A stretch of 64,000 bases of DNA from Chamaelirium japonicum (taxonomy: Eukaryota; Streptophyta; Magnoliopsida; Liliales; Melanthiaceae), in NCBI GenBank assembly GCA_947650365.1, contig CANTAL010000021.1:1364001-1428000 (forward strand), read 5' to 3'. Positions 1-64,000 of the stretch are shown here, in pieces (position 1 is the first letter of the stretch; each line of letters starts with the position of its first letter). The notes under the pieces were generated by a model that ran no database searches, had not been told where the DNA came from, and worked only from the letters and a program-made list of their open reading frames with translations. A program made the translations under genes and the position numbers.

Positions 1-194
1 TGTTGTGAGAAAAAAAAAGAAGAAAGAAGAGAATGGAGAGATAATCGAAGAAAGAAGAGAGAAGAAGTCTTGCTCTAGTCCATTATCCATGGGTATAAGT
101 GTTAAGTAAGAAGGAATCTAAATTACAAAACTCTACTTCGCAATAATATAATTAAATATCTCTGTTCTCTTCTTGCTTCTCCCATGGATTAGGG

Positions 195-272
195 TATCTC
201 TTAATATTTGAACTTAGGGCCTAAGTAATTCAGGTATGCTACTTCTTACTATCGAGCCCAGTTGACCAGTCG
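195..272 (+). repeat. Landmark A, copy 1
   Basis: A short sequence around TTAATATTTGAACTTAGGGC fused to a PBS-flank fragment (CGAGCCCAG, then GACCAGTCGTATC). It occurs only four times in the window, at about 0.2, 20.25, 38.8 and 58.0 kb, in alternating orientation, so it marks the block ends of the large inverted structure. Confidence 0.8.
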
Positions 273-1103
273 TATCTCTCTCTTCTGTCTTCGTTTATCT
301 CTTCGTTCTATTCTCTCTTCTTCTCTCTCTTCTGTGGAGTTTTGGAATTTAGATTACTTCTTACTTTATACCTGTACCCATAGCGAATGGATTGGAGAAA
401 TACTTATTTTCTCTTCTCTCTTTGGAGAGATAAGAGAGAAGAATAAAGAAAAGAACAGAGAGATAAATAAAGAGAGAAGAGAGAAGTCCTGCTCCAGTCC
501 ATTGACCACGGGTATAAGTGTGAAGTAAGAAGGAATCTAAAATCCAAAAATCCTCTTCTGTCTTTGTTTCTCTCTCCATTTCCTTATGACTGGTTGGCTG
601 GGCTAAATATTATCATACTAATAACATGTTGTAAGATGGGAGAAAGAGAGAGCCATTAAACGTCCCCTACTCTAGAGGAGTCATATATTATTTATAGGGT
701 AAGTATTGTGAGATGAGAGAAAGAGAGAGCCGTCAAATATGCCCCACCTTAAAGTTGTCATTTATTATTTATAGGGTAAGCTTACTTATGGCCTAAGCAA
801 TCTATGGGAAACCCTAATCCATGGGAGAAGAGAGAAGAGAACAAAGAGATTTAATTATATTATATGACCCCTTTAGGGTGGAGCAAGTTTGATGGCTCTC
901 TCTTTCTCCCATCTCACAACACGTTAATAAGTAAACTTAATTAATAAAATTATTTAAATTATTTAATAAATGAATAAATAGTTAATTTAATTAAAAAAAT
1001 TATAGTAATATTACTATGATAATCATAATAACGTTGATATGATACTATTGAGAAGTCGAGTTTTAGAATTTAAATTCATTCTTACTTCATACCTATACCC
1101 GTG

Positions 1104-1190
1104 ACGATAATCAATTATATATAATTAAATATTTATAAGGTAAGCTTACTAATTAAGAGAATTGATTTAATAATTATTTAAATAAATGAT
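1104..1190 (+). repeat. Landmark K, copy 1, with 14-bp palindrome
   Basis: An AT-rich stretch containing the perfect palindrome AATTATATATAATT, followed by TTATAAGGTAAGCTTACT and AATTAAGAGAATT. Four copies exist, one beside each landmark A. This copy is mirrored by 57022-57112. Confidence 0.75.
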
Positions 1191-1460
1191 TAATACAAAC
1201 TTTTTAGGGTGGGGCCCGTTAGATCTGATGGCTGTCCACCATCGGATCTCTCCCATTGATTAGGGTTTCCCATAGATTGCTTAGGCCCTAAGTAAGCTTA
1301 CCCTATAAATAATATACGATCCCTTTAGGGTGGGGCACGTTTGATGGCTCTCTCTTTCTTCCATCTCACAACACATTATCAGTACGAACATGTCGAGCCT
1401 AACCGACCAGTCACAAAAAAACGGAGAGAGAAACGAAGACAGAAAAGAGAGAAGAAGATA

Positions 1461-1925
1461 TAGTTCAAAAAATAATAATTTAAATAAATTACTATGTAAG
1501 TAAATAATTAAAAAAATTATTAAATTATTAAATATTGATTAAAATAAATAAAACAATTAATTATTTATTTAAGTAATAAAATAAAATAATAATTTAATAA
1601 CTATGTACTTATTATTTAAATAATAAGTTAATTATTTGAATATAGAAATAATAAAATATTTTCTTAAATAACTAAAATTTTTTTTAAATAATCAAATTAA
1701 TATTATTTATTTTATTATTTCAATAATAAATAAATTATTTAAATAATTTAAATATTTAGTTATATAGATAATTAAATATTTATTTACTTATTTAATTATT
1801 TAATTTATTAAAAAAATTAAATTAATTAAATAATAGGAAGTAAAGAAGGAAAATAAGGCACACTTGAATTTTTTGCTTTAAAAAGAATTTATATTTTTCT
1901 TTAAAATATTAAAAATATTACAACT
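1461..1925 (+). repeat. Short AT-rich core 1
   Basis: About 465 bp of almost pure A/T (runs of ATTTAAATAAT type), ending in the diagnostic tail with AGGAAGTAAAG, a GGCACA box and TTTGCTTTAAAAA that sits in front of LTR-like copies. Mirrored by 56298-56755. It holds no gene or stable open frame. Confidence 0.8.
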
Positions 1926-1981
1926 ATTTTGAAATCGTTCAATCGGATGGCTGTCCACCGTCCGATCTCTCTCATCTCACA
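1926..1981 (+). repeat. Internally deleted LTR-like copy
   Basis: The LTR start (ATCGTTCAATCGGATGGCTG) is joined directly to the LTR end (CATCTCACAACA) and the PBS-like stretch. The middle, including the TATA box and telo-box, is missing. The mirrored copy at 56130-56297 is complete, so the deletion is specific to this copy. Confidence 0.65.
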
Positions 1982-4489
1982 ACACGTTATCATAATGAAC
2001 ATGTCAAGCCCAACCGACCAGTCATAAGAAAACAGAGAGAAACAAAGACAGAAGAGAGAGAAGAAAAAAGAAGAGAACAGACAGATAAATAAAGAGAGAA
2101 GAGAGAAGAAGTCCTACTCTAGTCCATTCACCACTGGTATAAGTATAAAGTAAGAAAGAATCTAAATTTTAAAACTCCACTTCTCAATATTTATATGACC
2201 CCTTTAGGGTGGGGTACGTTTGACGGCTCACTTTTTATTCATCACAAAACACGTTATTAGCACAAACATACCGAGCCCAACCGACTAGTCATAAGAAAAT
2301 AGAGAGAGAAAGGAAGATAGAAGAGAGAGAAGAAGAAAGAAGAGACAGGGAAATAATCGAAGAGAGAAGATAGAAGAAGTCTTGCTCCAACCCATTGGTC
2401 ACGGGTATAGGTGTGAAGTAAGAAGAAATCTAATTAGCGTGGGGCAAGTTTGATGACTCTCTCTTTTTTCCATCTCACAATTTGTAATCAGCACGAATAT
2501 GTCGAGCCCAGCTGACCAGTCATAAGAAAACAGAGAGAGAAACAAAGACAGAAGAGAGAGAAGATGAAAGAAAAAAACAGAGAGATAAACGAATAGAGCA
2601 GAGAGAAGAAGTCCTACTCCAGTCCATTCACCATGGGTATAAGTATAAAATAAGAAGGAATCTAAATTCCAAAACTCCACTTCTCAATAATATAATTACA
2701 TCTCTCTGTTCTCTTCTCTCTTCTCCTATGGATTAGGGTTTTTCATAGATTGCTTAGGCCCTAAGTAAGCATACCCTATAAATAAAATACGACCCCTTTA
2801 GGGTGGGGCATGTTTGACGGCTCTCTTTTTCTCCTATCTAATAACATGTTATCAGCACGAATATATCAAGCCCAACCGACCAGTCACAAGAAAACAAAGA
2901 GAGAAACAAAGACAAAAGAGAAAGAAAAGAACAAAGAATTAATTATTTAAATAGTCTTTTCTCACACGGGTATAGGTGTGAAGTAAGAAGGAATCTAAAT
3001 TCCAAAACTCCAAAAACGAGAGAGAAGAAAACAGAAGAGAACGAAGAGATAAATAAAGAGAGAAGAGAGAAAAAGTCCTACTCCAACCTATTGGCCACGG
3101 GTATAGGTGTGAAGTAAGAAAGAATCTAAATTCCAAAACTCCACTTTTCATTTATACAACCCTTTTAGGGTGGGGTACGTTTGACGGTTCTCTTTTTCTC
3201 CCATCTCACAACACTTTATCAACACGAATATGTCGAGCCCCGCTGACCAGTCATAAGAAAATAGTAAGAGAAACGAAGACAAAAGAGAAAGAAGAAGAGA
3301 GAAGAGAACAGAGATATAAACAAAGAGAGAAGAGGGAAGAAGTCCTTCTCTAGTCTATTGGCCACGGGTATAGGTGTGAAGTAAGAAGGAATCTAAATTC
3401 TAAAACTCGACTTCTGTCTTCGTTTATCTCTTTGTTTTTTTGCAAGTAGTCGACTGGGCTTGATATATTCGTACAGATAACGTGTTGTGAAATAGGAGAA
3501 AGGAAGAGTCGTCAAATGTACCCCACCCTAAAGAGGTCGTATATTATTTATAGGGTAAACTTACTTAGGGCCTAAGCAATCTATAGAAAACCCTAATCCA
3601 TGGGAGAAGAGACAAGAGAACGGAGAGATTTAATTATATTATTGAGAAATGAAGTTTTAGAATTTAGATTTCTTCTTACTTCATATCTATACCCGTGGCT
3701 AATGGACTGCATCACGACTTCTTCTCTCTTCTCTTTTCATTTATCTCTCTGTTCTTCTCTCTTTTTTGTCTTCGTTTATCTCTCTGTTTTCTTGTGACTG
3801 GTCAGCTGGGCTCAACATGTTTGTGCTGATAACATGTTATGAGATGGGAAAAAGAGAGACGTCAAATATGCCCCATGCTAAAGGGGTCATATAAATATTT
3901 AGAAGTGGTGTTTTGGAATTTAGATTCCTTCTTACTTCGCACCTATACTCATGGCCATTGGACTGAAGCCTGAATTCTTCTCTCTTCTCTCTTTATTTAT
4001 CTCTCTCTTTGTTTATCTCTCTCTTCTCTTCTCTTTTCTTCTTTCTCTTCTGTCTTCGGTTCTCTCTTCGTTTTCTTGTGACTGGTCAATTGGGCTCGAT
4101 ATGCTCGTGCTGATAACGTGTTGTGCGATGAGAGAAAGAGAGAGTCATCAAACGTGCCCCACCTTAAAAGGGGTCGTATAGTATTTATAGGGTAAGATTA
4201 CTTAGGACCTAAACAATCTATCGAAAACCCTAATCTATGGGAGAAGAAAGAAGAGAACGAAGAGATTTAATTATATTAATTAGAAGTGGAGTTTTAGAAT
4301 TTAGATTTCTTTTGTCTTCGGTTCTCTCTCCGTTCTCTTCTCTATTCTTCTCTCTTCTCACTACACGTTATCAGCACAAACATGTCGAGCCTTGTTGATC
4401 AGTCACAAGAAAACAGCGTAAGAAACAAAGACGGAAAAGAAATAATGAGAGAAAAGAGAACGAAGAAATAAATGAAGAGAAAAAAAGAT
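1982..4489. repeat. Module array
   Basis: Plus-oriented modules from 1982 to about 3410 (PBS-like stretches near 1986, 2252, 2848 and 3207; a TATA-bearing core near 2776), minus-oriented from about 3411 to 4350, then plus again to 4489. Landmarks at about 2430 (linker cut short, followed by ATTAG) and 2945 (linker fused to a GACTATTTAAATAATT stretch) recur at 55680/55150, 40930/41455 and 17330/16795. No gene is seen. Confidence 0.85.
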
Positions 4490-4645
4490 AAATAAAATAT
4501 TTTTCATACTCATAAATTTATATAAATTATTTAAATATTTAAATTATAACATTAAGATGATATAATTTAAATATTTAAAGAAATAATATATTTTATAATA
4601 TTTAAGAAAATATTAATTAAAATAAATAAAATAAATAAGTAATCT
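4490..4645 (+). repeat. Landmark D, copy 1
   Basis: An AT-rich insert between modules. It starts after a degenerate polypurine tract with CTCATAAATTTATATAA and ends AAATAAGTAATCTC. Six copies exist: three plus in the left arm (4.5, 9.5, 15.7 kb) and three minus in the right arm (42.3, 47.8, 53.5 kb), pairing as mirror images. Confidence 0.8.
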
Positions 4646-5374
4646 CCTATCTTATAACACGTTCTCAGCACGAACATATCAAGCCCAACAGACCAGTCAC
4701 AAAAAAACAGAGAGAGAAACAAAGACAGAAGAGAGAGGAGTACAAAGAAGATAATGGAGAGATAAATAAAAAGAGAAGAGAGAGAAAGTCCTACTCCAGT
4801 CTATTCGGCACGGTTATAGGTGTAAAGTAAGAATAAATCTAAATACCAACACGCCACATCTCAATAATATAATTAGATCTCTCTGTTATCTTCTCTCTTC
4901 TCCCATGTATTAAGGTTTCCTATAGATTGCTTAGGCCCTAAGTAAGCTTTCCCGATAAATAATATATGACCCCTTTAAGGTGAGGCACGTTTGACGGCTC
5001 TCTCTTTTTTCCATCTCACAATATATTATCAACACGAATATGTCGAGCCCAGCCGACCAGTCATAAGAAAATGGAGAGAAAAACAAAGACAGAAGAGAGA
5101 GCAGAAGAGAGAAGAGAACGAAGAGATAAACAAAGAGAAAAGAGAGAAAAAGTCCTACTCTAATCCATTGGCCACAGGTATATGTGTGAAATAAGAAGGA
5201 ATCTGAATTTCAAAACTCCACAGAAAAGAGAGAAGAAGAGAGAAAAGAACAGAGAGATAAATGAAGAGAAAAGAGAGAAGAAGTCCTACTCAAGTCCTTT
5301 GGCCATGGGTATAGGTGTGAAAAAAGAAGGAATCTAAATTTCAAAACTCTACTTCTCAATAGTATCATCTTAAT
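4646..5374 (+). repeat. Module array, plus
   Basis: Plus-oriented modules with PBS-like stretches near 4660 and 5028, a TATA-bearing core near 4950, and two consecutive polypurine-plus-linker units (5060-5220 and 5222-5360). The open frame here is a translated polypurine tract. Confidence 0.85.
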
Positions 5375-6267
5375 GTTATTATGATTATCATAATAATGTT
5401 ACAATAACTTTTTTAATTAAATTAATTAATTATTTAAATATTATATAATTTAATAATTTAAAAATTTTAATAAATAATTTTTTAGTAAAATAAGTAATTT
5501 ATTTACTTATTTAAATATTTAATTAAATTTATTATTTTATTTATTTATTTATTATTATATTATTAAATAGTTAAACAAGGTAACTATTTATTTATTTAAA
5601 TTATTAAATAAATAAATAATAATTAAATTATATATTTAATTAATTATTGTTTTATTAGTTATTTCATAAAATTTTATTTTATATTTAAATAATTAAATAA
5701 TTAGTTAATTATTGAAATATTTAAAAACTTATTTAGTGAAGAAATATATTAAATAGATTATTTACTAAAACAAATAAATAATTTAATTATTAAAGAATTT
5801 TATAGTTAAATAAAAAATAATAAAGTAAATTTTTATATTGTTAAATAATAAAATAATTATTTTATTAAATTATGAAATATTAATTACAATTAATTAAAAA
5901 ATTAATTATTTAATTAAGTAATAAAATAAAAAAATAATTCAATAACTATTTACTAATTATTTAAATAATTAGTTAATTATTTGAATATATATATATATAT
6001 AATAATTTTTTTTTAATTTAATAATTATTTTTTTAAATAACAAAATAAATATTTATTTATTTTAATATTTGAATAATAAATAAATAATCTAAATAATTTA
6101 GTTATTTAATTATATATTTAAATAAATATTTATTTAATTATTTAATTTATTAAACTTATTAAATTAATTAAATAATAGGAAGTAATGAAAGAAGATGAGT
6201 CACACCCAAATTTTTTACTTTAAAAATAATTTATATTTTTATTTATAAAAATTTAAAACATTACAAC
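5375..6267 (+). repeat. Long AT-rich core 1
   Basis: About 890 bp of A/T-dominated sequence. It starts after the TATGATTATCATA border, includes a pure (AT) run near 5983-6001, and ends with the AGGAAGTAA/TTTACTTTAAAAA tail against an LTR-like copy. It mirrors 51826-52690. I see no coding potential. Confidence 0.85.
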
Positions 6268-6492
6268 TGTTATGAGATCGTTCGATGGAAAGGCTATCTA
6301 TCATCGGATCTCTCCCATGGATTAGTGTTTCCCATAGATTGCTTAGGCCTTAAGTAAACATACCCTAAAAATAACATACGACCCCTTTTCCATAGAATGC
6401 TTAGGCCCTAAGTAAGCTTACCCTATAAATAATATACGTCCCCCTTAGGGTAGGGCTCGTTTGACGGCTCTCTCTTTCTTCTATCTCATAAT
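6268..6492 (+). repeat. LTR-like element copy, complete, with internal duplication
   Basis: It starts TGTTATGAGATCG and ends just before a PBS-like stretch. At 225 bp it is longer than the usual 168 because the segment around the leader-proximal box (CCATAGA...TGCTTAGG) and the TATA region is present twice. A TATAAATAATATACG box sits at 6423-6437. The same duplication is in the copies at 10904 and 46210. Confidence 0.7.
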
Positions 6493-9474
6493 ATGTTGTC
6501 AGCACGAATATGTCAATCCCAGCTGACCAGTCACAAGAAAACGGTGAAAGAAAGAGAGATAGAAGAGAGAGAAGAGAAAAGAGAATGAAGAGATAAACGA
6601 AGAAAGAAGAGAGAAGAAGTCTTACTCCAGTCTTTTGGCCACGGGTATAGGTTTGAAATAAGAAAGAATCTAAAGTCCAAAACTCCACATCTCTATAATA
6701 TAATTAAATCTCTTCATTCTTTTCTTTCTCTTATCTTACAACACGTTGTCAACACAAAAATATTGAGCCCAATCAACCAGTCATAAGAAATCGGAGAGAG
6801 AAACGAAGACAAAAGAGAAAGAAGATGAAAGAAGAGAATGGAGAGATAAACAAAGAGAGAAAAGAGAAGAAGTCCTGCTCTAATCCATTGGCCATGGCTA
6901 TATATGTGAAGTAAGAAGGAATCTAAATTCTAAAACTCCACTTCTCAATAGTCATATCTCAACATTATTATGACTATCATAGTAATGTTACTATAATTTT
7001 TTTAATTAAATTATTTATTTATTTAATTATTAAATAGGTATACAGTAAGAAGGAATTTAAATTCCAAAACTTCACTTCTCAATATTTATACGACTCCTTT
7101 AGGGTGGGGCACGTTTGATGGATCTTTCTTTATCCCATCTCACAATACGTTATCAGCACGAATATGTCAAGCCCTGCCAACTAGTCACAAGAAAACGAAG
7201 AGAGAAATAAAGACAGAAGAGAGAGAAGAAGAGAGAAAAGAACTAAGAGATAAACAAAGATAAAAGGAGAAGAAGTCCTGCTCCAATGCATTGGCCACTG
7301 GTATAGGTGTGAAGTAAGAAGGAATCTAAATTCCAAAACTCCACAGAAGAGAGAAAAAGAGCGAAGATAACGGAAAGATAAATAAAGAGAGAATAAGTCC
7401 TTCTCCAGTCCATTATCCACGGGTATAGGTGTGAAGTAAGAAGGAATCTAAATTCCAAAACTCCACTTCTAGCTTTGTTTATCTCTTATTTCTCTTCTCT
7501 CTTCTTCTCTCTCTTCTGTGTAGTTTTGGAATTTAGATTCCTTCTTACTTTACACCTATACCAGTGGCAAATGGACTGGAGTAGGACTTCTACTCAAATC
7601 TATTGACTACGGGTATAGGTGTAAAGTAAGAAGGAATCTAAATTCAAAAACTCCACAGAAAACAGAGAAAAAGAGAAAAGAGAACGGAGAGATAAATGAA
7701 ATAAGAAGAGAGAAGAAGTCCTGCACCAAGTCATTGGCTATGGGTATAGGTGTGAAGTAAGAAGGAATCTAAATTCCAAAACTTCACTTTTGTCTTTGTT
7801 TCTCAATCCGTTTTTTTACTACTGGTCAGTTGGGCTCAACATATTCGTACTGATAACGTGTTGTGAGATAAGAGAAAGAGAGAGCCATCAAACGTGCCCC
7901 ACCCTAAAGGGGTCATAAATTATTTATTATTTATAGGGTAAGCATATTTTAGGCCTAAGCAATCTATGATAAACCATAATCCGTGGGAGAAGAGAGAAAA
8001 GAATGGCGAGAGTAAATTATATCATTGAGAAGTAGAGTTTTGGAATTTAGATTACTTCTTACTTCACATATAAATCCATAGTTAATGGACTGGAGCAGGA
8101 CTTCTTCTCTCTTTTGTCTTCATTTATCTCTCCGTTCTCTTCTCTCTTATTCTCTCTTCTGACTTTGTTTCTCTCTCCGTTTTCATGTAACTAGTCAGTT
8201 GGGCTTGACATGTTCCTGCTGATAACGTATTGTGAGATGGGAGAATAATAAAGCCATCAAATATGCCCCACCCAAAAGGGGTCGTATAAATATTAAGAAG
8301 TTGAGTTTTGGAATTTAGATTCCTTCTTACTTCACACCTATACCCATGGCCAATGGCCGAGAGCAGGACTTCTTCTCTCTTCGTTTATCCTTTCGTTCTC
8401 TTCTCTCTTTTTCTCACTCTTCTATCGTCGTTTCTCTCTCTTCTGTCTTTATTTTTCTCTCTGATTTTGTATGACTGGTAGGCTAGGCTTGATATATTCG
8501 TGCTGATAATGTGTTGTAAGGTGGAAGAAAGAGAGATCCATCAAATATGCCCCTTCCTAAAGGTGTCATATAAATATTGAGAAGTAAAATTTTGTAATTT
8601 AGATTCCTTCTTACTTCACACCTATACCCGTGGCTAATGGACTGGAGCAGGACTTCTTCTCTTTTCATACTGATGATATAAGTATAATTTTTTAAATTAA
8701 ATTAATTATTTATTAATTATTTAATTAAAACAAAGAGAGTTTTGGAATTTACTATGATAATCATAATAAAATTGAGATGGTACTATTGAGAAGTGGAGTT
8801 TTGGAATTTAGATTTCTTCTTACTTCACACCTATACACATGGCGAATAAACTGGAGCAGTACTTCTTATCTTTTCTCTCTTCATTTATCTCTCTATTCTC
8901 TTCTTTTTTATTCTTTCTCTTTTGCCTTTGTTTTTCTTTCCATTTTCTTATGACTCCTCGGCTGGTCTAGATATGTTCGTGTTAATAAAGTATTGTAAGA
9001 TGGGAGAAAGAGAGAGCCGCCAAATATACCCCACCCTAAAGGGGTCATAAATTATTTATAGGGTAAACTTACTTAGGGCCTAAGCAATCTAGGTAAAACC
9101 TAAAATAATTTTAAAATAGTATCATCTCAATATCTAAACCCTTGGCGAATGGAGAAGAGAGACGAGATTTAATTATATTATTGAGAAGAGAGAAGAGAAT
9201 GAAGAGATTTAATTATATTATTGATAAGTAAAGTTTTGGAATTTAGATTCCTTCTTACTTTACATATATACCCTTGGCGAATGGACTGGAGTAAGACTTC
9301 TCTCTTCTCTCATCATTTATCTTTCTGTTATATTCTCTCTTCTCATAACATGTTATCAGCATGAACATATCGAACCCAACCGACCAGTCACAAGAAAACA
9401 ATACGAGAAACGAAGACAAAAAAGAGAGACGAAGAGAGAAGAGAACGGAGAGATAAATAAAGAAAAAAAAGAGA
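6493..9474. repeat. Module array
   Basis: Plus-oriented modules to about 7790 and minus-oriented from about 7790 to 9320, forming a large foldback; a short plus block follows. An AT-rich border fragment lies at 6950-7040. A border copy at 8690-8790 carries the TATGATAATCATA palindrome and mirrors 48480-48560. No gene is seen. Confidence 0.85.
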
Positions 9475-9655
9475 AATAAAATAATTTTCATGCTCATAAA
9501 TTTATATAAGCTATTTAATAATTATGTAATGTTTTATAATTTAATATTTAAATAATAACATTGAGATGATACTATTTAAATATTTAAAGAAATGATATTC
9601 TTTATAATATTTAAAGAAATATTAATTGAAATAAATAAAATAAATAAGTAATCTC
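9475..9655 (+). repeat. Landmark D, copy 2
   Basis: Same AT-rich insert as at 4490-4645, in the same orientation. Mirrored by 47672-47859. Confidence 0.8.
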
Positions 9656-10009
9656 CCATCTCACAATATATTATCAGTCTAAACATATCGAGCCCAGCAG
9701 ACCAGTCTCAAAAAAACATAAAAAGAAACGAAAACAGAAGAGATTATAGGAGTGAGAAGAGAATGGAGAGATAAACAAAGAGAGAAGAGAAAAGAAGTCC
9801 CGCTCCAGTCCATTCGCCAAGGGTATAGGTGTGAAGTAAGAAGGAATCTAAATTCCATAACTCCACAGAAGATAGAGAATAAGAGAGAAGAGAACGGAGC
9901 GATAGATGAAGAGAGAATAAAGAAGAAGTCTTGCTCAAGACCATTGGCCTGGGTATTGGTGTGAAGTAAGAAGGAATCTAAATTCCAAAACTCAACTTCT
10001 CAATAGTAT
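9656..10009 (+). repeat. Module array, plus
   Basis: A PBS-like stretch near 9668 is followed by two polypurine-plus-linker units and then the AT-core border. The open frame here is translated polypurine sequence. Confidence 0.8.
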
Positions 10010-10903
10010 CATCTCAACATTATTATGATTATCATAGTAATGTTAAAAAAAAAAATTTAATTAAATTAATCATTTATTTAATTATTAAATAATTTAATAA
10101 TTTAAATAATTTAATAAATAATTTTTAAGTAAAAAATTTAATTTTTAACTTATTTAATTATTTAATTTATTTATTTATTATTATATTACTAAATAATTAA
10201 ATTATAAAACAATTTAATTATTTAAATTATTAAATAAAGAAATTTTGATTTAATAATATAATTTATTTATTTATTTATTTTGTAAATTATTTTCTAAAAT
10301 ATTATTTTACTTTTAAATAATGAAATAATTAGTTAATTATTTAAATATATAAAAACTTATTTAGTGAATAAATATATTAAATAGAATATTTACTAAAAAA
10401 AATAAATAATTTTATTATGAAATAATTTTATTATTAAATAAATAATAATAAAATAAATTATTATATTATTAGATAATTAATAATTAATTTATTAAATTAT
10501 TAAATATTAATTAAAATTAATAAAAAATTTATTTAATTAAGTAATAAAATTAAAATATAATTTAATAACTATTTAATTATTATTTAAATAATTAGTTAAT
10601 TATTTTAATATATAAATAATAAAATATTTTTTAAAAAAACATTATATTTTTTTAAAATAATCAAATAGATATTTTTTTTATTTTAATATTTAAATAATAA
10701 ATAAATTGTTTAAATAATTTAGTTATATAATTATATAGATAATTAAATATTTATTTAATTATTTAACTATTTAATAATTTCATTTATTAAACTAATTAAA
10801 TTAATTAAATATTAGGAAGTAAAGAAGTAAGATGAGGTAACCCGAATTTTTTATCTTAAAAATAATTTATATTTTTCTTTAAAAAAATTTAAAATATTAC
10901 AAC
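10010..10903 (+). repeat. Long AT-rich core 2
   Basis: About 890 bp of A/T sequence starting at the ATTATGATTATCATAG border and ending with the AGGAAGTAAAGAAG/AAAAATAATTTATA tail. Mirrored by 46436-47310. Includes a run of TTTA repeats near 10262. No gene is seen. Confidence 0.85.
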
Positions 10904-11129
10904 TGTTATAAGATCGTTCGATGGGATGGCTATCCACCGTAGGATCTTTTCCAAGGATTATGGTTTCCTATAGATTGTTTAGGCCCTAAGTAAGCTTACC
11001 CTATAAATAATATACGACCCTTTTCCTATAGATTGCTTATGCCCTAAGTAAGTTTACCCTATAAATAATATACGACCCCTTTAGGGTGGGGCACGTTTGA
11101 TGACTCTCTTTTTTTCCCATCTAACTACA
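10904..11129 (+). repeat. LTR-like element copy, complete, with internal duplication
   Basis: Starts TGTTATAAGATCG, carries two copies of the pre-TATA and TATA segment, and ends before ATGTTATCAGCACGA. It shares the internal duplication with the mirror copy 46210-46435 and with 6268-6492. Confidence 0.7.
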
Positions 11130-13304
11130 TGTTATCAGCACGAATATATAGAGCCCAGCCTACCAATCACAAGAATACGGAGAGAGAAATGAAGATAGAA
11201 GAGAGAGAAGAAGAGAGAAGAGAACGAAGAGATAAACAAAGAGAGAAGAGAGAAGAAGTCCTACTCTAGTCTATTGCCACGGGTATAGGTGTGAAGTAAG
11301 AAAGAATCTAAATTCCAAAACTCCACTTCTCAATAATATAATTAAATCTCTTTATTCTCTTCTTTCTCCCATCTCATAACACGTTATTAGCACGAAAATT
11401 TCAAGCCCAGCCGACCAGTCATAAGAAAACAGAGAGAAAAACGAAGATCAAAGAGAGAGAAGAAGAAAGAAGAGAACGGAGAGATAAACAAAGAGAGAAG
11501 AGAGAAGAAGTCCTGCTCTCGTCCATTGGCCATGGGTATAGGTGTAAAGTAAGAAGGAATCTAAATTCCAAAACTCCACAGAAAAAAGATGAGAAAAAAG
11601 AAAAGAACGGAGAGATAAATAAAAAGAGAAGAGAGAAGAAGTCCTGCTCTAGTCCATTATCCACGGGTGTAGGTATGAAGTAAGAAGGAATTTAAATTCC
11701 AAAACTCTACTTCTATCGTCGTTTATCTCTCCGTTCTTTTCTCTCTTCTTCTCTCTCTTCTGTATAATTTTAGAATTTTGATTCCTTCTTACTTCACACC
11801 TATACCCATGGCGAATGGACTAGAGAAGGACTTCTTCTCTCTTCTCTCTTTATTTATCTCTCTATTCTCTTCTTTCTTCTTCTCTCTTCTGTCTTAGTTT
11901 CTCTCTCAATTAAATAATTATATTATTTAAGTAAATTATTTAGGTAGAAGTGAGAAGAGAATCGAGAGATAAACGAAGAGAGAAAGGGAGAAGAAGTTTT
12001 GCTCCAGTCCATTGGCCACGGGTATAGGTGTGAAGTAAGAAGGAATCTAAATTCCAAAACTCCACTTCTATCTTCGTTTATCTCTCTGTTCTCTTATCTA
12101 TTCTTCTCTCTCTTTTGTGTAGTATTAGAATTTAGATTCCTTCTTACTTCACACCTATACCCATAGCGAATGGACTAGAGAAGGACTTCTTCTCTCTTCT
12201 CTCTTTATTTATCTCTCTGTTCTCTTCTCTCTTCTTCTCTCTCTTCTGTCTTAGTTTCTCTCTCAATTAAATAATTATATTATTTAATTAAATTATTTAG
12301 GTAGAAGAGAGAAGAGAACGGAGATATAAACGAAGTGAGAAGAGAGAAGAAGTCCTACTCTAGTCCATTGGCTATGGGTATAGCTGTAAAGTAAGATTGA
12401 ATCTAAGGATAGATAAATGAAGAGAGAAGAGATAAAAAGTCATGCTCCAGTCCATTGTCTATGGGTATAGGTGTAAAGTAAGAAGGAATCTAAATTCAAA
12501 AACTCTACAAAAAAAAGGAGAAAAAAGAAGAAAATTGAGAGATAAATAAAGAGAGAAGAGAGAAGAAGTGCTGCTCCAATCCATTGGCCATAGATATAGG
12601 TGTAAAGTAAAAAGGAATCTAAATTCTAAAACTCCACAGAAAAGAGAGGAGAAAAGTGAAGAGAACGAAGAGATAAATAAAGAGAGAAGAGAGAAGAAGT
12701 CCTGCTCCAGTCCATTGTCCATGGGTATAGGTGTGAAGTAAGAATGAATCTAAATTCCAAAAATCCACTTCTATCTTTGTTTATCTCTCCTTTCTCTTCT
12801 CTCTTCTTCTCTCTATTCTGTATAGTTTTAGAATTTAGATTCCTTCTGACTTCACACCTATACCCATAGCGAATGGATTGGAGCATGACTTTTTCTCTCT
12901 TCTTTCCTTATTTATCTCTCTATTCTCTTCTTTTTTCTTTTCTCTCTACTATCTTAGTTTCTCTCTCAATTAAATAAATATATTATTTAATTAAATTATT
13001 TAGGTAGAAGAGAGAAGAGAACGGAGAAATAAACGAAGAGGGAAAGGGAGAAGAAGTCTTGCTCCAGTCCATTGGCCACAGTTATAGGTACGAAGTAAGA
13101 AAGAATCTAAATTACAAAACTCCACAGAAGCGAGAGAAGAAGAAAGAATAGAACAGAGAAGAGAGGGAAGAATCAAGATGAGAACATATAGATAAACAAA
13201 GAGAGAAGAGAGAAGAAGTTCTGCTCTAGTCTATTGGCCACGGGTATCAGTGTGAATTAATAAAGAATCTAAATTCCAAAACTTCATCGAAGAATGAAAA
13301 GATA
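11130..13304. repeat. Module array with locally tripled segment
   Basis: Orientation alternates every 200-400 bp. A segment ending in AATTAAATAATTATATTA occurs three times (about 11906-11945, 12268-12308, 12967-13008). The corresponding right-arm stretch has it twice (about 45050 and 45536), with a further copy at about 50451. This accounts for the extra length of the left arm here. Confidence 0.8.
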
Positions 13305-13365
13305 AGGACATACTTTTATTTAATTACTAAAACTAGAGAGATTTATATTATTTTATTTAGGTTCT
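13305..13365 (+). repeat. Landmark H, copy 1
   Basis: A short sequence with AATTACTAAAACTAGAGAGA between a linker and a polypyrimidine stretch. Copies occur inverted at 44688-44750 and 50088-50150. Confidence 0.75.
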
Positions 13366-15617
13366 CTTCTTTCTTCCCACAACACGTTACCAGCACGAAC
13401 ATATTGAGCCCAACTGACTAGTCACAAGAAAACGGAGAGAGAAATAAAAACAAAAAAGAAAAAAAAAGAGAGAAGAAAATGAAGAGATAAACGAAGAGAG
13501 AAGAGAGAAGAAGTCTGGCTCCAATCCGTTGGCCACGGGTATATGTGTAAAGTAAGAAGTAATTTAAATTCCAAAACTCCACTTCTCAATATTTATACGA
13601 CCACTTTAGGGTGGGGTACATATGACGACTCTCTCTTTCTCCCATCTTACAACACGTTATCAGCACGAACATGTCAAGCTCAACCGACCAGTTATAAAAA
13701 ACTAGATAGAGAAACAAAAACAGAAGAAAGAAAAGAAGAGAGAATAGAATAGAGGGATATACAAAAAAAGAAGAAAGAACAAGTCCTACTCCAGTCCATT
13801 AGCCACGGGTATAGGTTTGAAGTAAGAAGGAATCTAAATTCAAAAACTCAAAAGAAGAGAGAGAAGAAGAAAGAAGAGAACGAAGAGATAAATAAAAAGA
13901 GAAGAGAGAAGAAGTCCTGCTCCAGTTCATTGGCTATGGATATAGGTGTGAAGTAAAAAGGAATCTAAATTCCAAAGCTTCACTTATGTCTTCATTTCTC
14001 TCTCTGTTTTCTTACGACTGGTCAGCTGAGCTTGACATTTTCGTGCAAATAACGTGTTGTGAGATAGGAGAAAGAGAGAGCCGTCAAACGTGACCCACCC
14101 TAAAGGGGTCATATATTATTTATTATTTATAGAGTAAGCTTACTTAGGGTCTAAGCAGTCTATAGGAATCCCTAATCTATAGCAGAAGAGAGAAGAGAAT
14201 AGAGAGATTGAATTATATTATTGAGAAATAGAGTTTTGGAATTTAGATTACTTCTTACTTCACACCTAGACCCGTGGCCAATGGACTGGAGTAGGACTTC
14301 TTTTCTTTTCTCTCTTTGTTTATCTTTCCGTTCTCTTCTTTCTTGTTCTCTCTCTTCTAATTTCATTTCTCTCTCCGTTTTCTTGTTACGGATCGGCTGG
14401 GCTCGACATGTTCGCATTGATAACGTGTTGTGAGATAGGAGAAAGAGAGAGCCGTCAAATATGCACCACCTTAAAGGGGTCGTATAAATATTGAGAAGTT
14501 AAGTTTTGGAATTTATATTCCTTCTAAGTACTCCACACCTATACTCGTGGCTAATGGACTAGAGTAGGACTTTTTCTCTCTTTGTTTATCTCTTCGTTTA
14601 TCTCTTCATTCTCTTCTATCTTCTTCTTACTCTTCTGTCTTCGTTTCTCTCTTTATTTTCTCTTCTCTTTTCTACTCTCTATTCTGTCTTCATTTCTTTC
14701 ACTTGACTAGTAGGTTGGGCTTGACATGTTCGTACTGATAACGTATTGTGAGGTGGAATAAAAAGAGAGCCGTCAAACGTGCTCCACCCTAAAAGGGTCA
14801 TATAAATATTAAGAAGTGGAGTTTTGTAATTTAGATTCCTTCTTTCTTTATACCTATACCCATGGCCAATGGACTAGAGAAAGACTTTTTCTTTTTTCAG
14901 GCTGATAATGTTACTATAATTTTTTTAATTAAATTAATCATTTAATTAAAATGAAGAGAGTTTTGGAATTTACTATGATAATCATAATAACGTTGAGATG
15001 ATACTATTGAGAAGTGAAGTTTTGGAATTTAGATTCCTTCTTACTTTACACTTATACCCATGGCGAATAGACTAGAGCAGGACTTCTTTTATCTTTTCTC
15101 TTCGTTTATCTCTCTATTCTCTTCTCGTTTCTTCTCTCTCTTCTATCTTCGTTTCTCTCTTCGTTTTCTTGCGACTGATCGGCTGGGCACGACTTGTTCG
15201 TGCTGATAATGAATTATGAGATGGGAAAAAGAGAGAGCCATCAAACATGCCCCACCCTAAAGGGGTCGTATATTATTTATAGGGTAAGCTTACTTAAGGC
15301 CTAAGAAATCAATGGGAAATCCTAATCCATGGGAGAAGAGAGAAGAGAATGAAGATATTTAATTATATTATTGAGAAGTAGAGTTTTGAAATTTTGATTC
15401 CTTCTTACTTCACTCCTATACCCTTGGCGATTGGACTGGAGTAAGAATTATTCTCTCTTTTCTCTTTATTTATCTCTTTATTCTCTTCTCTCTTCTCACA
15501 ACACATTATCAGTATGAACATATCAAGCCCAGCCGACTAGTCCCAAGAAAACGATGCGAGAAACGAAGACAAAAGAGAGAGAAGAGAACAGAGAGATAAA
15601 TGAAGAGAGAAGAAGAG
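13366..15617. repeat. Module array
   Basis: Plus to about 13960, then mostly minus-oriented, with both module types: the long type containing the TATA core (near 14120 and 15270) and the short type where GGGGTCGTATAAATATTGAG joins the linker directly (near 14470 and 14790). An AT border at 14900-15020 mirrors 43075-43150. A plus fragment runs from about 15480 to 15617. Confidence 0.85.
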
Positions 15618-15797
15618 AAATAAAATATTTTTCATGCTCATAAATTTATATAAATTATTTAATAAATATGAAATATTTTATAATTAAATATTTAAATATT
15701 AATATTAAGATAATATTATTTAAATATTTAAAAAAATGATATACTTTATAATATTTAAAAAAATACTAATTGATATAAATAAAATAAATATGTAATC
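15618..15797 (+). repeat. Landmark D, copy 3
   Basis: AT-rich insert as at 4490. Mirrored by 42259-42438. Confidence 0.8.
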
Positions 15798-17667
15798 TTC
15801 CATTTCACAACACGTTATCGGTATGAAAATGTCAAGCCCAATGGACGAGTCATAAAAAAAGGAGTGAGAAACGAAGATAGAAGAGAGAGAAGGAGAGAGA
15901 AGAGAACGGAGAGATAAACGAAGAGATAAGATAGAAGAAGTCTTGCTCTAGTCCATTCACCATGGGTATAGGTGTGAAGTAAGATAGAATCAAAATTCCA
16001 AAACTCTACTTCTCAATGAATTTTTTGCTATAAAAATAATTTATAATTTTCCTTAAAAAAGTTTAAAACAATACAACTATTATAAGATCGTTCGATTGGA
16101 TGGCAATGGACTGGAGCAAGACTTCTTTTATCTTCTATCTTCATTTATATCTCTGTTCTTTTCTCTCTTCTGTCTTTGTTTCTCTCTTTATTTTCTTATG
16201 ATTAGTCGATTGGGTTCGACATATTCGTGCTGATAATGTATTGTAAGATGGGAGAAAGAGTGAGTCGTTAAATATGCCCCATCTAAAAGGGTCGTATATT
16301 ATTTATAGGATAAGCTTACTTAGGGCCTAAGCAATCTATGGGAAATCCTAATCCATGGGAGAAGAAAGAAGAGAATGAAGAGATTTAATTATATTATTGA
16401 GAAGTGGAGTTTTGGAATTTAGATTCCTTCTTACTTCACAACTATACCCTTAGCTAATAGGCTGGAGCAAGACTTCTTCTCTCTTGTCTCATTGTTTATC
16501 TCTCTGTTCTCTTCTCTCTTCTTCTCTCTCTTTTGTCTTCGTAACTCTCTCTATTTTTTTATGACTGGTCGGCTGTGCTCGACATGTTCGTACTGATAAA
16601 GTATTATGAGATAGGAGAAGAGAGAGCCATCAAATATGCCCCACCCTAAATGGGTCATATAAATATTCCAATGGACTGGAGCAGGACTTCTTCTCTCTTC
16701 TCTCTTCATTTATCTCTTCGTTCTTTTTTTTTTCTTCTCTTTCTTTTGTGGAGTTTTGGAATTTAGATTCCTTCTTACTTCACTCCTATACCCGTGTGAG
16801 AAGAGACTATTTAAATAATTAATTCTTAGTTCTCTTCTCTCTCTTCTGTCTTTGTTTCTCTCCCTGTTTTCTTATGACTGGTCAGTAGAGCTAGACATAT
16901 TCGTGTTGATAATATTTTATGAGATGGGAGAAAGAGAGAGCCGCCACGTGCCTTACCCTAAAGGGGTCATATTTTATTTATAGGGTAAGTTTACTTAGGG
17001 CCTAAACAATCTATGGTAAATCCTAATCCATAGAAGAAAAGAGAAGAGAACGGAGAGCATTAATTATTTTATTGAGAAGTAGAGTTTTGGAATTTAGATT
17101 CCTTCTTACTACACACCTATACCCATGGTGAATAAACTGGAGCAGGACTTCTTCTCTCTTCTATATTCATTTATCTCTTTGTTTTTTTCTCTCTTCTTCT
17201 CTCTCTTCTGTCTTTGTTTCTTTCTCTGTTTTTGTATGACTAGTCGGTTGGGCTCGATATATTCATACTGATAATGTATTGTTAGATGGGAGAAAGAGAG
17301 AGCCATCAAATATGCCCTACCCTAATTAGATTTCTTTTTACTTCACACCTATACCCATGGCCAATAGGTTGGAGCAGGACTTCTTCTATATTTTCTCTTC
17401 GTTTATCTCCTCATTCTCTTCTCTCTTCTTTTCTCTCTTTTGTCTTCCTTTCTCTCTCTGTTTTCTTATGATTGGTTAGCTAGGATCAACATGTTCGTGT
17501 TGATAACATATTATGTGATAGATAAAAAGGGAGCCATCAAATATGCCCCACCCTAAAGGGGTCATATAAATATTTAGAAGTGGATTTTTGAAATTTAGAT
17601 TCTTTCTTACTTTATACTTATACCCGTGGTGAATGGACTGGATCAGGACTACTTCTCTCTTCATTTA
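15798..17667. repeat. Module array
   Basis: Plus to about 16018. A fragment of an AT-core tail and LTR start (16018-16100, TTTTTTGCTATAAAAATAA then GATCGTTCGATTGG) follows, then minus-oriented modules up to the solo LTR. Landmarks at 16795 and 17330 match 41455 and 40930 in the other arm. Confidence 0.85.
17663..17667. repeat. Left target-site duplication ATTTA
   Basis: Five bases directly before the LTR TG, repeated right after its CA at 18484-18488. Confidence 0.9.
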
Positions 17668-17698
17668 TGTGGGTGCAAATTTTGGCAGAAGTTTACCA

Positions 17699-17956
17699 AC
17701 TACCACGGGACCCACCGGCCCTGCCTGGTGGGCCCTCGAAGACTACCACGGGACCCACCGGCCCTGCCTGGTGGGCCCACGAAGACTACCACGGGACCCA
17801 CCGGCCCTGCCTGGTGGGCCCACAAAGACTACCACGGGACCCACCGGCCCTGCCTAGTGGGCCCACGAAGACTACCATTGGACCCACCAGCCCTGCCTGG
17901 TGGGCCCACGAGGACCACCGCAGGACCCACCGGCCCTGCCCGGAAGGCCCACGAGC
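17699..17956 (+). repeat. Six 43-bp GC-rich tandem repeats inside the LTR
   Basis: Units start at 17699, 17742, 17785, 17828, 17871 and 17914. Each contains GGGACCCACC and GGTGGGCCC arms able to form a hairpin. Because 43 is not a multiple of three and the unit is GC-rich, all frames stay open, which explains overlapping open frames of 74-134 codons that are not genes. The related LTR at 28661-29208 keeps only about two such units before it is cut off. Confidence 0.92.
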
Positions 17957-18066
17957 CTGTGGAATCCCCCAGAAGACGGTAGCGGGGCCCGTTAGCTTTA
18001 CCTGGAGAATCCCCAGATACGACAGCAGAAACCGCCATTTAACCCAGAATTCCCACCAGAGAATCC

Positions 18067-18074
18067 TATAAATA
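18067..18074 (+). promoter_or_regulatory. TATA box of the solo LTR
   Basis: TATAAATA in the context CCTATAAATAGCAGAGCC, in the LTR interior where a Pol II promoter is expected. The aligned position in the other LTR (29058-29065, minus strand) is also TATAAATA. Confidence 0.75.
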
Positions 18075-18360
18075 GCAGAGCCTTCGAATGTAAAAGGATG
18101 GAACTCTCAGTTCTAAAAAACCAGAGCTCTGGGATTTCCAACTTCCCATCTTCCACCTCTCTTTGATCTTCTTTCTCTCTCGAAGAGATCAGAGTTTTCA
18201 GTGATACTCGGCTTGTCGAGATCACTTCAACATAAGTGTGTTAGTGAATTCGGGTTGCTCCCTATAGCACGGAGACGTAGGCTTCGGCTGAACTCCGAGA
18301 TCACATCTCGTGTCAAACATCTCTCTGATTGCATCTCTCTGTTTACATATCAAAGGCTTC

Positions 18361-18400
18361 AACTTCAATCAACAGATCGCAACTTCAATCAACAGATCGA
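18361..18400 (+). repeat. 20-bp tandem duplication in the LTR
   Basis: AACTTCAATCAACAGATCG plus one base occurs twice in direct succession near the 3' part of the solo LTR. I do not see it in the second LTR copy. Confidence 0.8.
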
Positions 18401-18483
18401 ACAACAATCTTCGACGTCAACTTCAATTTCAATTGACTAGTGCTGCGAGAGTCTTCGGGTCGGCACGAAGATTTTCCCCCACA

Positions 18484-18488
18484 ATTTA
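18484..18488. repeat. Right target-site duplication ATTTA
   Basis: Second copy of the 5-bp target duplication. With the LTR and one copy removed, the flanks read as an uninterrupted array module. Confidence 0.9.
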
Positions 18489-18592
18489 TCTCCCCGTTTT
18501 CTTCTTTTTTCTTCTCTCTCTTCTGTCTTCGTTTTCTCTCTCCGTTTTCTTGTGACTGGTCGGTTGGGCTCGACATGTTCATGCTGATAACG
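18489..18592 (-). repeat. Array module remainder after the solo LTR
   Basis: A polypyrimidine tract and the reverse complement of the PBS-like stretch (TGCTGATAACG), continuing the module broken by the solo LTR. Confidence 0.85.
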
Positions 18593-18760
18593 TGTTGTGA
18601 GATGGGAGAAAGAGAGAGCCATCAAATATGCTCCACCCTAAAGGTGTCATATATTATTTATAAGATAAGCTTACTTAGGGCCTAAGCAATCTAAAAGAAA
18701 CCCTAATCCATGTGAGAGATCCGACGATAGATAACCATCCGATCGAACGATCATATAACA
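18593..18760 (-). repeat. LTR-like element copy, complete (168 bp)
   Basis: On the minus strand it starts TGTTATATGATCG and ends ATCTCACAACA next to the PBS-like stretch. It keeps a TATA-type box (TATTTATAAGA on the plus strand near 18655) and a telo-box (AAACCCTAA near 18697). Its mirror copy is 40329-40496. Confidence 0.75.
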
Positions 18761-19225
18761 GTTGTAATATTTTAAATTTTTTAAAGAAAAATATAAATTA
18801 TTTTTAAAGCAAAAAATTCGGGTGTGCCTCATCTTTCTTTTTTACTTCGTATTATTTAATTAATTTAATTAGTTTAATAAATTAAATAGTAAAATAATTA
18901 AATAAATATTTAATTATCTATATACCTAAATATTTAAATTATTTAAAAAATTTATTTATTATTTAAATTTTAAAATAAATAAATATTAATTTGATTATTT
19001 AAAAAAAACTAGGTTATTTAAAAAAATATTTTATTATTTATATATTCAAAAAATTAATTTATTACTTAAATAACAAGTAAATAGTTATTGAATTATTATT
19101 TTATTTTATTACTTAGTTAAATAATTAATTTTTTTATTTATTTCAATTAATATTTTATAATTTAACAAAAAAAATTAATTATTTAATTATATAACAAATT
19201 TATTAAAATTATTATTTTTTAACTA
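18761..19225 (-). repeat. Short AT-rich core 2
   Basis: About 465 bp of A/T sequence with the inverted tail (AAGCAAAAAATTCGGG, TACTTCGTATTATTTAA). Mirrored by 39861-40328 and similar to 1461-1925. No gene is seen. Confidence 0.8.
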
Positions 19226-20204
19226 TATCTTCTTCTCTCTCTTCTGTCTTCGTTTCTCTCTCCGTTTTCTTTTGACTGGTCGGTTAGGCTCGACATGTTC
19301 GCGCTGATAATGCGTTATGAGATAGAAGAAAGAGAGAGATGTCAAACATGCCCCACCCTAAAGAGGTCGTATATAATTTATAGGGTAAGCTTACTTAGGG
19401 CCTAAGCAATCTATGGAAAACCGTAATCAATAGGAGAGATCCGACGGTGGACAGCCATCCGATCGAACATGCCCCATTCTAAAGGGGTCGTATTAATTAT
19501 TTATTTAAATAATTATTAAATCAATTCTCTTAATTAGTAAACTTGCCTTATAAATATTTAATTATATATAATTGATTATCGCCATGGGTATAGGTGTGAA
19601 GTAAGAAGGAATTTAAATTCAAAAACTCCTAGTATCATCTCAATATTATTTTGATTATCATTGTAATGTTACTATAATTTTTTTAATTAAATTAATTAAT
19701 TCTTTAATTATTAAATAATTTAAATAATTTAATAATTAAGTTTACTAATTAATGTGTTATGAGATGGGAGAAAGAGAGAGCCGTTAAACTTCTCTCTTCT
19801 CCCATGGATTAGGATTTCCTATAGATTACTTAGGCCCTAAGTAAGCTTACTCTATAAATAATATATGACCCCTTTAGGGTTGGGCACATTTATGGCTCTC
19901 TCTTTCTCTCATCTTATAACACTTACCCAATAAATAATATATAACCCCTTTAGGGTAGGGCACGTTTGATGGCTCTTTCTTTCTCCCATCTCATAACACA
20001 TTATCAGCAGGAACATATCGAGCCCAGCCGACCAGTCGCAAGGAAACAGAGAGAGAAACAAAGACAGAAGAGGAGTTTTGGAATTTAGATTCCTTCTTAC
20101 TTCACACCTATACCCGTGTTCAATGGACTGGAGCAGGACTTCTTCTCCATAGAAGAGAGTGAAGAAGAGAGAAGAGAACGAAGATATAAACAAAGACAGA
20201 AGAG
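19226..20204. repeat. Module array with truncated LTR-like copy and landmark K
   Basis: A minus-oriented module carries an LTR-like copy cut off at CCATCCGATCGAAC and joined to a second CCCCATTCTAAAGG box (about 19311-19490). Landmark K follows (19495-19583), then an AT border (19630-19740) and plus-oriented cores (19840-20040). The GCGCTGATAATGCG variant here matches the mirror copy near 39785. Confidence 0.8.
19495..19583 (-). repeat. Landmark K, copy 2
   Basis: The AATTATATATAATT palindrome with its flanking GAATTGATTTAA-type sequence, inverted relative to 1104-1190. Mirrored by 39509-39597. Confidence 0.75.
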
Positions 20205-20296
20205 AGAGATACGACTGGTCGGCTGGGCTTGATAGTAAGAAGTGACATACCCGAATAGCTTAGGCCCTAAGTTCAAATATTAAAAGATACACCGTC
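20205..20296 (-). repeat. Landmark A, copy 2
   Basis: CTAAGTTCAAATATTAAAAG with the PBS-flank fragment and an ACACCGTCGA end. Inverted relative to 195-272 and pairs with 38781-38870, sharing ACACCGTCGA. Confidence 0.8.
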
Positions 20297-23200
20297 GAAA
20301 CGAAGATAGAAGAGAGAAAAGATAAGAGATAAGAATGGAGAGATAAATAAAAAGAGAAGAGAGAAGAAGTCATGCTCCAGTCCATTCACCATAGGTATAG
20401 ATATGAAGTAAGAAGGAATGTAAATTTTAAAACATCACTTCTCAATAGTATCTTCTCAACATTATTATGATTATCATAGTAATATTACTATAATTTTTTT
20501 AATTAAATTAATTGTTTGATTAAAACAAAGAAAGAAGGGAATTTACTATGATAATCGTAATAACGTTGAGATGATACTATTGAGAAAACTCTAATTCTCA
20601 GTAATATAATTAAATCTCTCCGTTCTCTTCTATCCTCTCCCAGGGATTAGGTTTTCCCATGGATTGCTTAGGTCCTAAGTAAGCTTATCTTATAAATAAT
20701 ATACTATCCCTTTAGGGTGGGGCACGTTTGATGGCTCTCTCTTTCTCCCATCTTATAATACGTTATCAGCACGAACATGTCGAGCCCAGCTGACCCATCA
20801 CAAGAAAATAGATAGAAAAACAAAGACAGAAGTGGAGTTTTGAAATTTAGATTCCTTCTTACTTCACACCTATACCCATGGCCAATTGACTAGAGCAAGA
20901 CTTCTTCTCTCTTCTCTCTTTATTTATCTCTCCATTCTCTTCTCTCTTCTTCTCTCTCTTTTGTATTCGTTAAACTCTACTACTTTTCTCAATAAACGAA
21001 GAAAGAAATGAAGACAGAAGAAATAGAAGAAGAGAGAAAAGAACGGAGAGATAAACAAAAAAAGAAGAGAAGAAGTCCTGCTCTAGTCCATTGGCCATGG
21101 GTATAGGTGTGAAGTTTTCTCTTTTATCTTTGTTTTTCTCTCCGTTCTCTTCTCTCTTCTTTTGTCTTTGTTTGTCTCACTATTTTTCTTATTACTAGTC
21201 GACTGGGCTCGACATATTCGTGCTGATAACATGTTATAAGATGGGAGAAAGTGAGAGCCGTCAAATGTGCCCCACCCTAAAGGGGTCGTATATTATTTAT
21301 AGGGTAAACTTACTTAGGGCCTTAGTAATCTATGAGAAACCCTAATACATAGGAGAAGAGAGAAGAGAACAGAGAGATTTAATTATATTATTGAGAAGTG
21401 GAGTTTTGGAATTTAGATTCCTTTTTATATTACACCTATACCCATTGATAATGGACGGGAGGAGGACTTCTTCTCTCTTCTTTCATTGTTTATCTCTCCA
21501 TTTTCTTCTCTCTTCTTCTCTTTACTCACAACACGTTATCAGGATGAACATGTCGAGCCCATCAGACCACCATTTAGAATTTAACTAAATTATTTAAATA
21601 TATTATGTAAATTATTTATCTCTCTATTCTCTTATCTTTTCTTCTCTTTCTTCTGTCTTTATTTCTCTCTCCGGTTTCTATTGACTGGTCGGCTGGGCTT
21701 GATATGTTCATGCTGATAATAAGTTGTGAGAAAAAATAAGAAGAGAGAAGAGAAGGGAGAGATAAACAAAGAAAGAAGAGAGAAGAAGTACTTCTCCAGT
21801 CCATTCACCACGGGTATAGGTGTGAAGTAAGAAGGAATCTAAATTCCACAACTTTACTTTTAAATAATATAGTTAAATCTCTCCATTCTCTTCTCTCTTC
21901 ATCCATGGATTAAGGTTTCCTTTAAAATGCTTAGGAACTAAGTAAGTTTACCCTATAAATAATATACGACCCCTTTAGGGTGGGGCATGTTTAACGGCTC
22001 TTCTTTTCTTCCATCTCATAACATGTTATCAGCACGAACATGTCGTGCCCAACTGACCAGTCGCAAGAAAAGAGAAAGAGAAACGAAGACAGAAGTGGAG
22101 TTTTGGAATTTAAATTCCTTCTTACTTCGCACCTATACCCATGGCCAATAACCTAGAGCAGAACTTCTTCACTCTTCTCTTTGTTTATCTCTCCGTTTTC
22201 TTTTCTCTTCCTCCTACACTTCTGTCTACGTTTCTCTATCCGTTTATTGAGAGAAGAAGAGGAGTTTAACGAAGACAAAAGAGAGATAAGAAGCGAGAAG
22301 AGAACGGAGAGATAAATAAAGAGAAAAGAGAGAACTTTACACCTATACCCATGGCCAATGGACTGGAGCAGAACTTCTTCTCTCTTCTCTTTTTGTTTAT
22401 CTCTCCATTTTCTTCTCTCTTTTTCTTTCTCTTCTGTCTTCGTTTCTCTATCCGTTTATATAGAGAAGAAGTGGAGTTTAACGAAGACAGAAGAGAGATA
22501 AGAAGCGAGAAGAGAACAGAGAGATAAATAAAGAGAGAAGATGTCCTGTTCCAGTCCATTGGCCAAGGGTATAAGTGTGAAGTAAGAAGAAATCAAAATA
22601 CCAAAACTCCACTTCTGTCTTTGTTTCTCTTAATGTTTTCTTACGATTGGTCAGCTGGGCTTGACATATACGTACTGATAACATGTTGTGAGATGGGAGA
22701 AAGAGAAAGTCATCAAACGTGCCCCACCCTAAAGGGGTCGTATATTATTTATAGGGAAAGCTTACTTAGGGCCTAAGCAATCTATAGAAAACCCTAATCC
22801 ATAGACGAAGAGAAAAGAGAACTGAGAGATATAATTATATTATTAAGAAGTGGAGTTTTGGAATTTAGATTCCTTCTTACTTCACACATATACCCATGGC
22901 GAATGGACTGGAACATGACTTCTTCTATCTTCTCTCTTTATTTGTCTCTCCGTTCTCTTCTCTCTTCTCACAACAAGTTATCAACATGAACATGTCAAGC
23001 CCAACCGACCAGTCATAATAAAACGGAGAAAGAAATGATGATAGAAAAGAGAGAAGATAACAAAGAGATAAACGAAGAGAGAAGAAGTCCTGCTCTAATC
23101 CATTGCCCACGCGTATAGCTGTAAAGTAAGAAGGAATCTAAATTCCAAAACTCCACATAAGAGAGATAAGAAGAGAGAAGAGAACGGAGAGATAAATAAA

Positions 23201-23757
23201 GAGAGAAGAGAGAAGAAGTCCTACTCTAGTCCATTATCCATGGGTATAGGTGTGACATAAGAAGGAATCTAAATTCCTAAACTGCACATCTATCTTCCTT
23301 TCTCTCTCCGTTTTCTTATGACTGGTCGACCGGGCTCGACATGTTCGTACTGATAACGTATTATGAGATGGGAGAAAGAGAGAGTTGTCAAACATGCCCC
23401 ACCCTAAAAGGGTCGTATATTATTTATAGGGTAAGCTTACTTAGAGCCTAAGTAATCTATAGGAAATCCTAACCATGGGAGAGATCTGACGGTGGACAGT
23501 CATCCTTCTTACTTCACATCTATACCCGTGGCCAATAGAATGGAGCAAGACTTCTTATCTCTTCTCTCTTCGTTTATCTCTCCATTCTCTTCTTTCTTTT
23601 TCTCCCATCTCACAATACGTTATCAGCATGAACATGTCGTGCCCAACCGACCAGTCACAAGAAAACGGAAAGAGAAACAAAGATAACGGAGAGAGAAAAA
23701 GAGAGAAGAGAACGAAGAGATAAATGAAGAGAGAAATAATAAGAAGTCTTGCTCAAG
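20297..23757. repeat. Module array up to the Tat fragment
   Basis: Alternating plus and minus modules. Specific landmarks include an AT border near 20450-20590 (mirror 37940-38080), ACCACCATTTAGAATTTAAC near 21570 (mirror 36965, related copy 58240), ATATAGAGAAGAAGTGGAG near 22465 (mirror 36075, related copy 59135) and the stretch ending GCTCAAGT at 23757 (mirror 34872). No host gene is seen. Confidence 0.85.
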
Positions 23758-24070
23758 TATAGATCCGCTCCTTGGAGGCTGTAGCATGGAAGTTTTCTTT
23801 GAAGTCTTCTGGCTTGAATTGGATCTTCTGGTATTCTTCCATGTTTGAAGAAGTCAAAAATTGACAGTCTCCAATCGCCGAGGTTATGTATTGTAAGATT
23901 TAAAATCGGCTATCTCCAACCCGAGACCATTCATTAGTGGCAACGATCTGCTGTTCGATGGTGGTTTTTGGCAATTCTTGATAGTCGATCTGTATTCACC
24001 TTTCTTCGAGTGAATTTCCAAGTATTGAAGCAGCATTAGCCAGAGCATCAGCTTCTCGATTTTCGGCCCT
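23758..24070 (-). pseudogene. Pol linker after second RNase H, truncated before integrase
   Basis: The minus-strand frame shows IPREQN-like IPRAENREADALANAA (near 24020-24070) and later the EDPIQARRLQRKL stretch (near 23780-23820), both typical of the region between the Tat second RNase H and the integrase zinc-binding domain. It ends at GADLY, where array sequence starts. Adjacent stops lie just before the first motif (around 24105). It cannot encode an active integrase. Confidence 0.8.
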
Positions 24071-24400
24071 CGGGATTTGAAGGAATTCGATGTTATTGAA
24101 TCATTATCGATGATGCATCTCCAAAGCCAAGTAGTGTTGCATCCTTTCTTCGCGGGCTGTATACTCCCCATTAATCTATCGAATTATCAGTTGGGAGTCG
24201 ATGTGGACAACGAGACGGTCCACCCCTAAGGATCTAGCAATCTCCAATCCAGAGTTAAGTGCTTCGTATTCTGCTTTGTTATTTATAGCATTGTATCCAA
24301 GGAGAATAGCCTTTTGGAGGTGATCAAGCTCGGGGGATATCAAGACTATCCCAATTCCCGAATCGATTGCACTTGAAGCTCCGTCAGTGTAAAGCTTCCA
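24071..24400 (-). pseudogene. Second (archaeal-type) RNase H domain, decayed
   Basis: Motifs in order are YTDGAS (near 24380), KAEYEAL (near 24275) and HIDSQL (near 24205). These supply the expected acidic catalytic positions D, E and D of the RNase H fold. In Tat elements this extra domain follows the standard RNase H, and its presence is the main support for the lineage call. The reading frame is open across the core but is followed by adjacent stops near 24105. In an intact element it would help remove RNA from RNA/DNA hybrids or replace a degraded first RNase H. This copy is inactive as part of a broken polyprotein. Confidence 0.85.
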
Positions 24401-25060
24401 TCAAGTTAAAGTATTGGGAGTCTCGGGACTATGATTGATGGTTATAGGAGCAGAGTTGAGCGGAGGTTTGTCTTCGTTATCGAGGTGCATTTTGACGTCA
24501 TCCTTCCATACAATAGGATCTTCCACGGGGAAGTCAGCTACAGCTTGCCCTTTGAGCAAAGTGCAAGGCTCGAATTGAATTTTGAGAGCACTCATCTTGA
24601 TCACCCATTTGGTCATTTGACCTGCTCGACCAGCCTTGTCTAGGATGTCTTTGAGTGGATGCTCTGAGATGACGGTGATCGGATGGGAGACAAAATAGGG
24701 TTGAAGACGTTGTGATGTGGTGAGCAAGGCTAGTATGACCTTCTTAATCTTTGAATATCGTGTCTCTACCGGGAGAAGTGTATGACTGATGTAGTAGACC
24801 GGATGTTCAATGCCTTATCTTCTGCTGACCAGGACCGCACTGATTGCTTGATCAGTGACGGTAAGATAGAGCCAGAGATCTTTCTTTGGGAGCGGAGCTG
24901 TCAAAATGGGAGTACGCACGAGATAATTTTTGGCATCTTGAAAAGCTTGTTCGCAAGTTGTACTCCATCCAGAGGTATCTGCCTTTCGTAACTTGTCGAA
25001 GAGCGGTTTGCACTTGTCGAAAGATTTCGAGATGAATGATTGAGGGCAGCTAATCTTCCA
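24401..25060 (-). pseudogene. Pol connection and first RNase H region, decayed
   Basis: Recognisable strings on the minus strand include the CKPLFDKLRK stretch (near 25010), a YLTVTDQAISAVLVSRR stretch (near 24840) interrupted by a TAA (plus positions 24815-24817), YYISHTL (near 24785), and SQRLQPYF then VISEHPLKDIL, TKWVIKMSALKIQFEP (24550-24720). This is the usual RT connection and RNase H of Ty3/gypsy pol, which processes the RNA template during reverse transcription. The stop and a frame change near 25040 show decay. Confidence 0.85.
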
Positions 25061-25770
25061 GTGAGGCGTTGAACTTCCTTCTGATTGGTAGGCGATGGCA
25101 TATCGAGGATAGCTCGAATTTGGTCGGGGTTGGCTTCGATGCCTCTCCTGGTCACAAGTTGACCCAGGAATTTACTCGATTAAACACCGAAGGCACATTT
25201 GGCTGGGTTGAGCTTCATGCGATATTTTCGAAGGATTTGAAATATCTCTGCTAGATCGGAGAAGTGGCTCTCCCGATTGGGACTTTTGGTGAGTAGATCA
25301 TCGATATAGACTTCAGCGTTGCGGCTGATTTGTTATTCGAACATATTTGTGACTAGCCTTTGATAGGTCGATCCAGTATTTTTGAGGCCGAATGGCATTA
25401 CATTGTAGCAGTAGAGACCTCGGTCTGTCGCGAAATATGTCTTCTCTTGATCATCCGGATGTAGCGGGATTTGAATATACCCAGAGTATCCGTCCATGAA
25501 AGATAGGAGCTCGTGGCCAGCAGTGGCGTCAACGAGTCTATCTATCCTTGGCATGGGGAATAGGTCTTTAGGGCAAGCCCTGTTGAGGCTGGTGAAGTCG
25601 ATGCAGACCCTGATTTTGCCATTCTTCTTAAGGACAGCAACTATATTAGAGATCCAAGTATGGTACTTTACTTCACGAATGAAGCCTGCTGCGAGTAGCT
25701 TATTAATCTCCTCATGAACTGCAGCTTATCATTCTGGTCGGATTGTGCGTGGTTTTTATTTGATGAGCTT
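25061..25770 (-). pseudogene. Reverse transcriptase domain, decayed
   Basis: The minus-strand order is EEINKLLAAGFIREV, then CIDFTSLNRACPKD, then MPRIDRLVDATAGHELLSFM, then YNVMPFGLKN, then YIDD (plus 25297-25308) as the catalytic motif, and finally the thumb-side VTRRGIEANPDQI. These are diagnostic of plant Ty3/gypsy RT. Stops interrupt the frame at plus positions 25756-25758, 25731-25733, 25728-25730, 25333-25335 and 25180-25182. Several fit C-to-T change on the coding strand (TAA or TGA where the family usually has Gln or Arg; the residue comparison is from general knowledge). The YIDD box is kept, but no full-length RT could be made. Confidence 0.93.
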
Positions 25771-26087
25771 CACTCCTTTTTTGATTGCGAGCTGGTGACA
25801 AGCATCCTTTGGGTTGATCCTGGGTATGTCTTCGAAACACCAGGCGAAGACGTCAATGTTGGATTGAAGGAAGGATACCATGTATTGCGCTTCTGCATCG
25901 TTGAGACCGGTACCGATAAAGGTTTCTCGAGGGAGATCTCCACTACCGATATTGATTGGAATGATTTCTTCAATTGAGGATGAGGTCTCCTATTTGATTG
26001 GCGGAGGTTTGAACAGTGGGATCTCCTTTGGTTGCTATCTTGAAGAAGGACCAGCTTCATCTCTTGGTCGCTTCGGGGGGATAAGAT
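25771..26087 (-). pseudogene. Protease-RT spacer
   Basis: A pol segment joining protease and RT. It includes a NIGSGDLPRETFIGTGLNDAE-like stretch and then SFLQSNIDVFAWCFEDIP (the latter typical of the N-terminal side of plant gypsy RT, near 25830-25870). The frame is broken by a stop near 26010. It has no independent function. Confidence 0.75.
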
Positions 26088-26723
26088 TTATTCGGTGATC
26101 TGTTTTTGCAGCTGCCGCTTCGCAAGATCGCCCGGTTTGTTGATCTCCTCAGATGCAGACGTACCCTCTCCTATTGCAAATTTGAGGAGCTGGTGGTAGG
26201 AGGAGGATATAGCATTGATCTGGTAGAGGAAAGGCTGCCCCAGGATGACGTTGTAGTTGGACGTTCCTTCGACAATGATGACTCTTACGGAAAGTCGAGT
26301 CTCTCGACTGAGGTCGAGGGTAAATCTTGATTCTCCTATTGTTATGCTCTGTTCCCCATTGAAGCCTATGATCACGGTCGGGACAACTTCGAGGCTTGTA
26401 TATTTATGTCCCAGGCACTTGAAGTAGTCTGAGAACATGATGATAGAGCTTCCGGTATCGATAAGGATGCGGTTGACGATACTCCCTTCAATGAGCTTCA
26501 TGACTAGGGGGTCTCGATGTGGAGTATGGACTCCTTGAAGATCAGAGTCTTTGAAGATGATAGATGGCCAAGTTAGGCCTTTGATAGGTTTTTCGATCCA
26601 GGTGTCTTCTTTGTTCACTGCAGAGCGAACATTGAACATGCGTCGCACTTGCCGATCGACTTCTTTTCCTGTCAGTGTTTGATTATGCAACGCTCTGTGA
26701 ATGTCGAAGATGTTAGCACGCAC
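26088..26723 (-). pseudogene. Aspartic protease region of gag-pol
   Basis: The longest uninterrupted frame in the element, 211 codons. It contains RILIDTGSS (plus about 26445-26468) with the catalytic Asp of retropepsins, FNGEQSITIGE, and near the end VILGQPFLYQINAISSSYHQLLKF, which corresponds to the ILGRPWL-type block of Tat and Athila proteases. In an intact element this protease cleaves the Gag-Pol polyprotein. The first methionine is internal to the polyprotein and not a real start. It lies directly downstream of the zinc-knuckle region and upstream of RT, the gypsy order. Confidence 0.88.
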
Positions 26724-27000
26724 AGTGATAGGTGATTGATCGGTAGATATTTGGTGGATCCAGCAAGCTTCTTTTCCTTTCGTCGAAGGTCGATGTTGAT
26801 CTTGCTCGCTTTTGACGAACTCCTGGAGATGGCCTTCTCGTAGCAGATCCTCCAGATGGTACCTCAGCCGGTAGCATTGATCGGTAGAAAGGGCGTGACT
26901 GCAATAAAAATCACAGTAGACCGTTTTATCAGCTGTGACCTTGGTATCAGACTGTAAAGGATTCGGCTTTCGGAGGAATTCCTAATGTTGAATTTGATCG
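26724..27000 (-). pseudogene. Gag nucleocapsid / zinc-knuckle region
   Basis: On the minus strand the frame reads VYCDFYCSHALSTDQCYRL and then HLEDLLREGHLQEFV (about 26810-26930). The Cys/His pattern and following helix resemble the Tat Gag zinc-knuckle segment that binds genomic RNA, although the second Cys stands where family members usually have His. The frame differs from that of the neighbouring open frame, so the local open frame starting near 26904 is a shadow. Confidence 0.75.
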
Positions 27001-27208
27001 AGAATCTGCTCGATCGGTAGAGTCCAATCCATGAATGTAGTCTTCTTCGGAGGTGATCTACGTCCGTTATTTCTTGACCGCTTGGGTGCAGGGGGGCTAC
27101 TACCTCCGCATTGTGAGCTTTGGCGGTATACTTTGGGGCTTCTTTGTCGACAGGTTGTCGTTTTGTTTCTCATCCCTTTCGGGTGAGCTGATCGTCTTTG
27201 ACTTCGAT
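27001..27208 (-). pseudogene. Gag spacer between capsid and zinc knuckle
   Basis: A basic, Ser/Pro/Lys-rich segment with several stops. The capsid frame ends at a TAG at plus 27209-27211 within the sequence that continues as IEVKDDQLTRKG, so the stop is a mutation and not a natural gag end. Confidence 0.65.
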
Positions 27209-27700
27209 CTACCTCTGAATTCGATCAAACATCAAACCCAAGAAAGGGGGAGGATTACGGATGAAATCATTATAGATATACAGATCGAACCGAAGGGCTT
27301 TTTGGAAGGCTAACATGATAGCCTCATCATCCAGATGCCATCCTGAGAGAGCGGCATGCTCGTTGCAAAATCTTCGTGTGAAACTACGAAGACTTTCATC
27401 TACTCCCATCCGTAGCCGGTAGAGGGAATCGAGCTCTTCTCAGGCTTCAAGTTGAGTTGATAGTGTTGCACGAAGTGGTTTGCCACTACTTCGAACTGGG
27501 TGATGGACCCAGCCCGAAGGTTATGGTACCAATCGAGAAATGGCTCGTCGAGGCTTCCGGTGAAGGTTCGGCAAAGCACATTGTTCTCTTCTTCGTATGG
27601 CGTTAGAGCTTGCTTGAATGCTAGAATATAAGGGTAGGATCCCCTTTGAGGCAATTGAACTTGGGGAGAGTTGGAGTTCTCCATCCCCTCGAAAATGACG
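27209..27700 (-). pseudogene. Gag capsid domain (Retrotrans_gag type), frameshifted
   Basis: The order is ALTPYEEENNVLCRTFTGSL, DEPFLDWYHNLRAGSITQF, FVQHYQLNLKPEKS, then after a frame change near 27410, MGVDESLRSFTRRFCNE and LDDEAIMLAFQKAL. This is the plant gypsy capsid pattern (alternating helices with a Trp-Tyr-x-x-Leu core and an ESLRSF block). Capsid assembles the virus-like particle. The frameshift separates two open frames of 94 and 66 codons. Confidence 0.87.
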
Positions 27701-28313
27701 ATTGAAACAAACTTCGAAGGAGAGGTCCAGTAGAAGAGTATCCTTCTCTATGACCATGCCCTCGACCTGGATGTAGATCGAGAGGTAAGATCGAGAGGTC
27801 TTGTCCAGGCCTTTGAGTGGTTGCGTGATGGAGTTGGTGACGAAGATCCATTCCAGCTTTATGTTGGAGTGGGAGGGATGAAGAAGTTTTGCTTTTTGAG
27901 GGTGCTCCTTTCATCTGGTGCCTCCCTTGCAAGTTGGGCTTTGACTGTGTCTGCCTGACACAGTTGTGACCTGAAGATGATTGAGAGGACTCGTCATCGA
28001 TACGATCCCAGACACTCTACTTCCATGGAGCCGCAGAGGGGGTTGGGTTGTGACGAATCCTCTCATGGGCGGTGGTGCCCATTGACCTTCATGGTTTAGA
28101 GTGAATCGATTGCCATGGCGGATCAACTCTCTCGTCGAATGAAGGGATGGGGAGAGCAATTCCGGCTTCAGAGGCTGCCTTCTTGAGGGCGTCCCTTTCA
28201 GCTGTGAGGGTGGCGTTTTGCTTAGCCAATTGCAATAGCTGAAAGTCGATCACCGAGATTTGGTAGGTAGATGGTGGGTTTTCAGCAAGAGCAGGGGCAG
28301 TTTGCCCTATCAA
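27701..28313 (-). pseudogene. Gag N-terminal region
   Basis: The first part (28089-28313) has a heptad-like stretch QLLQLAKQNATLTAERDALK that predicts a coiled coil. After a frame change the rest is Pro/Ser/Arg-rich with short open frames in different phases and ends in the TPTLPKFNCLKGDPTLIF stretch that introduces the capsid. The exact start codon cannot be fixed; the Met at 28313 is the most upstream in the coiled-coil frame. Confidence 0.65.
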
Positions 28314-28639
28314 CTATTGGAGAGGTGGAGCGATCGGTCGATCGACCGATCTTCCGCTTCCTGATCGAACCCCCATTTCGGGGATAGCGAGGGGCTTCCC
28401 GAAGTTGAGCCGTTGACTCATCGAACGAGTATCTGGATGAGCTTGACGTGTGTTACTTCCCTATGGATGATCCTGATGCTTCATCCTTGCCTTTTAGAGA
28501 GCGAAGGATGTAACAAGATTGCTGGTGTCTTAACGGTTGTTTGCTCAACCAAAGGGGCCGGGAAGTTTAACTATCTAGACCAGTTGTCTGCTCAACCGAT
28601 CTGATATTTAATATAGAGCAAACTTGACTTTTCGAACGG
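28314..28639 (-). other. Leader between PBS and gag
   Basis: Untranslated leader of the retroelement on the minus strand. It contains no conserved domain; the plus-strand open frame in it (28413-28604) is antisense and not a gene. It includes repeated CGATCGGTCGATCGACCGAT-type palindromic sequence near 28330. Confidence 0.6.
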
Positions 28640-28659
28640 ATCCCACAGACAGCGCCAAA
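28640..28659 (-). other. Primer-binding site of the Tat fragment
   Basis: Minus-strand TTTGGCGCTGTCTGTGGGA lies immediately inside the LTR end. TTGGCGCxGTCTGTGGGA is the usual PBS form in Tat and related plant gypsy elements. The priming tRNA is not assigned here. Confidence 0.75.
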
Positions 28660-28660
28660 C

Positions 28661-29208
28661 TATGGGGGGAAAATCTTCGTGCCGATCTGAAGACTCCGCG
28701 CCACCAGTCAATCGAAGTCGAGTCGAAGATCTATGATCAATCTACTGAAGGGAAGGTAGGTCCGAAGGTTGATGTCTTGGTGACTTTGAGTTGGGATTTT
28801 TAATATGCAAACAGTAAGAAGATTGACACAAGGTGTGATCTCGGAGTTCAGCCGAACCCTACGTCTCCGTGCTATAGGGAGCAACCCGAATTCACTAACT
28901 CTCCACTAGAAGTGACCTCGACAGGCCGAGTGTCACTGATCTCTTTGAAAAGGAGATTGAAAGTAAACGAATATTGAAGTTAGAGCTCTGGGTTCTGGTT
29001 TCTGGAAATCAGTTCTCAGAGTTTGGTTCTGGATTTTTTTACATTTGAAGGTCCTACTATTTATAGAAACACTCAGGGAGGAAATCCGAGGCAAATGGCG
29101 GTTTTTGCCTTGGTATCCGGGGATTTCCCAAGCAGGGCTGGCGGGTCCCGCGGCGGTCTCTGTGGACCCCCCAGGCAGGGCTGGTGGGTCTTGCGATGGT
29201 CTTCGTGG
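28661..29208 (-). mobile_element. 5' LTR of the Tat fragment, truncated
   Basis: A 548-bp LTR copy related to 17668-18483 but in the opposite orientation. It keeps the 3' end (ATTTTCCCCCC then ATA, where the solo LTR has ACA), the CTCCCTATAGCACGGAGACG block and a TATA box, but lacks the first roughly 200-270 bp, including most 43-bp repeats and the TG end. It stops at a junction with array sequence GGATAGCTATCC. Confidence 0.9.
29058..29065 (-). promoter_or_regulatory. TATA box of truncated LTR
   Basis: TATAAATA on the minus strand, at the position matching the solo LTR box. It would have driven transcription toward gag. Confidence 0.7.
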
Positions 29209-29590
29209 ATAGCTATCCGATAAAATAATAAAATAATAATAAATAAATTAAATAATAAATTTAATTAAATAATTAGATAATTAAATAATTAAATATATTA
29301 ATTATTTTACTAAAAACTTAATTATTAAATTAATTAAATTATGTAATAATTAAATAAAATTTTAATTTATTTTAATAAATTATAGTAGCATTAATATGAT
29401 AATCATAATAACGTTGAGATGATACTATTGAGAAGTGGAATTTTCGAATTTAGATTCCTTCTTACTTCACACCTATACTCATGGCCAATGGACTAGAGCA
29501 TGACTTCTTCTTACTTAGGGCCTAAGCAATCTATGCAAAACCCTAATCCATAAGAGAGATCCGATGATGGATAGCTATCCGATAATTAGA
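29209..29590. repeat. Junction segment between Tat fragment and array
   Basis: It begins with GGATAGCTATCC and an AT-rich stretch that ends in the TATGATAATCATAATAACG border (as at 52640-52690). A minus-oriented module fragment follows, with a truncated LTR-like copy ending in the same TGGATAGCTATCCGATAA. That 18-bp string stands at 29206-29223 and 29568-29585. No gene is seen. Confidence 0.7.
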
Positions 29591-31468
29591 AAAAGAAGAA
29601 GAGAGAAGAAGTCCATCTCCAGTCCATTCGCCACGGGTATAGGTTTGCAGTAAGAAGGATAGTTATCCACCGTCGGATCTCTCCCATGGATTAAGGTTTT
29701 CCATAGATTGCTTAGGCCCTAAGTAAGCTTACCCTATAAATAATATATTATCCCTTTAGGGTGGAGCACGTTTGATGACTCTTTCTTTCTCCCATCTCAC
29801 AACACGTTATCAGCACGAACATATCGAGCCCAGCCGACCAGTCATAAGAAAATAGTGAGAGAAACCAAAACAGAAGAGAGAGAAAAAGAGAGAAAAGAAC
29901 GGATAGATAAATAAAGAGAGAAGAGAAAAGAAGTCCTGCTTTAGTTCATTGGCCATGTGTATTGGTGTAAAGTAAGAAGAAATCTAAATTCCAAAACTCC
30001 ATAGAAGAGAGAGAAGAAGAGAAGATAAAAAAGAGAAATAAAGAGAGAAGAGAGAAGAAGTCCTGCTCCAGTCCTTTGGCCACGGGTATATGTGTGAAGT
30101 AAAAAGGAATCTAAATTCCAAATATCCACAGAAGAAAGAGAGAGAGAGAAAAAGAGAGATTAAATATGGAGTAGTACTAAAAATAATATTAGTTAAATAA
30201 TCTCTCCCATTCAGCATGAACATATCGAGCCCAGCCGACTAGTCACAAGAAAACGGAGAGAGAAACAAAAATAGAAGAGAGAGAAGAATAGAGAAGAGAA
30301 CAGAGAGACAAACGAAGAGAGAAGAGAGAAGAAGTCCTGCTCCAGTACATTCGCCACGGGTATAGGTGTGAAGTAAGAAGGAATCTAAATTTCAAAACTC
30401 CAGTTCTCAATAATATAATTAAAACTTTTCGTTCTCTTCTCTCTTATTCTCTCTCTTATTCTCTCTCTTTTGTCTTCTCTTCTTTCTTCGTTTTCTTGCG
30501 ATTGGTCTGCTGGGCTCGATATGTTCGTACTGATAACGTGTTGTGAGATAGGAGAAAGAGAGAAAAGAACAGTGGGATAAATGAGGAGAGAAGCGAGAAG
30601 AAGTCCTGCTTTAGCCCTAAGTAATTTCCCATGGATTGGGGTTTACTGTAGATTGCTTAGTCCCTAAGTAATTTTACCCAATAAATAATATACCTGTAGC
30701 CTCTCCAGTCCATTAGCCACGAGTATAGGTGTGAAGTAAGAAGGAATGTAAATTCCAAAACTCTACTTCTTAATATTTATACGACCCCTTTAGGGTGAGG
30801 TATATTTGATAGCTCTCTCTTTCTCCTATCTCATAACACGTTATCAACACGAACATATCGAGCCGAGCCGATCAGTCATAAGAAAATAGAGAAAGAAATG
30901 AAGATAGAAGTGGAGTTTTGGAATTTATATTCTTTCTTACTTCATACCTATACTCGTGGCCAATGGACTGGAGCATGACTTCTTCTCTTTTTTTTCTTCG
31001 CTTATCTCTCCGTTCTCTTCTCTTTTCTTTTCTTTCTTCTATTTTCATTTCTCTCTTCGTTTTCTTGTGACTGACCGGCTGGGCTTGATATGTTCGTGCT
31101 GATAACGTGTTGTAAGATTAAATAAGTATAATAAATGAAGAGATGCTAGAGATCTGATGGGTCCTATAAATATTGAGAAGTAGAGTTTTGGAATTTAGCT
31201 TCCTTCTTATTTCATACTTATACCCGTGGCCAATGAATTAGAGTAGGAGTTCTTCTCTCTTCGTTTATCTCTCCGTTCTCTTCTCTTTTTTTAAAGAATA
31301 TACGACCCCTTTAGGGTGGGGCACGTTTGACGGCTCTCTCTTTCTCCTATCTCATAACATGTTATCAGTACGAACATGTCGAATAGAGAAGAGAGAAGAA
31401 GTTATGTAATCAATTAAATATTTATTTAATTAGATTCTATTGGGCTCGACATATTTGTGCTGATAATA
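29591..31468. repeat. Module array
   Basis: Mostly plus-oriented modules with PBS-like stretches near 29808, 30840 and 31360. Minus pieces lie at 30440-30560 and 30900-31120. A small unique AT stretch (30165-30205) interrupts a module. The linker with GCAGTAAGAAGGATAGTTATCC near 29650 resembles the inverted form at 34830. No gene is seen. Confidence 0.8.
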
Positions 31469-31636
31469 TATTGTGAGATGGGAGAAAAAGAGAGTCGTCA
31501 AACGTGCCCCACCCTAAAAGGGTCGTATATTATTTATAGGGTAATCTTACTTAGGGCCTAAGCAATCTATAGGAAACCCTAATCTATAGAAGAGATCCGA
31601 TGGTAGACAGCCATCCGATCGAACGATCTCATAACA
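31469..31636 (-). repeat. LTR-like element copy, complete (168 bp)
   Basis: On the minus strand it starts TGTTATGAGATCG and ends next to TATTATCAGCACA. It is separated by an AT-rich core from an oppositely oriented copy at 32184-32350. Pairs with 63601-63766 at a sum of about 95.24 kb. Confidence 0.78.
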
Positions 31637-32183
31637 ATTGTAATGTTTTAATTTTTTTTTATAAAAATATTAATTAATTTTAAAGCAAAGTTTTTTTTTA
31701 TTTAAATAAATTATTTTATTAAAAACTTAATTTATAAATTTTTTAAATTAATAAATAATTTAAACGAAGATAAATAAGAGAGAAGAGAGAAGAAGTCCTG
31801 CTCCTGTTCATTCGCCACGGGTATAGGTGTGAAGTAAAAAGAAATCTAAATTCTAAAACTCCACTTTTCAATAGTATCATCTCAACGTTACTATGATTAT
31901 CATAGGAAATTCTCTTCTCTCTACATTTTAATTAAACGATTATTTTAATTAAAAATATCATAGTAACAATACTTCACTTAATTATCATAGTAATAAAATA
32001 AAGTGAGAAGAGAGAAGATAATTAAATATTTATTTAATTATTTAATTATTTAACTTTTTAATTTATTAAATTATTAAATTAATTAAATAATAGGAAGTAA
32101 AGAAAGAAGATGAGGCACACTCAAATTTTTTGCTTTAAAAATATTTTACATTTTTCTTTAAAAAAATATAAAACATTAAAACT
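31637..32183. repeat. AT-rich core between divergent LTR-like copies
   Basis: About 550 bp. Both ends carry the LTR-proximal tail (TTTTAAAGCAAAG inverted on the left, AGGAAGTAAAGAAAGAAG on the right), with a partial module and an AT border in the middle (31760-31930). The arrangement matches 63057-63600. Confidence 0.75.
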
Positions 32184-32350
32184 GTTGTGAGATCGTTCGA
32201 TCGGATGGCTGTCCACCGTCGGACCTCTCCCATAGATTATGGTTTCTCGTAGATTGCTTAGGCCCTAAGTAAGCTTACCCTATAAATAATATACGACACC
32301 TTTAGGGTGGGGCATGCTTGACGGCCCTCTTTTTCTCCCATCTTATAACA
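32184..32350 (+). repeat. LTR-like element copy, complete (167 bp)
   Basis: Starts TGTTGTGAGATCG, has the TATAAATAATATACG box at 32281-32295 and ends CTTATAACA before CGTTATTAGCACGAAC. A clear reference copy for the repeat: short LTR, TATA box, then a PBS-like stretch. Pairs with 62889-63056. Confidence 0.8.
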
Positions 32351-34872
32351 CGTTATTAGCACGAACATATCGAGCCTAGCCGACCAATCGCAAAAAAAAC
32401 CGAGAGAGAAACGAATACAGAAGAGAGAGAAGAAGAGAGAAGAGAATGGAGAGATAAACGAAGATAGAAGAGAGAAGAAGTCCCACTCCAGTCCATTAGC
32501 CATGGGTATAAGTTTGAAGTAAGAAGAAATCTAAATTTAAAAACTCTACTTCTGTCTTCGTTTCTCTCTCTGTTTTCTGACGACTGGTCGGCTAGGCTCG
32601 ATATGTTCGTGATGATAACATGTTATGAGATGGAAGAAAGAGGGAAGAGAATAAAGAGATAAACGAAGAGAGAAGAGTGAAAAAGTCCTGCTATCTCTAT
32701 TTTAAAATAATTTTTTATCTCTTTTCTATCAATACTTATTTATTTTATTTTATACTATAAGAGAAAGAGAGAGAAACAAAGAAAACATAGAGAGAAATGG
32801 GGAGAGAAACAAAAGATAACGTGTTATAAGATGGGAGAAAGAGAGAGCCGTCAAACGTGCCCTACCCTAAACGGGTCGTATATTATTTATAGGGTAAGTA
32901 TTGTGACATGGGAGAAAGAGAGAGCTATCAAATGTGCCCTACCTTAAAGGGGTCGAATATTATTTATAGGATAAGCTTTCTTAGGGCCTAAGTAATCTAT
33001 GGAAAACCCTAATCCATAGGAGAAGAGAGAAAAGAATGAAGAAATTTAATTTATTATTGAGAAGTGGAGTTTTGGAATTTAGATTCCTTCTTAATTAAAC
33101 TAGATATGTTATCAGCACGAACATATCGAGCCCAACCGACCAGTCGTAAGAAAACAGAGAGAGAAACGTAGACAGACGTAGAGTTTTGGAATTTAGATTC
33201 CATCTTACTTTACACCTATACCCATAGCCAATGGACTGGAGCATGACTTCTTCTCTCTTCATTTATCTCTTCATTATCTTCTCTCTTCTTCTTTCTCTTC
33301 TGTCTTCGTTTCTCTCTCTATTTTCTTGCGACTGGTCGACTGGGCTTGACATGTTCGTGCTGATAACGTGTTATGATATGGGGAGAAAGAGATAGAGTAG
33401 TCAAACATGCCCTACCCTAAAGGGGTCATGTATTATTTTTAGGGTATGCTTACTTAGGGCCAAAGCAATATATGGAAAATCCTAATCCATAGGAGAAGAG
33501 AGAAGAGAACAGAGATATTTAATTATATTATTGAGAAGTGGAGTTTTGGAATTTAGATTCCTTCTTACTTCAAACCTATACCCATAGCCAATGTACTGGA
33601 GCAAGACTTCTTCTCTCTTTATTTATCTCTCTATTCTCTTCTCTATTCTTTTCTCTCTTCTATCTTCGTTTCTTTCTCCATTTTTTTGTGACAGGTCGAC
33701 TAGGCTCAATATGTTCATATAGATAACGTGTTGTGAGATGGGAGACAGAGAGACCCGTTAAATATGCCCCACCATAAAGTGGTCGTATAAATATTAAAAA
33801 GTGGAGTTTTGTAATTTAGACTCTTTCTTACTTCAAATCTATACCCGTGACCAATGGACTGGAGCAGGACTTCTTCTCTGTTCTATCTTCGTTTATCTCT
33901 CCATTCTTTTCTTTCTTCTTCTCTCTATTCTGTCTTTGTTTTTCTCTCCGTTTTCTTGTGCCTGGTCGGATGGGCTCGATATGTTCGTACTGAAAACGTA
34001 TTATGAGATGGGACAAAGAGAGAGTCATCAAACATGCCCCACCCTAAAGGGGTCATATATTATTTATAAGGTAAGCTTAATTAGGGCCTAAGTAATTTAT
34101 GGGAAACCCTAATCCATGGGAGAAAGGAGAAGAGAAATAAGAGATTTAATTATATTATTGGGAAGTTGAGTTTTGGAATTTAGATATCTTCTTACTTCAC
34201 ACCTATACCCTTGAATAGACTAAAGCAGGACTTCTTCTTTCTTCTCTCTTCGTTTATCTCTTCATTCTATTCTTACTTGTCATAATATATTATCAGCACG
34301 AATATATCGAGCCCAGCCGACCAGTCATAAAAAAACAGAGAGAGAAACAAAGACAGAAATGAGAGAAGAAGAAAGAAAAGAATGAAGAAATAAACGAAGA
34401 GAGAAAAGAGAGGAAGTCTTGCTCTAGTCCATTGGCCACGAGTATAGGTGTGAAGTAAGAACGAATCTAAATTCTGAAACTCCATAGAAGAGAGTGAAGA
34501 AGAGATAAGAGAATGAAGAGATAAATGAAGTAATAAGAGAGAAGAAGTCCTACTCCAATCCATTAGCCACGGGTATAGGTGTGAAGTAAGAAGGAATCTA
34601 AATTCCAAAACTCTATTTCTATCTTTGTTTCTCTCTCCGTTTTCTTGTGACTGGTCAGCTGGGCTCTATATTTTCGTGCTAATAACGTGTTATAAGATAG
34701 GAGAAAGAGAGAGCCGTCAAACGTGCCCCTCTCTAAAGGGGTCGTATATTATTTTTAGGGTAAGCTTACTTAGGGCCAAAGAAATCTATGGGAAGCCCAA
34801 ATCCATGGGAGAGATCCGATGGTGGATAGTCATCCTTCTTACTGCACAGCTAAACCCGTGGCCAATGGACTT
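32351..34872. repeat. Module array with landmark G
   Basis: Mixed-orientation modules. Landmark G (32695-32830; GACAGAA-like purines interrupted by ATCAATACTTATTTATTTTA) occurs only here and, inverted, at 62430-62560. ATTAAACTAGATATGTTATC near 33105 recurs inverted near 62145. The mirror of the left arm ends at about 34872 (GACTTGAGCAGG). Confidence 0.82.
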
Positions 34873-37800
34873 GAGCAGGACTTCTTATCATTTCTCTCTT
34901 CGTTTATCTCTTCGTTCTCTTCTCTCTTCTTCTCTCTCTGCTGTCTTTGTTTTTCTTTTCGTTTTCTTATGACTTATCGATTGGGCACGACATGTTTGTG
35001 CTGCTAATGTATTATGAAATGGAAGAAAAAGAAAGAAGAGAATGAAGAGATAAACGAAGAAAGAAGAGAGAAGAAGTCTTGCTCCATTCTATTGGCCACA
35101 GGTATAGGTATGAAGTAAAAAGGATAACGGTCCTTTTAGGGTGGGGCATGTTTGACGACTCTCTCTTTATCCTATCTCATAATACATTATCAGTATGAAT
35201 ATATCGAGCCCAGCCGACTAGTCACAAGAAAATGGAGAGAGAAAGGAAGATAGAAGTGGAGTTTAGGAATTTAGATTCCTTCTTACGTCACACCTATACT
35301 CATGGCCAATGGACTGGAGTAGGACTTCTTCTCTCTTCTCTCTTCATTTATCTCTCCGTTCTCTTTTCTCTTCTTATCTCTCTTATGTGGAGTTTTGGAA
35401 TTTAGATTCCTTCTTACTTTACAGCTATACGCGTGGCCAATGGATTGGAGCAGGACTTCTTCTCTCTTTGTTTATCTCTCTGTTATCTTCTCTCTCTTCT
35501 ATCAACATTTCTCTCTTCGTTTTCTTGTGAGTGGTCGGTTGGGCTTGACATGTTCATGTTGATAACGTATTGTAAGAGAGAAGAGAACAGAGAGACAAAT
35601 AAAGAGAGAAGAAAGAAGAAGGTATGTTCCAGTCCATTCTCCATGGGTATTTGTGTGAAGTAAGAAGGAATCTAAATTCCAAAACTCCACTTCTCAATAA
35701 TATAATTAAATCTCTCAGTTCTCTTATCTCTTCGTCTATGGATTAGGGTTTCCCATAGATTGCTTAGGCCCTAAGTAAGCTTTCCCTATAAATAATATAC
35801 GACCTCTTTAGGGTGTGGCACGTTTGACGAATTTTTTTCTCCCATCTTATAACATGTTATCAATACGTATATGTCGAGCCCAGCTGACCAGCCGTAAGAA
35901 AACAGTAAGAGAAACGAAGACAGAAGTGGAGTTTTGGTATTTAGATTCTTTCTTACTTCACACTTATACCCTTGGCCAATGGACTAGAGCAAGATATCTT
36001 CCCTCTTCATTTATCTCTTTGTTCTCTTCTCGCTTCTTATCTCTCTTCTGTCTTCGTTAAACTCCACTTCTTCTCTATATAAACGGATAGAGAAACGAAG
36101 ACAGAAGAGAAAGAAAAAGATAGAAGAAAACGGAGAGATAAACGAAGAGAAAAGAGAAGAAGTTCTGCTCCAGTCTATTGGCCACGGGTATAGGTGTGAA
36201 GTTCTCTCTTTTTTCTTTATTTATCTCTCCGTTCTCTTCTCGCTTCTTATCTCTCTTTTGTCTTCGTTAAACTCCTCTTCTTCTGTCAATAAACAGATAG
36301 AGAAACGTAGATAGAAGTGTGGGAAGAAGAAAAAAGAGAACAGAGAGATAAACGAAGAGAAGAGTGAAGAAGTCCTTCTCTAGGCTATTGGCCATAGGTA
36401 TAGGTGTGAAGTAAGAAGGAATTTAAATTCCAAAACTCCACTTCTATCTTCGTTTCTCTTTCTCTTTTCTTGTGACTGGTCAGCTGGGCATGACATGTTC
36501 ATGCTGATAACATGCTACGAGATGGAAGAAAGGAAGAGCCGTTAAACATGCCCCACCCTAAAGGGGTCGTATATTATTTATAGGGTAAGCTTACTTAGGT
36601 CCTAAGCATTTTAAAGGAAACCTTAATCCATGGGAGAAGATAGAAGAGAATGGAGAGATTTAATTATATTATTTAAAAGTAGAGTTTTAGAATTTAAATT
36701 CCTTCTTACTTTACACCTATACCCGTGGTGAATGGACTAGAGTAGTACTTCTTCTCTCTTCTTTCTTTGTTTATCTCTCCCTTCTCTTCTCTCTTCTCTC
36801 TTCTTATTTTTTCTCACAACTTGTTATCAGCACTAATATATTGAGCCCAGCCGACCAGTCACCAAAAACCGGAGAGAGAAATAAAGACAGAAGAAAGAGA
36901 AAAAAAGATAAGAGAAAAAAGAGATAAATAATTTAAATAATATATTTAAATAATTTAGTTAAATTCTAAATGGTGGTCTGCTGGGATCGACATGTTCATG
37001 ATTATAACGTGTTGTAAGTAAAGAGAACAAGAGATAAGAGAATGGAGAGATAAATGAAGAAAGAAGAAAGAAGAAGTCCTCCTCTAGTCCATTATCCATG
37101 GGTATAGATGTTATGTAAAAACAAATCTAAATTCCAAAACTCCACATCTCAATAATATAATTAAATCTCTCCGTTCTCTTCTCTCTTCTCCCATGGATTA
37201 GGTTTTCTCATAGATTACTAAGGCCCTAAGTAAGTTTACCCTATAAATAATATACGACCCCTTTAGAGTGGGGCATATTTGACGGCTCTCACTTTCTTCC
37301 ATCTCATAATACGTTATCAGCACGAACATGTCGAGCCCAGTCGACTAGAAATAAGAAAAATAGAGAGACAAACAAAGAAAAAAGAAGAGAGAAGAGAACA
37401 GAGAGATAAACGAAGATAGAAGAGAGAACTTCACACCTATACCCATGGCCAATGGACTCGAGCAGGACTTCTTCTCTTTTCTCTTCGTTTATCTCTCTAT
37501 TCTTTTCTTTCTTCTGTCTTCGTTTCTCTCTTCATCTATTGAGAAAAGAAGTGGAATTTAACGAAGACAAAAGAGAGAGAAGAAGAGAGAAGAGAATGGA
37601 CAGATAAATAAAAAGAGAAGAGAGTAGAAGTCCTGCTCCAGTCAATTGGCCATGGGTATAGGTGTGAAGTAAGAAGGAATCTAAATTTCAAAACTCCACT
37701 TTTGTCTTCGTTTTTCTATCTATTTTCTTGTGATGGGTCGGCTGGGCTCGACATGTTCGTGCTGATAACGTATTATGAGATGGGAGATAGAGAGAGTCAT

Positions 37801-38780
37801 TAAACGTGCCCCACCCTAAAAGGATAGTATATTATTTATAAGGTAAGCTTACTTAGGGCCTAAGCAATCTATGGAAAAACCTAATCCATGGGAGAAGATA
37901 GAAAAGAACGGAGAGATTTAATTATATTACTGAGAATTAGAGTTTTCTCAATAGTATCATCTCAATGTTATTACGATTATTATAGTAAATTCTCGTCTCT
38001 CTTTGTTTTAATCAAACAATTAATTTAATTAAAAAAATTATAGTAACATTACTATGATAATCATAATAATGCTGAGAAGATAATATTGAGAAGTGATGTT
38101 TTAAAATTTAGATTCCTTCTTACTTCATATCTATACCCATGGTGAATGGACTGGAGCATGACTTCTTCTCTCTTCTCTTTTCGTTTATCTCTCCGTTCTT
38201 ATCTCTCATCTTCTTTCTCTTCTATCTTTGTTTCTCTCTCCGTTTTCTTATGACTAGTCGGCTGGGCTCGACATGTTCGTGTTGATAACGTATTGTGAGA
38301 TGGGAGAAAGAGAGAGCCAAGAACTATGCCCCACCCTAAAGGGGTCATATATTATTTTAAGGGTACGCTTACTTAGTGCCTAAGCAATCTATGGGAAACC
38401 CTAATCCATAGGAGAAGAGTGAAGAGAATGGAGAGATTTAATTATATTATTGAGAAGTTAAATTTTGGAATTTAGATTTCTTCTTACTTCACAACTATAC
38501 CCATGGCCAATGGACTGGAGCAGGACTTCTTCTCTCTTCTATCGTTGTTTGTCTCTCTATTCTCTTCTCTCTTCTTCTATCTTTTCTATCTTTGTTTCTC
38601 TCTCCATTTTCTTGCGACTTGTCGCTGGGCTCGATATGTTCGTGCATATATCGTGTTGTGAGATAGGAGAAAGAGAGAGCCGTTAAACATACCCCAGTCT
38701 AAAGGGGTCGTATATTATTTATAGTGTAAGCTTACTTAGAGCCTAAGTAATCTATGGGAAACCCTAATCTATGGGTGAGA
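34873..38780. repeat. Module array, right arm of the large inverted repeat
   Basis: Reverse-complement counterpart of 20.3-23.76 kb. Matching landmarks include 36075 with 22465 and 36965 with 21570. The same stretch is also mirrored by 58.2-60.4 kb. It is about 0.55 kb longer than its left counterpart between landmark A and 36965. No gene is seen. Confidence 0.82.
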
Positions 38781-38870
38781 TTCGACGGTGTATCTTTTAA
38801 TATTTGAACTTAGGGCTTAAGCAATTCGGGTGTGCCACTTCTTACTATCGAGCCCAGCCGACCAGTCGTA
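38781..38870 (+). repeat. Landmark A, copy 3
   Basis: Same sequence as 195-272, plus orientation, preceded by TTCGACGGTGTATC as in the inverted copy at 20205-20296. Confidence 0.8.
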
Positions 38871-39860
38871 TCTCTCTCTTCTGTCTTTTTTTATATCTTC
38901 GTTCTTTTTTCTCTTCTTCTCTCTCTTCTGTGGAGAAGAAGTCCTGCTCCAGTCCATTGACCATGGGTATAGTTGTGAAGTAAGAAGGAATCTAAATTCC
39001 AAAACTCCTCTTCTGTCTTTGTTTCTCTCTCCGTTTTCTTGAGACTGGTCGGCTGGGCTCGATATATTCGTGCTGATAATGTGTTGTGAGATGGGAGAAA
39101 GAGAGAGCCGTCAAACGTGCCCCATCCTAAAGGGGTCATATATTATTTATAGGATAAGTGTTATGAGATGAGAGAAAAAGAGAGCCGTAAATGTGCCCCA
39201 CCCTAAAGGGGTCGTATATTATTTATAGGGTAAGCTTACTTAGGGCCTAAGGAATCTATGGGAAATCCTAATCCATGGGTGAAGAGAGAAGTTTGACGGC
39301 TCTCTCTTTCTCCCATCTTACAACACTTTAATTACTAAACATAATTATTAAATTATTTAAATTATTTAATAATTAAAGAATTAATTAATTTAATTTAAAA
39401 AATTATAGTAACATTATAATGATAATCATAATAATATTGAGATAATACTATTGAGAAGTGGAGTTTTGGAATTTAGATTCCTTCTTACTTCACACCTTTA
39501 TCCATGGCGATAATCAATTATATATAATTAAATATTTATAAGGTAAGTTTACTAATTAAGAGAATTAATTCAATAATTATTTAAATAAATGATTAAAACG
39601 ACCCCTTTAGGGTGGGGCACGTTCGATCGGATGGCTGTCCACCATCGGATCTCTCCCATGGTTTAGGGTTTTTCATAGATTGCTTAGGCCCTAAGTAAGT
39701 TTACCCTATAAATAATATACAAGCCCTTTAGGGTGGGGCACGTTTGACAGCTCTCTCTTTCTTCCATCTCATAACGCATTATCAGCGCGAACATGTCGAG
39801 CCTAACCGACCAGTCAAAAGAAAACGGAAAGAGAAACGAAGACAGAAGAGAGAGAAGAAG
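38871..39860. repeat. Module array with landmark K
   Basis: Minus then plus modules, an AT border near 39410-39450, landmark K at 39509-39597, and a plus module with the GCGCGAACATGTC variant near 39790. This is a reverse-complement counterpart of 19.2-20.2 kb. Confidence 0.82.
39509..39597 (+). repeat. Landmark K, copy 3
   Basis: AATTATATATAATT palindrome and flanks in the same orientation as 1104-1190. Mirrors 19495-19583. Confidence 0.75.
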
Positions 39861-40328
39861 ATATAGTTAAAAAATAATAATTTTAAAAAATTTGTTATGT
39901 AATTAAATATTTAATTTTTTTTATTAAATTATGAAATATTAATTGAAATAAAAAAAATTTTTAATTATTTAATTAAGTAATATAATAAAATAATAATTCA
40001 ATAACTATTTTCTTGTTATTTAAATAATAAATTAATTTTTTAAATATATAAATCGTAAAATATTTTTTTAAATAACTTAATTTTTTTAAAATAATCAAAT
40101 TAATATTTATTTATTTTAAAATTTAAATAATAAATAAATTATTTAAATAATATAAATATTTAGTTATATAGATAATTAAATATTTATTTAATTATTTAAC
40201 TATTTAATTTATTAAAATAATTAAATTAATTAAATAATAGGAAGTAAAAAAGAAAGATGAGGCACACCCGAATTTTTTGTTTTAAAAATAATTTATATTT
40301 TTCTTTAAAAAATTTAAAATATTATAAT
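39861..40328 (+). repeat. Short AT-rich core 3
   Basis: About 468 bp of A/T sequence with the AGGAAGTAAAAAAG and GGCACACCCG tail. Mirrors 18761-19225. Confidence 0.8.
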
Positions 40329-40496
40329 TGTTATAATATCGTTCGATCGGATGGTTATCCACAGTCGGATCGCTCCCTTAGATTAGGGTTTCTTTTAGAT
40401 TGCTTAGGCCCTATGTAAGCTTATCCTATAAATAATATACGACTCCTTTAGGGTAGAGCACATTTGATGGCTCTCTCTTTCTCCTATCTCATAATA
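40329..40496 (+). repeat. LTR-like element copy, complete (168 bp)
   Basis: Starts TGTTATAATATCG, with TATAAATAATATACG near 40427 and a TTAGGGTTT telo-box near 40385, and ends before CGTTATCAGCATGAAC. Mirror copy of 18593-18760. Confidence 0.78.
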
Positions 40497-42258
40497 CGTT
40501 ATCAGCATGAACATGTCGAGCCCAGCCGACCAGTCACAAGAAAACGAAGAGAGAAACGAAGACAGAAGAGAGAGAAGAAAAAAGAAGAAAACAGGGAGAT
40601 AAATAAAGAAAGAAGTAGTCCAGCTCTAGTCCATTAACCTCCGGTATAAGTATAATGTAAGAAATAATCTAAATTTCAAAACTCCACTTCTCAATCTTTA
40701 TATGAGCCCTTTAGGGTGGGGCACGTTTGACGGCTCTCTTTTTCTCTATCATATAATACGTTATCAACAGGAATATGTCGATCCTAGCCAACTAATCATA
40801 AAAAAACAGAAAGAGAAAGGAAGACAGAAGAGATAAAAGAAAAGAGAAGAGAATAGGGAGATAAACGAAGAGAAAAGATAGAAGAAGTCCTGCTCCAACC
40901 TATTGGCCATGGGTATAGGTGTGAAGTAAGAAGAAATCTAATTAAGGTGGGGCATGTTTGATGGCTCTCTCTTTCTCCCATCTTACAACACATTATCAAC
41001 ACGAATATATCGAGCCTAACCGATTAGTCATAAAAAAATAGAGAGAGAAACAAAGACAGAAGAGAAAGAAGAAGCGAGAAGAAAACAGAGAGATAAATGA
41101 ATAGAGAAGAGAGTAGAAGTCCTGCTCCAGTCTATTCACTATGGGTATAGGTGTGTAGTAAGAAGGAATATAAATTCCAAAACTCCACTTCTTAATAAAA
41201 TAATTAAAGCTCTCCGTTCTCTTCTCTTTTCTTCTATGGATTGGGGTTTACCATAGATTGCTTAGGCCCTAAGTAAGCTTACCCTATAAATAAAATATGA
41301 CCCCTTTAGGGTAGGGCACATTTGGCGGCTCTCTCTTTCTCCCATCTTACAAAATATTATCAGTACGAACATGTCTAGCCCTACCGACCAGTCATAAGAA
41401 AAAAGAGAGAGAAACAAAGACAGAAAAGAGAGAGAAGAGAACTAAGATATAATTATTTAAATAGTCTCTTCTCACACGGGTATAGGTGTGAAGTAAAAAG
41501 GAATCTAAATTTCAAAACTCCACAAAAGAGAGAAGAAAAGAGAAGAGAACGGAGAGATAAATGAAGAGAGAAGAAAGAAGAAGTCCTGCTCCAGTCTATT
41601 GGCCACGGGCATAGGTACGAAGTAAGAAAGAATCTAAATTCCAAAATTCCACTTTTTAATTTATATACGACCCATTTAGGGTGGGGCATATTTGACGACT
41701 CTCTCTTTCTCCCATCTCATAATACTTGATCAAGACAAACTTGTCGAGCCCAGCCGACCAGTCATAAGAAAATGGAAAGAGAAACAAAGACAAAAGAGAG
41801 AGAATAAGAGAGAAGAGAACATAGAGATAAACAATGAAAGAAGAGAGAAGAAGTCTTGCTCCAGTCTATTAGTTACTGGTATAGTTGTGAAGTAAGAAGG
41901 AATCTAAATTCCAAAACTCCACTTCTCAATAATATAATTAAATCTCTTTGTTCGCTTCTTTCTTCTCCTATTGATTAGGGTTTCCCATAGATTTCTTATA
42001 GCAAAAAATTATAAATAATTTTTATAGCAAAAAATTCATTGAGAAGTGGAGTCTTGGAATTTTGATTCCATCTTACTTCACAAGTATACCCATGGTGAAT
42101 GGACTGGAGCAAGACTTCTTCTATCTTATCTCTTCGTTTATCTCTCCGTTCTCTTCTCTCTCGTTCTCTCTCTTCTATCTTCGTTTCTCTCTCCTTTTTT
42201 TATGACTCGTCCATTGGGTTTGACATTTTCGTACTGATAACGTGTTGTGAGATGGGAG
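40497..42258. repeat. Module array, includes empty site for the solo LTR
   Basis: Mostly plus-oriented modules. The polypurine tract at 40561-40620 is the reverse complement of the flanks of the solo LTR and has a single TAAAT at 40600-40604. Landmarks near 40930 and 41455 match 17330 and 16795. Confidence 0.87.
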
Positions 42259-42438
42259 ATTGTATATTTATTTTATTTATATCAATTAATATTTTTTTAA
42301 ATATTATAAAGTATATCATTTTTTAAAATTTTAAATAGTATTATCTCAATGTTAATATTTAAATATTTAATTATAAAATATTTCATATTTATTAAATAAT
42401 TTATATAAATTTATGAGCATAAAAAATATTATATTTCT
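42259..42438 (-). repeat. Landmark D, copy 4
   Basis: Inverted AT-rich insert, mirror of 15618-15797. Confidence 0.8.
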
Positions 42439-44687
42439 CTTCTTCTCTCTTCATTTATCTCTATGTTCTCTTCTCTCTCTTTTGTCTTCGTTTCTCGCAT
42501 CGTTTTCTTGGGACTGGTCGGCTGGGCTCGATATGTTCGTGCTGATAACGTGTTGTGCGAAGAGAGAAGAGAATAAAGAGATAAATAAAGAGAAAAGAAA
42601 GAATAAGTCTTACTCCAGTCCAATCGCCAAGGGTATAGGAGTGAAGTAAGAAGGAATCAAAATTTCAAAACTCCACTTCGCAATAATATTATTAAATATC
42701 TCTGTTGTCTTCTCTCTTCTCCCATGAATTAGGATTACCCATAGATTCCTTAGGCCCTAAGTAAGCTTACCCTATAAATAATATATGACCCCTTTACGGT
42801 GGGGCATATTTGATGGCTCTCACTTTCTCCCATCTTATAATTCATTATCAGCACAAACATGTCGTGCCCAGTCGACCAGTCGCAAGGAAACGAAGAGAGA
42901 AACGAAGATAGAAGAGAGAGAAGAAAAGAGAAAAGAATAGAGAGATAAACGAAGAGAGAAGATAAAAGAAGTCCTACTCCAGTCCATTCGCCATGGGTAT
43001 AAGTGTAAAGTAAAAAGGAATCTAAATTCCAAAACTTCACTTCTCAATAGTATCATCTCAATATTATTATGATTATCATAGTAAATTCCAAAACTCTCTT
43101 TATTTTAATTAAAAGATTAATTTAATTAAAAAAATTATAGTAATATTATCAGCACAAAAAAAGAAGAAGTCCTGCTCCAGTCCATTGGCCATGGGTATAG
43201 GTGTGAAGTAAGAAGGAATCTAAATTACAAAACTCCACTTCTCAATATTTATATGACCCTTTTAGGGTGGAGCACGTTTGACGGCTCTCTTTTTCTTCCA
43301 CCTCACAATACATTATCAGTACGAATATGTCAAGCCAAGCCTGCCAGTCAAATTAAAGAAATGAAGCCAGAAGAGAGAGAAGAAAAGAGAAGAGAAAATA
43401 AAGAAAGAAACAAAAAAAGAAGAGAGAGAGGAAGAGAGAAGAGAATAAAGATATAAACGAAGAGATAAACGAAGAGAGAAGAAGTCCTGCTCCTATCCAT
43501 TAGCCACAAATATAGGTGTGGAGTACTTAGAAGGAATCTAAATTCCAAAATTCAACTTCTCAATATTTATACAACCCCTTTAGGGTGGTGCATATTTGAC
43601 GGCTCTCTCTTTCTCCTATCTCACAACACGTTATCAGTGCAAACATGTCGAGCCCAGCCGATCAGTCACAAGAAAATGGAGAGAGAAATGAAATTAGAAG
43701 AGAGAGAACAAAAGAGAAGAGAACAGAGAGATAAACAAAGAGAGAAGAAAGAAGAAGTCCTACTCCAGTCCAATGGCCACGGGTCTAAGTGTGAAGTAAG
43801 AAGTAATCTAAATTCAAAAACTCTGTTTCTCAATAATATAATTAAATCTCTCTATTCTCTTCTCTCTTCTCCTATAGATTAGGGATTCCCACAGACTGCT
43901 TAGACCCTAAGTATGCTTACTCTAAAAATAATACATAATATACGACCCCTTTAGGGTTGGTCATGTTTAATGGCTTTCTCTTTCACCAATCTCACAACAC
44001 GTTATCTGCATGAACATGTCGAGCTTAGCTGACCAGTCATAAAAACATAGAGAGAGAAACAAAGACATATGTAAAGTTTTGGAATTTAGATTCCTTTTTA
44101 TTTCACACCTATATCCATGGCCAATGAATTGGAGCAGGACTTCTTCTCTCTTCTTTCTTTATTTATCTCTCCGTTCTCTTCTTTCTTCTTCTCTCTCTTC
44201 TGTTGAGTTTTTGAATTTAGATTCCTTCTTACTTCACACCTATACCCATAGCCAATAGACTAGAGTAGGACTTCTTCTCTCTTCTTTTTTTGTTTATCTT
44301 TTCATTCTCTTCTCTCTTCTTTTCTCTTCTGTCTTCGCTTCTCTATCTATTTTCTTATAACTGGTCGGCTGGGCTCGACATGTTCATACTGATAACGTGT
44401 TGTGAGATGGGAGAAAGAGAGAGCCATCACACGTGCCTCACCCTAAAGAGGTCATATAAATATTAAGAAGTAGAGTTTTGGAATTTAAATTACTTCTTAC
44501 TTCACACATATACCCGTGGCTAATGGATTGGAGCCGGACTTCTTCTCTCTTCTCTCTCCATTTATCTCTTCATTCTCTTCTCTCTTTTTCTCTCTCTTTT
44601 ATTTTTGTTTCTCTCTCCGTTTTCTTATGACTAGTCAGTGGGGCTCGATATGTTAGTGCTGGTAACATATTATGGGAAGAAAGAAGA
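42439..44687. repeat. Module array
   Basis: Minus then plus modules, with an AT border at 43075-43150 (mirror of 14900-15020) and both long and short module types. The open frame at 42750-43040 on the minus strand is a linker plus polypyrimidine read-through and not a gene. Confidence 0.85.
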
Positions 44688-44750
44688 GAACCTAAATAAA
44701 ATAATATAAATCTCTCTAGTTTTAATAATTAAATAGAAGTATGTTCTTAT
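44688..44750 (-). repeat. Landmark H, copy 2
   Basis: TCTCTCTAGTTTTAATAATT with flanks; mirror of 13305-13365. Confidence 0.75.
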
Positions 44751-46209
44751 CTTTTCTTTCTTCTGTGAAATTTTGGAATTTAGATTCCTTATTAATTCAC
44801 ACCTATACCTGTAGCCAATAGACTAGAGCAGGACTTCTTCTCTCTTCTCTCTTTGTTTATCTATATGTTCTCATCTTGATTCTTCCCTCTTTTCTCCATT
44901 CTCTTCTTTCTTCTTCTCTCTCTACTGTGGAGTTTTGTAATTTAGATTCTTTCTTACTTCATACCTATACCCGTGGCCAATGAACTGGAGCAAGACTTCT
45001 TCTCCCTTTCTCTCTTCGTTTATCTCTCTGTTCTCTTTTCTCTTCTACCTAAATAATTTACTTAAATAATATAATTATTTAATTAAGAGAGAAACTAAGA
45101 TAGAAGAGAGAGAAGAAAAAATAAGAGAAAAGAGAGATAAATAAGGAGAGAAGAGAGAAGAAGTCATTCTCCAGTCCAATTTCCATGGGTATAGGTGTGA
45201 AGTCAGAAGGAATCTAAATTCTAAAACTATACAAAAGAGAGAGAAGAAAAGAGAAGAGAATGGAGAGATAAACAAAGAAAGAAGTAGAGTTTTGGAATTT
45301 AGATTCATTCTTACGTCACACTTATATCCATGGACAATGGACTGGAGCATGACTTCTTCTCTCTTCTCTCTTTATTTATCTCTTCGTTCTCTTCACTTTT
45401 CTACTCTCTTTTCTGTGGAGTTTTGAAATTTAGATTCCTTTTTACTTCATACCTATACCCGTGGCCAATGGACTGGAGCAAGACTTCTTCTCCCTTTCTC
45501 TCTTCGTTTATCTCTCTATTCTCATCTTACTTTTACCTAAATAATTTAATTAAATAATATAATTATTTAATTGAGAAAGAAACTAAGATAGAAGAGAGAA
45601 AAGAACAGAAAGATAAATAAAGAGAAAAGAGAGAAGAAGTCCTGCTCTAGTCCATTCACCATGGGTATAGGTGTGAAGTAAGAATGAATAAAAATTCTAA
45701 AATTACACAGAAGAGAGAGAAGAAGAGAGAAGAGAACGGAGAGATAAACGACGATAGAAATGGAGTTTTGGAATTTAGATTCCTTCTTACTTCACACCTA
45801 TACCCGTGGATAATGGACTGGAGCAGGACTTCTTCTCTCTTCTCTCTTTGTTTATCTCCCCATTCTCTTCTTTCTTCTTCTCTCTCTTCGATCTTTGTTT
45901 CTCTCTCGGTTTTCTTATGACTGGTCGGCTGGGCTCAATATTTTTGTACTGATAACATGTTATGAGGTGGGAGAAAGAAAAGAATAGAGAGATTTAATTC
46001 TATTATTGAGAAGTAGAGTTTTGGAATTTAGATTCCTTCTTACTTCATACCTATACCCATGGCAATGGACTGGAGCAGGACTTCTTCTCTCTTCTCTTTT
46101 CGTTTATCTCTTCGTTCTCTTCTCTCTTCTTCTCTCTCTTCTGTCTTTATTTCTCTCTCCGTTTTTTGTTGACTGGTCGGTTGGGCTCTATATGTTCGTG
46201 TTGATAACG
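44751..46209. repeat. Module array
   Basis: Orientation alternates. The segment with AATAATATAATTATTTAATT occurs twice here (about 45050 and 45536), against three copies in the mirrored 11.9-13.0 kb stretch. No gene is seen. Confidence 0.82.
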
Positions 46210-46435
46210 TGTAGTTAGATAGGAAAAAAAGAGAGTCGTCAAACGTTCCCCACCCTAAAGGGGTCGTATATTATTTATAGTGTAAGCTTACTTAGGGACT
46301 AAGCAATCTATAGGAAAAGGGTCGTATATTATTTATAGGGTAAGCATACTTAGGGCCTAAACATTCTATGGGAAACCATAATCCATGGGAAAGATCCGAC
46401 GGTAGATAGCCATCTTATCGAACTATCTTATAACA
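46210..46435 (-). repeat. LTR-like element copy, complete, with internal duplication
   Basis: A 226-bp copy whose GGGTCGTATATTATTTATAG segment is present twice (near 46260 and 46320). Mirror of 10904-11129, which shares the duplication. Confidence 0.7.
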
Positions 46436-47310
46436 GTAGTAATGTTTTAAATTTTTTTAAAGAAAAATATAAATTATTTTTAAGATAAAAATTCAGGTTA
46501 TTCATCTTACTTCTTTACATCCTAATATTTAATTAATTTAATTAGTTTAATTAATTAAATAATTAAATAAATATTTAATTATCTATATAATTATATAACT
46601 AAATTATTTAAATAATTTATTTATTATTTAAATATTAAAATAAAAAAAATTTATTAAATTATTTTAAAAAATATTATGTTTTTTTAAAAAATATTTTATT
46701 ATTTATATATTCAAATAATTAACTAATTATTTAAATAATAAGTAAATAGTTATTGAATTATTTTTTAATTCTATTACTTAATTAAATAAATAAATTTTTT
46801 TTAATTAATATTTCAAAATTTAATAAATTAATTATTTAATTATATAATGATATAATTAATTATTTTATTATTATTTATTAGCAAAAAAATTATTTAATAA
46901 TTAAATTATTTATTTTTTTTAGTAAATATTATATTTAATATATTTATTCACTAAATCAGTTTTTAAATATTTAAATAATTAACTAATTATTTCATTATTT
47001 AAAAATAAAATAATATTTGAAAAAATAACTTATAAAATAAATTAATTAATTAATTATATTATTAAATCAATATTTCTTTATTTAATAATTTAAATAAATA
47101 AATTGTTATATAATTTAATTATTTAGTTATATAATAATAAATAAATAAATAAAATAATTAAATAAGTTAAAAATTAAATTTTTTACTCAGAAATTAATTA
47201 TTAAATTATTTAAATTATTAAATTATTTAAAGTATTAAATTGTTTAATAAGTAAATAAATGATTCATTTAATTAAAAAAAATTTAATAACATTACTATGA
47301 TAATCATAAT
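46436..47310 (-). repeat. Long AT-rich core 3
   Basis: About 875 bp of A/T sequence, inverted tail on the left and the TATGATAATCATAATAATG border on the right. Mirror of 10010-10903. Confidence 0.85.
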
Positions 47311-47671
47311 AATGTTGAGATAATACTATTGAGAAGTAGAGTTTTGGAATTTAGATTCCTTCTTACTTCACACCAATACCCCTGGCCAATGGTCTTGAGC
47401 AAGACTTCTTCTTTATTCTCTCTTTATTTATCGCTCCGTTCTTTTCTCTCTTATTCTCTATCTTCTGTGAAGTTATGAAATTTAGATTCCTTTTTACTTC
47501 ACATCTATACCTGTGGCGAATGGACTGGAGTAGGACTTCTTCTCTCTTCTCTCTTTGTTTATCTCTCTGTTCTCTTCTCACTCCTTCAATCTCTTCTGTT
47601 TTTGTTTCTTTTTATGTTTTTCTGAGACTGGTCTGCTGGGCTCGATATGTTTGGACTGATAACGTATTGTA
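47311..47671 (-). repeat. Module array, minus
   Basis: Reverse-complement counterpart of 9656-10009: two linker-plus-polypyrimidine units and a PBS-flank. Confidence 0.8.
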
Positions 47672-47859
47672 AGATAGGAGATTACTTATATATTTTATTT
47701 ATTTCAATTATTATTTCTTTAAATATTATAAAGTATATTGTTTTTTTAAATATTTAAATAGTATCATCTCAACGTTATTATTTAAATATTAAATTATAAA
47801 CATTACATAATTATTAAATAATTTATATAAATTTATGAGTATGAAAAATATTTTATTTC
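47672..47859 (-). repeat. Landmark D, copy 5
   Basis: Inverted AT-rich insert, mirror of 9475-9655. Confidence 0.8.
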
Positions 47860-50087
47860 TCTTCTTCTTCTTTATTTATCTTTCCGTTCTCTTCTCTCTC
47901 TTTTGTCTTCGTTTCTCGTATCATTTTCTTGTGACTGGTCGGCTGGGCTCGATATTTTCATGCTGATAACGTATTATGAGAAGAGAGAATAAAATAGAAA
48001 GATAAATAATGAGAGAAGAGAGAAGTCTTACTCCAGTCCATTCGCCAAGGGTATAGGTGTAAAGTAAGAAGGAATCTAAATTCCAAAACTCTACTTCTCA
48101 ATAATATAATTAAAACTCTTTATTCTCTTCTCTCTTCTCCCATGGATTAGGGTTTCCTATAGATTGCTTAGGCCCTAAGTAAGCTTACCCTAAAAATAAT
48201 ATATGACCCCTTTAAGGTGGGGCATATTTAGCGGCTCTCTCTTTCTCCTATCTCATAATACGTTATTAACACGAACATGTCGAGCCCAGCCAAGGAGTTG
48301 TAAGAAAACGGAAAGAGAAACAAAGACAAAAGAGAAAAAAAAAGAGAAGAGAACAGATAGATAAATAAAGTGAGAAAAGATAAGAAGTCCTGCTCCAGTC
48401 CATTCACCATGGGTATAGGTGTGATGTTAGAAGAAATCTAAATTCCAAAAATCCACTTCTCAATAGTACCATCTCAATTTTATTATGATTATCATAGTAA
48501 ATTCCAAAACTCTCTTCATTTTAATTAAACAATTAATTTAATTTAAAAAATTATAGTTATATTATCAGTATGAAAATATAAGAAGTCCTGCTCCAGTCCA
48601 TTAGCCACGGGTATAGCTGTGAAGTAAGAAGGAATCTAAATTACAAAATTTTACTTCTTAATATTTATATGATACCTTTAGGAAGGGGCATATTTGATGG
48701 ATCTCTCCTTCTTCTACCTCACAATACATTATCAGTACGAATATGTCGAGCCTAGCCTACCAGTCACAAGAAAACAGAGAGAGAAATAAAGACAGAAGAG
48801 AGAGAAAAAAAGAGAAGAGAAAATGGAGAGAAAAACGACAACAGAAGAGTGAGAAAAAGAGAGAAGAGAACGAAAGGATAAACGAAGAGAGAAGAAGTCC
48901 TACTCCAGGCCATTGGCCACGGGTATAGGTGTGAAGTAAGAAGGAATCTAAATTCCAAAACTCAATATCTTAATATTTATACGATCCCTTTAGGGTGGGG
49001 CACATTTGACGGCTTTATCATTCTCCCATCTCACAATACATTATCAGCAGGAACATGTCGAGCCCAGCTGACTAGTTACAAGAAAACGGAGAGAGAAACA
49101 AAGTAAGAAGAGAGACTAAGAGAGAAGAGAACGGAAAGATAAACGAAGACAGAAGAGAGAAGAAGTCCTGCTCCAGTTCATTAACTACGGGTTTATGCGT
49201 GAAGTAAGAAGTAATCTAAATTCCAAAACTCTACTTCTCAATAATATAATTTACTCTCGTCATTCTCTTTTCTATTCTCCCACGGATTAGGGTTTACCAT
49301 AGATTGCTTAGGCCAAAAGTATACATACCCTATAAATAATAAATAATTTATGACCCCTTTTGGGTGGGGCACTTTTGATGGCTCTCTCTTTCTCTCATCT
49401 CACAACACGTTATCAGCACGAATATGTTGAGCCCAACTGACCAGTCGTAAGAAAACAGATTAAGAAACAAAGACAAAAGTGAAGTTTTGGAATTTAGATT
49501 CCTTCTTACTTCACACCTATACCCATAGCCAATGACTTGGAGTAGGACTTCTTCTCTCTTCTTATTTTATTTATCTCTTTATTCTCTTTTCTCTTCTTCT
49601 TTCTTTTTTGTGGAGTTTTTGAATTTAGATTCCTTCTTACTTCATACCTATACCCATGGTCAATAGACTTGGGCAGGACTTCTTCTTTCTTCGTTTATCT
49701 CTCCATCCTCTTCTTTCTTCTTCTTTCTCTTCTGTCTTCGTTTCTCTCTCTGTTTTCTTTTGACTGGTCTGCTGGGCACTATATATTCGTACTAATAACG
49801 TGTTGTGAGATGGGAGAAAGAGAGAACCGTCACCGTGCCGTACCCTAAAGGGGTTGTATAAATATTAAGAAGTGGAGTTTTATAATTTAGATTCCTTTTT
49901 ACTTCACACCTATACCCGTGGCGAATGACTGGAGTAGGACTTCTTATCTCTTCTTTCTTTGTTTATCTCTCTATTCTTTTCTCTTTTTTTCTCTCTCTTT
50001 TGTCTTTATTTCTCTCTCTGTTTTCTTGTAACTAGTCGGTTGAACTCGACATATTCAAGCTGATAACGTGTTGTTAGAAGAGAGAAG
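47860..50087. repeat. Module array
   Basis: Plus from about 47990 to 49490, then mostly minus. The AT border near 48480-48560 mirrors 8690-8790. No gene is seen. Confidence 0.85.
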
Positions 50088-50150
50088 GAAACCTAAATAA
50101 AATATTTTAAATCTCTCTAGTTTTAATAATTAAATAGAAGTCTGTCCTTA
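50088..50150 (-). repeat. Landmark H, copy 3
   Basis: Same orientation as 44688-44750. There is no counterpart near 8 kb in the left arm, so this copy belongs to a right-arm-specific duplication of about 0.75 kb. Confidence 0.7.
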
Positions 50151-51657
50151 TCTTCTCTATCTTTTGTGGAGTTTTGGAATTTAGATTCCCTTTTACTTTA
50201 CGCTTATACCCATGGCCAATGGACTTGAGTAGGATTTTTTCTCTCTTTTCTTTTCGTTTATCTCTACATTCTCTTTTCTATTCTTCTCTCTCTTCTCTGT
50301 TCTCTTCTCTCTTATTTTCTCTCGTCTGTGGAGTTTTGGAATTTAGATTCTTTCTTACTTCACACCTATACCCGTGGCCAATGGACTAGAGCATGACTTC
50401 TTCTCCCCTTCTCTCTTGGTTTAACTATCTATTCTCTTATCTCTTCTACCTAAATAATTTGATTAAATAATATAATTATTTAATTAAGAGAGAAGCAAAG
50501 ATAGAAGAAAAGAAAAAGAGAGAAGATAATAAAGAGATAACCAAAGAGGGAAGATAGTAGAAGTCCTACTCCAGTCCATTTGCCACAGATATAGGTATGA
50601 AGTAAGAAGGAATCTAAATTCCAAAACTATACAGAAGAGAAAGAAGAAGAGAGAAGAGAACGAAGAGATGAACGATGACAGAAATGGAGTTTTGGAATTT
50701 AGATTTTTTTTCTTACTTCACACCTATACCCATGGATAATGGACTGGAGCAGGACTTATTCTCTCTCGATTTATCTTTCCGTTATCTTCGCTTTTTTTCT
50801 CTCTTCTGTGGAATTTTGGAATTTAGATTCCTTCTTACTTCACACCTATACCCATGGCCAATGGATTAGAGCAGAACTTCTTCTCCTTCAATTTTTGTTT
50901 ATCTCTTAGTTCTTTTCTCTTTTCTTCTCTCTCTTCTGTCTTTATTTCTCTCTTCGTTTTCTTGTGACTAGTTAGCAGGGCCTGACATATTCATGCTGAT
51001 AACATATTGTGAGATGGGATCAAGAGAGATCCATCAAATGTGCCCCACCCTAAAGGGGTTGTATAAATATTGAGAAGTGAAGTTTTGGAATTTAGATTCC
51101 TTCTTACTTCATACCTATTTAATAATTAAATAAATAATTAATTTAATTAAAAAATTATAGTAATATTACTATGATAATCATAATAACGTTAAAATGAGAC
51201 TATTGAGAAGTGGAGTTTTAGAATTTAGATTCCTTCTTACTTCACATATATACCCATGGCCAATGGACTAGAGTAGGACTTCTTCTTTCTTCTCTCTTTA
51301 TTTATCTCTCCATTCTCTTCTTTCTTCTTCTCTCTCTTCTGTCTTCATTTTTCTCTCCGATTTCCTGTGATTGGTTGATTAGGCTTGAAATTTTCATGCT
51401 GATAACGTGTTGTGAGATGGGAGAAAGAAAAGAATGAAGAGATTTAATTATATTATAGAGATGTGGAGTTTTGGACTTTAGATTCCTTCTTATTTCATAC
51501 CTAGACCCATGGCCAAAAGACTGGAGTAGGACTCCTTCTCTCTTTTTTCTCCGTTTATCTCTTCATTCTCTTTTCTCTTCTCTCTCTTCTATCTCTATTT
51601 CTTTCTCCGTTTTCTTGTGACTGGTCGGCTGGGCTTGATATATTCGTACTGATAACA
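50151..51657. repeat. Module array
   Basis: Mostly minus modules with one plus segment (50500-50680) and an AT border near 51120-51190. It includes the third right-arm copy of the AATATAATTATTTAATTAAG segment near 50470. No gene is seen. Confidence 0.82.
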
Positions 51658-51825
51658 TATTGTGAGTTAGGAGAAAGAGATAGCCATCAACCGAGCCCCA
51701 CCCTTAAGGGGACGTATATTATTTATAGGGTAAGTTTACTTAAGGCCTAAGCAATCTATGGGAAACCCTAATCCATAGGAGAGATTCGATGATAGATAGC
51801 CTTCCCATCGAACGATCTTATAACA
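51658..51825 (-). repeat. LTR-like element copy, complete (168 bp)
   Basis: On the minus strand starts TGTTATAAGATCG. It shares rare variants with the mirror copy 6268-6492 (ACGTCCCC after the TATA box; GGGCTCG), but lacks the internal duplication of that copy. Confidence 0.77.
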
Positions 51826-52690
51826 GTTGTAATGTCTTAAATTTTTATAAAGAAAAATATAAATTATTTTTAGAGTAAAAAATTTGGCTGTGACTTATCT
51901 TCCTTCATAACTTTCTATTATTTAATTAATTTAATTAGTTTAATAAATTAAATAATTAAATAAATATTTAATTATATATATAATTAAATAACTAAATTAT
52001 TTAAATTATTTATTTATTATTTAAAAATTAAAATAAACAAATATTTATTTTATTATTTAAAAAAATATTTATTTAATTAAAAAAAATTATTATTTATATA
52101 TTTAAATAATTAACTAATTATTTAAATAATGAGTAAATAGTTATTGAATTATTTTTTTTATTTTATTACTTAAATAAATAATTAATTTTTTAATTAATTG
52201 CAATTAATATTTCATAATTTAATAAAATAATTATTTAATTATTTACTTATATAAAAATTTACTTTATTATTATTTATTTAACTATTAAATTATTTATTTG
52301 TTTTAGTAAATAATCTATTTAATATATTTCTTCACTAAATAAGTTTTTAAATATTTCAATAATTAACTAATTATTTAATTATTTAAAAATAAAATAAAAT
52401 TTTATAAAATAACTAATAAAAAAATAATTAATTAAATATATAATTTAATTATTATTTATTAATTTAAATAAATAAATATTTACCTTGTTTAATTATTTAA
52501 TAATATAATATTAAATAAATAAATAAAATAATAAATTTAATTAAATATTTAAATAAGTAAATAAATTAATTATTATACTAAAAAAAATTTTAATAAATTT
52601 TTTAAATTATTAAATTATTTAATATTTAAATAAATAATTAATTTAATTAAAAAAGTTATTGTAACATTATTATGATAATCATAATAACGT
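51826..52690 (-). repeat. Long AT-rich core 4
   Basis: About 865 bp of A/T sequence, mirror of 5375-6267, ending in the TATGATAATCATAATAACG border. Confidence 0.85.
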
Positions 52691-53427
52691 TAAGATGATA
52701 CTATTGAAAAGTAGAGTTTTGAAATTTAGATTCATTCTTTTTTCACACCTATACCTATGGCTAATGGACTTGAGTAGGACTTCTTCTCTCTTTGCTCTTT
52801 ATTTATCTCTCCGTTCTTTTCTCTCTTCTTCTCTCTCTTCTGTGGAGTTTTGGAATTTAGATTCCTTCTTATTTCACACATATACCTGTGGCCAATGGAT
52901 TGGAGTAGGACTTTTTCTCTCTTCTCTCTTTGTTTATCTCTTCGTTCTCTTCTCTTCTGCTCTCTCTTCTGTCTTCATTTTTCTTTCCATTTTCTTATGA
53001 CTGGTCGGCTGGGTTTGACATGTTCATGTTGATAATATGTTGTGAGATGGGAGAAAGAGAGAGCCGTCAAATGTGCCCTACCCTAAAGGGGTTATATATT
53101 ATTTATAGGGTAAGCTTACTTAGGGCCTAAGCAATCTATAGGAAACCCTAACACATGGGAGAAGAGAGAAGATAACGGAGAGATCTAATTATATTATTGA
53201 GATATGGATTATTGGAATTTATATTTCTTCTTACTTCACACCTATAACCATGGCGAATGGACTGGAGTAGGACTTCTTCTCTCTTCTCTTTTTATTTATC
53301 TCTCTATTCTCTTCTCTCTACTTCTCTCTACTTCTCTCTCTTCTGTCTTCATTTCTCTCTCTGTTTTCTTGTGACTGGTCCGGTGGGATCGACATGTTCG
53401 TACTGAGAACGTGTTATGAGATAGGAG
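52691..53427 (-). repeat. Module array, minus
   Basis: Reverse-complement counterpart of 4646-5374, with two consecutive linker-plus-polypyrimidine units and a TATA core near 53100. Confidence 0.83.
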
Positions 53428-53573
53428 ATTACTTATTTATTTTAAATAATATTTTCTTAATTATTATAAAATATATTTTTTCTTTAAATATTTAAATAGT
53501 ATTATCTCAATGTTATTATTTAAATATTTAAATAATTTATATAAATTTATGAGTATGAAATTTTTTTTATTTA
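53428..53573 (-). repeat. Landmark D, copy 6
   Basis: Inverted AT-rich insert, mirror of 4490-4645; it lacks some of the internal AT sequence of the other copies. Confidence 0.78.
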
Positions 53574-56129
53574 TCTTCTTTTCTCTTCATTTATCTTTCT
53601 ATTCTCCTTTCTCTTATTATTTCTTTTCTGTCTTTGTTTCTTACACCGTTTTCTTGTGACTGGTCAACTGGGCTCGACATGTTTGTGCTGATAACGTGTA
53701 GTGAGAAGAGAGAAGAATAGAGAAGAGAACAGAGAGATAAACCAAGAGAGAAGAGAGAAGTCCTACTCCAGTTCATTCGCTATGGGTATAGGTGTGAAGT
53801 AAGAAGAAATCTAAATTCTAAAACTCCACTTCTAATTAATATAGTTAAATCTCTTCGTTCTCTTCTCTCTTCTCCAATAGATTAGGGTTTTCGATAGATT
53901 GTTTAGGTCCTAAGTAATCTTACCCTATAAATACTATACGACTCTTTTAAGGTGGAGCACGTTTGATGAGTCTCTCTTTCCCTCATCGCACAACACGTTA
54001 TCAACACGAGCATATTGAGCCCAATCGACCATTCATAAGAAAACGGAGAGAGAACCGAAGACAGAAGAGAGAGAAGAAGAGAGAAGAGAAGAGAGAGATA
54101 AACAAAGAGAGAATAAGGAAGAATTCCTGCTTCAGTCCATTGGCCATGGGTATAGGTGTGAAGTAAGAAGGAATCTAAATTTCAAAACACCACTTCTAAA
54201 TATTTATATGACTCCTTTAAGGTGGGGCATGTTTGACGTCTCTCTCTTTTTCCCATCTCACAACACGTTATCAGTACAAACATGTTAAGCCCAGCCGACC
54301 AGTCACAAGAAAACAAAGAGAGAAACAAACACAAAAGAGAGAGAAGAACAGAGAAAATAATAGAGAGATAAACGAAGAGAGAAGAGAGAAGAAGTCGTGA
54401 TGAAGTCCAATAGCCACGGGTATAAATATGAAGTAAGAAGGAATCTAAATTCTAAAACTTTATTTCTCAATAATATAATTAAATCTCTCCGTTCTCTTAT
54501 CTCTTCTCCCATGGATTAGGGTTTCCTATAGATTGCTTAGGCCCTAAGTAAGCTTACCCTATAAATAATATACGACCTCTTTAGGGTGGGGTACGTTTGA
54601 CGACTCTCTCTTTCTCCTATTTCACAACACGTTATCTGTACGAATATATCGAGCCCAGCCGACCAGCCGCGAGAAAACATAAAGAGACATGAAGACAAAA
54701 GTAGAGTTTTAGAATTTAGATTCCTTCTTACTTCACACTTATACCCGTGGCCAATAGACTGGAGAAGGACTTCTTCTCTCTTCTCTCTTTGTTTATATCT
54801 CTGTTTTCTTCTCTCTTTTTCTTTCTTTTTTGTCTTCGTTTCTCTTATAATTTTCTTATGACTGGTCGGCAGGGCTCGACATGTTCGTGTTGATAAAGTG
54901 TTGTGAGATGGGAGAGAAAAAGAGTCGTCAAACGTACCCCACCCTAAAAGGGTTGTATAAATATTGAAAAGTGGAGTTATAGAATTTAGATTCTTTCTTA
55001 TTTCACACCTATACCCGTGGCCAATAGACTAGAGTAGGATTTCTTCTCTCTTCTCTTTTCATTTATCTCTTCGTTCTCTTCTCTTTTCTTCTCTCTCTTT
55101 TGTGGAGTTTTGGAATTTAGATTCCTTCTTACTTCACACCTATACCCGTGTAAGAAGACACTATTTAAATAATTAATTCTTTGTTCTTTTCTCTCCCTTT
55201 TGTCTTCGTTTCTCTCTTCGTTTTCTTGTGACTAGTCGGTTGGGCAAGATATGTTCGTGCTGATAATATATTATTAGATGGGAGAAAGAGAGAGCCGTCA
55301 AATATGCCCCACCCTAAAGGGGTCGTATTTTATTTATAGGGTAAGCTTACTTAGGGCCTAAGCAATCTATGAAAAACCCTAATCCATGGGAAAGAGAGAA
55401 GAGAACAGAGAGATTTAATTATATTATTAAGAAGTGGAGTTTTGGAATTTAGATTCCTTCTTATTTCATACCTATACCCATGGCGAATGGACTGGATCAT
55501 GACTTCTTCTCTTTGCTATATTCGTTTATCTCTCTGTTTTCTTCTTTCTTCTTCTTTCTCTTCTGTCTTTATTTCTCTCTTTGTTTTCTTATGACTGGTC
55601 AGCTGGGCTTGACATATTCATGCTGATAATAAGTTGTAAGATAGGAGAAAAAGAGAGTCATCAAACGTGCCCCACGCTAATTAGATTTCTTCTTACTTCA
55701 CACCTATACCAGTGGCCAATGGGTTGGAGCAGGACTTCTTCTATCTTCTCTCTTTGTTTATTTCCCTATCTCTTCTCTCTTCTTCTCTCTCTTTTATTTT
55801 CCTTTCTCTCTCTGTTTTCTTATGACTGGTCAGTTGGGCTCGGTATGTTCGTGCTAATAACGTGTTTTGGGATGAAGAAAAAGTGAGCCGTCAAATGTAC
55901 CCCACCCTGAAGGGGTCATATAAATATTGATAAGTGGAGTTTTGGAATTTAGATTCTTTCTTACTTTATACTTATACCAGTGGTAAATGGACTAGAATTT
56001 GACTTCTTCTCTCTTCTCTCTTTATTGATCTCTCCGTTCTCTTCTTTTTTCTTCTCTCTCTTCTGTCTTCGTTTCTCTCTGTTTTCTTGTGACTGGTCAG
56101 TTGGGCTCGATATGTTCATGCTGATAACG
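53574..56129. repeat. Module array
   Basis: Plus to about 54690, then minus. Landmarks near 55150 and 55680 match 2945 and 2430. No gene is seen. Confidence 0.85.
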
Positions 56130-56297
56130 TGTTGTGAGATAAAAGAAAAAGAAATCCATCAAACGTGCTCCACTCAAAAGGGGTCATATATTATTTATAG
56201 GGTAAGCTTACTTAGAGCCAAAGCAATCTATAGGAAATCCTAATCCATGGGAGAGATCCGATGGTGGACAGCCATCCGATCGAACGATCTCAAAACA
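56130..56297 (-). repeat. LTR-like element copy, complete (168 bp)
   Basis: On the minus strand starts TGTTTTGAGATCG and ends next to a PBS-like stretch. Its mirror (1926-1981) has lost the middle. Confidence 0.77.
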
Positions 56298-56755
56298 GTC
56301 GTAATATTTTTAATTTTTTAAAGAAAAATATAAATTTTTTTAAAGCAAAAAATTCAGGTGTGCTTCATCTTCCTTCTTTACTTCCTATTATTTAATTAAT
56401 TTAATTTTTTTAATAAATTAAATAATTAAATAAATATTTAATTATCTATATAAATAAATATTTAAATTATTTAAATAATTTATTCATTATTTAAATAATA
56501 AAATAAATAATATTAATATGATTATTTAAAAAAAAATTAAGTTATTTAAAAAAACATTTTATTATTTATATATTCAAATAATTACCTTATTATTTAAATA
56601 ATAAGTAAATAGTTATTAAATTATTATTTTATTTTATTACTTAATTAAATAATTAATTTTTTTATTTATTTCAATAAATATTTCATAATTTAATAAATTT
56701 TTTTAATTATTTAATTATATAGTAATTTATTTAAATTATTATTTTTTGAACTATA
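56298..56755 (-). repeat. Short AT-rich core 4
   Basis: About 458 bp of A/T sequence with the inverted tail. Mirror of 1461-1925. Confidence 0.8.
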
Positions 56756-57935
56756 TCTTCTTCTCTCTCTTCTTTCTTCATTTCTCTCTCCGTTTTTTTG
56801 TAACTGGTCGGTTGGGCTCGACATGTTCGTACTGATAATGTGTTTTGAGATTGAAGAAAGGGAGAGCCATCAAACGTGCCCCACATTAAAGGGATCGTAT
56901 ATTATTTATATGGTAAGCTTACTTAGGGCCTAAGCAATCTATAGAAAACCTTAATCCATGGGAGAGATTCGATGGTGGACAACCATCCGATCTATCGTGC
57001 CCCACCCTAAAGGGGTCGTATTAATCATTTATTTAAATAATTATTAAATCAATTCTCTTAATTAGTAAGCCTACCTTATAAATATTTAATTATATATAAT
57101 TGATTATCGCCACGGGTATAGGTATAAAGTAAGAAGGAATTTAAATTCTAAAACTCCACTTCTCAATAGTAGCATCTCAACGTTATTATGATTATCATAG
57201 TAATGTTACTATAATTTTTTAATTAAATTATTTATTTATTTATTTATTAAATAATTTAAATAATTTAATAATTAAATTTACTAATTAACGTGTTGTGAGA
57301 TGGGAGAATGAGAGAGCCATCAAACTTGCTCCACCCTAAAGGGGTCGTATAATATAATTAAATCTCTTCGTTCTCTTCTCTCTTCTCCCATAGATTAGGG
57401 TTTCCCGTAGATTGCTTAGGCTATAAGTAAGCTTACCCTATAAATAATAAACGACCACTTTAAGGTGGGGCACATTTGATGGCTCACTCTTTTTCTCATC
57501 TCACATCACTTACCCTATAAATAATATATGACCCCTTTAGAGTAGGGCACATTTATGGCCCTTGTTTTCTCCCTTCCCACAACATGTTATCAGTACGATA
57601 ATATTTAGCCCAGCCGACCAGTCACAAGAAAATGGAGAGAGAAACAAAGACAAAAGAGGAGTTTTGGAATTTAGATTCCTTCTTACTTCACACTTATACC
57701 CGTGGTCAATGGACTGGAGCAGGACTTCTCTCTTCTCTCTTCATTTATCTCTCTGTTCTTTTCTTTCTTTTTCTCTCTTATCTCTCCGAAGAGAGAAGAG
57801 AAAATAAGTATTTCTCCAATCCATTCGCCATGGGTATAGGTATGAAGTAAGAAGTAATTTAAATTCCAAAACTCCATAGAAGAGAGAGAAGAAGAGAGAA
57901 TAGAATGAAGAGATAAACGAAGACAGAAGAGAGAG
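56756..57935. repeat. Module array with landmark K
   Basis: A minus module with a truncated LTR-like copy, landmark K at 57022-57112, AT border near 57175-57230, then plus and mixed modules. Reverse-complement counterpart of 0.27-1.45 kb. Confidence 0.82.
57022..57112 (-). repeat. Landmark K, copy 4
   Basis: Inverted copy with AATTATATATAATT; mirror of 1104-1190. Confidence 0.75.
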
Positions 57936-58016
57936 ATATGACTGGTCGCTGGGCTCGATAGTAAGAAGTGGCACACCCGAATTGCTTAGGCCCTAAGTTC
58001 AAATATTAAGAGATAC
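57936..58016 (-). repeat. Landmark A, copy 4
   Basis: CTAAGTTCAAATATTAAGAG with the PBS-flank fragment; mirror of 195-272. Confidence 0.8.
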
Positions 58017-61000
58017 CCTAATCTATGAGAGAAGCAAGAAGTGAACCGAGAGATTTAATTATATTATTGAGAAGTGGAGTTTTGTAATTTATATTTCTTC
58101 TTACTTAATACATGTACCCATGGATAATGGACTGGAGCAAAACTTCTTCTCTCTTCTTTCTTCTATTATTTCTCAATTCTATTCTTTCTTCTTCTTTTCT
58201 CTCACAATATGTTATTAGTATGAACATGTCGAGTCCAGCCGACCACTATTTAAAATTTAACTAAATTATTTAAATATATTATTTAAATTATTTATCTCTC
58301 TATTCTCTTCTCTCTTCTTCTCCCTCTTCTGTCTTTGTTTCTCTCTCCGGTTTCTTATGACTAGTCGGTTGGGCTCGATATATTCGTGCTGATAACGAGT
58401 TGTGAGAAGAGAAAAGAAGAAAGAAAAGAAGGGAGAGATAAACAAAGAAAGAATAGAGAAGAAGTAATGCTCTAGTCCATTCGCCTTGGGTAAAGGTGTG
58501 AAGTAAGATGGAATCTAAATTCCAAAATACCACTTCTAAAAAATATAATTAAATCTCTCCATTCTTTTCTCTCTTCTCCCATGAATTAGGGTTTCCCATA
58601 GATTGCTTAGGACCTAAGTAAGCTTACCCTATAAATAATATATGAACCCTTTAGGGTGGTGCACGTTTGACGGCTTTTCCTTTCTCCCATCTAATAACAC
58701 GTTATCAGCATGAACATATCGAGCCCAGCTGACCAGTCGTAAGAAAACAGAAAGAGAAATGATGACAGAAGTGGAGTATTGGAATTTAGATTCCATCTTA
58801 CTTCTCACCTATACCCTTGACCAATAGACTAGAGTAGGACTTTTTCTCTCTACTCTCTTTGTTTATCTATCCGTTCGTTTTCTCTTCTTCTTTCACTTCT
58901 GTCTACGTTTCTCTATCTGTTTATTGAGAGAGGAAGAGGAGTCTAACGAAGACAGAAGAGACATAAGAAGCGAGAAGAGAACGGAGAGATAAATAAAGAG
59001 AGAAAAGAGAGCTTCACACCTATACTCGTGGCCAATGGACTGGAGCAGGACTTCTTCTCTCTTCTCTCTTTATTTATCTCTCCGTTCTCTTCTCTCTTCT
59101 TCTTATTATTCTATCTTCATTTCTCTATCCATTTATAGAGAGAAGAAGTGGAGTTTAACGAAGACAGAAGAGAGATAAGAAGTGAGAAAATAACAGAGAG
59201 ATAAATAAAGGGAGAAGAGAGAAGATGTCCTGCTCCAGTCCATTGGCCACGGGTATAGGTGTGAAGTAAGAAGGAATCTAAATTCCAAAACTCCACTTCT
59301 ATCTTTATTTCTCTCACTGTTTCTTGCGATTGGTCGGCTGGACTCGACATATTCGTGTTGATAAAGTATTATAAGATGGGAAAAAGAGAGAGCCATCAAA
59401 CGTGCCGCACCCTAAAAAGGTCGTATATTATTTATAGAGTAAGCTTACTTAGATACTATGCAATCTATGGGAAACCCTAATCCATAGAAGAAGAGAGAAG
59501 AGAACAAAGAGATTTAATTATTTTATTAAGAAGTGGAGTTTTGGATTTTAGGTTCCTTCTTACTTCACACCTATACCCATGGCGAATGGACTACAACTAG
59601 ACTTTGTCTCTCTTGACTTTTTATTTATCTCTTAGTTCTCTACTCTCTTCTCATAACACATTATCAATACGAATATATTGAGCCTAACCGACCAGTCAGA
59701 AGAAAATAGAAAGAGAAAGAGAAATGATGATAGAGAGAGAGAAGATAACGGAGAGATAAACAAAGAGAAAAGAGAGAAGAAGTCCTGCTCTGGTCCATTG
59801 GCCATGGGTATAGCTGTAAAGTAAAAGGAATCTAAATTCCAAATTTCCATAGAAGAGAGATAAGAAGAGAGAAGAGAACGAAGAGATAAATGAAGAGAGA
59901 AGAGAGAAGAAGTCATACTCTAGTTCATTGGCCACGGGTATAGGTGTGAAGTAAGAAGGAATCTAAATTCCTAAACTCCAATTCTGTCTTCGTTTCTCCC
60001 TCCATTTTCTTGTGACTGGTCATCTGGGCTCGATATGTTCATACTGATAAGCTTACTTAGGGCCTAAGTAATCTATAGGAAATCCTAATCCATAGGAGAG
60101 ATCCGACGATGGACAGCCATCCTTCTTACTTCACACCAATACCTGTGGCCAATAGAATTAAGTAAGACTTCTTCTCTCTTCTTTCTTTGTTTATCTCTCC
60201 GTTCTCTTCTCTCTTTTTCTTTCATCTCATAACACGTTATCAGTATGAACATATTATGCCCAGTCGACCAGTCACAAGAAAACAGAGAGAGAAACAAATT
60301 CAGTAGAGAGAGAAGAAGAGAGAAGAGAACAAAGAGATAAACGAAGAGAGAAAAGAAAAAAGAGAAAAGATAAAAAGTCATGCTCAAGTACATTGGCCAT
60401 AGGTTTAGGTGTGTTGTAAGAAGGATGGATGTCCACCATCGAATCTCTCCTATGGATTTGGATTTCCCATAGATTGCTTTGGCCCTAATTAAGCTTTTCT
60501 TATAAATAACATATGACCCCTTTAGGGAGGGGCACGTTTGATAACTTTCCCTTTCTCTCATCTCAGAACATGTTATCAGTACAAAAATATCAAGCCCAGC
60601 GGACCAATCACAAGAAAACAGAGAGAGAAACGAAGATAGAAATGAAGTTTTTGAATTTTGATTCCTTCTGACTTCACACTTGTAGCCGTGGCCAATGGAT
60701 TGGAGCAGGACTTTTTCTTTCTTCTCACTTTATTTATCTCTCCGTTCTCTTCTCACTTCTTCTCTCTCTTCTATGGAATTTCGGAATTTAAATTCATTCT
60801 TACTTCACACCTATACCTGTGGCTAATGGACTAGAGTAGGAAATCTTCTCTCTTCTTTCTTCGTTTATCTCTCTATTCTCTTTTCTCTTCTTCTCTCACT
60901 TCTGTCTTTGTTTCTCTCTCCATTTTCTTATGATCAGTCGGCTGGGCTCGATATGTTCATGCTAATAATATGTTATGACAAGTGAGAATAAAATGGAGAG

Positions 61001-62888
61001 ATAAACAAAGAGAAGAGAGAAAAAGTTCTAATTCAGTCCATTCTCCATGGTATATGTGTGAGGTAAGAATGAATCTAAATTCTAAAACTATACTTCTCAA
61101 TAATATAATTAAATCTCTCTGTTTTCTTATCTCTTCTCCTATGGATTAGGGTTTCCCATAGATTGGTTAGGCCCTAAGTAAGCTTACCCTATAAATAATA
61201 TATGACCCCTTTAGGGTAGGGCACGTTTAACGACTCTCTCTTTATCCTATCGCATAACACGTTATCAGTACGAACATGTCGAGTCCAGCCGACCAGTCGT
61301 AAGAAAATAGAGAGAGAAACGAAGACAGAAGAGAGAGAAGAAGAGATAAGAGAATTAATAGATAAACAAAGATAGAAGAGAGAAGAAGTCCTGCTCTAGT
61401 CCATTGGCCACGGGTATAGGTTTGAAGTAAGAAGGAATCTAAATTCCAAAACTCCACTTCTCAATATTTATGCGACCCCTTTATGGTGGGGCATGTTTGA
61501 CAGCTCTTTCTCACATTTCATAACACGTTATCTACACGAACATGTAGAGCACAGCCGACTAGTCTCAAGAAAATAGAGAGAGAAACAAAGATAGAAGAGA
61601 GAAAAAAAGTGAAAAGAACAGAGAGGTAAACGAAGAGAGAAGAAGTCCTGCTCCAGTCCATTGGCCACGGGTATAGGTTTAAAGTTAGAAGGAATCTGAA
61701 TTCCAAAACCCTATTTCTCAATAATATAATTATATATCACTGTTCTATTTTCTCTTCTCCTATGGATTAGGGTTTCCTATAAATTTCCTAAGCCTTAAGT
61801 AAGCGTACCATATAAATAATACACGACCACTTTAGGGTGGGGCATGTTTGACGGCTCTCTTTTTCTCCCATATCATAACAAGTTATATGCACAAACATGT
61901 TAAGCCCAGCCGACCAGTCGTAAGAAAATGAAGAGAGAAACGAAGATAGAAGAGAGAGAAGAAGAGAGAAGAGAACGAAGTGATAAATGAAGAGAGAAGA
62001 AGTCATGCTCTAATCCATTGGCCACGGATATAGGTGTGAAGTAAGATGGAATCTAAATTCCAAAACTCCACGTTTATCTTCGTTTCTCTCTCTATTTTCT
62101 TACGACTGGTCGGCTGGGCTCGATATGTTCATGCTTATAACATATCTAGTTTAATTAAGAAGGAATCTAAATTTCAAAACTCTAGTTCTCAAAAATATAA
62201 TTAAATCTTTCCATTCTCTAGTCTCTTCTCCCATGGATTAGTGTTTCTCATAGATTGCTTAGGCCCTAAGTAAGCTTACCCTATAAATAATATTCGACCC
62301 CTTTAGGGTAGGGCACGTTTGACGGCTCTCTCTTTCTCCCATCTTATAACACTTACCCTATAAATAATATACCACCCCTTTAGGGTAGGGCATGTTTGAC
62401 GGTTCTCTCTTTCTCCCATCTCATAACATATTATCTTTTGTTTCATTCCCTGTTTCTCTCCCCGTTATCTTTGTTTCTCTCTCTTTATTTTATAGTATAA
62501 AATAAAATAAATAAGTATTGATAGAAAAGAGATAGAAAATTATTTTAAACTAGAGAGAACAGGACTTTTTCTCTCTTCTCTCTTTGTTTATCTCTTCATT
62601 CACTTCTCTCTTTCTCCCATCTCATAACATGTTATCAGTATGATATTATCGAGCCTAGCCGACCAGTCAAAAGAAAACGGAGAGAGAAACAGAGACAAAA
62701 GTAGAGTTTTCGAATTTAGATTCCTTCTTACTTCACACCTATACCCATGGCCAATGGACTGGAGCGGGACTTCTTCTCTCTTCTATCTTCGTTTATCTCT
62801 CAGTTCTCTTCACTCTCTTCTGTCTTTGTTTCTCTCTTCATTTTTTTGCGACTGGTCGGTTGGGCTCGACATATTCGTGCTGATAACA
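58017..62888. repeat. Module array with inverted landmark G
   Basis: Mixed modules that form the reverse complement of about 32.35-37.0 kb. Paired points include 58240/36965, 60100/35115, 60430/34835, 62145/33105 and 62495/32760. No gene is seen. Confidence 0.83.
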
Positions 62889-63056
62889 TATTGTAAGATA
62901 GGATAAAAAGAGGGTCGTCAAGCTTGCCCCACCCTAAAGGTATCATATATTATTTATAGGGTAAGCTTACTTAGGGCCTAAGCAATCTACGAGAAACCCT
63001 AATCCATGGGAGAGATCCATCGGTGGACAGCCATCTGATCGAATGATATCAAAATA
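62889..63056 (-). repeat. LTR-like element copy, complete (168 bp)
   Basis: On the minus strand starts TATTTTGATATCATTCG and ends beside TGTTATCAGCACGAAT. Pairs with 32184-32350. Confidence 0.75.
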
Positions 63057-63600
63057 GTTGTAATGTTTTATATTTTTTTAAAGAAAAATGAAAAATATTT
63101 TTAAAACAAAAAATTATAGTATGCCTCATCTTCTCTTTTTACTTCCTATTATTCTATTAATTTAATTATTTAATAAATTAAATAGTTAAATAATTAAATA
63201 ATTAAATAAATATTTAATTATCTTCTTTCTTGTTATATTATTTTATTACTATGATAATTATATGGAGTATTGTTACTATAATTTTTTTAATTGAATTAAT
63301 CGTTATATTAAAATGAAAAGAGAAGAGAATTTACTATGATAATCATAATAACATTGAGATGATACTATTGAGAAGTGAAGTTTTTGAATTTAGATTCCTT
63401 TTTACTTCATACCTATACTCGTGGTGAATAGACTGGAGCAGGACTTCTTCTCTCTTCTCTCTTATTTGTCTTTGTTTAAATTATTTAATAATTTAAAATT
63501 TTATAAATTAAGTTTTTAGTAAAATAATTAATTTAAATAAATAAATTTTTTGCTTTAAAAATAATTAATATTTTTTTAAAAAAAATTAAAACATTATAAC
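63057..63600. repeat. AT-rich core between divergent LTR-like copies
   Basis: Tail sequences at both ends, an AT border near 63230-63380 with ACTATGATAATCATAATAAC, and a partial module (63370-63460). Same plan as 31637-32183. Confidence 0.75.
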
Positions 63601-63766
63601 TGTTATAGGATCGTTCGATCGGATGACTGCCCACCATCGAATCTTTCCCATGGATTAGGGTTTCCTATAGATTGCTTAGGCCCTAAGTAAGCTTACCCTA
63701 TAAATAATATACTACCCCTTTTGGGTAGGGCATGTTTGACGGCTTTATTTCTCCCATCTCAAAATA
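63601..63766 (+). repeat. LTR-like element copy, complete (166 bp)
   Basis: Starts TGTTATAGGATCG with TATAAATAATATAC near 63699. The PBS-like stretch after it is degenerate (ACATTATAGTATAAAT). Pairs with 31469-31636. Confidence 0.75.
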
Positions 63767-64000
63767 CATTATAGTATAAATATATCGAGCTCCTTGGAAC
63801 CTAATTAAATAAATAATTAGTTGATTACAGAACTTCTTCTCTCTTTTCTCTTCGATATGTTCGTACTGATAACGTGTTGTGAGATGGAAGAAAGAGAGAG
63901 TCGTCAAACATGCCCCACCCTAAAGGGGTCGTATATTCTTTAAAGAAGAGAGAAAAGAATAGAGAGATAAACAAAGAGAGAAAAAAATAAAACTCTTGCT
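63767..64000. repeat. Module array at window edge
   Basis: A disrupted module (AT-rich insert at 63800-63825), a minus-oriented PBS-flank and box near 63850-63940, then a plus polypurine tract running off the edge. Confidence 0.7.

What the first reader, a model, noticed from the sequence alone, without database searches (positions are those of the whole stretch)
195..58016. Giant imperfect inverted repeat: 0.2-23.76 kb mirrored by 34.87-58.0 kb
Landmarks pair as reverse complements at nearly constant sums. Pairs in kb: 0.40/57.80, 1.11/57.10, 2.43/55.68, 2.95/55.15, 4.55/53.50, 8.73/48.53, 9.56/47.77, 13.34/44.72, 14.95/43.11, 15.70/42.35, 16.80/41.46, 17.33/40.93, 18.68/40.41, 19.54/39.55, 20.25/38.83, 21.57/36.97, 22.47/36.08, 23.757/34.872. 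AT-core size order is also mirrored (short, long, long, short in both arms). Short stretches compared by eye are roughly nine-tenths identical. A mirrored block of this size built wholly from one repeat system is unusual. Both arms lie in one sequence, so misassembly must be excluded.
Basis: seen in the sequence. Interest (0 to 1): 0.9.

Follow-up and report, generated by a model that had tools for sequence, protein, structure and literature searches.

The report
Giant repeated palindrome near chromosome ends
In a plant genome, a stretch of repeat-rich DNA is mirrored over more than 100,000 bases, and the mirrored block has relatives at many other places, often towards chromosome ends, so it is very probably a real chromosome feature and not an assembly mistake.

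Summary
The mirror is real. Arm A (window 1-23,757) and arm B (34,872-58,210) align as reverse complements over 21,635 columns at 92.3% identity; 18 of 18 reader landmarks pair within 15 bp. The window cuts the structure: with 100 kb more on each side, A runs to -43.8 kb and B to 92.06 kb (55.2 kb aligned). The arms are a mosaic of a 364-bp LTR-like unit in both orientations plus AT-rich cores; the centre holds a truncated Ty3/gypsy element. Older nested duplications (K2P 0.12-0.27) occur in both arms and predate them (0.082). The genome (1.52 Gb, plastid rbcL) is a plant's. Misassembly is very unlikely: scaffold C4, probably the allele, matches window 16-50 kb at 99.5%, and the central junction has 40 scored matches, this one and C4 included; 11 of the 40 have hits in both arms, 17 the outer B probe at 64-88 kb. 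Of 21 junction matches on large scaffolds, 16 lie within 8 Mb of an end. A solo LTR with target duplication is in C33 and C4 only among 40 matches. Best reading: a palindromic segmental duplication of distal heterochromatin, built stepwise; its spread by ectopic exchange, and any function, are inferred or unknown. New variant of a known kind.

The parts
1..23757 (+). Arm A of the inverted repeat (inner 23.8 kb; continues left of the window to about -43.8 kb, C33:1320187)
34872..64000 (-). Arm B (inner 29 kb; continues right to 92.06 kb, C33:1456063). 34872-58210 pairs with the window part of A, 58211-64000 with A left of the window
23758..29208 (-). Central spacer, part 1: decayed Ty3/gypsy fragment (part of LTR, RT, RNase H; protease below cut-off; gag only by position, no Pfam match); lacks its 3' part, and its LTR lacks the 5' end
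29225..34871 (+). Central spacer, part 2 (S): repeat array with an older direct copy at -83785..-78296 (87.5%)
17668..18483 (+). Solo LTR (TG...CA, 816 bp, 43-bp minisatellite) with target duplication ATTTA (17663-17667 / 18484-18488); absent from arm B; of 40 scored matches to its 3' junction only C33 and C4 include the LTR
31253..37212 (+). Block X, inverted partner of 58007-63982 (older duplication, K2P 0.148), spanning the inner end of arm B
58007..63982 (-). Block X', inverted copy of X
42046..50913 (+). Older tandem duplication T1 (42046-45522) / T2 (47467-50913), K2P 0.174; counterparts in arm A at about 12.0-16.0 kb and 7.2-9.9 kb
881..19794 (.). Older inverted pair N within arm A (881-3094 / 16668-19794), mirrored in arm B (39286-41924 / 54699-57331), K2P 0.12-0.15
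21628..23068 (.). Oldest layer: 1.4-kb palindrome (half-to-half K2P 0.25), also at 35574-36795 and 58288-59760 (0.26-0.27)
4786..5149 (+). Example of the 364-bp LTR-like unit (TATA-like box, ...TCTCACAACA, then a primer-binding-site-like CGTTATCAGCACGA, purine-rich tract); 62 plus and 66 minus matches to the PBS-like motif in the window
5369..6310 (+). Example of a long AT-rich core inside the composite (others 10013-10950, 46391-47319, 51783-52694; shorter, about 510 bp, at 1459, 18718, 39862, 56255)

Best explanation
The window lies inside one copy of a large palindromic macro-repeat of the distal heterochromatin of a plant. The building material is a 364-bp LTR-like unit and AT-rich cores, joined in both orientations. 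SHOWN: successive duplications piled up (1.4-kb palindromes, then 3.5-kb tandem copies and inverted copies of 2.7 to 6 kb, then the arms); copies A and B of a block of more than 57 kb stand as an inverted pair around an 11.1-kb spacer with a truncated gypsy element; parts of the block recur next to it as C and D; the central junction has 40 scored matches at 94-100% identity (this one included), 11 of them with probe hits in both arms in the same order; after the arms formed, this locus gained changes in one arm only (solo LTR, 549-bp deletion, other indels), with no sign of recent conversion. INFERRED: that the setting is heterochromatin; that the inverted and tandem copies arose by replication-based template switching or by recombination between the many inverted and direct unit copies; and that whole blocks moved between chromosomes by ectopic recombination or break-induced replication rather than by an activity encoded in the block (no gene was recognised in the window's arms; the flanks were not searched for genes).
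For: Arm alignment, ts/tv 2.04, 64 indels; arms extend outside the window, as noted before the flanks were fetched (note); in five trees, covering four older duplications, A and B copies of the same sub-block group at 100% ultrafast bootstrap; A/B/C/D distances 0.063-0.085 in five shared sections, one tree of a 3.2-kb section with (B,C) at 88%; longest identical run 115 bp against about 92 expected, dispersion 1.3-1.6 times binomial; C4:1421529-1461528 colinear with window 12.2-50.0 kb, 99.5% over the 33,675 columns of its main piece; central-junction probe: 40 scored, 40 full-length at 94-100%, C33 and C4 included; of those 40, 11 have probe hits in both arms (C33 and C4 included), and in three of the 11 the same probe hits both arms on opposite strands; a further such place on C10, outside that list; B-outer probe 64-88 kb away in 17 of 40, A-outer probe 43-56 kb away in 9 of 40, both in 8, C33 and C4 included each time; solo LTR next to the probe in C33 and C4 only, 2 of 40; plant-type plastid rbcL.
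Against: Only the C4 copy was compared base by base, and only over window 12-50 kb; other copies are known by probe position, strand and identity. Each hit list stops at 40 scored candidates out of thousands, so misses are not absences: 29 of 40 junction copies showed no hit in one or both arms. Several contigs may be alternative haplotypes of others, so independent loci are fewer than 40. A, B, C and D are nearly equidistant, and sections disagree on which pair is closest (among A, B and C it is B-C in four of five sections, by a hair in one of them, and A-B in one), so A and B need not be products of one direct inverted duplication. Five of the 21 junction matches on large scaffolds lie 11-20 Mb from an end. 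No reads or Hi-C were available. No junction shows a decisive mechanism signature.
Confidence: 0.8

Rival explanations
1. Assembly artefact: two haplotypes, or a fold-back read, joined in inverted orientation.
For: Both arms lie in one contig of 2.1 Mb that is probably unplaced; repeats of this kind are hard to assemble.
Against: 7.7% divergence with ts/tv 2, 64 indels and an arm-specific LTR insertion with target duplication; no N in 264 kb; the same architecture on the 94.9-Mb scaffold C4 at 99.5% and, by probes, elsewhere.
Confidence: 0.04
2. A single fold-back (microhomology-mediated template switch) at this very locus: a break inside the gypsy element, then copying of more than 23 kb of arm B in inverted orientation.
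For: The A/gypsy junction looks like a non-homologous join with the gypsy cut mid-element, while B and X' keep the older continuation.
Against: The same junction has 40 scored matches genome-wide, so the join is old and was copied with the block; the event, if it happened so, was in an ancestor of these copies.
Confidence: 0.25
3. A tandem array of TRIM-type miniature LTR retrotransposons: copies came by retrotransposition and the mirror is a by-product of insertion.
For: The unit resembles an LTR plus short internal part (TATA-like box...CAACA end, PBS-like and purine-rich tracts); tandem TRIM and LTR arrays are known in plants (PMC7215508, passages; PMC11899658, abstract).
Against: Retrotransposition of a 364-bp unit would not make colinear mirrored arms of 57 kb; unit orientation switches 53 times among 128 motif copies; no unit with flanking target duplications was identified, though none was systematically sought; no 5S-like match.
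Confidence: 0.1
4. The palindrome is maintained for a function (hairpin RNA and siRNA-directed heterochromatin, or a chromosome-end role), as proposed for satellite dyad symmetries in Tribolium.
For: The order of the arms recurs in 11 of 40 junction copies; analogous symmetries in Tribolium are argued to be structural (PMC13081366, passages); a small inverted repeat makes siRNA in an Arabidopsis ecotype (PMC13213937, passages).
Against: Arms diverge fairly evenly with ts/tv 2, no conversion seen, arm-specific insertion and deletion present; recurrence is explained by common descent.
Confidence: 0.12

Closest known systems
Macro-dyad symmetries of satellite DNA in Tribolium beetles (Veseljak et al. 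2026, Genome Biol 27:131, PMC13081366; passages seen, among them part of the abstract)
   Same: Tens-of-kb inverted halves made of one repeat family, repeated over the genome, with several nested levels of dyad symmetry; the longest reported there is 75 kb. The authors write that such symmetries formed by satDNA arrays had been documented exclusively in Tribolium.
   Different: Here a plant; the unit is an LTR-like mosaic with AT cores, not a homogeneous tandem satellite; mirrored span about 136 kb; arms colinear and about 92% identical as single segments; distal rather than putatively (peri)centromeric.
Palindromes of plant and animal sex-determination regions (willow, poplar, great apes, as cited in PMC9636151; passages seen)
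   Same: Large inverted repeats in plant chromosomes
   Different: Those are described as sex-linked and as allowing arm-to-arm gene conversion; here 92% identity, no conversion seen, no genes recognised in the window's arms, many dispersed copies.
Tandem arrays of TRIM/Cassandra and other LTR retrotransposons (PMC7215508, passages; PMC11899658, abstract and outline)
   Same: LTR-like unit with short internal part joined head to tail
   Different: Cassandra has a 5S-derived LTR and the PBS TGGTATCAGAGC; here no 5S match, a different PBS-like motif, both orientations, and block duplications far larger than the unit.
Subtelomeric segmental duplications and satellites of plants (khipu of bean PMC3797529, potato PMC3276127, bean subtelomeres PMC6102362; search listing and start of abstract only)
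   Same: Distal repeat blocks; ectopic exchange among chromosome ends is the usual explanation (recalled)
   Different: A palindromic unit of more than 100 kb; I saw no title of such a case in the listings, most of which showed only the top 12-20 papers

Membership tests
Macro-dyad symmetry of repeat arrays (Tribolium type) | Inverted subarrays of one repeat family, kb to tens of kb | tested here: met
   Arms of 57 kb and more; unit-like sequence covers 158.7 of 264 kb
Macro-dyad symmetry of repeat arrays (Tribolium type) | Homogeneous tandem satellite monomers of one orientation within each half | tested here: not met
   Orientation switches 53 times among 128 PBS-like motifs; the unit is a mosaic
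Macro-dyad symmetry of repeat arrays (Tribolium type) | Recurs at many loci with conserved inversion site | tested here: met
   Central junction: 40 scored matches, this one included; hits in both arms in 11 of 40
TRIM / LTR retrotransposon (the 364-bp unit) | LTR with TG...CA ends, PBS, PPT, short internal domain | tested here: inconclusive
   CAACA end, TATA-like box, PBS-like and purine tract seen; LTR start and tRNA match not established
TRIM / LTR retrotransposon (the 364-bp unit) | Target-site duplication around single insertions | not tested
   No isolated copy of the unit was examined
Cassandra | 5S rRNA-like sequence in the LTR and PBS TGGTATCAGAGC | tested here: not met
   Rfam gathering scan of the window: 0 matches; the motif reads CGTTATCAGCACGA
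Gene-converting palindrome of sex chromosomes | Arms near-identical, conversion tracts | tested here: not met
   92.3% identity, longest identical run 115 bp against about 92 expected
Distal segmental duplication | Blocks shared by several chromosome ends | tested here: met
   Junction probe: 21 of 40 matches on large scaffolds (C1, C2, C3, C4, C7), 8 within 3 Mb, 8 at 3-8 Mb and 5 more than 8 Mb from an end; the three other arm and junction probes: 19 of 40 (10/7/2), 18 of 40 (9/4/5), 24 of 40 (12/6/6)
Distal segmental duplication | Adjacent to telomere repeats | not tested
   Telomere ends not examined

The most novel reading that the evidence does not exclude
A palindromic macro-repeat of more than 100 kb, with no gene recognised in its central arms, spreads as a unit among non-homologous chromosomes of a plant, its mirror architecture being the thing that is copied: dyad-symmetric heterochromatin would then be an independent plant counterpart of the symmetries that one 2026 paper states were documented only in Tribolium, and possibly favoured for its symmetry.
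Probability: 0.25. Interest if true: 0.7.

Novelty: new variant of a known kind. Interest (0 to 1): 0.5.

Why it matters
Palindromes of this size are easily taken for assembly errors. Here the mirrored block recurs on several scaffolds, so its age, growth and spread can be read from one genome: a layered record of inverted and tandem duplications and a later dispersal. It gives a plant system in which to test whether large dyad symmetry in repeat-rich DNA is a by-product of rearrangement or is itself maintained, and it warns that removing palindromes in assembly could delete real sequence.

Tried and rejected
My first model was a single fold-back template switch at this locus, with the break inside the gypsy element (noted). 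Its implication that the arms continue beyond the window came true, but its claim that the A/gypsy junction is private was refuted: 40 scored matches share it. Gene conversion between arms: no sign. Cassandra/5S and tRNA-derived repeats: Rfam 0, ARAGORN 0 in the window. Exact motif in prokaryote and viral collections: 0 and 0. A paper search for the PBS-like letters listed two papers on other subjects, not opened. A weak holin-family Pfam match to a low-complexity frame (60088-60729, E 0.006) and a glycoprotein K match to a gypsy frame (E 0.004), both below cut-off, are dismissed as chance. Only 10 frames were scanned against Pfam, two of them in the arms; introns were not considered. Papers: passages of PMC13081366, PMC7215508, PMC8091179, PMC9636151 and PMC13213937 were seen, the abstract and outline of PMC11899658, and one reference-list passage of PMC13427858; all others only as search listings with the start of the abstract. 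That I saw no dispersed plant palindrome of this size in print rests on the listings, most of them capped, and on the quoted sentence of PMC13081366; plant sex-region palindromes are in print (PMC9636151).
Full report
OBSERVATION. Self-comparison of the window gives a colinear chain of inverted matches between 0-23.8 kb and 34.9-58.2 kb. A global alignment of arm A with reverse-complemented arm B has 21,635 aligned columns at 92.3% identity, ts/tv 2.04, K2P 0.082, and 64 indels. 18 of 18 reader landmarks fall within 15 bp of their aligned partners. The colinear 16-mer chain (6095) exceeds the direct orientation (1326) and each of 40 block shuffles (max 2860), so order and orientation, not only shared repeats, are mirrored. 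There is no N in the window.

ANATOMY. No gene was recognised in the arms: the ORF list of the window holds 10 frames of 100 aa or more, the longest 211 aa and within the central gypsy; two arm frames were scanned against Pfam without a match over cut-off; split genes were not sought. The material of the arms is a cyclic 364-bp unit with a TATA-like box, an LTR-like end ...TCTCACAACA followed by CGTTATCAGCACGA, and a purine-rich tract; 11 complete units average 83.8% identity, and 189 tiles of the unit cover 46.8 of 64 kb. PBS-like motifs number 62 plus and 66 minus, with 53 orientation switches against 64 expected if shuffled. One inverted junction between unit parts occurs 29 times in the window, both arms counted, which suggests that it was copied, not remade. 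AT-rich cores of about 0.5 and 0.9 kb lie within composite units. That these motifs are a PBS, a TATA box and a PPT is recalled knowledge of LTR elements, not a database match.

CENTRE. 23,758-29,208 is a decayed Ty3/gypsy fragment on the minus strand: RT (RVT_1, E 1.7e-13), RT-RNase H (4.3e-11), a second RNase H-like domain (RVT_3, E 1.1e-6), and an aspartic protease below cut-off; two frames in the gag position had no match. Fuller copies nearby show that the element continues past 23,758 and that its LTR continues past 29,208, so both ends are cut. At the inner end, B and X' share the older continuation, whereas A passes into the gypsy.

LAYERS. Distances order the duplications: 1.4-kb palindromes 0.25-0.27; tandem copies 0.16-0.19; inverted X 0.148; inverted N 0.12-0.15; arms 0.082. 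In five trees, on four of these older duplications, the A and B copies of each sub-block group at 100%: the smaller duplications were there before the arms split. With a recalled plant LTR rate of 1.3e-8 per site per year the arms would be about 3 million years old; the rate of this species is unknown.

AFTER THE SPLIT. An 816-bp solo LTR (TG...CA) sits in A at 17,668-18,483 with the 5-bp target duplication ATTTA; B has the empty site. The 549-bp gap at A 20,296 is best read as a deletion in this A arm and in C4: eight copies on C43, C171, C57, C3 and C47 show a spacing 546-560 bp longer. The longest identical run is 115 bp, slightly above the roughly 92 expected, and dispersion is 1.3-1.6 times binomial: no clear recent conversion.

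BEYOND THE WINDOW. The window is C33:1364001-1428000 of a 1.52-Gb assembly with 3253 contigs. With 100 kb added on each side the arms run from 23,757 to -43,813 and from 34,872 to 92,063; outside the window another 33,567 columns align at 92.35%, 55.2 kb in all. A 7-kb piece (-36.5 to -29.6 kb) is in A and not in B. From 92,071 a third copy C repeats pieces of B 65.6-84.0 kb in direct orientation, split by two LTR-type insertions; from 155 kb pieces of a fourth, D, are inverted to C, up to the end of the fetched sequence. Shared sections are nearly equidistant: in the 7.3-kb section A-B 0.084, A-C 0.077, B-C 0.066, and C-D 0.063 in another; in one section (y) A-B is the closest pair (0.072), in another (r3) A-C and B-C are equal.

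HOST. The assembly holds many rbcL matches: 131 scored out of 604 candidates; on C265, C337, C340 and C367 two of them lie 154.6-154.8 kb apart on one strand, about one plastid genome. The protein is a RuBisCO large chain whose best PDB relatives are (species recalled) of flowering plants. I did not identify the species.

OTHER COPIES. C4:1421529-1461528, on a 94.9-Mb scaffold, is colinear with window 12.2-50.0 kb; its main piece (16.3-50.0 kb) has 99.5% identity over 33,675 columns and includes the solo LTR. Six probe positions run parallel on C33 and C4 over 0.87 Mb, so C33 is probably the other haplotype of the start of C4. The probe across the A/gypsy junction has 40 full-length matches at 94-100%, itself and C4 included (40 of 4871 candidates scored). 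The probe across the gypsy/S junction is full-length in 10 of 40; in the other 30 its two halves match 340-402 bp apart, which I read as the intact LTR end, so the window's version would be a derived deletion shared by 10 copies. Of the 40 junction copies, 11 have probe hits in both arms, three of them with the same probe in both arms on opposite strands (C3 93.99 Mb, C57 1.38 Mb, C7 81.72 Mb); C10 59.1 Mb is a further such place, though its A/gypsy junction is not in the list. 17 of 40 have the B-outer probe at 64-88 kb on the same strand (10 of them on the large scaffolds C1, C2, C3, C4, C7), 9 have the A-outer probe, 8 both, C33 and C4 included. For the probe at the solo LTR's 3' end only C33 and C4 match in full; the other 38 of 40 begin at the LTR's edge, as an empty site would, and some of these are B-type arms.

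PLACE. On large scaffolds (nine with known length) the junction matches number 21 of 40: 8 lie within 3 Mb of a scaffold end, 8 between 3 and 8 Mb, and 5 (on C1 and C2) 11-20 Mb inside; the other 19 are on other contigs. 'Distal' is therefore fair, 'subtelomeric' too narrow.

READING. The mirror is a copied architecture. Misassembly is very unlikely. Stepwise duplication is shown by the layers; ectopic exchange between chromosomes is inferred from the distribution and from embedded features, such as the truncated gypsy, that travel with the block. Which recombination process made each copy is not shown. The nearest described thing that I found is the macro-dyad symmetry of Tribolium satellites (PMC13081366, passages), whose authors state that it had been documented only in that genus; this plant block shares the large dyad symmetry and its recurrence but not the homogeneous satellite make-up, and so is filed as a new variant, not as a member.

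LIMITS. Hit lists are capped at 40 scored candidates, some contigs may be alleles of others, and only one copy besides this one was read base by base, in part.

Noticed in passing
C33:1505272-1519137 (window coordinates 141272-155137; L026-L028): A gypsy-group LTR element, 13.9 kb, whose two LTRs match over 707 bp at 100%, with target duplication GTGCT, inserted in the PBS-like motif of the repeat unit: a very recent insertion.
   Followed up: partly
C33:1461100-1467964 (window coordinates 97100-103964): Another LTR element of the same group, LTRs 96.6% identical, target duplication ATATT; it splits copy C.
   Followed up: partly
window coordinates 108623-110418 and 116451-118245 (outside the window, in C33 right flank): Two 1.8-kb direct repeats, 94.5% identical, about 7.8 kb apart: possibly the LTRs of a third element.
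   Followed up: no
L001-L008 against window coordinates -87351..-84807: Eight copies on C14, C180, C36, C4, C3, C80 (two) and C43 are 96.5-99.6% identical to each other but 92.3-92.9% to the C33 copy: a separately and more recently spread subfamily.
   Followed up: partly
17699-17954 and 29127-29209: A 43-bp GC-rich minisatellite inside the LTRs of the gypsy group, about six units in the solo LTR, two in the central fragment.
   Followed up: no
window coordinates 142114-144621 (inside the young gypsy element): A tandem array with self-match offsets of 161, 279, 358, 518 bp and more.
   Followed up: no
C3:93014739, 93185060, 93985406: Three copies of the block carry about 10 kb extra between the two gypsy junctions, possibly one shared insertion.
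   Followed up: no
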